A DNA stretch of 64,000 bases from Buxus sempervirens (lineage: Eukaryota; Streptophyta; Magnoliopsida; Buxales; Buxaceae). Location: NCBI GenBank assembly GCA_947561395.2, contig OX387184.1:15418205-15482204 (forward strand), in the 5' to 3' direction. The position numbers and the translations under genes were made by a program. Below, in pieces: positions 1 through 64,000 of the stretch (position 1 is its first letter; every line of letters begins with the position of its first letter). Below the pieces are notes generated by a model that was not told where the DNA came from, ran no database searches, and worked only from the letters and a program-made list of their open reading frames with translations.

Positions 1-160
1 ATCATGTGGCATGTGCAATATTGCTTGTAGATGATTGAAAAACTTAATATAATTAATTGTTTAGGACATCAAAAAGGCTTAAAATTTACTAAAAGGCATT
101 TTGTAGAAAGTAAAAAAATAGAAAAAACCAATTCATTGCTATAGAAAATGTATCATAATT

Positions 161-387
161 AACCCTAAAGGGTTGGTCTGATGGTCAATGCATGGGGCCG
201 GGAGGTATGCTCTCTCCGAGGTCTCATGTTCGAACCTTGTTAGGTTCAACCTCTTGGGGCCACCCCCGGGGCCTTTGGCCTGGTAATTACCTAGCGTGTG
301 TGGGACGGGGTACTTCACAGGCCCTCGGGGATTAGTTGGTAGTGCAAGCTGGTCGGACACCCTAAGTTACCAAAAAAAGAAAAAAAT
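161..387 (+). repeat. tRNA-derived SINE, full-length copy with TSD
   Basis: A 12-bp direct repeat, TGTATCATAATT, sits at 149-160 and 388-399. Inside it is a short element with a pol III box A-like stretch (TGGTCTGATGGTCAATGC), a box B-like GTTCGAACC-type motif near 230, and a 3' end reading AGTTACC followed by an A-rich tail. This is the plan of a tRNA-derived plant SINE. Related pieces occur at 433-602, 36096-36295 (reverse) and 39520-39581. Confidence 0.8.
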
Positions 388-432
388 TGTATCATAATTG
401 GGAATTGTAAGGTTGTTTGGGAAAACATAATT

Positions 433-602
433 ACCTGGTCTCATGTTTGAACTTGTTAGGTTCAACCTCTTGGGGCCACCCTTAGGGCCTTTGGCCTAGT
501 AATTACCTAGCCTGTGTGGGACGGGGTACTTCACAAGCCCTCGGGGATTAGTTGGTAGCACAAGCTGGTCGGACACCCCAAGTTACCAAAAAAAGAAAAA
601 AA
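433..602 (+). repeat. 5'-truncated second SINE copy in a tandem duplication
   Basis: This copy matches the 3' three quarters of the SINE at 161-387 with a handful of substitutions. It lacks the box A part. A 45-bp stretch at 388-432 is repeated exactly at 603-647, which is far longer than a SINE target duplication. The arrangement is therefore better read as a segmental tandem duplication of SINE plus flank than as a second insertion. Confidence 0.65.
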
Positions 603-647
603 TGTATCATAATTGGGAATTGTAAGGTTGTTTGGGAAAACATAATT

Positions 648-1650
648 CTCCTTTTAGCACATTTTCCGAGGGACCTCTTCTCATCATTAAATATATAATA
701 TATACATATGAAAGAACTTCTATTTGCAATACATAATTTTTAAATGTTTTTTTTTTGAATTACTTTCTTACTTTTCTATCAAAAGCAAGAGTATTTGGGC
801 CAGCCGAAGATCAACCAAAGCCCACAACCAAAAGGATGGGAACTAGATGGGCCCCAGAGGGGGATTTTGAAATCCAACCATCTATAGCCTCAATTGAGGC
901 CACGACCAACCCCATGAACCTAAATATGAAAGGGCAAAGCATGGATTTACCTGCTTGTTCACAACCTTATGTGGTCCTCTAAAAAATTAAAACATCATAG
1001 AAACAATATTATCTGTAGACACGTGTCAATTAGTACTCCAAATGACAGCAGATTTCTTGTTGAGTAGGTGCACAAAGGAACAAAATATCTTAGTGTGGAT
1101 AGCCGGTCCCAAACCTAACTTTGCTGGTCACAGTACAAAAGGTTAGGTTTATTTGTCAGATACATTGAACTAGATACGCAATGCGATTTGGAGAGCGTTT
1201 CACCTAGAGCTACTTAGTGGTGTCACGGTGAAACACACATATGGATGTCATTTCAAGAAGAGGCCCCACACATTCAAATTCCATCCCAACCGGTGGTTTC
1301 ATGGAACCACCGGAATTTGGCTGTAGAGGAAATGTTTTCTGCGACTTGTGAAGCTATAAATATTTTTAACGAATTCCACTAATTTTTCACTTGCACAGGC
1401 TAAGCTATTTCGTAACCTCTTAAGGATTCAAAATCCTCTAGTACGAATTGTTTTGATTCAGAAGCTGACGAATTTGGATTAATCACATGACCATACTCTT
1501 CAAAAATCACACATACCACAAGCATACCTGAACCATTATTGTTGTTCTAAAAAACAAACAATAAAGATCACAACGGAAGAAGAAACAGAAACACAGATTT
1601 CACGTGATTTGACCTTTAATGCCCACGTACACCGACAAAGATGGTAAGAA
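648..1650. other. Intergenic, no gene seen
   Basis: Low-complexity and unique sequence between the SINE pair and the MULE. The open frames here (for example 755-982) have no family I recognise and no splice context. Nothing else is supported. Confidence 0.5.
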
Positions 1651-1677
1651 GATTCCACCAGTTTACCAAAAAAAAAA
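1651..1677 (+). repeat. SINE-tail remnant that hosts the MULE insertion
   Basis: GATTCCACCAG at 1651-1661 recurs at 23111-23121. Between the two copies, outside the MULE, only TTTACC plus ten A remain on the left and ten A on the right. TTACC followed by A is the 3' end of the local SINE family. I read this as an extremely 5'-truncated SINE insertion with an 11-bp target duplication. The MULE then landed in its A tract and duplicated 9-10 A. Confidence 0.5.
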
Positions 1678-2893
1678 GGGAAAATTTCAAAAACATGCCA
1701 CTTTACAGCGATTATTACAAAAACATGCCATAAAGATGCAAAATTTCAAAAACATGCCACTTTTGAGAATTATTACCAGAAAGGGATCATTGCACGTTTG
1801 GGGAAATTTCAATGCCCAAAATGCCCTTGGATATAAGGGCATGTTTGCACGTGCCCCGCTCTCTCCCTCCTCTCCTCTCCTCGCCTCTCGCCCTCGTCCT
1901 GTGCGAGCGAAAAAACCCACCTTCGAAACCCTAAACCCGACGACGAACGCCGGCTAATCTTCTCAAAATCCGGCGAGCTAGGGTTCTTTCCGCGTTCTCT
2001 CCTCGTTCTCTCCTCTCCTCTCCTCTCGTCCTGTGCGGAATTTCAAAAAGTGAGAACCCTGCGAATCCCAACCCTAAACCCGAAGCCGACGACGAACGAC
2101 CGGCCAATCCCTTCTTCGCCGACGAGCTAGGGTTGTTGCCGGAGCAAGTTTGCTTCGTCTCCAAGCCCGACGAACCCCCACGAACCCCGACCATTCTCAT
2201 CTTCTTCTCCAGAAGGGCGAAACCCTCTCCTTCCCCCATTCCTCTCTTCGACGAAACCCTCTCGTTTCGTGCATTGTTTTCCTCTCCTCTCTGTTTGCAC
2301 ACATTGAGGAATTCGTCGTTGGAGAGCCACCGCGGTTGAAGTTTGTTGCCGTCGACGACCTGCTGTTCGTCGCCGTAGGGAGTGCTGCCGTTGGCGACCA
2401 GGTAGCTGCCGAGTGCCTCCTTTGAATTTTATTTTGCGAAATTGAATTTAAATTTGCGCATTTGCATATTTGCACATATTTAAATGGTAATCTTCTTGTA
2501 GAAATGTCTTAAATTTCAATGATTCTGTTGTTTGCCTTAGCGAAATGTGCCCTTTCGAATTTGAATATGAGTTATTTGCATGTTTTTCGAATATTGGCTG
2601 TATTAAATGTTTACACCATCGTTGTCCAACTATAGAAGCGAGCAAGCAGCTCCATTACACTGAAAAAAGTCCATGAATGATGTAGTGCTCTGAGTTGCGA
2701 ATGTGTTCTGAAGCCATTAAATTTTTTGCTTCCACTCTAGCAATGGCCTTGTATAACCATGCTTCTTTAGAAGTTCTTCCCAAATTCAATGAGTTTGTTG
2801 GCTCTACCGATGAGACTTCCAATACTTAACAGATTGTTATTGGAGGTTTTTGATCTCTTCTATTTTAAACTAAAAAGCAAACAGCACCAAACA
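1678..2893 (+). repeat. Left terminal inverted repeat of the MULE (1216 bp)
   Basis: It is the reverse complement of 21896-23100. By eye I find three substitutions and one 11-bp indel (a CTCCTCGTTCT duplication near 2005, present only here). The outer 110 bp holds three copies of AAAAACATGCC in one orientation, a likely transposase-binding cluster. The middle is CT-rich and leader-like. A plausible donor, CAG|GTAGCT near 2400, suggests that transcripts of the left arm start inside the TIR. Frames open in the TIR are mirrored in both arms and match no family, so I do not call genes here. Confidence 0.93.
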
Positions 2894-4804
2894 GATGTAG
2901 AGAGCTAGCTAGTGAGTAGTGACATAAATTTCAAACATTCACAAGTATGTTTTAGCTTACACAATTTGCATAGTATAAAAAGCAAATTAAATTTATCATT
3001 GTATTCGAACTGTAGGCATAAATCTTTGATTTTTATATTATTTGTCATTGAGTTATCCCAAGAAATGCCTTTTAGTACCTTCATCAATTCTCATATGTTT
3101 CTTGCAATGTCTTTTATTTCTGAAGGATTGCAATTCTGAATCACATTTTCAGCTAAACATTACAATGTCAAGAGATTGGTATTTTGTTGCCGAGTTGAAT
3201 TCCAGGGTTTCAATTAAGTATCCATCAATCCATCCTCTTAAGAATTCCCAATCAAATCCTAAGGCACCTACTTTTATTACCCAAAAAAAAAAGTTAAAAT
3301 AAATTTGGGAAATTCGATTGAGGAACTTATATAATCAAAATATGTGAAAAAATAAATTTAGAATATGGGTTTCTGCTATTTGGTAGGACTTCTATAAAGC
3401 CACCAATACATATAACCTATGCTTCGTGTCATGAAAGGGAAAACACTATCAAAGCAGTGCTATCAAATTTGTCTTCAACACGAATAAAACAAAATGAATA
3501 TTAAGAAAGCAGAGATGTAGAATGTTAACTTACTGGGTCAAACTCAAATGTATCCCTGGTGCACAGATTCATCTCAAGTACTAGCAACTTTTTAAAATCC
3601 TCAGAAACAGACAAGAAACAAGAAGGCCTAAAATTCAATTGTCTAAACAATTAGAAATATCAAGAAGAGATTCAATTGCCAAATGAAATAATGAAAATAA
3701 AATGAAAAAGCATCCAAGATAGAGGCGGGATCATAAAAATTAAAATGCAGCATAATGCACCTATCACCCATTATCCATGATGCTACTGATATGATCCAGA
3801 GGAGTTCAGTTTTGATCATTGCATATGTCTTGTGTTATTCGTACGGTGTGGTCTCAAGTTTTTTGTTTTTAACACTTTTCCTAGTATTTTGCCAAAGAAA
3901 AAGAAATTTGGAAAAGAGGCTGCTTTGTCCGCTTAGTAGATGTGTTTGTGGCTGCAACTTTGGACGAGCACATGGACAAGACGAGTCTTGCCAACTCATT
4001 TAACATTTGTAGAAATTGTCACACCGGGATTTCCACTGTGATGTATCTGGTCAGCCAAGCATCCTTGTAAAGAGATTCTGTTAATGTAGGAAAATGGTGT
4101 TTCAATTATTTTGTATTTTGTCATTGTTTTAGACTGGTGCCTCTGAAGGGTTGGGTTTATTGGTTATAGGGTGCTAAAGGCAATGTGAGGCCCTCTGAAA
4201 TTCTTTTCCCTCAAGGTCCAGTAGTTCTTTTATTGAAGCATGAAAATCCTTATTATTGGAAATTTAATCAACGTCATTAGTTTTGTTGAAACGCTACTTG
4301 CAGTCACCTAATATGCATTAAAAATAAGTTGTAACCCACTTTCTTGCAGTTATTTTATTGTTTGTGGATTAAGTTTTGTTTACCATTGATTTTTTGAGAG
4401 AAACATTCCGCATTTCATCTGCTTAAGCCATTAAAATGTAATAGGTGTTGGTGATCCAGTTTAAATGCAGTATGTTGCATTTAATTGGTCTCTTTTTCTC
4501 TTGTTTCTATTTCTGGTAGTTGTTTTGAAGTGAAAACCTCCTACTAGGGAAATAGAATTATAATTTAACTCTACAACCTCTATTTTTTATTTACAATTTT
4601 TTTAAGTCTAAAGTCTTCCCCAACATCTGTCTTCAATTAATTTGAGGGGATTTGAGGGAAATTGACTGACATACCTGATCTGCCTATGTATTCTTGTCTT
4701 GTGAGTCATATTTATTTTAGTATGTTGTAATATTTCAAAATATATTTTTTCCATTATATTTGAATATGAAGAATTTAATATTTCAATTCGCTGGACAGTG
4801 CACA
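2894..4804 (+). other. Transposase leader/intron region, no coding seen
   Basis: AT-rich sequence between the TIR and the transposase start, with no recognisable protein. An acceptor-like CAG lies just before the chosen ATG (4798). A leader intron running from the TIR donor near 2400 to there is plausible but unproven. Confidence 0.4.
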
Positions 4805-7094
4805 ATGTCAGATGAGATTCTATTCTGTTTTTGTCACATTGGAGGACAAGTAATCACCAAGGAAGATGGGTCAATGGGGTATAGTGGGGGAAGTAGTAAG
4901 GGTGTCGATCTAAATAGCAACATGAATTATACTGAGGTCGTTGAAGCTGTATGTCGGTTATTGAATATATCCCCGGTGAGTGTAAGTATGAAGTACTCGG
5001 TGAAGTTTGACAAGAGCGTTCTACTGGCACTCTCTGATCAAGATGCGTTATCGTACCTATTTCGCTACAACGAGGGTTGGGCCAACATTTATGTCTATAA
5101 TGATGAAGGATCATCACAAGAAAGAGACACTTGTCGGAGGTAATATTCATTAACCGTACATGGGATTATGTTTCCTCCATATTACATGTAATGATAGTCA
5201 TATATTGTGTAATTTCAGGACGAGTGTACCTTTAAGTGGTCACTCTGTACTTCCGTGCAATGACGATGAAGTAGAGGATCGGGAGACTCCGCTTCTTGAA
5301 AGTTGCACTGAAGTCAGCAGAGGTCCCCTTGTATCTAGCCTGTGGCAGGATGCAATTACTGAGGTCGACCAGATATTTAAGAGCCCTAAGGAGTTTAGAG
5401 AAGCAGTGTACAAGCATGCTATTGCCAATAGGTTTGAATATGTGATGAAAAAAAATTCTCCAGCATACATTAGTGTCCGTTGTGCAGGCACGGATTGTCC
5501 TTGGAAGGTAACGGCAAGACGTGTGAGGGATACGAGTTTTATGAGGGTGATGAAGTTTGTGAAGGAGCATAGCCACTCAGCCCAAGAGCAATTGTCTATG
5601 AAACCGGTTGTGAGAACGAAGTTCCTTTCTGGTGTGATTGAGAGGACAATTAGGAACACTCCAAGCTACTTGCCACGACAAATTGGCAAAGACTTTTATC
5701 ATGATCATGCAATGCCATTGACATATCAGCAATGTTGGAGGAGCAAGGAAAAGGCGAAACAGAGGATAGATGGTAATGTGGAGGAGTCTTATAAGTTCAT
5801 CCCATGGATGTGTGAACGGCTGCAAGAGAGTAATCCTGGCACAGTGGCAAGTTGGGCAGCAAGTGAAGATGGAAAATTTAAGCAATTGTTTATTGCTTAT
5901 GGATGTTCCTTGAGGGGATTTGCGATCGGTTGCAGACCACTGTTGTTCATTGATGGAAGTCATCTCAGTGGGCCATACCAGGGCACGTTGCTTTCTGCTA
6001 CAGCCCTCGATGCTGATGACGGCATGTTTCCAGTTGCCTTTGCAATTGTTAGTGCTGAGAATAATGAGGATTGGATGTGGTTTCTACAACTTCTTAAGTC
6101 ATCCATAGCCTTCAGAGAGGATTTAGTCATTGTAAGTGACAGGAATCAAAGCATTATAACTGCAGTAAGTGCTACCTTTGGCGCTAGGAGCCACTCTCAT
6201 TGTCTTCGACATCTGAAGGAAAACTTTAGTAAATTCGTTGGATCCTTTCATTTGAGGGAGGGAAAGAAATTTGCCTTACGGTTACTTGATGATATTGCTT
6301 ACGCAAGGCTCCCTCGGGACTACGATAAGGCATTGGCTGCCATGCATGAATATGCACCTGACTTAGCTGATTGGGTGAGGAGGAATGGGCCCGAACATTG
6401 GGCCAATTCATTGTTCCCTATGAAACGGTGGGATAAGCTGAATTCAAATTTAGCGGAATCATTCAATGCTTGGATGGTAGAAGAAAGGAAATTGCCTGTA
6501 ATGCGGTTTATTGATGCACATCGAGTGAAGCTTACAGAGCTATTGATGAGGAAGCGGAGGTGTATTGACACGTGGGTGTCCAATGTTGGTGGTCGAATTG
6601 ATGCCAAGATTCAGGAGAATCTCACTAGGGCATTGGGGCTGAGTGTCATTCAATGTGGGCAACATGAATATGAAGTTAGAGGTGATGAGATATATATCAT
6701 GGTGCATTTAATCCGTCGTGAGTGTACGTGCAAACAGTGGCAGATGGTGGGCATTCCTTGTGCACACGCATGTGCCGTCTTGAACTTGGTAAGGCTCAAT
6801 GTATATGACTTTGTCGACCTATGCTACCACAAGGCAACGCAAGGGTTGATATACGACGAATTGATGCATGCTGTGCCAACACATGACTTCCCCATGGTTG
6901 AGGACATCGACGTGGTTTCCATAGAAGATTCAAGTGAAACCCCATCTATCTCGTTCCCACCAAAGACAGCAAGACGTCCAGGGCGCCCTAAGCAGAAGCG
7001 CATTGAATCACAATTCCAAGACAAGCGACAGGTTCATTGTTCCAGATGCAAGGGTGTTGGACACAACCGAGCAAGTTGCAGAGCTTCAATATAG
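4805..7094 (+). CDS. MuDR-type transposase, full length
   Basis: This is the transposase that should recognise the TIRs and move the element. Two exons, 4805-5139 and 5219-7094, join in frame across a GT-AG intron to give 736 aa. Order of parts: a PB1-like N-terminal domain typical of plant MULEs (about 1-105); a MuDR DNA-binding domain with a CX4C...HXH zinc site (about 170-245); the MULE DDE catalytic domain with FIDGSH (D357), VSDRN (D419), the CLRH motif (C440) and a candidate acidic residue in LAESF (E525); a SWIM finger CTCKQW...CAHAC (from C614); an AT-hook-like RRPGRPKQKR; and a C-terminal CCHC knuckle (from C719). I start at MSDEIL because an acceptor-like CAG precedes it. An upstream in-frame ATG at 4760 would add 15 residues. 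No stop or frameshift is present, so it is a good candidate for an active enzyme. Confidence 0.93.
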
Positions 7095-7556
7095 AGACTG
7101 GCATGGTATAATGTGCAGGTTGTTGTAGTCCATCTTACATCTATTCATGCATCTAAGTTCTTGCTGTAGCCTGTAATTATCTTTGACTTACCGACGTCTA
7201 ATTTGCAGGTTGGCGTGATGTGTTTTGCTGGGTGTCGTGAAATGTGGCAACAATTGATCAACAACCCCACGAAACCTTATTTTTATTACTGTTTTATGAA
7301 GAACTGGTTTGCCACTTAGTCGTGGGTGCCGTAACATTGTGAAACATGTTGGTTGTGAAACATATTTTACTACCAACATTGGTGGTTTATTAGTTGCATT
7401 GTGAAACATGTTTTTGTGTTTATTATGACTTTGGGTAGTTGTAATGTTGCCTTACTTTGACTGTTTGTGTTTGTAATCTTACCTGGTATGTAATTACTAC
7501 TAACCTTCCTTGGTTTTAGTATATGTGCGTTATATTATTTTAGTTGCAGCTCAATA

Positions 7557-9450
7557 ATGGGTAAGAAGAAGAAGGATGTCGCGTCGGGTAGTTCTTCTAG
7601 TGGCCCATCGCGTCCTGTGAATGCCTTCCTCATATTCAGGTGATGAAGTATAAACAATTAAAGCATTGTTGTTTTACTGTCCAAATCCGAACTAAGTGGA
7701 TTTCTAATGTTATACTTACTTCTTACAGAAATGAGTACCTTGAAACAATTCGGAAGAGTAGGTCTTCCATAAATGTCACGACGGTGAGTTGGTTAAAGTG
7801 CTATATATTAGTTGATAATGTTTACAGTGTCAATTGTAATAAATACAGTTGCATTACTATTTTGTAGATCACGCAGGAGGCGCAAGGCCTATGGAAAGCG
7901 ATGGATGCTGGTGCGAAGCAGAAGTATAAAGATTTATACAATCAACGAATGACAGAGTGGTTGGAAGCGGCCCCGACTCCAACAGGAAAAATAAGAGGAA
8001 AGGTATAACTTCATTTCTTGAACATTATGAATGTTTTGTATGTAGTTGCGTTATACTAACACATGTTTATGTAAGTGTAGGCGTCTCTGGGAACAAGATG
8101 CTCCCCAAAGCGATTTGTGCATTTCGTGACTTTGCTTGACGAGGACCAGCGACGTGTAGTTGTTGAGATAGGATTTGGTTCTCTTCTCCAGATGCGCTGC
8201 ACATCCCTATGTGTGAAGCTTTGCGCCTGGTTAGTAGACCACATCGATGTACATAGTCGTAGTTTGAGGATTGGATCCTCGGTTGTCCCCATTACCCCCG
8301 CCGCTGTAAGTACCATCTTGGGCCTTAGGAGCGAAGGGCCCAAGGTTGTCATAGATGGTCCCATTGAGCAGCTTGCCCAGCTTCGGGCAAGCTTTACTTT
8401 TGATAGGCATGGCATAGCACTAAACGATATAGAGTCCAGATTGGCCACTCTAGGTTCCGGCCATGCCTTTCAACAGGCATTTGTACTATTTCTTGTGGGA
8501 TGTTTGTTATGCCCGGGTTCGAACCCACACGTGAAGCTTCATTTTCTGCATGCCGTAGCTAATATTAGTAGGGTTGGGCAGTACAATTGGGCTGCTTTTG
8601 TACTTGATGTTCTGTTTGATGAAATTGTGAAATATCGGGAGAAAAAAAAAACCAACATTGGTGGATGCCTCCTATTTTTACAGGTAATTTCGTCTCTGAT
8701 TTGTTTTTGGTTGTATTAGTTCAAGATGACAAGTATATGCTGAATACACCATGACTTCCCAAATTTTATTAATGTTTCAGCTTTTCTACTATGAAGTTGT
8801 ACGTGTTGGTGATATTGAATCAAGTCGTCCAACGCCACGTCTGGGGTGGTGGGACGACGATCGTGTGAAGTCACGGGAGAAGGCTGAGAAATCAGCAGGC
8901 GGGTATGGCAATGGGGAGGTAAAACATCATTTTCTATGCCCCTTCATATTCTACATGGTCTATTGTGGATGGACTATTAATATAGTGTAGTCGATGCAGG
9001 TGGTGGCACTGACGGTGCGTGCTGAGGAAGGAGTTGGAGATGTTGATGAAGGACCTATTCCAGGGATTGATCCGGTAAGACTTGTCACCCCCTACGTTGG
9101 TCGTCGGTGTTGTTGACATGTTTTAGAATGTTCTAAATTATGAATACTTTGTTGTTAGGCATCCCAACAAGCGTTGGATGGCATGCGTGCATCGTTGCGC
9201 ATGATGCAGGACGAGTATAAGATGGCTATCGCTTATGCATCCCAAATGGGTAGGCAAGATGGTATGTTCCGCACTAGATCTGGTTTCGAGAACCAAGTCT
9301 TGTAGATACGAGATTGTAGTAGAATTGTATAAATACTTAACATGTGCTTACTGTTCTTGTCATTCAAAATTGGTTTCGTTTCGTCTTTGTTCTTGATAGT
9401 TACTTAAGTTTGGGTTTGTGTCTGTGAATGCAGGTCCATCTGCAAACTGA
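7557..9450 (+). CDS. HMG-box protein fused to a plant mobile domain-like region
   Basis: Eight exons with GT-AG junctions stay in frame: 7557-7639, 7729-7783, 7868-8002, 8081-8683, 8781-8918, 9000-9074, 9159-9261 and 9434-9450, giving 402 aa. If the last intron is retained, the frame stops at 9305 (411 aa). After a lysine- and serine-rich start, residues about 17-80 read as an HMG-box: RPVNAFLIFRNEY, then aromatic and charged positions ending in GLWKAMDAGAKQKYKDLY. HMG-boxes bind and bend DNA. Residues about 100-310 resemble the plant mobile domain/DUF1985-type region often encoded in plant MULEs (GFGSLLQM, ITPAAVSTILGL, IGGCLLFLQLFYYE). The C-terminus is acidic, then helical. It follows the transposase by 462 bp on the same strand. 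A role in transposition is inference. The intact frame over eight exons argues against decay. Confidence 0.85.
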
Positions 9451-9938
9451 GGAAGAAGACTGGCTTCGTGAAATCTCCATCAAGTTATCATTTGGGAGTA
9501 AAGGCTGCAGGTAGCATGGTGCTCCCAAGTGAATGTTTCGTATACTATTATATTTTTGTTTTTTTCCCCCCTTCCTACGTCATAATACCAATGAGCAAGT
9601 TTTTTTTGACATTTGTAATTCTTTCTTTAAGTACTTGAGATGTCTTGCACATTAAAACTGAGATTCCTTTTCATGAGATATTGTATATGTATTGTGATGG
9701 GCGCTCTTTTAATTTATGGGTTCACACTTCACAGAAGGAAACTAAGAAGGCCACAGCTGTTACATGGATGGAATTATCGATGATATTTAATATATTTATC
9801 CACCACCTTGAAATTGAATAAAGAGGTCCATGATGCTTCCTTTTATCTTGTTGTCCTTTTCCAAAAAAGGTATTGAACACCAATTGGGGAAACCTAAATT
9901 CAGTGTGTGTTTGTTCCCTCTGCAAGGACTAATTACAG

Positions 9939-10027
9939 ATAATGTTAGGTTCTTGTTCCCAGCCTTCGGAGGCTTATTATTTGGATATGATATTGGTGCT
10001 ACCTCCGGGGCTACTATCTCTTTGCAG
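9939..10027 (+). pseudogene. Captured exon of a D-xylose-proton symporter-like gene
   Basis: One exon, with an acceptor (TTACAG) and a donor (CAG|GTACTG), encodes the first membrane helix of a sugar transporter: LFPAFGGLLFGYDIGATSGA, then TISLQ. This is close to plastidic D-xylose-proton symporter-like proteins as I know them. The following exon of that gene is absent. A bZIP exon comes next instead. It is a gene fragment carried by the MULE, not a transporter gene. Confidence 0.8.
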
Positions 10028-10102
10028 GTACTGGTACATGAGATCCTTCAATGGAGTCCTTTCATTCACCTTTTGTTGAATCACCCAATTATTTGTTTAC
10101 AG

Positions 10103-10925
10103 GATGAAAGGGAGCTTAAGAGGCAAAGAAGAAAGCAGTCTAACAGGGAATCAGCACGACGTTCGAGGCTTAGAAAGCAGGTTAGAGATGTTTTTGGATT
10201 TTTACTTACTCATAGACAAGAAGATTAATAACTTATATTAGTTGTTCTCTGGTAGCATCTATGCTGATTCCATGAATGCCCTCAATTGCAATATGCCAAT
10301 TAGTCATGTGTTTTATGTAATATGAGGGCACTTATGTAAGTTGACACACTTTCTCACCTACTTGATCTGTCCATATGCAATCTAGCAAATGCATGGAAAA
10401 TTTATATAGTTACCTATGTAATCGATTTAATTACCTGCTACCACACCCCCCAACCCCCCCGCGCCCACGTGCAACATCCTCTTTCGGTCCTTCTATTAGT
10501 ATTGATCACTCAAATGTCATTAGGCTGAGTGTGAGGAACTTGCTCGTCGAGTGGAAACACTAAAAGAGGAGAACACTTCCCTCAGAGATGAACTGGGGCG
10601 TATAAAAGAGGAATGTGAGAAATTGGCATCAGAGAACACCTCTTTAACTGTAAGTTTTGCATATGGTTCTGATATATTAGTTTTTTCCCCCAAGCATGAT
10701 ACTGATTCCATATAGGGCTACTGTCTTAATATTCCATATTTTTCTGATGTCTGATCTTTCATATTTTGCTACTCTTTTGGTGGATTTATTTGTAACTTGA
10801 TGCTTTCTATCATACATATGTAAGAGAAGCTTCAGAAGTATCAAGGACAGAACTCAGTAGAAGATGAGAGTAATGGTCACCCAGATGCTGATCCCCAAAC
10901 AACAGCTAACATAGATGCAATCTAA
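10103..10925 (+). pseudogene. Captured 3' half of a GBF-type bZIP gene
   Basis: Three exons, 10103-10180, 10524-10649 and 10827-10925, join in frame and end in a stop. They encode the basic region (RKQSNRESARRSRLRKQ), a leucine zipper with heptads L-L-L-I-L-L, and a polar tail ending ANIDAI. This matches G-box-binding-factor bZIPs. The proline-rich N-terminal half is missing. Upstream is the symporter exon in a compatible phase, so a spliced chimera is possible. Introns are kept, so capture was at the DNA level. Confidence 0.8.
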
Positions 10926-13346
10926 TGAGATTTATGAATGCAGGTAGCTTATAGTTCAAATAACTCAATGGCCAAGCAGTTTGGTTTTTAGAAACTGACT
11001 TCTGGTGTTATTAGTGAAAGCTCTGTTCCCTTTCCCTTCTTAATTTTCCTGTTTCAAGAGAAAGGTGTCCCACTATGATCGGTATTTCTGGAGATGGATG
11101 TGTACTTTGTTTTTACTAAAAAAGAAAAAAACCCTATGCTAATTATGTTACAGGAAACTCTTACTAACACTAGAAGAACTAATGCCAGAATTACAATTAT
11201 GGCTTTGTATCATTATTTAACTATCGGATATTGTGGAAACTCATGTTTGGTTAAACCGTACTCTCCATTTCCAGTGCTTTCTTCATGGTTTGTTTCATTT
11301 CAGTATGAAATGTCAACTGGCTGCATCTGCAATTGAATATAATCTTGGATATGAAAAAATTCAATTACATCTCCCTTCCCTGCCCACGCCAAGCCCAGAC
11401 TTCAGCCTTTAGATAATCATTATATCCAATGAGATCAGAATGGTGGCTATAATACCCTTGTGATCCTGGTTTTCTCATTGAGCAACCATTAAATTGAGTT
11501 TGGTAGTTCCCCCTTTGGGAGGCTTTTATGAAGCCCTGCTACAATTTGTTGGTGAAGATGATAAGGCTTCTGTATACCATGCATTTGAAAATATTTGAAA
11601 CTGATAACTGTCTGAACTCTTGAGTGGTGCATATCAAAGAAGATACTAAGTATGCATACTTAACAGATGGAAAATGGTGCAAGCAAGTGTAGTGTGCCAA
11701 ACACCAAAAATTTTTTTTTTTTTTTTAATTTAATTTGAAAATTGAAATAGAAGGCCCAAATTTCTGAGCTGGCTAAGTAGCAGATGCATTTTCATATTTC
11801 CATGCTTACATTAAAAATGGTTTAGTAAGTCTATTAAATCTTCTTTATTTAATGCATGGTTACATGGGTATAAAAGATGCAGGCTTATCTGTATTAACAG
11901 CAGATTAATGCACATTATATTTTTCATGTAGTTCAAATAGTTTAGTCTCTTATAGACCTTAAACCAAAACCCCAAAAAATGTGCCTTTTAAGGCTCAAAT
12001 CTTGTATTATTTCTATGGAATTGTAGATTGTTTAAATATCAATAAATTCCATGTTTGAGAGGCATTAAATCTTTTTATGAAATGTGGGACCTTGAACTTG
12101 CAGGTTGATCGAGGTATCTAAAGGTGCCACATGGTGGGAACTGCAATTATAAATATTGGATTTCTTTAGTCATATGGAATCTGGGATGTCTCCCAAATTT
12201 AATGAGCCAGTGCTTTACAAGTCCACCTAACAGCTACGTTTCGTCAAGCTGCCACAACAAGATATTTAAAGCAACACCTTTATCACAATAAGTGTTTTGC
12301 AATTGGTCATCTGTTGCATTTATGGAGTAATTTTTGTTGGGTTTTGGTTTTTCTTCCCAAGGGTTTTTGTACTTTTTTGTTGTTTTGTTTTTTACTCTGT
12401 TTGCTCAACCCTTGTGGGTACCTTGTACTTTTTCCCCCTTTTAATATTTACGTTTCTGAAACATTCAATCAAATGTACACATTTGTCGTACGTGGAGTTC
12501 TCCAGTCAACAGCTATGGATTTCTGCAATAAGAAAATGTACAGAGTTGTGTGCTTTAAATGTCTGTATCTCCCAAGTGTGCTTTAAATGCCTGTATCTAG
12601 CTATGAGATTTAAATGCATGTATCTTCCATTATCTAGATACAGGATTCAAATGCCTGTATCTAGCTGTGTGATTTAATAGGTTACTTCACAGTCTTTGGA
12701 ACCACGGTCCGGCCAATGAATTGATTAAAGATTTTATCCAGCTGTCTGAGTCATTAGATAAACCCAGAAATTTTGTTGGAGAAGATAAATCCTTTGTTTG
12801 TTGTTTGGAAAATTGTGTTATGTATTGAGATTGTGAGATCCTAAGATAGTAAAAGAAAGGGCGTTTCTTTGTTTTTCTTTTTGGGTGGTACCTGCTGCAT
12901 TTCTGAATGGGAGCTTCAATTGCGATACAGGTAAAAGCAACGGAGTTGATTAATCAAATGGAAGTCACAATGCGTATTTGTGGGCCATACAGTGGTGGAC
13001 TTATACAGGGGTAACGTTTTCACAATTTGCAGTTAACCAATGAAGAGTGATTGAGGTCTCCATTTTCACTATTTCCTTCATTCTTATTTTCTGGGCACTA
13101 TATGATGTAAGTTCTTTTCCTTTGTATCATTAGCGAATGTGAACATTGTATCAAACATAATGTTCCTTTTCCATGAAAATGGAAATAAAACTACTTTTAG
13201 GTTCTCATACATGGTCTTCAGTTACATATTACACAATAGTTACTAGCATTTTGTCAAACCAAATAAAACTACATTTAGTAGCATTTTGTAACCAAAACTC
13301 AACGACAACCACACCAAACATGCATCTCCATCACCGGTTAACCAAT
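10926..13346. other. MULE interior without recognisable genes
   Basis: Sequence after the bZIP fragment, probably in part its captured downstream flank. Open frames near 11094 and 12297 have no recognisable product. A short tandem repeat lies at 12555-12675. Confidence 0.4.
12555..12675 (+). repeat. Short tandem repeat, about 27-37-bp units
   Basis: Four imperfect copies of a unit built on TTTAAATGCCTGTATCTAGC follow one another. Nothing suggests a function. Confidence 0.7.
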
Positions 13347-14093
13347 TCATTCGTCCAGTTTAACTTTGTCAATGTCGTGAAGCAACTCACGGTATATGTC
13401 GGACATCCTTCTCGCATGATCACGCTCCTCCTGCAATAGCCGTCGTTCTACTTCCCATGCCCTTGGCTGTATTTGTTCAGTGTTTTCTGCATCGCATGAA
13501 TTCGACGATTCACCCTTTTCTACCCCAACTTCATTCAACCAGGAGAAGAAATGGCAGCTTTGTTCGCCCTGGAAATACAATGACATGAAAATCAATTAGG
13601 AAGTCCCCATTGTGAAAAATATCTCGTGTGGGAGGAACGTATTTGAGTGCTAAACAACTCCACACATACTTCAAAAGGACATCGGTAAAATCTTCTCCCT
13701 TTGTTTGTTGGAGTTTTTGCGGTTAACACACGGCATGGTCCCCTCCCACATTCACACAGTAATAACTCATCGCACCAAACAAAATACCCACATCCATTCC
13801 CACCATTGCCCTGTAAGAAATAATGCATTTAATTTAGACAGTCTTATAATAGTTGAATGGCCAGATTGGTAAAAATGCATACTTACAGACGATGGACAAG
13901 TGAAAAAAAAGCGCCCTGGATTACGTGAGGTGTGGGAGAGTTTCCTTTTAAGCATCCCTTTCCCGCATGGACATGGGACACGAGCGTGGGGATCGGTAGC
14001 CTTTGCCGAAACTTCCATTCTTCCTTCGCACAAAGGGTAGCGCATAAGTGACTCGCTTGACACACTTGTATTTATAAACGAGCCGGAAGGCAT
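13347..14093 (-). CDS. Small protein with two GRF-type zinc fingers and a coiled tail
   Basis: Three exons on the minus strand, 14093-13887, 13810-13670 and 13568-13347, join in frame (GT-AG) to 189 aa. Finger 1 uses C41, C43, C66 and C76 with the NPGRFFF core and GYFVWCDE end. Finger 2 uses C88, C90, C113 and C121 with NKGRRFYRCP and HFFSWLNE. Each finger is interrupted by an intron just before its last cysteine, so the pair looks like an exon-level duplication. GRF fingers in APE2, NEIL3 and TOP3A bind single-stranded DNA or forked ends. The C-terminal 50 residues are charged and helical (VERRLLQEERDHARRM). I start at MPSGSF because upstream the frame runs into the minisatellite. Action in transposition or repair of the excised element is inference. 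Confidence 0.82.
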
Positions 14094-14128
14094 GCCCACG
14101 TGAAACACGTTGGTTGTATTAGTAGATG

Positions 14129-15316
14129 CGAGCACGCAAAATATGAGGGCACTTGACCTATTTACTAAGGACTCGACCGTACTTGACATACGACTCAAGG
14201 ACACCAACATAGGACTTTTAGTAGGAGGGACTCGAGCAATTTTACATGGGACGCGAGCTAAGTATATGTGGGACTCAAGCAATTTTACATGGGACTCGAG
14301 CTAAGTATACGTGGGACTCGAGCAAATTTACATGGGACTCGAGCAATTTTACATGGGACTCGAGCTATTTTACACCGGACACGAGCTAAGTATACATGGG
14401 ACTCGAGCAAATATACATCGGACTCGAGCTAAGTATACATGGGACTCGAGCAAGTATACATTGGACTCGAGCTTAGTATACATGGGACTCGAGCAAATTT
14501 ACATGGGAATCGAGCTATTTTACACCGGACACGAGCTAAGTATACATGGGACTCGAGCAAATATACATCGGACTCGAGCTAAGTATACATGGGACTCGAG
14601 CAAATTTACATTGGACTCGAGCTAAGTATACATGGGACTCGAGCAAATTTACATGGGACTCGAGCTATTTTACACCGGACACGAGCTAAGTATATATGGG
14701 ACTCGAGCAAATATACATCGGACTCGAGCTAAGTATACATGGGACTCGAGCAAATTTATATTGGACTCGAGCTAAGTATACATGGGACTCGAGCAAATTT
14801 ACATGGGACTCGATCTATTTTACATCGGACACGAGCAGTTGGATACATGGGACTCGAGCAAATTTACATCGGACTCGAGCTATTTTACATGGGACTCGAG
14901 CAAATTTACATCGGACTCGAGCTATTTTACATGGGACTCGAGCAAATTTACATCGGACTCGAGCTAAGTATATGTAGGACTCGGGCAATTTTACATGGGA
15001 CTCGAGCAAATTTACATCGGACTCGAGCTAAGTATATGTAGGACTCGAGCAGTTTTACATGGGACTCGAGCTACATATACGGGAGACGACTCGACGTGGT
15101 TTACATGGGACTCGAGTTATTTTACATGGGACTCGAGCTAAGTATATGTAGGACTCGGGCAATTTTACATGGGACTCGAGCTTAGTATACGTGAGTGCCG
15201 TAGCTAATTACATGGGACTCGAGTTATTTTACATGGGACTCGAGCTAAGTATATGTAGGACTCGAGCAATGTTACAAGGGACTCGAATTATTTTACATGG
15301 GACTCGAGCTAACGAT
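14129..15316 (+). repeat. Minisatellite array of 21-22-bp units with CTCGAG
   Basis: Several dozen units of the form CATGGGACTCGAGC plus 7-8 variable bases (AAATTTA, TAAGTATA or TATTTTA) repeat from about 14216. Degenerate units appear from 14129. Two sub-types alternate, giving a 42-43-bp higher-order period. Nearly every unit keeps the palindrome CTCGAG. Stop codons are lacking in several frames only because of the repeat. The array lies directly upstream of the GRF gene. Confidence 0.95.
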
Positions 15317-15895
15317 AGGCGGGACCACGGGACTGGATCATATCCCCTTCACATAAATCTAAACAAAGTAAAAGTTCAAATATCCTGAGCCCAAGAATTT
15401 TTATCAAACTTCAACTTTTCAAATAGCCTGAACCCAAGGTCTAAGAGCCTGAGCCGAGCTCGTTTACAGCCTTACCAAACTCAAATTTTAACCACCTTCT
15501 GTTAATACCACCCACGTTTTTTTTTTCTCCAGCTGTTCACGAAGATAACAAGGAACGAATACTGATCTGACCTCCGCGTAATTGGACAACCCATTCTCTT
15601 ACTAATCAGCCATCACAGCAGCATGCCGACCTGTTTTTCAGTCCTCGGCTCTAAGCAGTTAAATTTTGAGGGATGTGAAGCGTATCCATTTTCTTTAGAA
15701 TTTACATAATGATTACAATTTTGCTATGAAGAACCTTTCAGAAAATATAAGACCATGCTCGTTGACAATTCATCAAATTTGTTAATAGGATTATTTTTCT
15801 GCCATTGGAATCAGCACCATCGATAAGGTCATTATGCTGTCTCCAGAGCTGTGTATATCTTCCTGCTTTTTATAGGGTTTCGGTGTGTGCTCTTC
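15317..15895. other. MULE interior; partial duplicate of ABCB last exon
   Basis: No gene. The stretch 15787-15860 is a diverged duplicate of 15922-15985, part of the last ABCB exon (both hold a GTATATCTTCCTG- or GCATATCTTCCTG-type run). Confidence 0.5.
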
Positions 15896-16615
15896 TCACA
15901 CTCTTGCTTCAACTCTGACGTTTGAATCAACCCCGTCAATAGGATTATTTTGCTGTCCCCATAGCTGTGCATATCTTCCTGAATTTGATAATAAAACTTC
16001 ATGTGGCCCCTGTTCATGCACCTTCCCATTCTCTAGAACAATAACCTGGAAAAAAATAAATAAATAAAAAATGGAAAATAAAGTAAACAACGAACAAGAT
16101 AAGCCAATTGAAAAGAAATCATATCTGTACACACCCACACACAAGAAGCCAACCCACAACCACTGCCGCTGCAGCACCACCAACACCGCCCTCCTCCCCC
16201 CCACCAAACACAAAACACCACCCCACCACCAAAAAAGCAAAAAATTCAACCACACACCCCCACCACCAAACCCAACCACAGAAAAAAAAAAAAGGAACAC
16301 CAATTCCCTGCAGAATCAGTAACAAGGAAGATAATATGCAGATGGTGGTTAGTCTAGTCTAGCTTTCTCTACACCCAGTTATCAATCTACTCAGATAAGT
16401 CAAAAGCGAGAACCATCAGAAAAGAAAAAAAAACACACAAATACATTTATAACCAGTTCCCCCAGCAAGAAATGCTCACGTCATCACACTGCATAGCAGT
16501 TGTAAGCCTATGAGCAATGAATATGGATGTCCTATTATTCGCTAGGGATTTCAGTGCACTTAATATCTCTGCTTCTGTTGTACTGTCTAGAGCACTCGTA
16601 GATTCGTCACAAAGC
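15896..16615 (-). pseudogene. Captured 3' end of a mitochondrial ABCB (ATM-type) transporter
   Basis: Two minus-strand exons, 16615-16480 and 16045-15896, encode the end of an ABC nucleotide-binding domain. The Walker B/D-loop region reads LCDESTSALDS where EATSALDS is expected. The H-loop IAHRLTTAMQCD follows, then VLENGKVHEQGPHEVLL and GRYAQLWGQQNN, ending in a stop. The wording is that of plant ATM1/ATM3-class half transporters. The membrane domain, Walker A and signature motif are absent. It is a MULE-borne gene fragment. Confidence 0.8.
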
Positions 16616-17530
16616 CTAATTGGAAACAGATCAACAGGCAATATTATAATCTGCTGAAAACAATTGTTTTCCTCTTCCTTTTGCCATCCATAAGAACTAA
16701 AATAAACCAAACTTTCAGAAAAGCCTGAAGAATCATTACAGATTTGACATGAGTAGAGGCACAATAAAACAACAGGAAAGAACAAAAACAGAGAAACGTA
16801 AATAATCATGTTATCATGAAGCTAGTGTGATGTTAACATATGACATGGAGAAAACAATGAAGAAGTCGATTTAAATTTTACAAGTCGAAACAATATTTGA
16901 CAAAATTGAACTGCCTCAACTCAAAAGATCTCTGAATATTTCACAATATACTTAAGAAGGGCTTCAGATATTTCGAACGTGAGGAAGAAAAATCCATTCC
17001 ATACACATGATTTAAGTAATGGCAGGATCTTTCACGTGACTGAACCAAAAGTTGATAATGTACAGCTAAAATCACTAATATTGAGGGAAAAAAGTATGCA
17101 TACCTCAGACAATATAATCCACGGAATGGGTTCCATTCCCAACGACTATGCTATTACAAAAGCCTGAAAGATAAAAGTTATGTAAAAATAAGGTTACAAA
17201 TCATTGACAGAAAAAAACTAACAAGACTTCAGAAAATTTCACATAACTAGACATACCACGAGTCCAACTACAGACAGTATGCTCATAATACTATGAAAGT
17301 GAGGATCTTCTGATACAACACTCTGACAGCAATAGGAACAGCAGAAAAGGCATTTCAAAAAGAAGAATATAAATCGCTTCTACTAAATTCCTGGAATTTT
17401 CATAATCTAATACAAAAGTAAACAAAAATTAGAAGAAGGTCACAAAATTAAGAGACTTTAGAAAGAATGCAACTCAAGAAGGTCGAAATTCGTACGCATC
17501 CACATTCTCAGGAAGGTTTAAGCATCTCAA
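16616..17530. other. MULE interior, no gene seen
   Basis: Possibly intron sequence captured with the ABCB fragment. I find no upstream ABCB exon in it. Confidence 0.4.
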
Positions 17531-20220
17531 TTAGAACGGGAACTTGATTGTGTTTGCAGGGTGGAGCAACAGGTATGCTAACAATTCATGCCGAAAGTGT
17601 CCAATATTTTCCTGTTACAATTTAAATGAAACACTTGCTAAAAAAAATTCTGTAAGTCTTAACCACATCATGTTGCATAGGAAAATATATACTTGCCTGC
17701 CCAAACCTAGTCGACAATTGATGCCCATCCCAATATTCCATGTACTTCATTACGAATACACCACAATCGTCACTACACAACAAATGGAAAAGATCAAGAG
17801 AAGGTAGACATGGCAAATAACTAGAAAGTACAGGTGTTATTGGGGGTAAGGTAAAGCTATAATTCAATGTAGTAATTATTCATGATCGAACAATAATGAT
17901 TTCATGTTTTTTCCCACTGTATTTTAAGCATGTAATATTATTGCAACACCGAGGATACTTTTAATTTCATTTCAAGATTTATTCTTCAATAAATATCACC
18001 ATTATTCAGATGATAATACCCAATGAATCTAGCTAAAATAATTTTAATAATTGGAATTACAAATAAAATCAAAATAAATTAGACTCCACCAATACGTATC
18101 TTGCTAAAGAATTTTAATAATTGGAATTATTTATATCATAATACCCAATGATATACCTATAATATTTGAGTTTCAATCTCAACGACTAAAAGAATGTGGC
18201 ACCCCGGAACCAGGTCGACCCATATCAGGTTTATATTGGCTCCTGGGCGCTAGCTTAGGGCCCAAAGTAATGAAAACCAACTTCAGAACTAACCAAACAC
18301 ACAAAATAACCTCTTAAATTTTTTTCAGAAAAACGGCTATATAACGCCTGTAAATAGGAGTATGGGCTAAGCCCTCAAACACAAATGACCACCTGATAAA
18401 TACAATTTATACATCCACGCAAAATAACTAAACCATCCTAATATACAACTGTATAATCTCACTAAGTTTACATCGTCTCTCCATCTTCCCATCTACACCA
18501 TCTTTGAGCTCCACAGGTTGCTTATTTGGAAATAAGCAAATAAGCAACCTAAGGGCATTATCCAATATCTCTATAATGGTCATGTAATTTAAGGTAACAT
18601 ATGAGTGATAAAATTGGGAACTTACGAAGTACTTTGACAGGGCACAGACACAGGCACCACTGACCACTCCTGCACTCTCTTGTCACAGCCACGTTTAAGC
18701 TCCTCAAAGACTTTTGAAAAAAAAGTTGTCTGCAATGAAAATTGAACCATTCAATATCAATTTATATAATACATTGAAACTATATAGCTTTTTACATACC
18801 AATTTCGTTGATACAGCACGGTAATCACCAGGCCGACTCTTCGGTACCGAATCTAACACTTCGATCCGTTGGTCCTTGATGTTCAAAACAACCAAGAACC
18901 AATGGTTCCTCCTCAAGATCGGTAGGAAAACCTATCAAATGACAATACAAGGTGTACTAGGCGTTAATAATTATGTAAATGAGAGTAATAAAATATTCGA
19001 AATTTATCATACCATATGACATCGAAGCAAACTACATCCTACAACATCTCGTGAAAATTGACTTCGTACAGCATCTTCTACAGTCACTGTTCCTTTTAGG
19101 ATTGCAGCCTGTAAACCACAAGTACAATATATTAGTCCGCTGTAGTACTCCATATGCATTGATAATTAATTATTCTAAGCGTCCTAACATACAATCCTAT
19201 ATACGTACAGATGTGTAGGGTGTAATGTAATGACGACGGATAGTTGATGCATGTTCCCGCGTAGATTTGACACAAGCAAGCACATACATGTGCATAACCT
19301 ATTCCACAATCACCTGAGTGAGAAAACTAATCCAAGTACCATTGTAACCTAAAACAAATGATACACTTTTCGATACAAATAACTTACCAGGTCGCTAACC
19401 CTTCGTCGTGGAAAAAGACCAAGTAGATCGAATCGAGTCGCAAAGCAATCACCGAAATCAACAAGTTTTTCCCTGCATGCGTCAATTCCACTTATAAGGG
19501 AAAAAAAAAAAAAACAACAACCAACTATAAACACAATATTGAATGGTGTAAATCTGTTAATTACTCTCAATTACAGAAGATATATACTTACATCGGCGAC
19601 AACCCTGGTGTCATGGCATACATCCACGCTTTTGTCTCTCGTTCAGGTAATGGGGGGAATCTATGCGTCTCGACAAAGGGTGACCTCAATTTATGTACAA
19701 GGTGCTTTACTCGCTTCCCCCTACCTCTGGGACAAGATTGCATCGTACTTGGACCCTCAGATGTATTTGCGGGTTCATCAGTTGGCACACTTCCAGCAAA
19801 AGGAGGTGATGAAAACTCTGCGTGTGCATCAACAGTGCCATCGCCATCTGGAGGTGGTGGAGGAGGCACATCATCATTACAAGGCCAGTCGGGCTCCGCA
19901 TCTGGAGGTGGTGGAGGAGCCACATCATCAGTACAACGCCAGTCAGGCTCAGCATCTGGCGGTGGTGGATGTCGATGGGAGTGGCGTAAAGAGCCAGCAA
20001 AGTCGGTACAATGCCGTGTGAAGTCACGGGCAAAGCCGATCATACGAACAATGTGACTTCGTAATACCTACGACAATGAAAACATATTGATGAAAGGAGA
20101 TGTATAGAAGAATGTGTAAAATAAAAGAAATAATGCAATGGCTTGCCTTACCGGATCTATATCTGTCGGCACGTGAGTCACATCATCTGCCGCCCGCTCC
20201 TGATCCCGTGCAAAATCCAT
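17531..20220 (-). CDS. Ulp1-like (C48) cysteine protease of the MULE
   Basis: Nine minus-strand exons stay in frame: 20220-20152, 20067-19592, 19472-19388, 19298-19209, 19108-19013, 18931-18800, 18729-18626, 17772-17697 and 17611-17531, giving 402 aa. Eight introns are present; the last has a GC-AG border (GCAAGT). The N-terminal half is low-complexity, with repeats of the type DAEPDW..DD.PPPPPPD. The C-terminal half is a C48 fold: NHWFLVVLN (H282), EVLDS (D299), PCQSTSDDCGVF with Q348 and C354 six residues apart, then MKYMEYWDG. That completes the catalytic triad and oxyanion glutamine of SUMO/Ulp1 proteases. Intron 7 (853 bp) may contain an inserted repeat. Whether it cuts SUMO is unknown. 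An additional 5' exon cannot be excluded. Confidence 0.88.
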
Positions 20221-21895
20221 GCCTAAGGCACATAACATTCACACACAAAATATGATTTTAAACTTTAATACAAGATGCCACCTTGCCTCATTCCTGTTTA
20301 ATAGGCCTTTAAGTTACATCCATTCCATATGGAAAATGCCTGAATTACAGATGGTGAAGGGTCTCTTCTGCCATGTTTTCTGGCCACAAAATGCCTGAAC
20401 TAGGTATCAAATTTGGCAAGCTATGCCTTTTTCACTATGATTCTCTGTATTTGTTTAATTCTTATCTGGTTGTTTGTTCCTTGTAAAAAACTTTTATTTC
20501 ATTTCTTTGTTTGCTTTTATGCATTTTTCATTGCTTGATAGATTTATTTCTGCAACAACTTATTGGCTGGTTGTTCATTTTAAGTTGCCTGTATTGGTAA
20601 TTGAAATTTTCAGGTGATTCAAAGGAAATTAATTGATGTAGCCACACCATTAACCCCCATAGATGGTAACATTGGACCTGATGCTGTTCATCTTCTTGCT
20701 TTAAAGGAGGGTTGTGCTGCTTTTTGTTGGTTGCTTTGTTATATATATTTGTTGAAAGTCTTTAGTCATTGGGCAACTTGTCAATTCAGATTTCTTATGA
20801 TCCATATTCTTGTTTTCATTGTTTTCAATGTTATCTTTTGGTTTATTACATCTATTAATTCGTTTTGGAGATTGAGATTGGATGATAGGAGAGGTGGGTT
20901 TTGATTCAGATTCAGCAGAAAATAATGATATGAGGAGGAGGAGGTGATGGGCATAACAGCATCTACTGCTGATAAACATTTGCAGTAAGGCTTGATGCTT
21001 TGTGCAATGCAGAAAATAACTGATTTTGGCATGGCAGTAGCAGTAAGGTTTAATTCCTCTCTCTATCTTTAATGGGTTTATTTATGTTTATTTAACCAAA
21101 AAATTAGACGGTAAAACAGAGGTAATAGATACACTTATTTGTGCTAAAAGTATTTACATTTACTTAATTATATTGTGGTCAATATCTACTACAAAAATTG
21201 AGGTGCAGTCTCCTATCAAGATGTCCTGAGTCTAAGCCTGAGAACACAAAGGTGGCAATGTTAAATTCAGGCCACTTTGTGAAACTACCCCTTTGGAAAT
21301 AGGGATCTGTTATCAAAGGTATCATCACCATCAGATCTTTGATTTGGCACAAAGGTTATAAAGTCTTATCTACTGCAGCTGATAGGTTCCAGGTCATGGG
21401 TCATTACCTGACACGAGGCTAATATGATGGTTGTGATCTATGACGACAGTGAAAGTATTTGTGGTGGTTGCATGGGGAGTGGAGCATTCACCCTTAAAAG
21501 AAGGCATGATTGAAGGCTTTGTTGGTATGGAGTAAGGACTAGGTAGGCGTCGGTCATGTTCCATATTTCTTAATGCCTCACAACACACTCCAAAAGCCTA
21601 TTATCATGTTCCATATTTCTTATGCAACTGACCTGATTGGGGGAAGAGGAGGACTCAAAATGTTATGTGGCTGTTAAATATACCTTTTATTTACTAAATT
21701 GTAAAGACTATGGTTGCTCTCTCTTTGCCTCTCTTATAAGATGAGAAATTTTCATTCCTTTTGATTTGAATTGTCACAGGATATGAAGAAGATACAGCAA
21801 AAGCAAAAGTTCAGTTTTTGGTCCAAATGAGGAGAAAAAACCAGCATCTCAAGCAACCCTGAATAGCCTGCACAAGAGATATCCGAAGATACTAT
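20221..21895. other. MULE right-arm leader region
   Basis: Between the protease start and the right TIR. It probably holds the leader of the minus-strand transcript. It also contains a plus-strand exon-like stretch (20614-20709). Confidence 0.4.
20614..20709 (+). pseudogene. Possible captured exon of an unrecognised gene
   Basis: After an acceptor-like TTTTCAG, 96 bases read openly and protein-like (QRKLIDVATPLTPIDG then GPDAVHLLALKE), and the frame then turns hydrophobic and random. The composition suggests a real exon taken from a host gene. I do not recognise the family. Confidence 0.4.
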
Positions 21896-23100
21896 TGTTT
21901 GGTGCTGTTTGCTTTTTAGTTTAAAATAGAAGAGATCAAAAACCTCCAATAACAATCTGTTAAGTATTGGAAGTCTCATCGGTAGAGCCAACAAACTCAT
22001 TGAATTTGGGAAGAACTTCTAAAGAAGCATGGTTATACAAGGCCATTGCTAGAGTGGAAGCAAAAAATTTAATGGCTTCAGAACACATTCGCAACTCAGA
22101 GCACTACATCATTCATGGACTTTTTTCAGTGTAATGGAGCTGCTTGCTCGCTTCTATAGTTGGACAACGATGGTGTAAACATTTACTACAGCCAATATTC
22201 GAAAAACATGCAAATAACTCATATTCAAATTCGAAAGGGCACATTTCGCTAAGGCAAACAACAGAATCATTGAAATTTAAGACATTTCTACAAGAAGATT
22301 ACCATTTAAATATGTGCAAATATGCAAATGCGCAAATTTAAATTCAATTTCGCAAAATAAAATTCAAAGGAGGCACTCGGCAGCTACCTGGTCGCCAACG
22401 GCAGCACTCCCTACGGCGACGAACAGCAGGTCGTCGACGGCAACAAACTTCAACCGCGGTGGCTCTCCAACGACGAATTCCTCAATGTGTGCAAACAGAG
22501 AGGAGAGGAAAACAATGCACGAAACGAGAGGGTTTCGTCGAAGAGAGGAATGGGGGAAGGAGAGGGTTTCGCCCTTCTGGAGAAGAAGATGAGAATGGTC
22601 GGGGTTCGTGGGGGTTCGTCGGGCTTGGAGACGAAGCAAACTTGCTCCGGCAACAACCCTAGCTCGCCGGCGAAGAAGGGATTGGCCGGTCGTTCGTCGT
22701 CGGCTTCGGGTTTAGGGTTGGGATTCGCAGGGTTCTCACTTTTTGAAATTCCGCACAGGACGAGAGGAGAGGAGAGGAGAGAACGCGGGAAGAACCCTAG
22801 CTCGCCGGATTTTGAGAAGATTAGCCGGCGTTCGTCGTCGGGTTTAGGGTTTCGAAGGTGGGTTTTTTCGCTCGCACAGGACGAGGGCGAGAGGCGAGGA
22901 GAGGAGAGGAGGGAGAGAGCGGGGCACGTGCAAACATGCCCTTATATCCAAGGGCATTTTGGGCATTGAAATTTCCCCAAACGTGCAATGATCCCTTTCT
23001 GGTAATAATTCTCAAAAGTGGCATGTTTTTGAAATTTTGCATCTTTATGGCATGTTTTTGTAATAATCGCTGTAAAGTGGCATGTTTTTGAAATTTTCCC
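21896..23100 (-). repeat. Right terminal inverted repeat of the MULE (1205 bp)
   Basis: Inverted copy of 1678-2893; see that entry for the differences. It ends GAAATTTTCCC directly before ten A. It should supply the promoter and leader for the minus-strand genes by symmetry with the left arm. Confidence 0.93.
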
Positions 23101-23214
23101 AAAAAAAAAAGATTCCACCAGAGACAAAAGGTTTTAAAAGTAGCTTTTTTTTCCTGCTTTTTCCGTACATTGGTATTGACGGGACCTACACCAATCCCCC
23201 TCCCCCATTGAATG

Positions 23215-23414
23215 AACATGGTCTAGACTAAGTTCATATATACTGTATGTAAATTTTCGGTTCGGATCGGATACATGTATATCCGAATTTGGATCCAATT
23301 TTTTTTGGATCCAAAATTCTAGATCCGTATCCGAATCACGGATCTAAATCCTATATCCGAATTCGGTAATTTCGGATCGGATTCGGATATATATCCGATC
23401 CATTGCCAGTCCTA
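23215..23414 (+). mobile_element. Truncated hAT-type MITE, right half
   Basis: Matches the right half of the MITEs at 37136-37598 and 42933-43474: many GGATCCGAATTCGG-like runs, ending ATTGCCAGTCCTA. The left half and its TIR are missing. Confidence 0.65.
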
Positions 23415-23431
23415 CCCACCGCATTATTTAC

Positions 23432-23786
23432 ATGGAAAATTGGTTTTTAGTGATACTTTCTCAAAATAATTCAGATTTAGACGAACAATTCTTAAAAATT
23501 GAAAATTAATCATACTTTTTTCAAATAATTAAGATTCAGTATCATTTCATAATAAATTTCTTCCAAAATACCCTCAAAATACTTGCAAACCTCACTTGTA
23601 CCTAAATGAGTGAAAAGATTTTCAAAGTCTTTTGAGGGTATTTTTGGAAGAAATTTTTTGTGAATAGTAAAAGGATATTAAATCCCAATTATTTGAAAAA
23701 AGTATCACTAATTCCTAATTTTCAAAAACAACAATCCAACTGAATTTGAAATATTTTATGAAAATATCACTAAAAACCAATTTCCC
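23432..23786. mobile_element. MITE with 10-bp TSD (MULE-like)
   Basis: CATTATTTAC at 23422-23431 recurs at 23787-23796. The 355 bp between them begins and ends with an inverted GAAATTGGTTTTTAGTGATA-like repeat and is non-coding. A 9-10-bp target duplication suits Mutator-type MITEs. Confidence 0.75.
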
Positions 23787-25069
23787 CATTATTTACCCCT
23801 TTTGGGGAAGCGTAACTTTGTCACAAGGACTGCGGGCCACACGCTCTGGGAAAATGATTGACTTCTTAGATGTCTTAGGTTAAGGGGTGCTTATTGGACC
23901 AGCCGACACGGCCCACTGTGAAAACAGGTCGTGTGGTGCCTGGACCGTGCCGTGCCGGGCTGTGGCCTGCAGGCCAACGGGATGCTTGCAGGCCATGCGT
24001 AAAAATTTTAAAAAACAAAAAGTTAAAGAAGGTTTTTGAAAAAAAAAAGCATTTACATAGCATACATGTTCTACAAAAAAAAATAAAGAAGGTTTTGCAG
24101 AACATGGATATAGGGATGCTTGGCGGGCCGGTCGGGCACGGCCCAGGCACGATTGGGGCGTGCCAGGCGGGCCTGGCGTGCCATGAGCCGCCCGTGCCGG
24201 GGGCCAGGCAGGCCGCGGCACGCCGGGGTATTAAACCCCTTTTTTTTTTATAAAAACTGCAGAAAATGCCAAAAAATCACAAAAAATACCCAAAAAATCA
24301 CAAAAAATTCTGAAAAATGCTTTTATTATTCACAAAATTGTCTTACACATATTGGGATAGATTTTGCTCAAAAAAAATATAAATTCATTAATTATCACAA
24401 GTACAATTACAACTTTGCAAAGAATACATAATTACTTGAACAAATAATACTGCATCACTAAAGTATAAGCACATCCCAACTAGGTTGGCACCCACTCATT
24501 TATCTTTCATTTGCAGTTTAAAAAAAATAAAAATAAAAAGTAAAGTTCCTATACTTTGATTACAAAAATTATAACAAAACTTAGACTAATCTGGATGACT
24601 AAATTCATTAAGATTTAAATCATCGAAGTCTCCAACAAGTTGATCATCTTCAAATTCCTGATCTCTCAGTTCTGTTCTTAACCAATCTATAAGACTGACA
24701 CATACTTGCACCATCTCCGGCGTTAATCTGCTCCTGTAGTCGTCCACGGTTCGTCCACCTGCGCTAAAAGCTGATTCCGATGCAACTGTGGACACCGGAA
24801 CCGTTAGTAGATCACGTGCCATGGCGGCAAGCACAGGATAATTAACCTGATTTTGCTTCCACCATGTCAAAATGTTAAAAGAATTATGTTCTTCCATAGT
24901 ATTGAAATTTATTGGGGGGCTTTCTAAATAAATCTTTAATTCAGATGATCCCCATTACTAGATGCTGGTTGTTTTCCCTTTCTTCTCCCACTTAAAAAAT
25001 TCCAAGGGGAATTATCTGGTAGTGCTTGTTGGGTTTAAGTATGACCATGTATACTACTGCTAGTATCAT

Positions 25070-28000
25070 TGTGCGCGCGTCGGGAACGCGGCACGGGAAA
25101 ATTCTGAGTCGCCACTGCCTGATGGGGTGCAGGCGGACACCTGGGTGCCTAAGTTAGTCTATTAAGGCTTTGGTCTGCGGCTTGAGATTCTAAGTAGATT
25201 CTCGGTTGTGGTCTGGGGAAGTCCGTAGACACCCCAGTCCACCCCATCGGATGACGGGTCCTGTGGGTTTATCCTGGTTTGAGTCAGCTCACTTATTTTC
25301 TCACCCGATTCCTAAGTCGGCATGCAAACTGGTTAAGTCTGGTGGACAACCTAAGTGGTGTGGGTCCCTTTAATTGCTTTTATCTTGATTTAATTAGGTA
25401 ATCTGAGTCTGGTTGAGTGGGCCCCGTTGGAAGTCCCACGGTGTCCTTAGTGGGCTTAGTCAAGCCCATGTACCCTTGTGGGCCTCTGTCTAGCCTAAGA
25501 GGCCCTTTGGGCTTTTGGTTAAGTGAATTAATTTTATATTAGGGTTCAAATTTGAAGCTTAAGTGATTTCCATGCAAAAGGTGGGCCTGCATTGGTTTGC
25601 GGGCCCCCATGATGGTTGCCAAAGGTGCTTTAGATTTATCTTGATAAGTTTGCCAAAAAATAGGTTGGACATTGGGCTTGGGGCTCGTAGTCCTGATTTG
25701 GGCTTAAAAGCCCAAGTTATGTGAAGTTAGGGTTTTGAACCCTTACTTGGTGGGTTCATGAGCTTTAGCGGGCTCGGTAGGCCCTTGCCCTTGGTCTCAG
25801 CGCCAGCTCGATGGACATCCCTCTACGAAGACAATTCTCTGTTTTTTTGGAAAACTCCATGACTGGCTAGGTTTTCGAGCTCTGTAACACTTCCCTGGTG
25901 TTCCTCAGACTCCCAAAAGACCTTTAAACTCGCATTGCAATTAATCTAACCTGCTTCATGACACGATGTAAAACCCCGAATTTTCACCTAATAAATAAAT
26001 AAATAATAAATAAAAGAAAATATGAGTTAAGTCCTGGTTAAAATAAAAAGTGAAGATTTAGAGGATAATTAATTCAAATGAGTCCTAAGCTGAAAATAAA
26101 GAAAGAATTTTAATGAAATTAGTCTAAAAGAATAAAAAGGGTATTTTGGTAATTTCCAGAAAAAGGTAATTAGTAAAGAGATCATCAAATAATAATTAGA
26201 ATTAGAAAATAGAAGAAAACAAATTATTTTGATAAGTTAGAAATTAAAAGAAATTAATAAAAACCTAAAATAGGGAAAAAGGGTAATTAGGAGATTTCAC
26301 GTCTTAATTTGGAGAAAATAAGGTTTTAAGTGATAGAAATGTTTAATTAAATATTTTGCACGAAAATAGGTTATTTTCATGAGTTTAGATAATAAGAAAC
26401 TTAATTAGTATTATTTAAGTAGAAAATAGAAGGTGGAGAAAAAGTAGGAATTAAATTAGAAGGATTAGACATTAACTAGACCATGGTTGGGTTAGCCCAA
26501 ATTAAATTAGCCAATTAGGGTTTGTTTAGGATTTCTAAAGCCTAGTATAAATAGGAAACTAAGGTTAGACAAGAGGGAATTTTCGTGGGTTTCTTATGGA
26601 GAGAAAAGAGGGAGAGAAAGGAAGGAGGTCTCTAATGGAGGTGTCTGACCAGCCACCATCAAAACGCGATCGGGGAAAATCCGTATGGTGGATCGCCTTC
26701 AAATTTGGAGGTTTTGTTCACGACTGATGGAACTACAATGTGAACGGTGGAGATTTGAATTGGAAGAGTCTAGGTTGGTGCGGTTGGGAGCAACATTCTG
26801 GTCCAGAATTAGAAGGTGCAATAGAAGAAGGATTTAGCGTATAAGGCAAGTAGTAACCCTTGGAAAACGTGAGGAATTGCATGATTTTGATTTCTATGAT
26901 TTCATATGGTTAGCATGGATTAGACGGAACTGTATTTACATGGAATCAAGTTGCTTATATTTTCATGATTTGTGTTCTTGATGGAATTATCAAATTAATG
27001 AAGGAAGTTTAGTTGGATTATGTAAATAAAGGTAGGAGGGTATTTAATTCATAAAAATTACTCTAGAAGGCTCTAGGTAAGTTTCAGAAAGTTTGTAGAT
27101 TAATTTAGACCAAGAAAACATAAAGCAAAAGCATAAGAATCCGAAATTGGAAAATCTGGAAAATTCTGTTAAAAATTGCACGAGTGCCTAGGATCGCCCA
27201 GCCCTGTAGAGGTAGGCGCTCTAAGTAAAATTTGTAGATTTTGGGAATTTTGTAATTCGAATAAATACCCAATAATTCTTATGATTAGTTAAGCATGTTA
27301 GCATCTTTATAAGGACTTAATTGAGCTATAAAAATTATAAAATTAATTTGGAAAGGATAAGCAATAAATTGAAGGTTATAATGAAAGGATTGTTTATAAA
27401 AGAGTCAAAGGGTATGGATATTGCTAGAAATAATACTACTGAAATTTATAGCTTATAAACATCTTTTAAACTTCATTCTAGGTCTGTAGAACATGCTGGA
27501 AAAATAAAATACAGAAAATTCAAATAGAAACTAGCTTAGGTGCTAAGGTAGGAAATTGGATTCTAATAAAGGGATTAAGAAGGAAAAGTTTAAGCATGAT
27601 TTGATTTACTTTTATTTGAGCTTTATATAGGAATATTGGCTACTGGAATTGCCTAAACTCAGATTTTACCAGATTTATGATACTTGAGTTTTATTTTGAA
27701 TATAATTGGAAGAATTGCATAGGTTATTCTGAAAATGCCTATAATTGGATTTCTTATGATTGAATCATGGATTTCACATGGAATGGAATACTTTGGTATG
27801 GATTGATATGTGGTATGATATTGTTCTCTTTAATTTTACGGTTGGGTGATACGGCTTCTGTGGTTGAGTTTGATACTATCTTTTACGGCAGAGATGGGTA
27901 ATCCTCTGTGTAGAGATGTGTAATCCTTTACGGGTAAAAGTGTGTATGCCTCCTACATTAGCGTGTCCTTCCGTATGTGGTTTTATCGTGGTTTGTGTCA

Positions 28001-30536
28001 GTGGGCTTAGCTGTATATGGATCTATAGTTTTGGCTGGTTAGCTAAGTGGTATTTAGTTTGGATTGATTTACTCCTATATTGCGAACGCGCTTCCCTTTG
28101 CAAGTTAGTTTGCTCTGGGAGGGTCCTATGTCTGGAGGGACACCCCGGTGAGCCGCTGGTGATTCCCTGTACATGTGGATAAGCGACCACACTCCATGTA
28201 TTGATTCAGGTGCTGCATGCTGGTGGTACGTCCAACTCTGCGGAGTTTGTGCGCAATAAGTCGGTGACTACGGCTCTTGTCTAAGCTGCGCTGCATGGGG
28301 CTTGAGTATCATCAAGTAGCACTGCCCCTAAGCCGCACGGTGGAACAGCATTTAGTCGAGTGTCATCTCAAATACTTATCATCTTTGTGAGTCCTGCAAT
28401 GGCACGTGTTTTATCGCTTTTGTCGGTTTTACCTCGTTAACATCAAGAGACTGGTATTTATACATGATCATATGTTTCATCGCCTTATTTGTAATTGCCA
28501 TGAATAACTTGGATTTCTCGTCTTATCGTTGATCAATCGAATACCTCATGACTATTTGCTTATATTGTACTGTTTCAAATTGCATGCACCTGCTACTTGC
28601 TGAGATGTAAATCTCACTCCGTTTTCCCCTATTTTTCAGGTTGCTTGGAGAGATCGCGAAGATGGGGTTTTAATTTGATGGGTAAAATTATAATTGGTAT
28701 TAATGTCACATGTTGATTAGATAAACTTTATTGTAAACAGAATTGATATTATTGAATAAAGAATTGTTGTTATTGGCCACCATAACTCTGATATAATTTG
28801 TAAAGTTTAAAATTATTGTGAATCTTGGTTTGTATCTGACCCCAGCTTCGTGGTAACACCTCGGGTTTGGTTGTTGAACTGGACTTGGGTTGTTACAGTA
28901 GCGAACCGGGTTCGGGTTGGGTGCCGGTTTGCACTGACCCGGGTTCGGGGCGTTACACACGACTCCAGATCTCTTTACCAAAGAAATCAAGCTCGATTAT
29001 CATAAAAACAATTACAAATACAAACTAACGATTGCAGGGGGAGTGAGGGGTGATGGGAGCATGTTCACACGCATACAAAAAAAAACAGCATATGGCAGAG
29101 GGGGGGGGGGGGGGGTTTAGGGGAGCACTTCTTGCGGCCACACAAGAAAGAAAACGCATTAAACAAGCGGAGACAGCATGCCTAAGAAGAAACAGATTTG
29201 CACCTACACCTGGACTTGGCCTCCGTGCCGACATGAAAAAATATTCGAAGAAGGGAAGTAGAAGGGGGGTTTATAGGGATACATTGGACGAAATAGGTGA
29301 GGAACAGGTTCTTCGTAGGAGTGCTTGGAAAGAAACCCAGGTACCTTATGAGCACTGGATGAAGCAATAAAACCCTCGTCTTCTTAAAGGGGCCGTGCAT
29401 GGGGTCTCCCTTACCCTTGGAGACCTCCATGTTACCCAAAATGGAAGAGCATGCATGTCATAACAAGGAAAGAAAAACATATGCGGTAACATGCTTATAC
29501 GACTCCCATTTTCATGTATGTAAAGCAAAAATGAGTGAGGAACAATACCTAAGGTTCCCTAAGTTCTTGTGCAAGGTGGCGGCTCTTCCTTGAGATGACA
29601 CAGGTGTCGGAGCTCTCTTCTTCTTACACCAACAGCAGCGAGCACTCCTCCCCTTGTCTTGGTAGGGAGGTGAAGAGGAAAAGAAGAGAGTGGGAAGGTA
29701 AGGTCCGGTGTTTGGGGAGCTAGGAAGACAAGGCAGGCCAGCAAACGGGGAGCCAAAATGAAAAAAACCAAAATCCAACTAGCAGAGAAAGCCAACCAAA
29801 GAAATCCCAAAAATCCCCACCCTTGGCAATGAAGTGTGGTGCGGCTTTTATAGACAAAGGAAAAAGGGTCCGCTGGGTTGGCGCCTAGCTGGCGCTGAGC
29901 GCTTTTTGCGCTCACCTTGCTCGCGCGAGCAAGGCACCATCATTCCTTTATTAAATGCGGCCGCTAAATGGTCGGAAAATCAAGTTTTTTCGGATTTAGT
30001 CCCTGTATATTTTTGATTTAATCCGATATTCTGGGATATTTACAGATTTGGTCCCTGGGATATTTCGTATGTTTGGATATTCACGGATTTGATCCCCGAG
30101 ATATTTTCCTGCGCCACTTGCCACTTGTGCAGCTCTTTGCCATGTGTGCAGTTTGCCGATTTTACTTCTCGGAAACTTCGACAGCTCATATCTTCTCCAT
30201 CCAGACTCCGATCTAGACAAACTCAGTTGCGTTAGGACCGTATTGGAGCCCTCTATCCAATGACATAGGGGTAAGCATCTGGATAGGGGTTTAGCAGAAA
30301 GTCAACTTTTGGCTCCCCTCAGGTTTGACTGGCTTGCAGAACCTTCATCCGGACTCCGATTCCTGCAAACTCAGTTGCGTTGGAACCGTGTCAGGATTCT
30401 CTATCCATTGAGATAAAGCGAGGTGGCTAATTATCACTTGATCAAAAAGTCAACTTTTCACCCCTTAGGGTTTGACTTTCCGTCCAAGGTTTTCATTTCC
30501 GGCTTTTCCTGGGAGCGCAAAAATGAGGTGCTTACA
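25070..30536 (-). mobile_element. Solo LTR, family A, copy 1 (with a nested solo LTR)
   Basis: Target duplication ATCAT at 25065-25069 and 30537-30541. The element runs TGTGCG...TTACA on +. Its start (GAGTCGCCACTGCC) and its last 400 bp are similar in order and sequence to 32922-35375. The TATA-like CTATAAAAG on the minus strand near 29845 and GGCGACTC near the TG end indicate minus orientation, as in Gypsy LTRs. No gag-pol, primer site or second LTR is present. Without the nested insertion it is about 2.47 kb, like copy 2. A run of about 16 G lies near 29101. Confidence 0.8.
25967..28957 (+). mobile_element. Solo LTR, family B, nested inside family A copy 1
   Basis: Target duplication CACGA at 25962-25966 and 28958-28962. 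It begins TGTAAAACCCCGAATTTT and ends GTTACA. A TATA-like AGTATAAATAGG lies near 26543, followed by an A/G-rich transcribed-looking stretch. There are no internal retrotransposon genes in its 2991 bp. The frames it contains are unremarkable. Confidence 0.8.
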
Positions 30537-32020
30537 ATCATATTTACAAAATAGTCTTTCTAATAGGGTTCTTATTTTACATATATCTATTTGAAAAGAA
30601 GAATTCATATTCTCATTTATTCCATCTATTAAGTCTTTCACTCCTAATTTAATCCTAGGGTCTATTGTAGTAGCTAAACAATATAAATTAGGCATATCTT
30701 GCCAATATTTTAAAATTTTAGTTTCCATTGCAGGGCAAATATCCTTAGCAATGGGAATGTTTCTATATTGTTGAAAGGAAATACTTATTTGATATAAACA
30801 AGTTAAAATACTCGAGGATGTTGGGTAATAAACCACTGATAAATATATTATTGCATCATAAAAAACTTTTAAAAAATCTCTTAAAATTTCTGCTACTTCC
30901 CAATCAAGGTCTATTAGTTCACTTTCGGGCACTTTAGTTTTATAAAATATTGTAAGTTCTTGTCTTAATGCTAGTGCAACTTCTAGCATTAAATATGTTG
31001 AGTTCCACCTATGTTCAACATCTAGGGTAATTTTTTTAGGTTGCCTTCCTAAAGTTTCACAATAATATTTAAATTCCCTATATTGTGCTAGATTGTTTTA
31101 AATATCTTACTACATCTCTAATATTTGTTAAATGATGTTGGACAATTTTTAAGTCATCCTGCACAACTAAGTTTAGGATGTGACAAGCACACCTAACATG
31201 AAATAAACTTCCATCTATATTTAAGTTTAATTGTTGTCTTAATATTCCTACTGCAACATTATTAGCCTTGCATTATCAAGTGTTAGAGCCATTATTTTAT
31301 TGTGTATTTTATAATTTTTTAGATTTCTACTTATAGCATTTGATATATTTAGTCCAGAATGGCTAGAATCTAGTTCTTCAAAAGTTAGTATTCTTTTTTC
31401 CATATTCTAATTTTCATCTATATAATGTGCAGTTATAGCTAAATAACTTATTTGTTGTCTACTTGTCCAAATATCTGAAGTTAAAACTACCTTAAAGTTA
31501 TTGTTTTCAAAAGTTTCTATTAATCCGGTTTTCATTTTTCCGTATAATTTTATAGCATCCTTTCTTAAAGTGTGGCGTGGGAAAGATTTAAATTGTGATG
31601 CTAGATATTTGGTTATTAAACGGTTAAATCTTTTAGATTCTATTAATTTAAAGGGTAATTCTTCTTGTATTACCCACTTTACTATTTCAAGCCTAGTTTC
31701 TTCTTGATTAAAAATAAAATTACTCAAATTAACACTACTGCTGGAAATTTGGGCTTGCCTAGGGTCTAATTGGCCATGTTTTGGAAGGCATTTCTGCAAA
31801 TGCCGTTGCAAGTGGCCTGTACCACTTTTTCCTTTACAACTAAAAGTTTTTTTACAGTGGTTACAAACTGCCCTCTCTTCACTCCTTATATTTTCAATTG
31901 AAAATTTGAGCCAAACATTGGAGGTTCTACTCCTCTTGGTACTCTTAGGTGGTAGGGAATATGATCACATCTCTTGGAAAGGCAATTCACTTTCATGATC
32001 TTGGATGGGAGGGTCACCAT

Positions 32021-32345
32021 TAGGGGTGCAACTCGGTTCGGTTTGGTTCGGGTTGATGTCAACCCAAGACCAAACCGAAAATATATATACTTGAACCGAA
32101 CCGAATTGAAAACCGAACCAACTAAACCAAAAACCGAACCGAAAATATATAAAAAAACCAAAACCCAAACCGAACCGAACCGAACTACATGAAAACTATT
32201 TGGTTCGGTTCGATTCGGGTTGGACCAATATATTTTTATCTCAAACAAAGGTTTTTTTGTCATATCCTTTAAGTTTAAATATAAACTTTAAAAGTTTAAC
32301 ATATATTATATTATATTATATATATATATAAAACATAGATTATAT

Positions 32346-32392
<47 letters not shown>

Positions 32393-32604
32393 TTCGGTTC
32401 GGTTCGGTTTAGGGAAATACATGAATTCGGTTCGGGTTCGGTTCCGTTCGGTTTATCAAACATGAAACCCGAAACCGAACCGACCTAGTTCGGTTTAGGG
32501 ATTTTTGGACCGAAACCGAACCGAACCACTATAAAACCGAATCAAACCAAAGTCGGTTTGAGTCGGTTCGGGTTCGGTTTTAACCGGACCAAGTTGCACC
32601 CCTA
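32021..32604. mobile_element. hAT-type MITE inside the hAT transposase
   Basis: A perfect 8-bp target duplication GTCACCAT lies at 32013-32020 and 32605-32612. The ends are TAGGGGTGCAACT and AGTTGCACCCCTA. Inside are many GGTTCGGTT runs in both directions and a long TA repeat (about 32320-32390). The open frames across it are by-products of these repeats. Confidence 0.92.
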
Positions 32605-32921
32605 GTCACCATAGGGGGTTGGATTATATCATCAGAAAAGGGTCTAAGAAATTCCCTTTGTTCAGTGTTAAAGAACATAGGATTGCCCCTAGGGTCCATT
32701 ATCAAAATTTGGAAAAAAAAATTCTTAATAAATAATATAATAATAAATTTTTGGTGATACTAATTTATAAGAAAGGTAGAAGGAGAGACTTACTTATAAT
32801 AATAATATTTATACTAATTTTAAAATCGGAAAATTAAATAGAAGAATACCTCTTTAGAATGAAGTTTGAACTTCGCAGTTAAAGCCTTCAACCTCCAGAG
32901 TCCAATTTCCCACTTCTGATG

Positions 32922-35375
32922 TGTGCGCACCTAAATCTAGATCACACACGGGGGCGCACGTGGAGTTCATGCGTGCCTAGGGACTTTCGGAGTCGCCGCT
33001 GCCTGAGAAGTGCAGGAAGACACAAGGATTACCTATTCGGGTCTAAGTCTGGTCTGCGGCTTGTTAGAGATCTAGCTAAGTCCTCGGTTACGTCCGGGGA
33101 AGTTCGAAGATACCCCGGCCCGCCCCGTCGGTTTGATGAGTCCCTCAGGTCTCCCTGGTTTTTGAGTCAATTTTACCCTTTTCTAGACTAGCATGCCTCT
33201 TTTTGGGTCCGGCGGGGTCCTCTGATGGTGTGGGCCCCTTTTTATTTTATTTTTTATCTTTTTACTTTGGTTATGTGGTTCGGATACAGGGCCCGTTGGA
33301 AGGCCTGTGGGATGCCAAGATTGGGCTTGGGCTCAGTAGGGTTATTAGGTAACCCTTTTGGTTAATTTATCGTAATTTAACAAAGTTAGAAGGCTCAATG
33401 GGCTTGATCTGGGCCCATGAAGTATTATACAAATGGCCTTGGGTCCGTTCGTTGGAAACGGACTTGGTTTTGGGCCGGTCAGAGGTGGGCCCCATAAGCA
33501 GGCCCAGGGTGCCTTGGTGGGCTTGGTTAGGCCCATGGTCCACAAGTGGGCTAAAGATAGCCCAAGCAGCTCATTGGATCGGGTCAGATCAAGTCCAATC
33601 GGGCCAAAAATTACATTTTTTAAGTTATTTTTAAAGCTGCCCGTATTTATTATACGGTCTGGTCTGAACCGTAAATTTAACACGGTTCAGACCGGACCGT
33701 ATATTGAGTACGGGCACGCTTAAACAGTACAGAAAATACGGGCTTTACCCAATTTTACAATTTTGGGCCAATTTTGGCCGGGATCAGTTTGGTTGCCTTC
33801 TTGGGGGTTCCGGCGGCTTCTACAGGTGTTTTCCATTTTTTCGGAATAGCAAAATTGCTTCTTAATTGGTAGCTCAAAACTACCCTTTCTCCTTGATGTT
33901 TTCTTCTTCTCTTCCAACGATTGATGTTTCACATGCTTAATGCACTTCTAAAATGAAGGGAGAGAGGGGAAGATAATCTTTAGGGGTACAGCGGATTATT
34001 AGGAGGACAAACCCCTCCGTAATGGGTGAATAAAAAAACTTAACCAATGCATGGTAAGATTATGTTAATTTGCATATTTTTCCTTTTATGTTACCCTTCT
34101 TCCTTCAAGTGAGTTCTCTCTCTCATCATGGGGAGACCAAAGCCATGTAAACAAGAGCAAACGAGGTGAGAAAAAGATAATAAAATAAATAGTGAATGAA
34201 ATTAGCGTAGCAGAAACCAAAATTAGTATATATAGATCACAATGTGACCAGAAGCCTTCTATTGCTATTACCTCCTCTTTTGATGTGTGTGTTGATTCTT
34301 TGAGAATTTTGGTAGCGCTTCCGCGCCTCCGTGGATTTCCCGAATTGGTCTTGAAAGGGGGTCTTTCAGTTTCAAGTAAAATGGATGAAAAAGAAAGGGA
34401 TTAGGCAAGGTTTAGGGTAGCCTAAGGGTATTTTGGGTATTTCGAGGTTTGGTTTTGAAAATGACAGAGCTGGGGCAGAGTTTGGGTGTGGAAATGACAG
34501 AGAAGAAGAGGGGAGGAGTGGTGGGGGACCAGCTTACACAAATGGGGGGCTGGCCCCCTATTTATAGGCATTTTTTTCGTGCCCGTATTTGAATTACGGG
34601 CATGCCTTGCCCGTAATTCAATTACAAGCATGCCTTGCCCGTAATTCAATTACAGGCATGCCTTGCCCGTAATTCAATTACAAGTACGGGCGAGCCGCCC
34701 ACGTGCCGAATCTCCGCGAATTTGCTAGTTATCGCCCTATGGGACGTGTGTCCCGCTTCTAGAAGGCTTGCCCGTACTTCAAATACGGGCGAGCACGTTT
34801 TTTTAATGCCAGATTTCAAACCTTTTATTAAATTTTATTTTTTTGCAAGATTTTTATCCGATTTTCTTTGATTAATTTATTATAAAACGAGATTTTTTAT
34901 TTAAAATATTATTAAAAATTAAGATATTTTCTATAAACAATTATTTTATTTATTTTATTCATTTATTCTGCTTTTTTGCTGCCTTTTTGCCACACGGGCG
35001 GTTTTCTTTGAAACTTCAACTGCCCATAACTTTTCCATCCGATATCCGATTTCAGCAAATTTAATGTCGTCGGAACCGACTCGGAACCACCTATCCATTG
35101 GGATTAATTTTGGCAGCTGAATTGGGGTCGAGCAAAAAGTCAACTTTTCGCTCCCCAAAAGTTTGACCGGCTCCTAACTTCCTCATCCGGACTCCGATTC
35201 CAGCAAACTCAGTTGCGTTAGAACCGTGTTGAAGTGCTCTTTTTAATGAGATGAAGTTTGATGGCCAATTTTACTTGGATTAAAAAAAGTCAATTTTTGA
35301 CCCCCTCAGGGTTTGACTTTTAGTTTGAATTTTTATTTTTCTTCATTTTAGGGGTGCAAAAATCAGGTGCTAACA
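32922..35375 (-). mobile_element. Solo LTR, family A, copy 2
   Basis: Target duplication TGATG at 32917-32921 and 35376-35380. It begins TGTGCGCAC and ends GTGCTAACA. It shares its first 330 bp and last 400 bp with 25070-30536. The minus-strand TATA GCCTATAAATAGGG near 34555 supports minus orientation. 2454 bp, non-coding. Confidence 0.82.
34572..34690. repeat. Tandem repeat inside the solo LTR, about 31-bp units
   Basis: About four copies of a unit around GCCCGTAATTCAATTACAGG plus GCATGCCTT. The unit is itself partly palindromic (ATTCAATTACGGGC-like arms). It lies just downstream of the TATA in LTR orientation. Confidence 0.75.
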
Positions 35376-35935
35376 TGATGTTTGAACAATTAGAAGAGAG
35401 TATCACCAATTTCCAGAGCGTAATTTCCATTTAGAACAATTAGCAAAGCAACTATTTCTTGATAATCAATTAGAAGAGAGTAGGAGATTGTAGAAGAGGT
35501 GTGGTTTGGAGTGGGAAAAGGTAAGCCTATTTATAGAAAATTAAAAGTGGCTTTTTACCACCTTTACCCTTCAATATGACTGTTATTTTGCAGTTTGAAG
35601 GGTAGAAAAAGTCTTTTAATAATCAATTACAACTATACCCCCCCCAATATGGCTGTTATATAGCTCTCTGGAGAGCTAAGCGGGTCGGCCTGCTTGGGCC
35701 AACGGCAGGCACGCGCGCCTGTAGGCCAGCACGCTAGGCCCACGTAGGCGCGAGCGCGGGCCGGCACGCACGCCGCCGTGCCACGGCCCCAGGACCCCAG
35801 GCACGGCACAACACGCCCCAGGGGGCGGGCCGTGCCTCAAGCCCGGCCCAATAAGCACCCCTACATGGATGGCACGTAAACAGTTCTTGAAAATGCAATA
35901 GTACGTACATATTGGTGAATCATGTCGAGACGAGA

Positions 35936-36033
35936 AGTTGCAAAGATGTTACTTGCTTTAATTACTACTTGACTGTCCAAGTAATAATTAAAGCAATCAA
36001 GTAGTAATTAAAGCAAGTAACACTTTTACAACT
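35936..36033. repeat. 98-nt hairpin with a perfect 25-bp stem
   Basis: GTTACTTGCTTTAATTACTA and five further bases (35948-35972) are exactly mirrored at 35997-36021. The pairing extends outward with few mismatches to AGTTG/ACAACT. The loop is about 24 nt. No flanking target duplication is obvious. Confidence 0.8.
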
Positions 36034-36095
36034 CCTATATAGGAATGAAGAGGCAAAAATGAAATAAAAAAAAATTAATAACTTTGTAAAAGCCT

Positions 36096-36295
36096 TTTTT
36101 TTTTTTTTGAAACTTGGGGTATCTGGGCCAGCTTTCGCGCACCACGACTAATCCCCAAGGGCTTGTGCAGTCCCCCCGTCCCACACAAACCAGGTAATTA
36201 CCAGGCCAAAGGCCCTGGGGGTAGCCTCAAAGAATTGATATCACCTGAGAAGTTTTGAACCTAAGACCTTGGAGGGAGCATACCCCCAGGCCCCA
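36096..36295 (-). repeat. SINE, reverse orientation
   Basis: Reverse-strand relative of the SINE at 161-387, read from a T-run through CTAATCCCCAAGGGCTTGTG to CCCCAGGCCCC, lacking about 20 bp of the 5' end. AACTTTGTAAAAGCC before it and AACTTTTTAAGAGCC after it look like an aged 15-bp target duplication. Confidence 0.7.
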
Positions 36296-36315
36296 AACTT
36301 TTTAAGAGCCTTGTT

Positions 36316-36555
36316 CAAAGATTTGCCAACAGTCGGGCCCAGGGATGCACCCATGTGAGCACTCTATCTCTGTCGACCATTAGCAAAATCTTTGAACGTG
36401 ACTCTAAAAAGAAAATGAAGAAAGTAAAAAAATATATATATTTATAACTTTCTTAGAGTCTTCTTAAGAGATTTGCCAATGGTCGGCCTAGGGACGCCCC
36501 CATGTAAGCACTCTACCTAGTCTGCAGGCCATTGGCCAAATCTCTCAATAGGACT
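36316..36555. repeat. Two related hairpin units in tandem
   Basis: Unit 1 (about 36316-36405) and unit 2 (about 36462-36555) each carry an AGATTTGCCAA arm and an inverted (C)AAATCT arm around a GC-rich middle (GGGATGCACCCATG / GGGACGCCCCCATG). They are diverged duplicates. Confidence 0.6.
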
Positions 36556-36559
36556 TTAA

Positions 36560-37060
36560 GAAAGTAAGAAGAGATGAGAAGAGATGTGGTTTGGTGTGAG
36601 AAGGGTTATGCCTATTTATAGAAAACCAAAAGTGGTTTTTTACCACCTCTACCCTCAAATATGACTGTTATTTGGTTGCTGGAAGGGTATAAATAGTCAT
36701 TTAGAGTCAATTACAAGTATACCATCATAATATGACTGTTGGGGGGTAAAAATGAAAAAAAATGATATTTTTGGGAGAAAAACGGCAAGCCATTCCCGTG
36801 CCTGCCGTTGAGCCAGCACACTAGCACGGCCCGAGTGGGTCCGCTTGACACGGGTTGTGTTGCCCGCGTGCTTTGTTAGCCACGGCCTGTCGGGCCACCA
36901 TGCCTGGCGGGCCGATTGCCCGCCCCCTTAGGCATGGCACAGCCCGCTGGGTGGTCACGGGCCTTGCCATGCTGACCCATGCAAGGGTCAAGTCGGGCAC
37001 GGGCACGCTTTAAGCGTGCTAGGCCGTGCTTTGCTTGCGCCAGCCCGATAAACAACCCTA
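36560..37060 (-). mobile_element. End fragment of a second hAT element
   Basis: 36575-36760 is a diverged copy of 35490-35660 from the first hAT's right end (both hold GCCTATTTATAGAAAA). It is followed by a GC-rich subterminal block and an inverted TAGGGTTGTTTATCGGGC end at 37060. No transposase and no left end are visible. Confidence 0.55.
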
Positions 37061-37135
37061 GCTTAGAGGCATAGTTATTAAGCGAATTCCCATTATTAGT
37101 GAGGGTGGGTTTCGAACCCAAACCTTTGTCACAAG

Positions 37136-37598
37136 TAGGGGTGGCAACAGGTCGAATACGGTATGGATCTGCCAGGATCTGAAAATAAAAATCCAATATC
37201 CGAATTCGATCTGAAATCCAACTGATCTTTTATACCTAAATCCGAATTCGAAATTCAATGAATATTCGAAATCCGAATTCGATCCGATATCCAATACTAA
37301 ATCCGAATTCGAGCCTGTAAAAATCCGAATTCAAGCATGTTCGAACCATGGTTTAACCTATTTAACTTATGATTGAACCATGGTCTGGGCTAAGTTTATA
37401 TATATTGTAAGTATATTTTCGGTTCGGATCTTTTTCGGATCGGATACATGTATATCCAAATTCGGATCCGAATTTTTTCGGATCCGAAATTCTAGATCCG
37501 TATCTGAACCACGGATCTAAATCCGATATCCAAATTCGGTAATTTCGGATAGGATTCGGGTCGGATTCGGATATATATCCGACCCATTGCCAGCCCGA
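37136..37598. mobile_element. hAT-type MITE
   Basis: TAGGGGTGGCAA at the left and an inverted TCGGGCTGGCAATGGGTC at the right, flanked by GTCACAAG (37128-37135) and CTCACAAG (37599-37606), an 8-bp target duplication with one change. The inside is a mesh of CCGAATTCGG-type inverted runs. Confidence 0.82.
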
Positions 37599-37606
37599 CT
37601 CACAAG

Positions 37607-38940
37607 CAACTCAAGGTCTTATCACAATCCCAAGTGGCACCCTCATTTTACAAATGGCTCTTCTATGCAGAATGAATGACTTAACTGAAACCTGAATCAA
37701 CTCCCTAAAAACTTGCACAAGTTTCCAAAACTTCAACAAGTCTGATCTCAATGTCTTTTTTCGGGCCTTCGGCCCTCTGCTGCCTTAGGGAAAGGCCTAA
37801 TCCATATCGGCTAATGGTGAAATACAACACATAAACTACTGAGTAGTCGAGGACTTGTGTCTCATTTTATGAGCCCCACACATCATGTCTCTTCTTATAA
37901 CCAATGTAGCGTTAGCGTACGCTATTGACGATGTGAACTCATATAATATGAAAGAGACTCAGTCTATTGTCGAAAGATTTTTAGTTTTACTTGGTCTATT
38001 GTCGAAAGATTTTGTTAGATCAGGAAGTGTTTTCAAGTCAAACACGAATATTGGTCTGGAATCGGAAAGAACTGACCCCATTCAGGGTGAGGTTATCGGA
38101 AACAAAGGTCAACGAATGGACAAGTTCATCCCCCTAGCCACAAAAAGCATTAGCACAGAACGATTGACCCTAAGATCAATTCCACCGCCGTTCACGCCAC
38201 ATCTGCACCAGTCCGATACACACACGAAAGCTCCTCTCTCTCTAGTGAGGAGATCACGATCACTTTTGACGGTTTGACTTAAGGGGAAAAAAAAAATTGA
38301 AGTCAACAGCCAAAATACTGAGATTGACAGTGTTGGCACGTTATGGTGGACATCGCCATCAAATGAAGTTTCCTCTCCAGCCTCCCTTCGGGTTTGAGCT
38401 AAAAATTAAAACATGGGTTGCTCTTGATTAAGTCAAAAATTTGAATTGGCAGCTGGGAGAGAGAATTTCCTTGCATCTTCTTAAATCACTTCTCCAAAAC
38501 ATGATTGATAGAGATTTTTCCATCTCCCAGACTTTCGTAGATGCTGCTTCGCATTAACAGAAGACTTTTTGCCTACTCTATCTTCTTGAAAGAAATGATT
38601 ATCAGAGCCTCAAATTAGAGTAGCCATTCTAAGATTGGTGTCTTCTTCTTTTCTTCCTCCTCACAAGATGCCCTTCAATCCCATATACGCTAGTGGATGC
38701 ACGTGCACATTGCACGTACAAAAAAATTATATTTCAGTAATTATTCTAGGAATATATTATCTTTTAGAAATTTTAATAATCGTTTTAAGATAATAGGCAT
38801 CAGCATTATCAGGGATTTTTTGAAAGATATCTTCAAGAAGCAAAATGTTAGGACAAAATCTCTCCTCTTCCTCTCATACATATATATAATATGGGAATGC
38901 AAGTGCTATGGTAGCAAATTAGAAACAAAGAATCCTAGTT
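37607..38940. other. Intergenic, no gene supported
   Basis: The longest frame (37885-38277, 130 aa) has no recognisable domain and no codon or splice support. I leave it uncalled. Confidence 0.45.
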
Positions 38941-39486
38941 AAGTGGCTTTTACTTTTGAAGTGGGACAATTAGCATTTTTCACTTTTTGTCAATGTTTTA
39001 TGTGTGGCCCAGTTAGAAAAACACTAATTGTAGGATGCTCCACGTTGAAGCATCCCGCTTAAAATCAAGAGCCAATTTAGGCCTTAATCGTAAAAAATTT
39101 CATTCTTTTAGTTATGATGCTAACGTGTGGTGGTAACAAACCTATTAAATGGGAAAAAAAATTGGAGGACATTTTGGGTACAGAATGTCAGCCAGAAAAC
39201 CTATGCATGTATGTATTTATGTATGCGTAAATGTATATATGTATGTATGTGTATATATGTATATTATCGTGTCTCTAAAGCTCATAGCAGCCAAGGGCAT
39301 GGTAACAAGCAAATGAATGTCCAAAATTGCAATCACCAGGTCCAGAGTTGGCTCTTGCTTTTAAGTGGGATGCTCAATTAGTGTTTTTCTAAGTGGGCCT
39401 CATATAAAACATTTACAAAAAATGAAAAACGCTAACCGTGGGATGCTCTAAATGGAAGCATCCCACTTCAAAAGCAAAAACCACTT
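38941..39486. mobile_element. Fold-back MITE with about 125-bp arms
   Basis: The arm 38941-39066 is mirrored at 39358-39486 (shared words AGAAAAACACTAATT, TTTTGAAGTGGGA, GGATGCT). The centre has a GTATGTAT/GTATATAT microsatellite (about 39195-39270). A degraded relative lies at about 39845-39975. Confidence 0.7.
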
Positions 39487-39519
39487 AATTTGGTTTCTTT
39501 GCTAGGTGCATAGCGCACA

Positions 39520-39581
39520 TTCCCCGGGGAGTAGTCAAGGTGCATGCAAGCTGACCTGGACACCCCGAGTTACAAAAAAAG
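39520..39581 (+). repeat. SINE 3'-end fragment
   Basis: CCCCGGGGAGTAGTC... to GACACCCCGAGTTAC plus A-run matches the 3' 60 bp of the SINE family. Confidence 0.6.
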
Positions 39582-40370
39582 TTCAAGTTTGTGAAGTTCG
39601 AATTACTGTTAGGAAAGTTATTCTAGATGGATATAATTCCAAAGAAAATAGGATCCAAGGTAATTTCTATTAATTTTAAATGGAAAAGAACATACTTTAC
39701 AACTGTTGTTTGAATAAGATGCAACTAAATACTTTTCAAAACTTATTCTTAATTCTATGCACCCCATGCCTTTTTGACTCTGTAACAAGGAATGAAATTT
39801 TTTACATTGCTTACCTGAATTGGTCCCTGATGTGATTGTGAGATTCTATCATGTGGAGCATCTCATAATCAGTGTTTTTATTTATTTATTGTAAATGTTT
39901 AAATTGAGGCACATATGAAAAAATAAAAGCCGTGAGATGCTCCACATGACATCATCTCATGTCGAAGCAAGAGACAATTCAAGTAAACATGAGAGACAAT
40001 TTCATCCCTTGTAACAGTTACCTTAAATGCATCCATACTCTCATGTTGTGGCCGGCTCGCACAACCGTAGGAGCCTAGCCATCTATTGTGTCTAACTACC
40101 TTCCCAATTGGGGCGTGGAGGTAGGTAGTGTGAATTGTGTATGTTTGTGTTATTACCAATCCCTCTAGCAAAACAAATGAGTAAAAATGAAGGAAAAAAA
40201 TATATACTTCATCATATCTTAAAAGGATTTTTTCTTTTCTAAATTACATCCTCTTATTAGGTTATTTTAAACATATATGCATGCTTTGCGGTGCCCCCAT
40301 CCTACCTAACGATATTGTTTGCTTTGGTCTATTGTGCCTTACAGTTTTGTTCTTGGGTTTTGTGTAAAAT
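39582..40370. other. Intergenic, degraded MITE only
   Basis: Apart from the degraded fold-back relative near 39845-39975, I see nothing here. Confidence 0.4.
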
Positions 40371-40375
40371 GTATT

Positions 40376-42884
40376 TGTAGACACCCCAAATTGCACAGTA
40401 AAAATGATGAATAATTGGCAAAAATCATTATCTCCTTTGAAACCAACACAAAATTTGAGAAAATAGGCATTTTTCCTTGTATCCAACAACTCAGGTCGGA
40501 TACAAGCGTATATCTTTATATCCGACATAAGTTGTCGGATATAAGCAGCTCTTAATGTATCCGACATCATATGCCGGATATATATAGGTGCTCTTGTATC
40601 CGACCTGATATGTCGGATACAAGCTTTTTGCTCAAAATTAGGGTTTTCCGAGAGTTTTCACTTTTTACCATCATATCCTTCATTAAAGGAGTGGAAATCT
40701 CGGAAATAGCCTTAGGGTTAAGGTTGGTGGGCTCTAGACATTATTTTGTATCTAGCATCATGCAAACCCTAACTCTAGCCTTTGCCTATAAATAGGAGGC
40801 CTCTTCTTAAGCAAATGGCCATTAACTCTTGTCATTAACTCTTGCCAATAACTTTTGCCAAGAAGTTGGAGATTGAAGAGCTCCGAGTGAAGAAAGGAAC
40901 CGCTGCAGTCTTGCTTCCAGAAGCCCAGGTAAGCCTCAAACCTCTCTTTATTTTTCTGTTTTTACATTCTAGATCTAGATCTCTTCTTCTACCTTTCTGT
41001 AGAATAAGGCCTCTTCTATGTGTATGAAAACCCTTCCCCTACTCAAAGTACCTCGAGACTCCCCCTAGCCGTAAAACGTGAAGGCGGGATCTAGAGGAAA
41101 CGAGACTGGGGATTGATCCTAGTATTAGAACCTTGTTGGAATAAGCCTTTTGATTCTATGAAAACCGTTTCATATTCAAAGTACCCCAAGATTATCTTGA
41201 ACTGTGTTTAACGGGGAGAGAGAACTAAAGAAAACGATAATGGAACGGAACCCTAGGTTGTTTTAGAACCCCATTTGATTGATCTAAATGCATGTTATAT
41301 GTTATTATATTGTTAAAGAATGGATTTTTACACATAGCACTTGTTTTGTCGGATTTGGCTTGTATTTCGGATCTATTGCTGTCATTGTGGTAGATCTGGA
41401 ATAAATAGCCCCAAAAAATTCTGGGATGTTTCTTATTGATTTTCAATATGATTTCAAGCAAATATTGAAGACCTCTAGGTCTAACATCTCGGTTTTGGGC
41501 ACTTTTGCTCAATTTTGGGGTTTTTGGCATATCCTTTCCAATCGGGGAGGATGGTGAGCCGAACTTGTGCTTCATTTCTTCCTAAAGGTTCTTCAATATC
41601 TTTTCAAAATGGTTTTGATTTATCTTGCACGGATTCCACACACTTTATCACTATTTGAGTTGATTTTCTTCAAAAAAAGGCTTAACTTGACAGCAACTGT
41701 ACCCCAACTTAGGACACTCGTAACTTCATCGTCCGGATGAATTTTGGAGTGATTCTAGAGCCATGGGAAAGGTGAAGCTGTCTAGTTTATGCCTATAAAA
41801 TTTCATTAATTTCTATCAAGCGGATTTTTGACACCTCTCTGTCAAAGTTGATAGGTCAGTTCAGGTCTGAATACGGAACCTGTCACTTCGACTGAGCGCC
41901 ATGTGTTCGTTTTAAGTCCGATTCGAGTGATTCTTGTTTCTATGTTTTCCTTTGGGAGTCTAGTTTCAAATCCAGTTGGTTTTATAATTTTTTAACTCCA
42001 TTTGTGTCGTGGGTAACAGATTTACTCAGAACTGCTCAACAGCACTTTTCTGGGTAAATCTGTGATCTTCGGGGCCTGTTCGGGAGACCACCCAAGGCAC
42101 ATCCGAATGAATTTTTGTATGAGGCTAGTTTCATTTGAAAGATGGCCATACATACTTCATTCATACCAAATTTCATGAATTTATAGGGAGTCAATTTTTC
42201 TAGATAATTTTCCAAACTTGCCCACTTGCCACTTTTTACTATCTCCAACAACACTTTTAAAAGAAACCTAACTCCTAGGATTTCAACCGGATTTAATTGA
42301 AATTTTGCATTAGTCTCTTATTTACCATAATCTTTCAAATGGATTTGGTTTGATTCAATTTAAAATTGGATTTGAATGATTTCAAGACAAATGGCATTAT
42401 CTTTTACCGAATCTTCCGGATTTGACTCAACTTGGTTTTATTCAACTTTTGCTTTGATTTCCATCTATTGGTGATATTCTAGAAGTGATATTGACATAAA
42501 AGAGGATCTGGAATTCATTTGGATTTCTCATGTGGAAATATCACATATTTGTTTAATCCTTTTTCAAGGTTTTTGATGATTTTAGCAAGCTTTCTCATTT
42601 TTTAGCATGAACAACACTTGGCAACCACCTTATGTGGGTGAATGGGGGTGCCTAACACCTTCCCCCGTTCATAATCTAATCCCCTTACCCATCTCTGGAT
42701 TTGATTTTCAAATAGAGTTATTTTTACTCTAGTATTTGCCTTTTAGCTCTTTTTGCTTATTTGTGAATCTTTTGGTATCCATTCACACCTTAAAAAACTG
42801 AATGGTGGCGACTCTCCCATTTTACGTTGAGCCCGTGTGATGACGGAGGGGAAATCATCCCGGTGATTTTTCCCATGTCTCACA
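40376..42884 (+). mobile_element. Solo LTR, family C
   Basis: Target duplication GTATT at 40371-40375 and 42885-42889. It starts TGTAGACACCCC and ends TGTCTCACA. A TATA box (GCCTATAAATAGG, near 40785) is followed by a leader-like stretch, then CCTAACACCTTCCCCC and GGTGGCGACTC near the 3' end, a layout typical of plant Gypsy LTRs. The U3-like part has repeated TATCCGACA / TGTCGGATA inverted pairs (40490-40625). No retrotransposon genes are present. Confidence 0.85.
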
Positions 42885-42932
42885 GTATTATTACTTGAGG
42901 GAGTTATATACCTAAATATATGGACCTTCAAG

Positions 42933-43474
42933 TAGGGCTGGCAATGGGTCAAATACGGTATGGATCTACCATAATCCGAATTCGAACCGAAAATAAAAAT
43001 CCGATATCCAAATTCAATTCGAAATCCAACGAATCTTTTATACGTGAATCCGAATTCGAAACCGAATTTATATACTGTATCTGAATTCGAAATTTGACCG
43101 AATAAATAACCGAAATCCAAATTAGATCCGATTTGAACTTAAAACTCAAAATTCAAGTTTAACTATTAAAGCAAGTTTTAACAATCAAAACTAATGAGCC
43201 ATATAAATATTAAAGCAAGACATGACTAAGGATGGTTCAACCATGGTTTATACAAAGTTTACCAATAGTTTAATAAAAAGTATATGTCGATTTCGGTTCA
43301 GATCCTATTCGGATCGGATATGGACAAATTCGAATTCTGATCCGAATTCAGTCGGATCCAAAATCTGATATCGGTATTCGAACCATAGATCTATCTCATA
43401 TCCGAATTCGAGATTTGCGGATTGGACTCGGGTCGAATTCTGATATATATATATCCGATCCATTACCAACCCTA
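42933..43474. mobile_element. hAT-type MITE with perfect 8-bp TSD
   Basis: CCTTCAAG at 42925-42932 and 43475-43482. Ends TAGGGCTGGCAATGGGTC and, inverted, TAGGGTTGGTAATGGATC. Same family as 37136-37598. Confidence 0.9.
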
Positions 43475-43482
43475 CCTTCAAG

Positions 43483-44243
43483 TTCTCTCGGCCACGATCT
43501 CACATGCTTCTTTACTTCTCAAATTATTATTATTATAAGTGCTACTATTGTTATAAAATTATTAAATTGTAAGTATCGTAATTATCCCTTTTGTTACAAA
43601 ATATGTGGCTAGCCGGTAAAGATGTTTGGGTCACTCACTTTGTCACCGACCCTTTTACCTTTAGTAATATAGGATTTACTGTCGCTAATATACCACCGAT
43701 AAATGTGCGTTTAAAGACCGGAAACCTAAACAGGGCGCCCTGGCAGGCTTTTACCGTTTTGGAGTGATTATCCCATACAAAGCACACGCAACCTCGTATT
43801 AATCAAGACTACCACAATCACTAATCTTCCCCTATCCTGCTTCATCATCTACACCCATTACAGCATCATCAAGAGGCGCACTACTCGGTTCCCTAGTCTG
43901 CGTTACTACCTTAACATATCCCCTCACCAATCCAAGTCCACCCCAACTCTACCAAACAGCTCAAAAAAGAAAAAGATATCCACGCCTCTTCCAATAAAAC
44001 CACCGATCAGAACAAATTATTACAGTGGTCCTGGCATCACAAAAGTGTAGACCTAACGTCACGCTGTGGAGTCAGCACGCAGAGTCTTAGCGTGCCACGT
44101 GGCAATGGAGAATCTTCCTTACGCCCCTCATGGAAGGTCTCCACGAAACCGCAGCTCATGAGAGAGATATTATATTAAATGGGAGCATTTTAAGTTTGAT
44201 GAATACCAATTCCCAAGTCCCCCCTTCTTGCAACACCATCTCC
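43483..44243 (+). other. WRKY upstream region
   Basis: Non-coding stretch before the WRKY start. It contains a TGACG-type site (ACGTCACG, near 44056), a perfect G-box palindrome and a TATA-like TATATTAAATGG near 44170. Confidence 0.5.
44094..44103. promoter_or_regulatory. G-box in the WRKY promoter
   Basis: The perfect palindrome GCCACGTGGC lies 141 bp before the ATG. It is the classic site for GBF-type bZIP and bHLH factors. Use in this gene is inferred from position only. Confidence 0.6.
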
Positions 44244-45769
44244 ATGGACTTCACTGAAGACCAGAACCCAACTCCCAATCTTCATTACTCTCTTCTTCCG
44301 GTTGAAGATTTCAATCAACAGGAATTTGGGTTTCAATTATCTGATTACTTGCTTAATGATGGCTCTGAGGAGGATTCCATGTCTAGCTTCACTGGGTGTC
44401 CTTCACAGACTCCACTTTCGCCGGCGGAGGTAACTGGCGATCTGGTCCGATGTGCCGGTGCAACACCAGCTAGTAACATTATGCAAGTGACAATAACAAT
44501 AGAATTACTACTGATGGGGTTTTGTTTTGTTTTTGTTCTTTTTCTTTTTGTTTAAAGATAATTAATGAAGACTTATGGTTTTGATGATGATCGTTTTTCA
44601 TTTGGTTGTAGGAAATGTGAAGATGGGGTGAAGAGGATGAAGATGGATGCAGGGTTAAGAGTCGCGTTCAGGACGAAATCGGATCTTGATATTATAGATG
44701 ACGGATTCAAATGGAGGAAGTATGGGAAGAAGTCTGTAAAGAACAGCCCAAATCCAAGGTAATTAAAGCTAGCTATATGATAAACTAGTCATGGGATCAT
44801 CACTTCTGTAGTTCTATTCTATTAGTGATTTCTTTTTTAATGAAAGAACTACTAAGAGGATTACTTAAATCACACACGCCAATCACTGATCTAAAACCCA
44901 GTCATCAGTTTAATCAATTTAATTTTCTTTAATAATGGAAGAAAGATTAATGTCGGGTTGGTGCTGATGTGAGTGTTTTGTTTTTACTGATCGTCACTGT
45001 AGATGAAGTCATCAGCTCCAAAGATCACATGTTTCCATTCTATTAAATTCTTAAAATTTTTATTCAGCAAATCAAGCTATAAGTTGAATTCTTTATGTTT
45101 GCTGGCTCTTTCCCTTCTCTCTCTCACATACACACATGCATGTCTGCAACAACACTTCTAGGTTTTTTTTTTTTGATGAATAATACTAATAGATTCAACA
45201 ACACTTCTAGTTAATCCTTCAGTACTGCAGTATATGAATATTCCAAAACTGTTGTGAATTGTACAGTGTGAATAGAAATTTAGAGAAGAAGAAGAAGAAC
45301 ACAGAAAATTTAAGTGGTTTAGCAATGTGCCTACATCCACTCTGTATGGAAAAAATTCCACTAAAAAATTCAATTAAGGTTACATCAATGTATATATGTC
45401 AACCCTAAACTCAGTAATTTTTTGAAATCCCAAAAAATACCATGTATCATCCCTCCCCCTTGAACCCATAATACGAACCACTGTTTCCAACAAAAATCGG
45501 TTACTTAGAAACTTACATTTGATACATTTTCTTTTGGATTTGTATGTGGTTGGTTTGTGGAACACAGGAACTACTATAGATGCTCAAGTGAAGGGTGTCA
45601 GGTGAAGAAGAGAGTGGAAAGGGACGGAGAAGATTCCAGTTATGTGATAACGACCTATGAAGGGGTGCACAACCATGAAAGCCCTTGTGTCGTCTATTAC
45701 AACCAAGTGCCTCTCATGGTTCCTGCTGGATGGACTTTGCAGGCTTCAAACTCTTCATCCTCTTCATGA
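44244..45769 (+). CDS. WRKY transcription factor, group IIc, WRKYGKK type (WRKY50/51-like)
   Basis: Three exons, 44244-44482, 44612-44758 and 45568-45769, give 195 aa. The first intron has a GC-AG border (AT|GCAAGT); the usual GT alternatives nearby break the frame. The second is GT-AG and falls at the PR|NYYRC position conserved in WRKY genes. The N-terminus is acidic and serine-rich. The DNA-binding domain has [16 protein letters not shown] (W114) and a zinc finger with C134, C139, H163 and H165. WRKYGKK instead of WRKYGQK is typical of the WRKY50/51/59 group, linked in Arabidopsis to salicylate and jasmonate defence signalling. I start at MDFTEDQNP, which aligns with WRKY51-type starts; an upstream in-frame ATG at 44130 adds 38 unlikely residues. 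Confidence 0.9.
45162..45195 (-). repeat. Tiny retro-insertion in WRKY intron 2
   Basis: A 34-bp insert, read on minus as 22 unique bases plus a 12-A tail, is flanked by a perfect 15-bp duplication CAACAACACTTCTAG (45147-45161, 45196-45210). It looks like the tail end of a longer retroelement. Confidence 0.7.
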
Positions 45770-45884
45770 ATTATGTAGTTTTTGCTATACCCATTTTGTG
45801 TTATGAGGATTTCTGTGATTAATCGGTCTTAGGATCATACTTTAATTTCCTATAACATCTGCAATATCTTTGCAGTCTCTAGCT

Positions 45885-45904
45885 TTTTTTTTTTTTTGGT
45901 AATA
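45885..45904 (-). repeat. Tail-only SINE insertion
   Basis: Only 20 bp, on minus TATTACC plus 13 A, lie between two perfect 16-bp copies of TTTGCAGTCTCTAGCT (45869-45884, 45905-45920). TTACC plus A is the end of the local SINE. Confidence 0.72.
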
Positions 45905-45920
45905 TTTGCAGTCTCTAGCT

Positions 45921-46867
45921 CTCAATTTGCACTCCCATCCTCCATCTTTAATTTCTCTGCCAAGTATCTATTATGGGTCCGTTATCTCTTTAACTTAGTT
46001 GTCTGCCAGAGGTAAAAGTGCTGGTTTTGAAAGTGAAAGGTGTGAGCAAGACCTAATTCATCAACTTTAACTTCAAATCCACCGAGGCCTGTACGTGGAT
46101 AGGGTATCTTCTCTTTTTCTTTTTGCCCAAATCCAGGATTTTAAAATGGCGATTTCAGAGGAGATATGACACAAAGTAAACCAAGTTTTTTAAGAAAAAC
46201 TTTAACCGGTTCACATCTTGTGGAGCCTCTTATCTACACGACTACACCCTTATTTGAGATGGGTCCGCTAATATGCGAATTTGAAAAGCCCACAGAAGGG
46301 AAAGAGTCGCGATCAGAGATGCGACAAAACAAGGAGAGATTGGAGCTCCGATCCTCCCCAAAAGTAGGCACAAAGACCAACACAAGGTTAGGGAAGCACC
46401 CTGAAACCTAGAACCAAACAGCATATGAATTGACAAAATAAAGCCATCAGCCTTGAACGAAGCCGGTAGTCGGCTAAACCTGAAAACAACAACAAACACC
46501 AAACCAATACCTAGACTATGAACATCATGAAGAGATACCCACAAAAAAAGCTAGCCTACAAGAGGGATGAAGCCCTGAGGCAGAGGACGGGCTATCAGAC
46601 AACAGTAATGACTTGTCCCTCTACAACCAAACCGACGCCATTGTTGGCTTCAGCCTCATCCTCTTCTTCATCAGCATCGCTAGTGGGTTCCATCTGAAAA
46701 TCATGGTTGTCATCAATATACACAAACCAACGCGAAACCCTAGCACTTTCGCCCTTCTCTTTCATCGCTTCTCTCGTCTCTACATCGATTTATGGTGACA
46801 TTAATCATGAGTCAATTTCCTATTAAATAGGTCTTTAATAATGACTTGAAATCTGTTGGAGCAATGG
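45921..46867. other. Intergenic, no gene supported
   Basis: Frames near 46166 and 46242 have no known domain. Nothing else seen. Confidence 0.4.
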
Positions 46868-46965
46868 TTGGAATATTTGCTGTAACCAACGGTAAGTAAA
46901 TGTACACGTTTGTGTATGAGCTGAAGTGTACACATGATTAACCATTGGTCTAGCAGATATTCCAA
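46868..46965. repeat. 98-nt imperfect hairpin flanked by direct repeats
   Basis: Arms TTGGAATATTTGCTG... and ...AGCAGATATTCCAA pair over about 40 nt with mismatches, closing at GTACAC/GTGTAC. GGTCTTTAATAAT occurs on both sides (about 46830 and 46987), so it may be a small fold-back insertion of about 145 bp. A microRNA precursor shape cannot be excluded. Confidence 0.6.
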
Positions 46966-47099
46966 CAAGGGGTTCCATTAGATATAGGGTCTTTAATAAT
47001 TGCCTTATTTATTCCTTTTTATTTGTTTCATTTTATCTTCTCTACTCTTCTTTTTATAGCAATCATGCCACATGATAAAAAACTCTATAAATACATCAG

Positions 47100-47540
47100 G
47101 AAAATTTGCACTTACATGCCTTGACATTTGAAAAAGGCACTAAGGGCCCTTGATATTTGAAGAAATATGCAAGCAGCACCCATGCTGTTAATTGGAACTT
47201 CAACACCATTTAAATTTGGTCTAAAATGACCAAAATAACCTTAATTAAGCCTCAAAGTTATCTAAAGGGAGTTCTAATATGAAATGGAACATGTCAAATC
47301 TTTGGGAAAAAAGAGGAAGAAGACTTGAAAAGAATGAATGCTATGACATGTAATGTGTCTGATTGAGGTTATTTTTGTCATTTAAGACCAAATCTTAACA
47401 GTATTGAGGTTTTAGTTAATGACAGTGGTGTTATTTGTATATTTCTTCAAATGTCAGGCAGTATTAGTGTCCTTTTTCAAATGTCAGGGAATGTAATTGT
47501 ACACCTTTCCTAAATGTCAAGGGTGTAAGTGTAAATTGGG
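47100..47540. mobile_element. MITE with about 150-bp inverted ends (MULE-like)
   Basis: AATTTGCACTTACATGCCTTG at the left is mirrored by CAAGGGTGTAAGTGTAAATT at the right. The arms share CCTGACATTTGAAAAAGG-like and ATTTGAAGAAATAT words. Non-coding. The flanking duplication is unclear (AAATACATC against AAATATATA). Confidence 0.65.
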
Positions 47541-48761
47541 AAATATATAGGTTATTAAACAATAAATGTATGGAATCATCCCCTATTAATAGATAGTTTT
47601 TGGAGTGAACAAGTCATATATTACCATTTATAAACTGAAGCCCAAGGATTCTGAACCAACATTATATAAAACGAGGAGGCAAGATTCGGGTCTGATATTT
47701 AGTGCCCAAAACGTCTCTCAGCTTTTTCTTGTTTTACAGATTTGTTACGTCACATCGACATAACTAACCGTATGACCTAGCATGCAATTGGGGCTCTTGC
47801 TTATAACATAGAGTATATTTCTAAGTGGGCTCTACATAAACATTTACAAATTAGTGCTTTTATAATTCGCTATGTGAGTAGCACGTGCAGTCCCAGAACA
47901 TGGAAAATGGATCCATGTCATAAAATATAGTTGACGCAATAGCTCTTTTACAAAATTTATATCTTAGCTTCAATGATACCGAATTCATAAAACCGCGAAA
48001 ATGAAAAGTGATGATGAGCATGTCAGGTATTTTGGTTTCTTAGGGCTAGTTGTTGCATTTTCAACTTAGGTAGTTAGGTTCCATGGGCTTATCGTTTGGA
48101 CCTAAAAAGGTCGGTTATGTTAAAGTTGATGATCTAAAGCCCTTGTACATTGAGCACTTGTCCATAGTTAAAAATTATTATATCAATATCTTGTCCGGGA
48201 CTCTGGGTAGATCCGTGTACACAGAAGCAGAGTGGTTTAGAGCAGGAATTCGATTTTTTAATTTTTTTTTTCCGGGAGATTAACTTCTCATCTCGCCCGC
48301 ACAGATCTTGATCCGTTTGATAGCTTATGCTTTTCGAACGTTTGGGGGAAGCTACGTTGTCGATTTCGAGTTTCAGGCGAGGAAATGTGTGATTTCTAGC
48401 GTGAAATTCGTTCTTTAAGACCATGCAGATTTTGTTGTCAGATCTCTGAATTTTATGCTTGAATTGGAGTTTGAAGAACTGGGCGTTGTTCAGGAATAGG
48501 AAAAAAAAATAGCGTTGCCATTAGGAGAGGACTCTTGTGCTTCTCTAATGGGGACATTTTGTATACGTTTATTGAATTTTCGCTTAATTCCGAGCATTGT
48601 TTTTGTTTGATATGGATTTAAGCCAAGAATTAGGAACGCGTATATTCCATGGAGATTGTGTACGCTTGAGGGGACTTGATAGATGTAAGACTGTGGAGGA
48701 AACTTCTGTTGTTGTTTTGCTTGTATTTGGAGGGGATTAGGGTTGTGGGTAAGAGAAAAAC
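47541..48761 (+). other. Upstream region and probable leader of the LIP1-like gene
   Basis: No coding sequence recognised. The last few hundred bases before 48762 are plausible 5' leader. Confidence 0.4.
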
Positions 48762-51700
48762 ATGTTTTGGAGGGAACGTGACAGGGATAACAAAGAACAG
48801 AACGGTGTCCTTCCCTGCGGGCAGGTTCGAGTACTTGTCGTTGGGGACTCAGGTATTCAGTTATGTGGATTTTTTTTTCCTTTTCTCATTTCAATTAAAC
48901 TTCCTTGTGGTTATACTGAATTTTGCAGGTTGATATTTATCTAACTTAATGTCTAACGATATTATGCTGGATGTTTATGATAGAAGTAAATACAGCTATT
49001 GAGATCTAAGATTATTATTGCTTTTGATTGTTTGAGAACTCTTGAACACTTGATCTCAGAGTGGTCTTAACTATAAGTTAAATTATATGGAGTTAGGCTG
49101 AAAATTTAGCGTTCATGGGCCTTTAGAAAAAACAGACACACACAACTATTACCTTCTCATAAGCATCTTCATAGCTATGTTTTCCGTTCCCTAGCTATCT
49201 CCACCTAATTTTCCCTGTCTTTATCTTTTAATTGGTTTAACTCTTAGGATCACTTTTATGCTTAATAGATGAAGCTTTAATTTGGTGCAAAAATTTATCT
49301 ACAAGCAATACATACGAAGACTCATCAATGCATTATCATCTTGAATATATGAATGATCCATTCATTCATAAACGATGCAAAAAATAAAGGCTCATAGCAA
49401 TTCCTTGGTGTAAGCTTACTATAATTGGAAACTCATTGGTTTAATTTCCAATTGCTTTGACTCATTAGCTAAGTCTCTCTTACATACCTTTAATGATGTC
49501 AGTATATCTTTGCACTTTTTTCTTTCCACATAAAATTGTAAGATTTGGTTTTTAGAGGACTCTATTGCATCTTTTTTATTCTTTTTTTAGATTGATAAAA
49601 ACCTGTGGCTTGCTCCATTTTTTACCAAGTGTAATAAACCCGTGTGGCCTTCTTTAGTTGTGATAGCTATCGACTTCTTTTTGGAATTCAGCTTCAACCA
49701 TCCTTCCAGTGTTTTTTTATGCCTTCTTACTTTTACTCTTCTTCATCTTTCTATGGTGTGCAGGATCCTTTGAATTGGTCACTTAGAATTATTCTTTGTA
49801 ATATTTCTTTTTCCTTGTGTTTTCTTTGAAATGCATTTTTGGATATTTTATTTCTTTTTTGAAAAACCATACCCTAGTCAGAGCATTCTATGGATAAGAT
49901 TCAATAAGTACATTAAATTGTGGAGTTCTTTCAAGCTTGATTCTGGTGTCTTTCCTCCATTTTTGCTTCGACTGTAATATAAGTTAGTTTTTTGTTAGGG
50001 TTTGGGGTCTAACTTGTTTAAGTTTTAACTTATTGATGGATTTTTCTGCTTCTTAAGTTTTAACTATTGAAACGAAAATCAAGATGTAATTATCAGATGG
50101 AATTTGAATTCAAACCAAATATCGGATTGGTAATTGAATTCAAATTTAACCACTACTCGTGTTTGTCCAACTTAATGCAAGAACCCTTGGCCTTGGCCAC
50201 TTCTCGCTGCAGCTGGATGGTACTGCAGCTCGTTGTTTATGGAAGACAACCTAGCATGTATATGGGATTATAATTCAATATTCATGTCATATTTTGATTT
50301 AGCAAAAGTTTTTGAACTGATTACTAATCGGACACAACCCTCTTTTTTTATCTGGACTCAGGACTGGCAGGGCATAAAAGATTTTGCAATAACAGCACAC
50401 ACTTGCAAAGTTATCTTATACTTTAGTACCAATAACTGAATGTTGTCTTCAAATTTTAATGTTTTGGCAGGAGTGGGGAAAACTTCAGTTGTGCATCTTA
50501 TCATCAAAGGTTCTTCCATAGCTCGCCCTCCTCAAACAGTTGGATGTACAGTTGGTGTAAAGGTGAGACTCCTGGTTCCTTTAGTTCTTAGTGTCATTTC
50601 AGAGCTGTGCCGAAATTTGTCTCCTCACCAAGGTTATTCTACTTGTCTCAGCATGTCACTTATGGAAGTTCTGGTAGTTCATCTAATAGCATTAAGGGTG
50701 ATACGGAGAGAGATTTCTTTGTTGAGCTTTGGGACGTTTCAGGACATGAACGTTACAAGGATTGCAGATCTCTTTTCTATTCACAGATCAATGGTGAGGA
50801 ATGAGCTTCTTTCTTTTTTTAATACCTTTTCCTTTTCCTTAAAAATAAGTATTGTCATATGTTACATTATATTATAATAAGGGTCCTATGAATTAAGAAG
50901 TGGGCTTCCCAAAATAGGAAAAAAAAAATCTCCATATTTACACTCTATAGCTAATGAGACTCCGTCATTTCTTCTTGGCAAATCCTAGAGGTGTTCAATC
51001 ACTTAATATGTTTACAAAAGGCATTGGTATATACATATATTTGTGAGTGTCTAGGTAAACACATTTATGCACGTAAGCATTCTTTTTACTGAAAAAATGG
51101 CATCATAAACATAGTGGACAATGGATTTCTTGTTTATTTAGAGGTAATACTAATTTAGGACTAGAACACTGGATGAACCATCCTTGATTGCTTGATTGCA
51201 TTTGTGGGGGCATTATATGGAGGTTGGATCCACAACTTGCTGAGTCTTGCCTGGGAGACTCCGTGGCCCGAACCACCTGGTTATATAGTTGTATGCATTG
51301 ATTTTGTGAGTGATTAAGAATATAGATGAATATCTAGGTGGTTATGGGCTTGTAGTTATCAGGCGCTTCTCAAATTTACTTCAGTTTTGGAGCCTTTAAA
51401 GTTTCCTTGAACTTTATGAAATGGTATGTCCCAAAACTTCCTGTATATGTGTCACAGCTCAGGCTGGTGGATGGTTTGTAGTTTACTTCTATTTACGTAA
51501 TTGTCATTTGTTTACTGGCTCGCCCGGATAGCCAATCTATGATTATCTGCCAAAAAAATGAAGAATCACAGTTCTTTATTTGCTTGAATATCATATGTAG
51601 GTGTTATTTTCGTCCATGATCTCTCGCAGAGACGGACAAAAACAAGCTTGCAAAAATGGGCATCTGAGGTTGCAGCAACTGGAACATTCTCAGCCCCTCT

Positions 51701-53074
51701 AGGATCTGGTGGTCCAGGTGGTCTTCCTGTCCCATACATTGTTATTGGTAACAAAGCAGATGTTGCAGCAAAGGAGGGCATCAAAGGAAGTAGTGGCAAT
51801 CTTGTTGATGCTGCTCGACAGTGGGTTGAGAAGCAGGGTTTGCTTCCATCTAGTGAGGAACTCCCACTGACAGAGAGTTTTCCAGGCAGTGGTGGACTTA
51901 TTGCGGTAAGGCTCCAACATTCCATATGTAGTTTTATTGAAGTTGGTAGTTGTGATCTTTCTTTTTCCATTATATTCAACTAAAATTGCGGTAGTACACT
52001 ATTATTTCTTCCCATACATAATTGAAATGTAATTATTATTATTATTTTTTGTTTGTATCTTTTATGTTTTACAAAATCAAGCTTAATGAAATGATGAAAC
52101 TCAAATACAAATAGATTTGGACATCTTGGATTTCTTGAAATTATTTGCACATCTGCAATATCACTGAATATGCAAAATGAAATTGCAAATAAAAATTTCA
52201 TGGTTTCAGATATCCTTGCTAAGTAATTTTTTTGGTGCTTCATCATTTGTCACATTGCTCCGCTTAGTGCATGGAACCTTGATAACGGGGCTGGGTTGCA
52301 TAATACCAGTCCTTGAAGGATATTTCCAATTTATCTCCTTTTTTCTATCATCAGTGTTCGTTTAGTATTGGCGATGGGTCTAGTCCTCGTTTACAAACTT
52401 CCATTTCAGATGAATTTTGGATTTCAAGTTCCACATGACACTCCTTTAGAAGGTGGATGAGGCTGAGATTTTAAAAGACTCTAGATTAGTCAATAGCTTC
52501 TGCTAGGTTTTGGCAGAAGTGATGTCTGATAGACTTAAAGCTATCTGCCTTTAGTGAAATGGAGCATGTTAGTGGGTGCATTCATTGGAGGGAACACATT
52601 GATGGTAGAAAAAATGATTTAAAAAATTGACATTGATGACTCTATTTTCTAGATGCTTCTGTAGTGTTTGGTTTGAGGTGATCTCTAGTGTTTGGTTTAA
52701 TTGAAGAAAGGGAAAATTGGTTGGTGTCAGTGAGGTAATGCAAGGTGTTTCAGCTTTAAGGATGGGATGTTGTTCTGGTTCCCCCTTCTCTAAGAGTTCC
52801 TTCAGAGGGTGCTGTTGAAATTTGGTACCATGTGGTGGAGAAAATGGAAGGGAGATTGCCTAGTTGGAAGAAATCATTCCTTTCTTTGGGGGTGTGGCTT
52901 ATTCTTATCAGGCTCCGTTGCCAGCTATTCTTTCTTTCCCTATATTCTTATTCAAAATCCAAGGGTAGTTGTAAAATGGACGGAAGCTTCAAAGAGACTT
53001 CTGTTTTTTTCTTTTAAAAAAGGAATATAGAGGCCAACATGAAGTTCTCTTTCCCAACACCACACCCAACCACC

Positions 53075-53109
<35 letters not shown>

Positions 53110-56100
53110 TCTCTTCTTCTGTCTCCCTCCCTCATTTTCCACTTCCTCAATAAGAGGGGATGTGGCTTCTAGACCTAAAAGGTTTCATGGGCTTGGTATT
53201 TAGAAGGCTTAAGTGGATGGATATTGGTTCAATATGGAAATGGTTGTGGTGATTTAATGGGGAGGATTCCACATTTTGGAGGAGATTTATTGGTGAGAAG
53301 TTTGGGCATGTGCCTGAGATAGGGGATTGGGTGTGGGACTTTTCTTTGGGTATTCTGAAGTCAATAGAAGGCATTTAAGGCAGGTGACAAGGGAAAAGCA
53401 TATTAATTTTTTAAGAACAGATTGGTCAGCAAGGTTGTCAAGCCATTTTAGGTGTCCTTTTTTTTTTTTTTTCGATAAGTCATGTTTAGGTGTCCATTCT
53501 GCTGGAATTTGTTGGTTTGCCCTGTGGTCGGTCGAGTGAATGACTCAAGGTTTGAAGGGGCAATTTTATATAGATTAAGGCAGCTGTGTCTTTTTTTTAT
53601 TGAGGTCAACCCGTTTTGTTTCTTACTTTCTTTTGAATGTATTCCTCTGTAGATGACCTTTGCAAAGGATGTTTCTTTTTTGCTATAAATGTGTGTGCAT
53701 GTGTGTATGTCCTTTTGGGCTCTTTCTAAACTTTTGTATGTGCTTTTGAAATTTTCTGTTTTATTATGTATAATAATTTGTTCACGACAAAAGATATTCT
53801 GGTCTGCATCACCATGTTTAGCCATCTGATGAAACAGGACCTGATTTTTCACATGGAAGAATAATGTGGCCAATCCAGACTATCTATCATATAGGAGAAC
53901 CTCTAGGTCAGGCCCCTGGGCAATATTTCAACCCATACAAGTCATATTAATACATCTAAGATGTTTTTTCACATTTGTCACTCCTAGTTTAAATTTTTAA
54001 TGTTTCTCAAGTATTTCACAAGGAAAGATATTAGTTTGGGAGAGCTGTTTTCACAAAGAAGCAGGATTCTCCAAATAGGCTCTCTCATGTTTCATACGTG
54101 TCTAACCAGGTTTCTCTTTTTGGAGCATTTCTCCAGGCAATCCTGGCTTTTATTCTGGCATTTATCTCTGAGATTCTGGCTTAAAAAGAAGCTGTTGCTT
54201 TGCTGAAAATGATTCATGAACTGAATTTTTGTACTTTTTTCAAAAATTTTAATTGATTTCCCTTAATCTAAATGTTCAGGATCATGGTTCCACCACATTT
54301 TTAATTAACTGTAAAATGTGTTATAGTTTTCTTACATGCTACTTTTAAAATGCTGTATGATAAACTTGTATTAAGCAAAGCAAATTTTTTACTGTGCTAT
54401 TACTTTCACTTTATTTTTGTTGAACTGGCAGTCGGATTTAGAAAAAGTCATATTTTACTTATGTTACTAGAAAATTGATGACTAGTTCAAGTCATGAGCT
54501 GAATTTTAATTGACACCTCATTTTTTCAATTTCTCATATTTGTTCACCAAGTGACAAGGCAAGTGATATTTCTAATTTATCCTGTTTACGATATTCGTTG
54601 ATGCTTTCTAATTGCATTTAGTTGATGATTGATTGTCCTGTTCCTTTATGTCAACATATACAGGCTGCCAAAGAAGCAAGATACGACAAGGAAGCTGTCA
54701 TAAAGTTCTTCCGTGTGGTCTGTTTAATTGTTTTTTTTTTTTTTTGGGTCTTCCTCTTTGTTTTTTTGGGTTACATGTTATAACTGTTTATTAGCTACTA
54801 CCGGAGCCTAACATTAGCTGGAAAATTTTTTTTTCCAGTTAATCAGAAGAAGATATTTTTCGGATGAATTACCTGCTCAAAGTCCATGGTCTGTTACACC
54901 AGTCCAGAGACCAGAAATTCAATCTAGAGAAAATACTGATGATGATCATGTCTACACGAATATGAGGTGCGTAATAAATGCTACTCAAAGTCTACTGTGT
55001 TCCACTTTCCAAAGATGTTTTTTTTTTGGCAGATGTTGTTTCTGTTGTCTTAGGAATCAGAATTTGCCATCTTTTAAGTCAATGCAATGGATCTCATGAT
55101 AGTTGTTAAACATCATGGTTTAAGATATGGTATTTATTACTGGCATCTTTCATTATGATACTGAGAGGTATCAGCTTATTTCTTGCGATACCTCTTAAGA
55201 ATAGGAAAAATCCAGAAAAATGTCTTCAGGAAACTCATAAACAATCAGCTAATGCCTTGTGATATACCTATTTAAGCTTGAAAAATCTCAGGAACTCCTA
55301 AAAAAACTCACATTTATTTATGCAGATGAAAAAAAAATGGTATATGTCCATATGAGTCGCATCTACTTCAAAGAATTGTAGTTTACTAGGCATGCAGCAA
55401 CAACGTTTGTAATCAGTGCTTCCTTGGTCTAGATTCTACTTCTGTGTTATTTCAGTAGTAGTCGCTTTGTACTGGTACACAATTTGTGTACCTGTATAAT
55501 TTCTTATCTATATATATAATATCCATTACTTACTGATAAAAAAAAACATTTGTAATCAGTGCATAATTCTGTGAACAATATTTAAATTACTAATGAATAG
55601 CAGCTCAAGTATGTCAAACTAAATAACCTTTAATCCTGTTATCTTTACAATTGTTTTTTTGTTTTTGGTTCTTTTTCTTTTGGTGGGACTTTATCTTTTT
55701 AGTTAATATCAAGGATGGTAATCTACACTGACGATGCTTTGTTGGGCTTTAAAGCTGAATTTTTTATGCCCTTTGACAATTGAATAGAAAATTGAATCTT
55801 GTGATATATATATTTTTTTTCTCTTTTTCTTTAATGTCGTGCTAGCAGTAGGTCTGTCATGGTTTAAAAGTTGTCTTATACCTTAATGATACCAATAACT
55901 ACTGATACCATGATGCATTGCCTGGTATCTTGTAACACCTATTAAGCTTTAAAAAAAAAAAGGACTTCAAAAGCTCCTGAAAGATGACAAAAAATTTATA
56001 TGCACAAAAAGTTGGTATATTTGCATGCTATTTACATGAAAGAAATGTGCACTGGACTGTATCTGGTAGAGTTGTGTACCAGTTATTTATGTATTTATTT

Positions 56101-56640
56101 ATTTATACATGCTTTGATGAATGCTATTTATAAACTGCACATGGATAGCTCACATACCTCAAAGCACCAAAATCTACCACAAAACAGTGAAATAATGCTT
56201 CAAACACCTCGGCATCTTATTTTTGAAGTTTAAAAATTGAGCTTTAGTGCTTAGCATCTTATTTTTAAGCATGTTAACACTATTATCTTGGGAAAAGATA
56301 AAAATATTCACCCTTACCCAGCATTGTTTGAGCGAATTAAAGTTGAATCAAGTTGCACTAGAGATTGTGTGTCGTGCGGTCCTCCTCCTCAGATTCTGTC
56401 TTTGTTTGCAATCAAATTTCTTACTGATCTGCTCATTTTAACTGCAGTTTAAGTGGCGATCCTTACAAATACAATGTGCTTCCTCCCCTTCCGGCTCAAC
56501 GCAATCTCACACCACCTCCTACGCTTTATCCTCAGCAGCCAGTCACTGCATCTGAGAATTACAATCTTCGAAGGTTTGCCGTGACTGGATCTTCAGAGAT
56601 GGGCAACCCAAGATCAAAGCGCACAGATATTAATGTCTGA
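48762..56640 (+). CDS. LIP1: LIP1-like small GTPase (Rab-related)
   Basis: Seven exons, 48762-48852, 50471-50562, 50652-50793, 51601-51905, 54664-54717, 54839-54966 and 56448-56640, all GT-AG, encode 334 aa. The GTPase core has GDSGVGKTS (P-loop), GCTVG (switch I threonine), WDVSGHER in place of the usual DTAGQE, and GNKAD (base recognition). A plant-specific tail includes RRRYFSDELPAQSPW and LPPLPAQRNLTPPPTLYPQQ and ends KRTDINV, with no C-terminal cysteine for prenylation. This is the pattern of Arabidopsis LIGHT INSENSITIVE PERIOD1, a clock- and light-linked GTPase also implicated in microtubule control. Intron 4 (2.8 kb) holds a LINE remnant. The frame is intact, so it is presumably functional. 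Confidence 0.93.
52390..53345 (+). mobile_element. LINE (L1-type) reverse transcriptase remnant in LIP1 intron 4
   Basis: Broken frames resemble the 3' half of plant L1 ORF2: a LADRLK-type motif (near 52510), VEKMEGRLPSWKKSFLSLGV (near 52830) and the tail words RRLKWMDIGSIWKWLWW and FWRRFIGEKFG (near 53205-53310). Frames and stops change repeatedly. Same strand as the gene. Confidence 0.7.
53076..53107 (+). repeat. Poly-C tract (32 C)
   Basis: An uninterrupted run of C inside the LINE remnant, next to a CT-rich stretch. The exact length may be a sequencing or assembly estimate. Confidence 0.8.
53458..53484 (-). repeat. Tail-only retro-insertion
   Basis: 27 bp, on minus CATGACTTATCG plus 15 A, flanked by a perfect 11-bp duplication TTTAGGTGTCC (53447-53457, 53485-53495). 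Confidence 0.68.
55420..55548 (+). repeat. 5'-truncated retroelement in LIP1 intron 6
   Basis: 129 bp ending ACTGAT plus A-run, flanked by TTTGTAATCAGTGC at 55406-55419 and 55549-55562. It is probably the 3' end of a LINE or SINE. Confidence 0.68.
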
Positions 56641-57099
56641 TAATCTCAACCTAGTGTTGTTCCAAAGATGGCATTCTTGGATTACGGGAAGAACAGCACA
56701 AAGCTTAGCTAGAGGGAGTGTTGTGTGATTATGATGGACCTTTGTTTTTGCTTATACGTTCTATTGGTTAATCCTGCATCTGCTGCTCCATTTTGGGTTC
56801 TTTTAGCATATGATTTGATTAAATATATACTGACTGATTGCTTGAACCGGAAGTATGATTGATTAAGCCAGCACTACCTTGTGGGCAGTCTTCTAAAATT
56901 TACTTAAAAAGCACATGTAGCAAGCACAAATAAGATAACCATCATTAAGATAAAACTAGAGTGATATGAAGAAAAAGAATTAAAACATAACAAAGAAATT
57001 AGTACTATTATCATAAGCTTAAAAGGTTGAGGAACCTGAAATATTTATATGCAGAAAGCCATCCACAATCCATACCAAAAAAAAAAAAAGCCTTCCACG
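56641..57099. other. LIP1 3' region
   Basis: Probable 3' UTR and flank, AT-rich. No other gene seen. Confidence 0.4.
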
Positions 57100-57131
57100 A
57101 CTAGTAATATATATATATATATATATATATA

Positions 57132-60100
57132 TCTCTATACTACTATTAAAAACACAAATTATGTTTAACTGTTTTCAATTTTTACATACCTAAAATGTCC
57201 TTCCCCATAATCTTTAATTCCACATATTGTAGAGTCTTTCTCTAATAAAATCCTATCACACGTTACAACTCTTCCCCAACAATTAGACATGAATCCAACA
57301 ATTAGCAAAACGTGGAGAAGAATTCATTTTTATTTTATTTCTCCAATAAAATTTAACAATTAAGTTAATCATCTTATTTTCTTTTTGATAATATTATTTT
57401 TAAATTCAATTTAGGGACAATTAAAATCCTACCACATTACAACTCTTCTCCAACAATTAGCAAAACATAAGAAGAATTCAATTTTATTTTATTTTTCCAA
57501 TAAAATCCAACAATTAAGTTTATCATCTTATCTTCTTTTTGATAAGATACTTTTTTAATTCATTTTAGAATCCATATTTTTTAATATTTTATTATAAAAA
57601 AGTTGTTAACAAAATAAAATAAATTAAAAAGTTGTTATTATCTTGTTTTATTATTAAAGAATTGCCTAAAGGTATTTCAAGAAGAATAAAACCCATTAGA
57701 ACTCAATTAAGAATTCCCTAAAGGTATATTCAAAAATAAAAATTATTTGATACGGCAATAATAAAACTAAAAATATTTGATTTTTAGGAAGTAAGTGAGG
57801 AAGGACAATACCCATTAGAATTCCCTAGGTTTTCTGAATTGATACGTAGGGCTTTTGATTTTGAATCATCGGGAAGAGACGTATTGGGGTATCAAACAAA
57901 ATGTAAGAAATCAAATCGATAGCAGAGATGGTAGTCCCCACTGTCGCCTTGAAATTGCTTTTCAAATCAATTGTCACCGCTATCGCCGTCGTCATCACCG
58001 TAGCCAATTGTCAACTGAAAATCCTACCACATTACAACTCTTCTCTAACAATTAGTAAAACGTAGATTCATTATTCTTAAACACAAATCAACAAAATGTG
58101 GCTTCAATATTTAATATTTACAAATAGTTTTCAAATATTTACAAAACGTGGATTCAATATTTAATACTTATATTTACAAATAGTTTTCAAATATCTAGAA
58201 TTAATATTTGTAAACTACTTATAAATAATATGTATATATATTATAAATATTTAATTTAATATATCTATACTACTATTAAAAGCATGAACTATACTTAAAA
58301 TGTTTTTATTTTCACATACCTAAAATGCCCTTTTCTATAATGAAAATTACATTTTTAACTATAGCAATGAGTCTTACTAAATTAAACTACTTCTCGGATA
58401 CTTGTACATATCTAAATAAAAAAAAGTTTACAATTATCCTTCTAAAATCAAACAAAAATAGATAATGATCACATAATTAACAAACATGTTCATTAGTTCT
58501 AAAGCTAACAAAAACCAAAAAGCAGTCCAGAGATGAAAACTAAAAATGAAATCCATATCTTTTATTCACAATTATCACAACGAAATATTTTGCATGTTAG
58601 TTGATGCAAAATGAAGAAGTGACCATTCCTTCACCCAATGGACACAAAATCAACAATATAACCACTGTTATCTGACCTTATCCATCTTCATCATTCCTTA
58701 AAAAAATAATAATAAAAGAACAAATAAATAAAACAAAATTATATATTTTGATAAGAGAATTTATTTTATTGATAATAAAATTGAAGAAATTGATAAAAAA
58801 TATTATTGCTCAACTAAATAAATAAAAGATCTGATACTTAAGAATTATAATATTAAAATAAAATATTACTTTAACATAATTTTCAGTAAATTTTTTCTGA
58901 AATAAATATTTTATACCCAGCTAATGTAAATAGTTCTTAAAAAAAATCCTACTAAACTGATATACACATTTTTCTAATTATGCAATAGCAAAATCATACT
59001 AAACTAATTTATAATATATTTTTTATAGTATTAATTTTTGTTATGCAAATCCTTGATATTAAAATACCTCTTTTTATTGGCAAATCCTTTTATAGTTAAA
59101 CAAAAATAATAATAACTAATTTTATTATTGCCACGAGTACTTTAATTAGTAATCATAATCCTTCGACGTGTAACCTTTTTCTCCAATACTTATCTAACTA
59201 AAAAAAATTTGAAATTATTAATAAAATCCTACTAAATTCAAATAGAAAAAGACAATCTCCATTATCATATGATAATACTCAATGAATTCAGCTAAAAGAA
59301 TTTAATTAAATAATATAAACCTTCATTATTAACTTTAACTACAAGGATTACATTAAATTAAAATAATATTAAAGTACCATTTTTTTTAATTATGCAATAA
59401 TTAGTTTACTCATTGACTTATTGTTCTAGAGTATTTAATTTCAAAATTACATTTTTTTTTAATTATTTTCGTGAGCCTAATAAAATCCGACTAAGTTAGC
59501 TTCTCCTCAAATACTTATCTTTTGGAATTACTAATAAAAACTTAATAATTAATTAAATTCAAATAAAAATAATGAATAAAAGTTTTTTAAGGGCTTATTG
59601 CGCCCATACCTCTGCATTATAATAAATTTGTATCTACATCCTCTTCTATTTTTGTACTTGAATTTATAACCCTCAATTTTGCATATCATTGCAATAATAA
59701 TCCCAATGTTAAATTCTATTAGACTTTTGTTTTAAGAACCCATTATAAGAGTCTTTCTTTAAAAAAAAAGTACGTAAATCAATCTTAACATGCAATGCAT
59801 GTTCCTTATTGCTAGTATACATATATATATATAAAGCACGAACTACCTTAAGTGTTTTTTATTTTCCCATACCTAAAATACCCCTTATAAGAATCTTTAA
59901 TGATTAAAAGATCTCTTATTATGATTTTCCAGTTTTATTAATTAGCAAAGAATATCCAAATCTCCTAATTTTATAATTATTAGGATTTTAGGATCTTAAT
60001 TAAAAATATATCTCTAATTGATAAGGATCCCATTATAATTTGTTATCTCAATTAAATATATATTTGTAATGAATAAAAATCATGACTATTATCCTAATTA

Positions 60101-60530
60101 ATATTTTTTAATTAATAGGAATCCTAATGTTCTAAAAAAATCTCTTATTATGAATTTTATAAATTTTCAGTTTTATAAAATTTTAAATGATTTATTTTAC
60201 CGATAATTAAACTCAAAGCAAGATAATTTCAGTTAAAAGTCAAGATATCCTAATTTAATAATCAATAAGATTATTTAATAAAAAATAATTACGAATAAAA
60301 CATCTAATTAATGAGAGTAAAATATAAATTTCAATGGCTTTTATATTATAGGTTTCAGTTTTTTTCTAATAGAATCCTACAATAATTTTATTAAAGGAGC
60401 GATTTAATTAGCAGATATATGAATTTTATAAAATAAATTATTTTTGGCAGGTAGACTTCTTCTTCAATACTTATCCTAACAATAATTTGATAAGAAAAAA
60501 GAACATGAAATATAAATATAGGAATTTAGA
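57132..60530 (+). repeat. AT-rich block with three Helitron-like 5' ends
   Basis: Related starts at 57132, 58264 and about 59831 share TCTATACTACTATTAAAA, then (C/T)GAACTA, ATTTTCACATACC and TAAAATGCCC-like words. TC at the 5' end followed by this AT-rich run is typical of plant Helitrons. I do not find convincing CTRR hairpin 3' ends. Local duplications also occur (a CCTACCACATTACAACTC unit at about 57260, 57428 and 58022). No genes. Confidence 0.45.
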
Positions 60531-60533
60531 GTA

Positions 60534-60780
60534 ACTACAAAAATGAAGGGAATTAGCGACGGGCTTTTAGCGGCAGTAGGTAAATCTCGCCTAAAAATTA
60601 AACTAGCGGTGGTAATAAAAATTACCGCCTTTAAAAATTAAAAGGAAACACCGGCGGTAAGATAATTACCGCCGGTAATAACCTTGTGGTGTTCTCACTG
60701 GCGATAAATTTCCGCCGGTGGTGGCATTTATAAATCAGCGGCGGTAAAAATTACCGCCGTTGAAAATTTAACCTAATTCC
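60534..60780 (+). mobile_element. CACTA-like (En/Spm) terminus with subterminal repeats
   Basis: ACTACAAAAATGAAGGG then ATTAGCGACGGGC is close to the plant CACTA end (first C changed). The next 240 bp hold many TTACCGCC/GGCGGTAA motifs in both directions, including the palindrome GGCGGTAAAAATTACCGCC. No opposite end lies in the window. Confidence 0.6.
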
Positions 60781-60781
60781 G

Positions 60782-60919
60782 CTCGCGATCCGCCTCCTCT
60801 CCGTTCCCCTTTCATTTTACACTCTCATTCTTTACTCTCTCTCGTCTCCTCTCGCGATCCGCCTCCTCTCCTTTCCCCTTTCATTTTACACTCTCATTCT
60901 TTACTCTCTCTCGTCTTAT
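60782..60919 (+). repeat. 69-bp tandem duplication, CT-rich
   Basis: CTCGCGATCCGCCTCCTCTC begins at 60782 and again at 60851, with one or two differences. It looks like leader sequence of a transcript starting within the CACTA-like element; a donor-like CTC|GTAAGT follows at about 60984. Confidence 0.75.
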
Positions 60920-61466
60920 ACTCATTCTGGTCGGCGCATACGAAGAAAACCGATCACCGGCCGCTACAATCGACGGAAACTCGTAAGTCCCTTGTCTTCT
61001 CAAATTCCTTGTATATGTTTCATGGATTTCTTGATTTTCTCCTTTTTGGACGATCGATCTATGTATTACCGACCATGATGGTTGATAAGTTCCCTTGGAA
61101 ATCTAGGGCTCTTTATTCTGTTAGGTCATTCTGACCCTATTCGGATTTTGGTTGGATATGGGAGAGTCCGGTATTTTAGGTTTCATAAAATACTTCTCAA
61201 AACTCAAAATGCTGTTTCCTAAAATCGAGAGCCGAGAGGGGAGTGGGACATCTGAAGGTGGAAGACTGGTTTGCTGGGGTCTTTGTTTTTTCTTGTCTCT
61301 GATATTAATTGGTGAAAACTGAGATCTCGCATGGTGGAAATTTGGAGGAATTTACTGCTCAAGGTCGGCCGTTTCAAATTTGTTGTGTTCATCCCCTTCG
61401 ATTACTCATAAATTGTTGGTTTTATCTTCCCTGTCGTTTTGTTCTTTGCAATTTCTGTCGTTGTTT

Positions 61467-61600
61467 TACGGTCTCTTATTCGCGATGTTGTCCTTGTCTG
61501 TGGCGATTAATTGGATAACGATGGATTTTCTGTCCCTCTTCATGTTGCTTTACGGTCTCTTATTCGCGATGTTGTCCTTCTCTGTGGCGATTAATTGGAA
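61467..61600 (+). repeat. 84-bp partial tandem duplication
   Basis: TACGGTCTCTTATTCGCGAT begins at 61467 and again at 61551, and each is followed by the same 30 bases. Non-coding. Confidence 0.8.
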
Positions 61601-63064
61601 TCCTGTTATTTCGATTTGGCTTATGTGATTTGGATCTATATTTGTTACTTGGTATCTTTATTATCACTTTTCTTGCGTGGTTCCTAAACACATCATTCAT
61701 TGATTAGGAGATCATTGATTCAGTGCTTCCCTTTTTTTTTTTCCCCTTGATGCGTAATGATAGCTTTGTAATCTTCGCTGCTGCTATGATTAGGAGATCA
61801 TTGCTTCTTCTTGGTGTTTGGTAATTGATTGGGATGATTGATCGGTGGTCTTTGTTATCAATTTCTCTTGCCATGCTTGTATCTAATTCCGATTGATAGG
61901 ATGCACTGGAATGGCATTCAAGTAAGATTGACCCAACTCTCTCTCTCTCTCTAGAGCTCTCTCAATTCTTTAATTATAACTAGTTCGATCTTCAAAATTC
62001 CACTGTTATAAAATGCCAATGGCATTGCGGTTTGGGAGATGTAGATCACATGGAGTCATGTGGACACGAGGACGTCAGATATTCTCTAGCCACAATCTCT
62101 TTACTGCATTCAAAAGCTCCTTCTATATTCAAAATCATTATTAGCTGTCCATAACCTGAATTGCTATCTGGGTTTCTAACAAATTTGAGTACACAGATTG
62201 AACAATACAGCTCGTTTGATCTAGTGTTCTAATCAATGCAAAATCTTAGTTAAGGTTAGATGCCCACTGTTATAAACATATACTACTTTTAGTCCCCTTG
62301 CTTCTTTATATCTTCTACTCTTGGATCATTCAGAAAATTTGAGTTATGGGTTATTCGCCTCTCAGTTGTTTGCTACTTACTCAAGGATAACAACTTATAT
62401 CAGGGGTGAGACTGTTGAACCCCTTTGCATTCATTTCTTAATTTAAAACAATAAATCTGTAGTAAATGTTTAAGATTTGCTCATGCTAGGTATTGATAAA
62501 AAATGCTAATAGGTCTCAATTTTCTCACTCCAATTTTAAAGAGATAAACTTGGCACTGAATATAAAGAGTAAGAGCCTGCAGTATTTGCCCTGACTTCAT
62601 GGCTTCGACCAAACATCCCACAAGTTATTCGCATGGAAAGTAAGCGCTCAAGCCACTTCAGTTCCTAAGGGAGGTGTTTTTAGTTGCATTTTTATAAGAA
62701 AATAAAAAAGAATAAAATTCTAAAACATTTTCCATGTTGCATCCAAACACTTGGAAAAAACAAAAAAGGAAAAATTTTTCTTGGAAAATTTTCTTCCAGA
62801 AAATATTTTCCGGTGAAACAAACAGAGCCTAAGTGGCACTGTGGTGGTCGGATTACCCTTCTAGACCCCGCTTAAGATTGGCTCCGATTGAGGGCAAACG
62901 GTTTCCCAATGAAGAGGAAGAGACAGACAGAGGAAGAAGATGGTCGATTCCCGCGACTAATTTTAGTTTTTACTTAAAATTTAGGTCACTCTTTCCTCTC
63001 AAGAGCACTCTTCATTCTCGCCGGTCGCCTCCTCCCCACCGTCCTCCTCTTTGCAGGTAGGTAA

Positions 63065-63065
<1 letters not shown>

Positions 63066-63096
<31 letters not shown>

Positions 63097-63224
63097 CCTC
63101 CCTCCCACCCCCTCTTTCTCTCTCTCCCTCCCCACCGTCCTCTTCTTCTTCTTCTTCTTCCCCCCCACCATCCTCCTCTTTGCAGCTGGGTAATCTATCT
63201 CTCCCTCTCTCTCTCTCCCTCCCT

Positions 63225-63256
<32 letters not shown>
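63066..63256 (+). repeat. CT microsatellites
   Basis: Two long CT/CCCT runs (63066-63130 and 63199-63256) flank a CTT run and two near-identical TCCTCCTCTTTGCAG words (about 63043 and 63172). Confidence 0.85.
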
Positions 63257-63262
<6 letters not shown>

Positions 63263-64000
63263 GTCTTCTGTTAATGACAGCGAACTAACGTCAATCTTCA
63301 ACCGTCTGTTTCTCCGTTGCTTACTTTCTCTCTCTAAATGTCACATTTCGTACCTAAAGATACTCTTACCCCTCAACTGCTCTAGTCCCAGGATCTGAAT
63401 CATCTAGTTCCGACTAAAATTCTACATCGTTTACAGAATATAAGAGTTGAGGGATCTCATGTTAAGTTGATGATACTCATGCTGTTTTTGGCTTTTAGTT
63501 TTTTGTTTATTGGTATTCCTTCATATTCAGATCTAACAGAGAGCAAACCATAGGAACTTATAACTTCTCCCAAATTTTGCTCTTCTTTTGTTCCCATTGT
63601 TTCTTCATTTGGGGGTCCTTCATCAAGATAATATAATTTTCTTTTGAGTGAAATTGGGTGTTTTTCATTTGAGTTTGCCGGCATTTCATTTTGCAAATTT
63701 CTTTTCTTTTAGTACTGCAATTTCGTTTAAATTCCATCCTCATTTGAAGTTATGATTGCTGCTATTGAAGTTATGATTACTGCTACGAGGGCCCGGTGGG
63801 ATATTTTCTTCAAGGGACTTGATTAGTTTCCATAACTCTTCTGAAATTTGGGGTTTTGCTTTGCATAGCTTTTTGTCTGCCCATGATCTCCTATAGTGAT
63901 CTTGAAATGCAAGGCCGGAAATGAAAGGGAATTGGTTAGTTTCCAGTGCTCTGTCGAAATTTGGAAATTGGCATAACCCGAATCAAACCAAACCGAATTC

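Follow-up and report, generated by a model that had tools for sequence, protein, structure and literature searches.

Among the described plant MULEs closest to the locus reported here, which we cite from excerpts of the papers concerned, are those that carry a Ulp1 protease. Mutavine of grapevine and CUMULE of melon, the latter known through citing papers, share with it a MuDR-like transposase, a downstream Ulp1 gene and TIRs. Grapevine TIR-MULEs (Mutavine) carry Ulp1 in both orientations, melon TIR-MULEs carry ULP, and the 16.2-kb Mutavine-18, with TIRs of 230–263 bp, is marked as including a ULP region (PMC2528002). The VANDAL/Kaonashi (KIU) elements of Arabidopsis have three coding genes, one of them anti-silencing, and some carry Ulp1 (PMC5735166, PMC13317346). 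Their VANC protein binds motifs in noncoding tandem repeats and thereby demethylates its own family (PMC5735166), and according to a review some VANDAL VANC genes carry Ulp1 (PMC13317346). Plant mobile domains (PMDs) occur inside MULEs of grasses and Amborella (PMC5418596).

Judged from its sequence, a 21.4-kb segment of Buxus sempervirens DNA (1678–23100 of the window, the whole 64-kb stretch that was analysed) is a complete-looking MULE, and we estimate at about 0.95 the probability that it represents a MULE encoding four genes of its own. The linkage of these genes, which encode a mudrA-like transposase, a protein with an HMG box and a PMD (HMG-PMD), a double GRF zinc-finger protein and a Ulp1 protease, was observed at one locus; we consider it somewhat more likely than not that the four-gene set is recurrent. 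All four had been named by the first-pass annotation, and family profiles found each with its named domains. The annotation also knew of no described element with exactly this set and long TIRs. TIR-MULEs with Ulp1 and MULEs with a PMD had, however, already been published (PMC2528002, PMC5418596, in excerpt). Among the literature matches listed, none was found for a MULE that carries HMG-PMD as a gene of its own, a GRF gene or all four genes together; the excerpt of PMC2528002 mentions neither an HMG-PMD nor a GRF gene for Mutavine or CUMULE, and the text of PMC6446971 contains no occurrence of Ulp1, ULP, GRF, mobile domain, protease or accessory. Parts of the element have known relatives, and the combination appears new among the matches listed. 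In the excerpted PMD-C MULEs the transposase itself carries the fused PMD; here the domain belongs to a protein distinct from the transposase, with an HMG box at its N-terminus. Pack-MULEs resemble the element in that their MULE ends enclose intron-containing fragments of host-like genes, but they rely on a transposase in trans and measured up to 7 kb in the excerpted founding study (PMC6431247), while this element has its own mudrA and spans 21.4 kb.

The borders of the element comprise the following features:

1678–2893, + strand: left TIR, 1,216 bp, starting with GGGAAAATTTC, with CAAAAACATGCCA at 1688, 1718 and 1747
21896–23100, − strand: right TIR, 1,205 bp, inverted, with CAAAAACATGCCA at 23078, 23048 and 23019
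1668–1677, no strand: A10 flush with the left end, probable TSD of 10 bp (or 9 bp)
23101–23110, no strand: A10 flush with the right end, second copy of the probable TSD

As the first-pass annotation had noticed, the 1.2-kb TIRs are nearly identical, with three substitutions over 1,205 aligned positions and one 11-bp indel; blastn gave 98.8% identity over 1,223 columns, frayed inner edge included. Its report of A10 at both borders was also borne out, the tracts directly abutting the ends at 1678 and 23100. The 13-bp motif CAAAAACATGCCA was found six times in the window, three times per element end and at offsets of 10, 40 and 69 from either end, and the terminal GGGAAAATTTC is identical on both ends. 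The excerpted range of MULE TSDs is 8–11 bp (PMC6305189). Because the A10 on both sides is a low-complexity homopolymer, the length of the TSD cannot be fixed within 9–10 bp. Mutavine, as excerpted, differs in its TIRs (70–710 bp where present, against 1.2 kb here) and its TSD (9 bp, against A10), and the TIRs of VANDAL are degenerate (PMC10398659, in excerpt), in contrast to the near-perfect ones of the Buxus sempervirens element. No further TIR copy was found by blastn within the window. An 11-bp direct repeat, GATTCCACCAG, also brackets the insertion, for which we offer no explanation.

A single copy is visible and an A10 duplication is weak evidence alone, which would suit inverted repeats arisen by a segmental inversion or duplication with no link to transposition, an alternative that the annotation had itself named. 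Such an origin is very unlikely, since the match ends at A10, the motifs have the same offsets and a MULE transposase is enclosed. The identical terminal GGGAAAATTTC, the three equally spaced 13-bp motifs on both ends and the direct A10 outside all speak against it. We read the element instead as a TIR-type MULE of the MuDR kind, recently moved or recently homogenised, that would be potentially autonomous. MURA would bind the repeated CAAAAACATGCCA at the ends and move the element by cut-and-paste, with a 9–10-bp duplication.

Two of the genes lie on the + strand:

4805–7094, + strand: mudrA-like transposase, exons 4805–5139 and 5219–7094, 736 aa
7557–9450, + strand: HMG-box and PMD gene, 7–8 exons, about 400 aa
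7557–7639, 7729–7783, 7868–8002 and 8081–8683, + strand: HMG-PMD exons 1–4
8781–8918, 9000–9074, 9159–9261 and possibly 9434–9450 (the last uncertain), + strand: HMG-PMD exons 5–8

In family profiles, the transposase matched MULE (PF10551, 1.1e-16), DBD_Tnp_Mut (PF03108, 1.5e-16), SWIM (PF04434, 6.5e-7) and Transposase_mut (1.1e-5). Both the CX2CX4HX4C knuckle and the DX18DX15E motif are named for mudrA proteins in the excerpt of PMC6305189. The knuckle is present at the C-terminus; DX18DX15E occurs at residue 357 (D357/D376/E392) and again at 108, probably by chance, and this double occurrence means that the motif is not specific. D357/D419/E525, assigned from conserved-looking motifs of mudrA, is a candidate alternative acidic triad. 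Against solved structures there was one weak match, to the Mutator-family transposase 6xg8 (E = 0.064). Pattern searches with exon 2 gave no match in viral contigs and six in bacterial and archaeal contigs, none of the six encoding a relative; both collections are uninformative on linkage in plants.

In the spliced HMG-PMD protein, the HMG_box (6.6e-12) is spread over three exons, and joining the exons improved the PMD from 8.9e-11 in a separate ORF to 1.5e-12. The PMD match (PF10536) scored 47.8 bits against a curated cut-off of 34.9 and covers profile positions 44–218 of 347 only. A family-profile match of the PMD exon to DUF1985, the domain present in VANC, stayed below the cut-off (E = 0.2), and none at E ≤ 1 was found in the spliced HMG-PMD and Ulp1 proteins, a search in which HMMER filters may hide weak matches. 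For this reason HMG-PMD was dropped as a VANC homologue, and the functional analogy alone was kept.

The other two genes, and a tandem array beside one of them, are as follows:

13347–14018, − strand: double GRF zinc-finger gene, exons 13887–14018, 13670–13810 and 13347–13568, 164 aa
14227–15309, no strand: tandem array of 1.1 kb, about 50 units of 21–22 bp around GGGACTCGAGC
17531–20220, − strand: Ulp1 (C48) protease gene, 8 exons, 372 aa
20152–20220, 19592–20067, 19388–19472 and 19013–19108, − strand: Ulp1 exons 1–4
18800–18931, 18626–18729, 17697–17772 and 17531–17611, − strand: Ulp1 exons 5–8
19845–19969, − strand: 54-bp coding tandem repeat in Ulp1 exon 2, giving a PPPPPDAEPDW-type peptide repeat

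In separate ORFs the GRF matches stood at 1.3e-10 and 4.1e-5, and joining the exons improved them to 9e-25 over two stretches; the N-terminus of this protein may be longer than modelled. The Ulp1 match to Peptidase_C48 likewise went from 7e-6 and 0.11 in separate ORFs to 1.1e-14 when spliced, covering profile positions 81–181 of 217 (PF02902). The alignment of the product with SENP2 (2e-9) takes in the His, Asp, Gln and Cys positions, and these four residues are in the expected places, with their motifs at residues 250–327. It thus carries the C48 signature, and SUMO cleavage is predicted. For a possible ninth Ulp1 exon, four candidates in the interval 19109–19387 were tried, and all of them break the frame.

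The four genes form two inward-facing pairs, with mudrA and HMG-PMD on the + strand and GRF and Ulp1 on the − strand. The element resembles maize MuDR in its mudrA and in this layout of convergent genes running inward from both TIRs. In MuDR, transcription runs inward from either TIR and converges in the middle; here, transcription from the left TIR would serve mudrA and HMG-PMD, and that from the right TIR Ulp1 and GRF. No obvious counterpart of the MuDR gene mudrB was recognised in the element. The first-pass annotation counted 2, 8, 3 and 9 exons and our models have 2, 7–8, 3 and 8, which agrees within the uncertainty, since the sequence fixes neither the last exon of HMG-PMD nor a possible ninth exon of Ulp1. 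With a codon table trained on mudrA and applied to the six frames of each other gene, the proposed frame scored best in every case: 0.161 for HMG-PMD, 0.096 for GRF and 0.191 for Ulp1, against best alternatives of −0.082, 0.002 and 0.034. Two donor sites are weak (3.2 in Ulp1 and 4.1 in GRF; the 90th percentile of all regional GT is 4.8). No Rfam family matched in the window at gathering thresholds.

With three substitutions in 1,205 TIR positions there has been little time for decay, so that an element inactivated recently could look much the same, a dead relic whose open frames merely reflect recent insertion. We find this improbable: the four spliced frames are open across 5.0 kb of coding sequence, Ulp1 keeps its catalytic residues and the transposase retains candidate acidic residues.

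The element also carries pieces of host-like genes, which, like the tandem array, the first-pass annotation had overlooked:

9926–10027, + strand: probable sugar transporter exon, about 34 aa, weak (E = 0.047 and 0.083)
10103–10925, + strand: 3' part of a bZIP gene with introns kept, exons about 10103–10180, 10524–10649 and 10824–10925, bZIP_1 at 3.5e-23
15896–16614, − strand: 3' part of a mitochondrial ABC transporter gene (ABCB25-like), exons about 16480–16614 and 15896–16045 with the intervening intron
15798–15865, − strand: partial second copy of the last ABC exon, 79% identical, downstream of the ABC stop codon

The ABC fragment matched ABCB25 (7n58_A), which we take to be the same as ATM3, at E = 1e-41; the bZIP is presumably of group G/GBF. 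From these matches, two, and probably three, host-gene fragments appear to have been captured (ABC, bZIP and probably sugar transporter). Because introns are retained in the ABC and bZIP pieces, capture was at the DNA level. Ten ORFs from unassigned parts of the element matched no family above the curated cut-off. Since the family scans covered 30 of the 122 ORFs listed (at least 60 aa), other captured pieces may be hidden. Counting these fragments and the roughly 50 array units, part of the 21 kb is cargo, and the ABC, bZIP and sugar-transporter pieces would be passive, transduplicated passengers.

The presence of such pieces bears on the origin of HMG-PMD and GRF, which might themselves be host genes captured by chance, with only mudrA, and perhaps Ulp1, native to the element. 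The PMD proteins of MULEs have been inferred to be captured host genes (PMC5418596, in excerpt), and transduplication is common in MULEs (PMC2528002, PMC13317346, likewise). Even so, we regard chance capture as unlikely. HMG-PMD and GRF look like whole genes, each running from a start to a stop codon with splice sites in consistent phase and frames that stay open, unlike the ABC and bZIP pieces, which are 3' gene ends only; their codon preference is also mudrA-like, although host genes might match as well.

The first-pass annotation took the four proteins to form one transposition system in which the accessory proteins assist the transposase. As direct helpers of transposition, HMG-PMD would bend and bridge the ends, GRF would bind exposed single strands and Ulp1 would deSUMOylate the transposase or repair factors. 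HMG boxes bend DNA, GRF fingers occur in DNA-repair proteins, both an HMG_box and a double GRF are present, and all four genes point inward between the TIRs. We nonetheless consider this role rather unlikely: ULP is missing from other, closely related MULE families (PMC2528002, in excerpt), so that MULE transposition in general needs no ULP. Counter-silencing, in our reading, fits the literature at least as well as assistance to the transposase, and an anti-silencing use was proposed by the authors who studied MULE PMDs (PMC5418596, in excerpt). We put forward such a role for the accessory genes tentatively. The proteins would not cut DNA; they would prevent silencing of the element or prepare its chromatin. 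HMG-PMD would act as a DNA-binding targeting factor, and Ulp1 would deSUMOylate, at the element, either chromatin or proteins of the silencing machinery; the GRF protein may bind repeat DNA or single strands.

The array lies upstream of the GRF gene, 0.2 kb from the start codon, and its core motif occurs once elsewhere in the element, in GRF exon 1. VANDAL target motifs, as excerpted, also sit in noncoding tandem repeats, but those bound by VANC are spread across several noncoding regions, whereas the Buxus sempervirens element has one array (14227–15309) whose motif is not spread. This confinement, the nearly perfect TIRs and the failure to detect DUF1985 weigh against the proposed explanation. 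A further difference from VANDAL is that Ulp1 and PMD lie in separate genes. A self-contained kit unlike VANC may be envisaged, in which HMG-PMD at the element's own repeats (array and/or TIRs) would bring in Ulp1 and GRF to remove silencing that depends on SUMO, whether of the PMD-protein or of the MOM1/PIAL kind, the PIAL proteins being SUMO ligases; as a specific scheme this is improbable. Host PMD proteins (MAIN, MAIL1) serve transposon silencing, so that a PMD borne by a transposon would act on this pathway as a decoy or a saboteur. Element, mechanism and accessory roles taken together are our best explanation, to which, as a whole, we give somewhat less than an even chance.

Plant MULEs carry Ulp1 genes repeatedly, with a precise role there that has been stated to be unknown (PMC13317346), and the function of MULE-borne PMDs is a question raised in print (PMC5418596), both in excerpt. 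With Ulp1 and PMD in separate intact-looking genes, a near-perfect element and an array broadly similar to those targeted by VANC proteins, the locus offers a defined test object. It is also a transposase-bearing MULE with host-like gene ends, roughly three times as large as the biggest Pack-MULE (7 kb) in the founding study, as excerpted. Expressing each gene by itself would make it possible to measure what it does to methylation, SUMO and excision, and the combination could serve to test how such elements escape silencing.

Repeat search, blastn, and alignment delimited the two terminal inverted repeats (TIRs) of the element, a Mutator-like element (MULE) of ~21.4 kb at 1678–23100. Its genes were modeled with a simple in-house splice-site score followed by a profile check, and exon ends are predicted. 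From left to right, the features are:

1678–2893, left TIR, 1,216 bp
4805–5139 and 5219–7094, + strand, transposase gene mudrA, two predicted exons, 736 aa
from 7557, + strand, gene with an HMG box and a plant mobile domain (HMG-PMD), seven exons and one uncertain last exon
just upstream of the bZIP piece, + strand, sugar-transporter-like piece, 34 aa, weak match (E 0.047 and 0.083)
10103–10925, + strand, bZIP piece, three exons from the bZIP region to the stop codon
− strand, double GRF zinc-finger gene, three exons, 164 aa
14227–15309, tandem array upstream of the GRF gene, 1,083 bp, ~50 units of 21–22 bp of two or three alternating types
15896–16614, − strand, ABC transporter piece, two exons, 94 aa
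− strand, C48 (SUMO-type) protease gene Ulp1, eight exons, 372 aa
21896–23100, right TIR, 1,205 bp, inverted relative to the left

The first-pass annotation had described near-identical TIRs of ~1.2 kb with ten A's (A10) on both borders, and both features were recovered. The alignment of 1,222 columns revealed three substitutions and one 11-bp indel between the left and right copies, the other three differences lying at the inner edge, beyond the repeat proper. So few differences point to either a recent move or homogenization of the TIRs; because the two TIRs of a MULE may already differ when it inserts, the divergence was not turned into years. Each end carries the 13-bp motif CAAAAACATGCCA three times, with offsets of 10, 40, and 69 from the terminus, and no further exact match occurs in the 64-kb window. 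A10 directly adjoins both ends as a direct, not an inverted, repeat, the orientation that a target-site duplication should have, with a length of 9 or 10 owing to the homopolymer. The only two + strand copies of GATTCCACCAG in the window flank the insertion (1651–1661 and 23111–23121): TTTACC separates the left copy from the left A10, and the right one starts immediately right of the insertion, at 23111. At least 11 bp were common to 4 of 2,000 random 50-bp pairs drawn from 25000–63000. Our guess is that these flanks are the scar of an older small insertion or excision at the target, for example a truncated poly-A retro-insertion.

Also in the neighborhood, on the − strand (24589–31964), are parts of a hAT transposase, namely a BED finger (31410–31964), an RNase-H-like domain (30468–31097), and, 5.5 kb from the latter, a dimerization domain (24589–24954). 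Two dispersed repeats were found outside the element by blastn, one direct (23209–23386 and 37370–37559, 84%) and one inverted (193–386 and 36095–36295, 80%).

The four genes form two pairs, each pointing toward the middle of the element, as would be expected if the TIRs at both ends are promoters. The TIRs of Mutator elements are described as containing promoters and transposase binding sites (PMC3310237). The mudrA product matches the MULE, DBD_Tnp_Mut, and SWIM family profiles, in agreement with the two-exon transposase gene first proposed, and has a C-terminal CX2CX4HX4C knuckle. Judging from its family membership, this transposase would move the element by cut-and-paste. Its acidic triad has two candidate readings. 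One is D357/D419/E525, which we take from the usual layout of MULE transposases; the other is D357/D376/E392, which fits the DX18DX15E motif given for mudrA proteins (PMC6305189), a pattern that matches once more, at 108.

The domains claimed for the three accessory genes were likewise matched by family profiles: in HMG-PMD, an HMG box (6.6e-12) spread over three exons, which also matches solved HMG structures (best 6.3e-6), and the mobile domain (1.5e-12); in GRF, the GRF profile (9e-25); and in Ulp1, Peptidase_C48 (1.1e-14). With respect to the exon counts of eight, three, and nine, that of GRF held, that of HMG-PMD depends on its uncertain eighth exon, and Ulp1 was modeled with eight instead of nine. 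When Ulp1 is aligned to SENP2 (2e-9), His, Asp, Gln, and Cys are in the expected positions, the Gln and Cys being on separate exons united by an in-phase splice across an ~850-bp intron. Two donors are weak, scoring below the 90th percentile for all GT in the region (4.8): that of this intron (3.2, the lowest in all models) and one in GRF (4.1). With a codon table trained on mudrA, the proposed frames of HMG-PMD, GRF, and Ulp1 each outscored the five alternative frames. Ulp1 exon 2 contains an in-frame 54-bp tandem repeat (19845–19969, 2.3 copies, 91%) encoding a proline-rich peptide repeat; for VANC, the anti-silencing protein of VANDAL MULEs, variable regions with tandem peptide motifs are reported (PMC5735166).

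CTCGAG occurs 38 times in the array and twice in the remainder of the window, and CG density is 62 per kb in the array versus 26 per kb over the whole element. Allowing at most one mismatch, GGGACTCGAGC occurs 44 times in the window (0.22 expected by chance): 42 times in the array, once in GRF exon 1 (13975), and once at 63379. A two-sequence comparison aligned 15 bp of GRF exon 1 to array units with a single mismatch (14 of 15, E=0.013); the array could thus have arisen by expansion out of this exon, or both may have a common origin.

Our preferred reading, drawn by analogy, is that the accessories would act against silencing of the element. In VANDAL MULEs, VANC is reported to demethylate its own family by binding motifs within noncoding tandem repeats (PMC5735166), and some VANC genes carry a Ulp1 domain (PMC13317346). 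An anti-silencing use has also been speculated for PMDs captured by MULEs (PMC5418596; PMC8616336). Counting against this reading, family profile searches of the element proteins found no DUF1985 above threshold, the TIRs are near-perfect, unlike those described for VANDALs (PMC10398659), and, within the element, the array motif is found at a single place, save for the GRF exon 1 site. Alternatively, the accessories may help the transposase directly, or their genes may be present by chance capture.

As for novelty, the claim that no described element was known to combine this exact set with long TIRs stood in part. No MULE with an HMG-PMD gene, a GRF gene, or the four-gene set was found among the matches listed from a largely open-access literature collection, but Ulp1 genes in TIR-bearing MULEs were already published (PMC2528002), as were PMDs inside MULEs, there fused to the transposase (PMC5418596). 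Relatives may exist unannotated or in other literature.

The ABC, bZIP, and sugar-transporter pieces, which, like the tandem array, the first-pass annotation had overlooked, are partial host-type genes, which suggests that they were captured. The first matches the mitochondrial transporter ABCB25 (1e-41), aligning to residues 638–729 of the 739-aa chain of entry 7n58 with its intron retained; the second matches bZIP_1 (3.5e-23); and the third has a plausible exon edge. Directly after the stop codon of the ABC piece is a second partial copy of its last exon (15798–15865, 79% over 68 bp), which could stem from slippage, from more than one capture, or from a donor that was itself duplicated. With pieces of host-type genes inside a transposase-bearing element, the element therefore looks like a hybrid between an autonomous MULE and a Pack-MULE.
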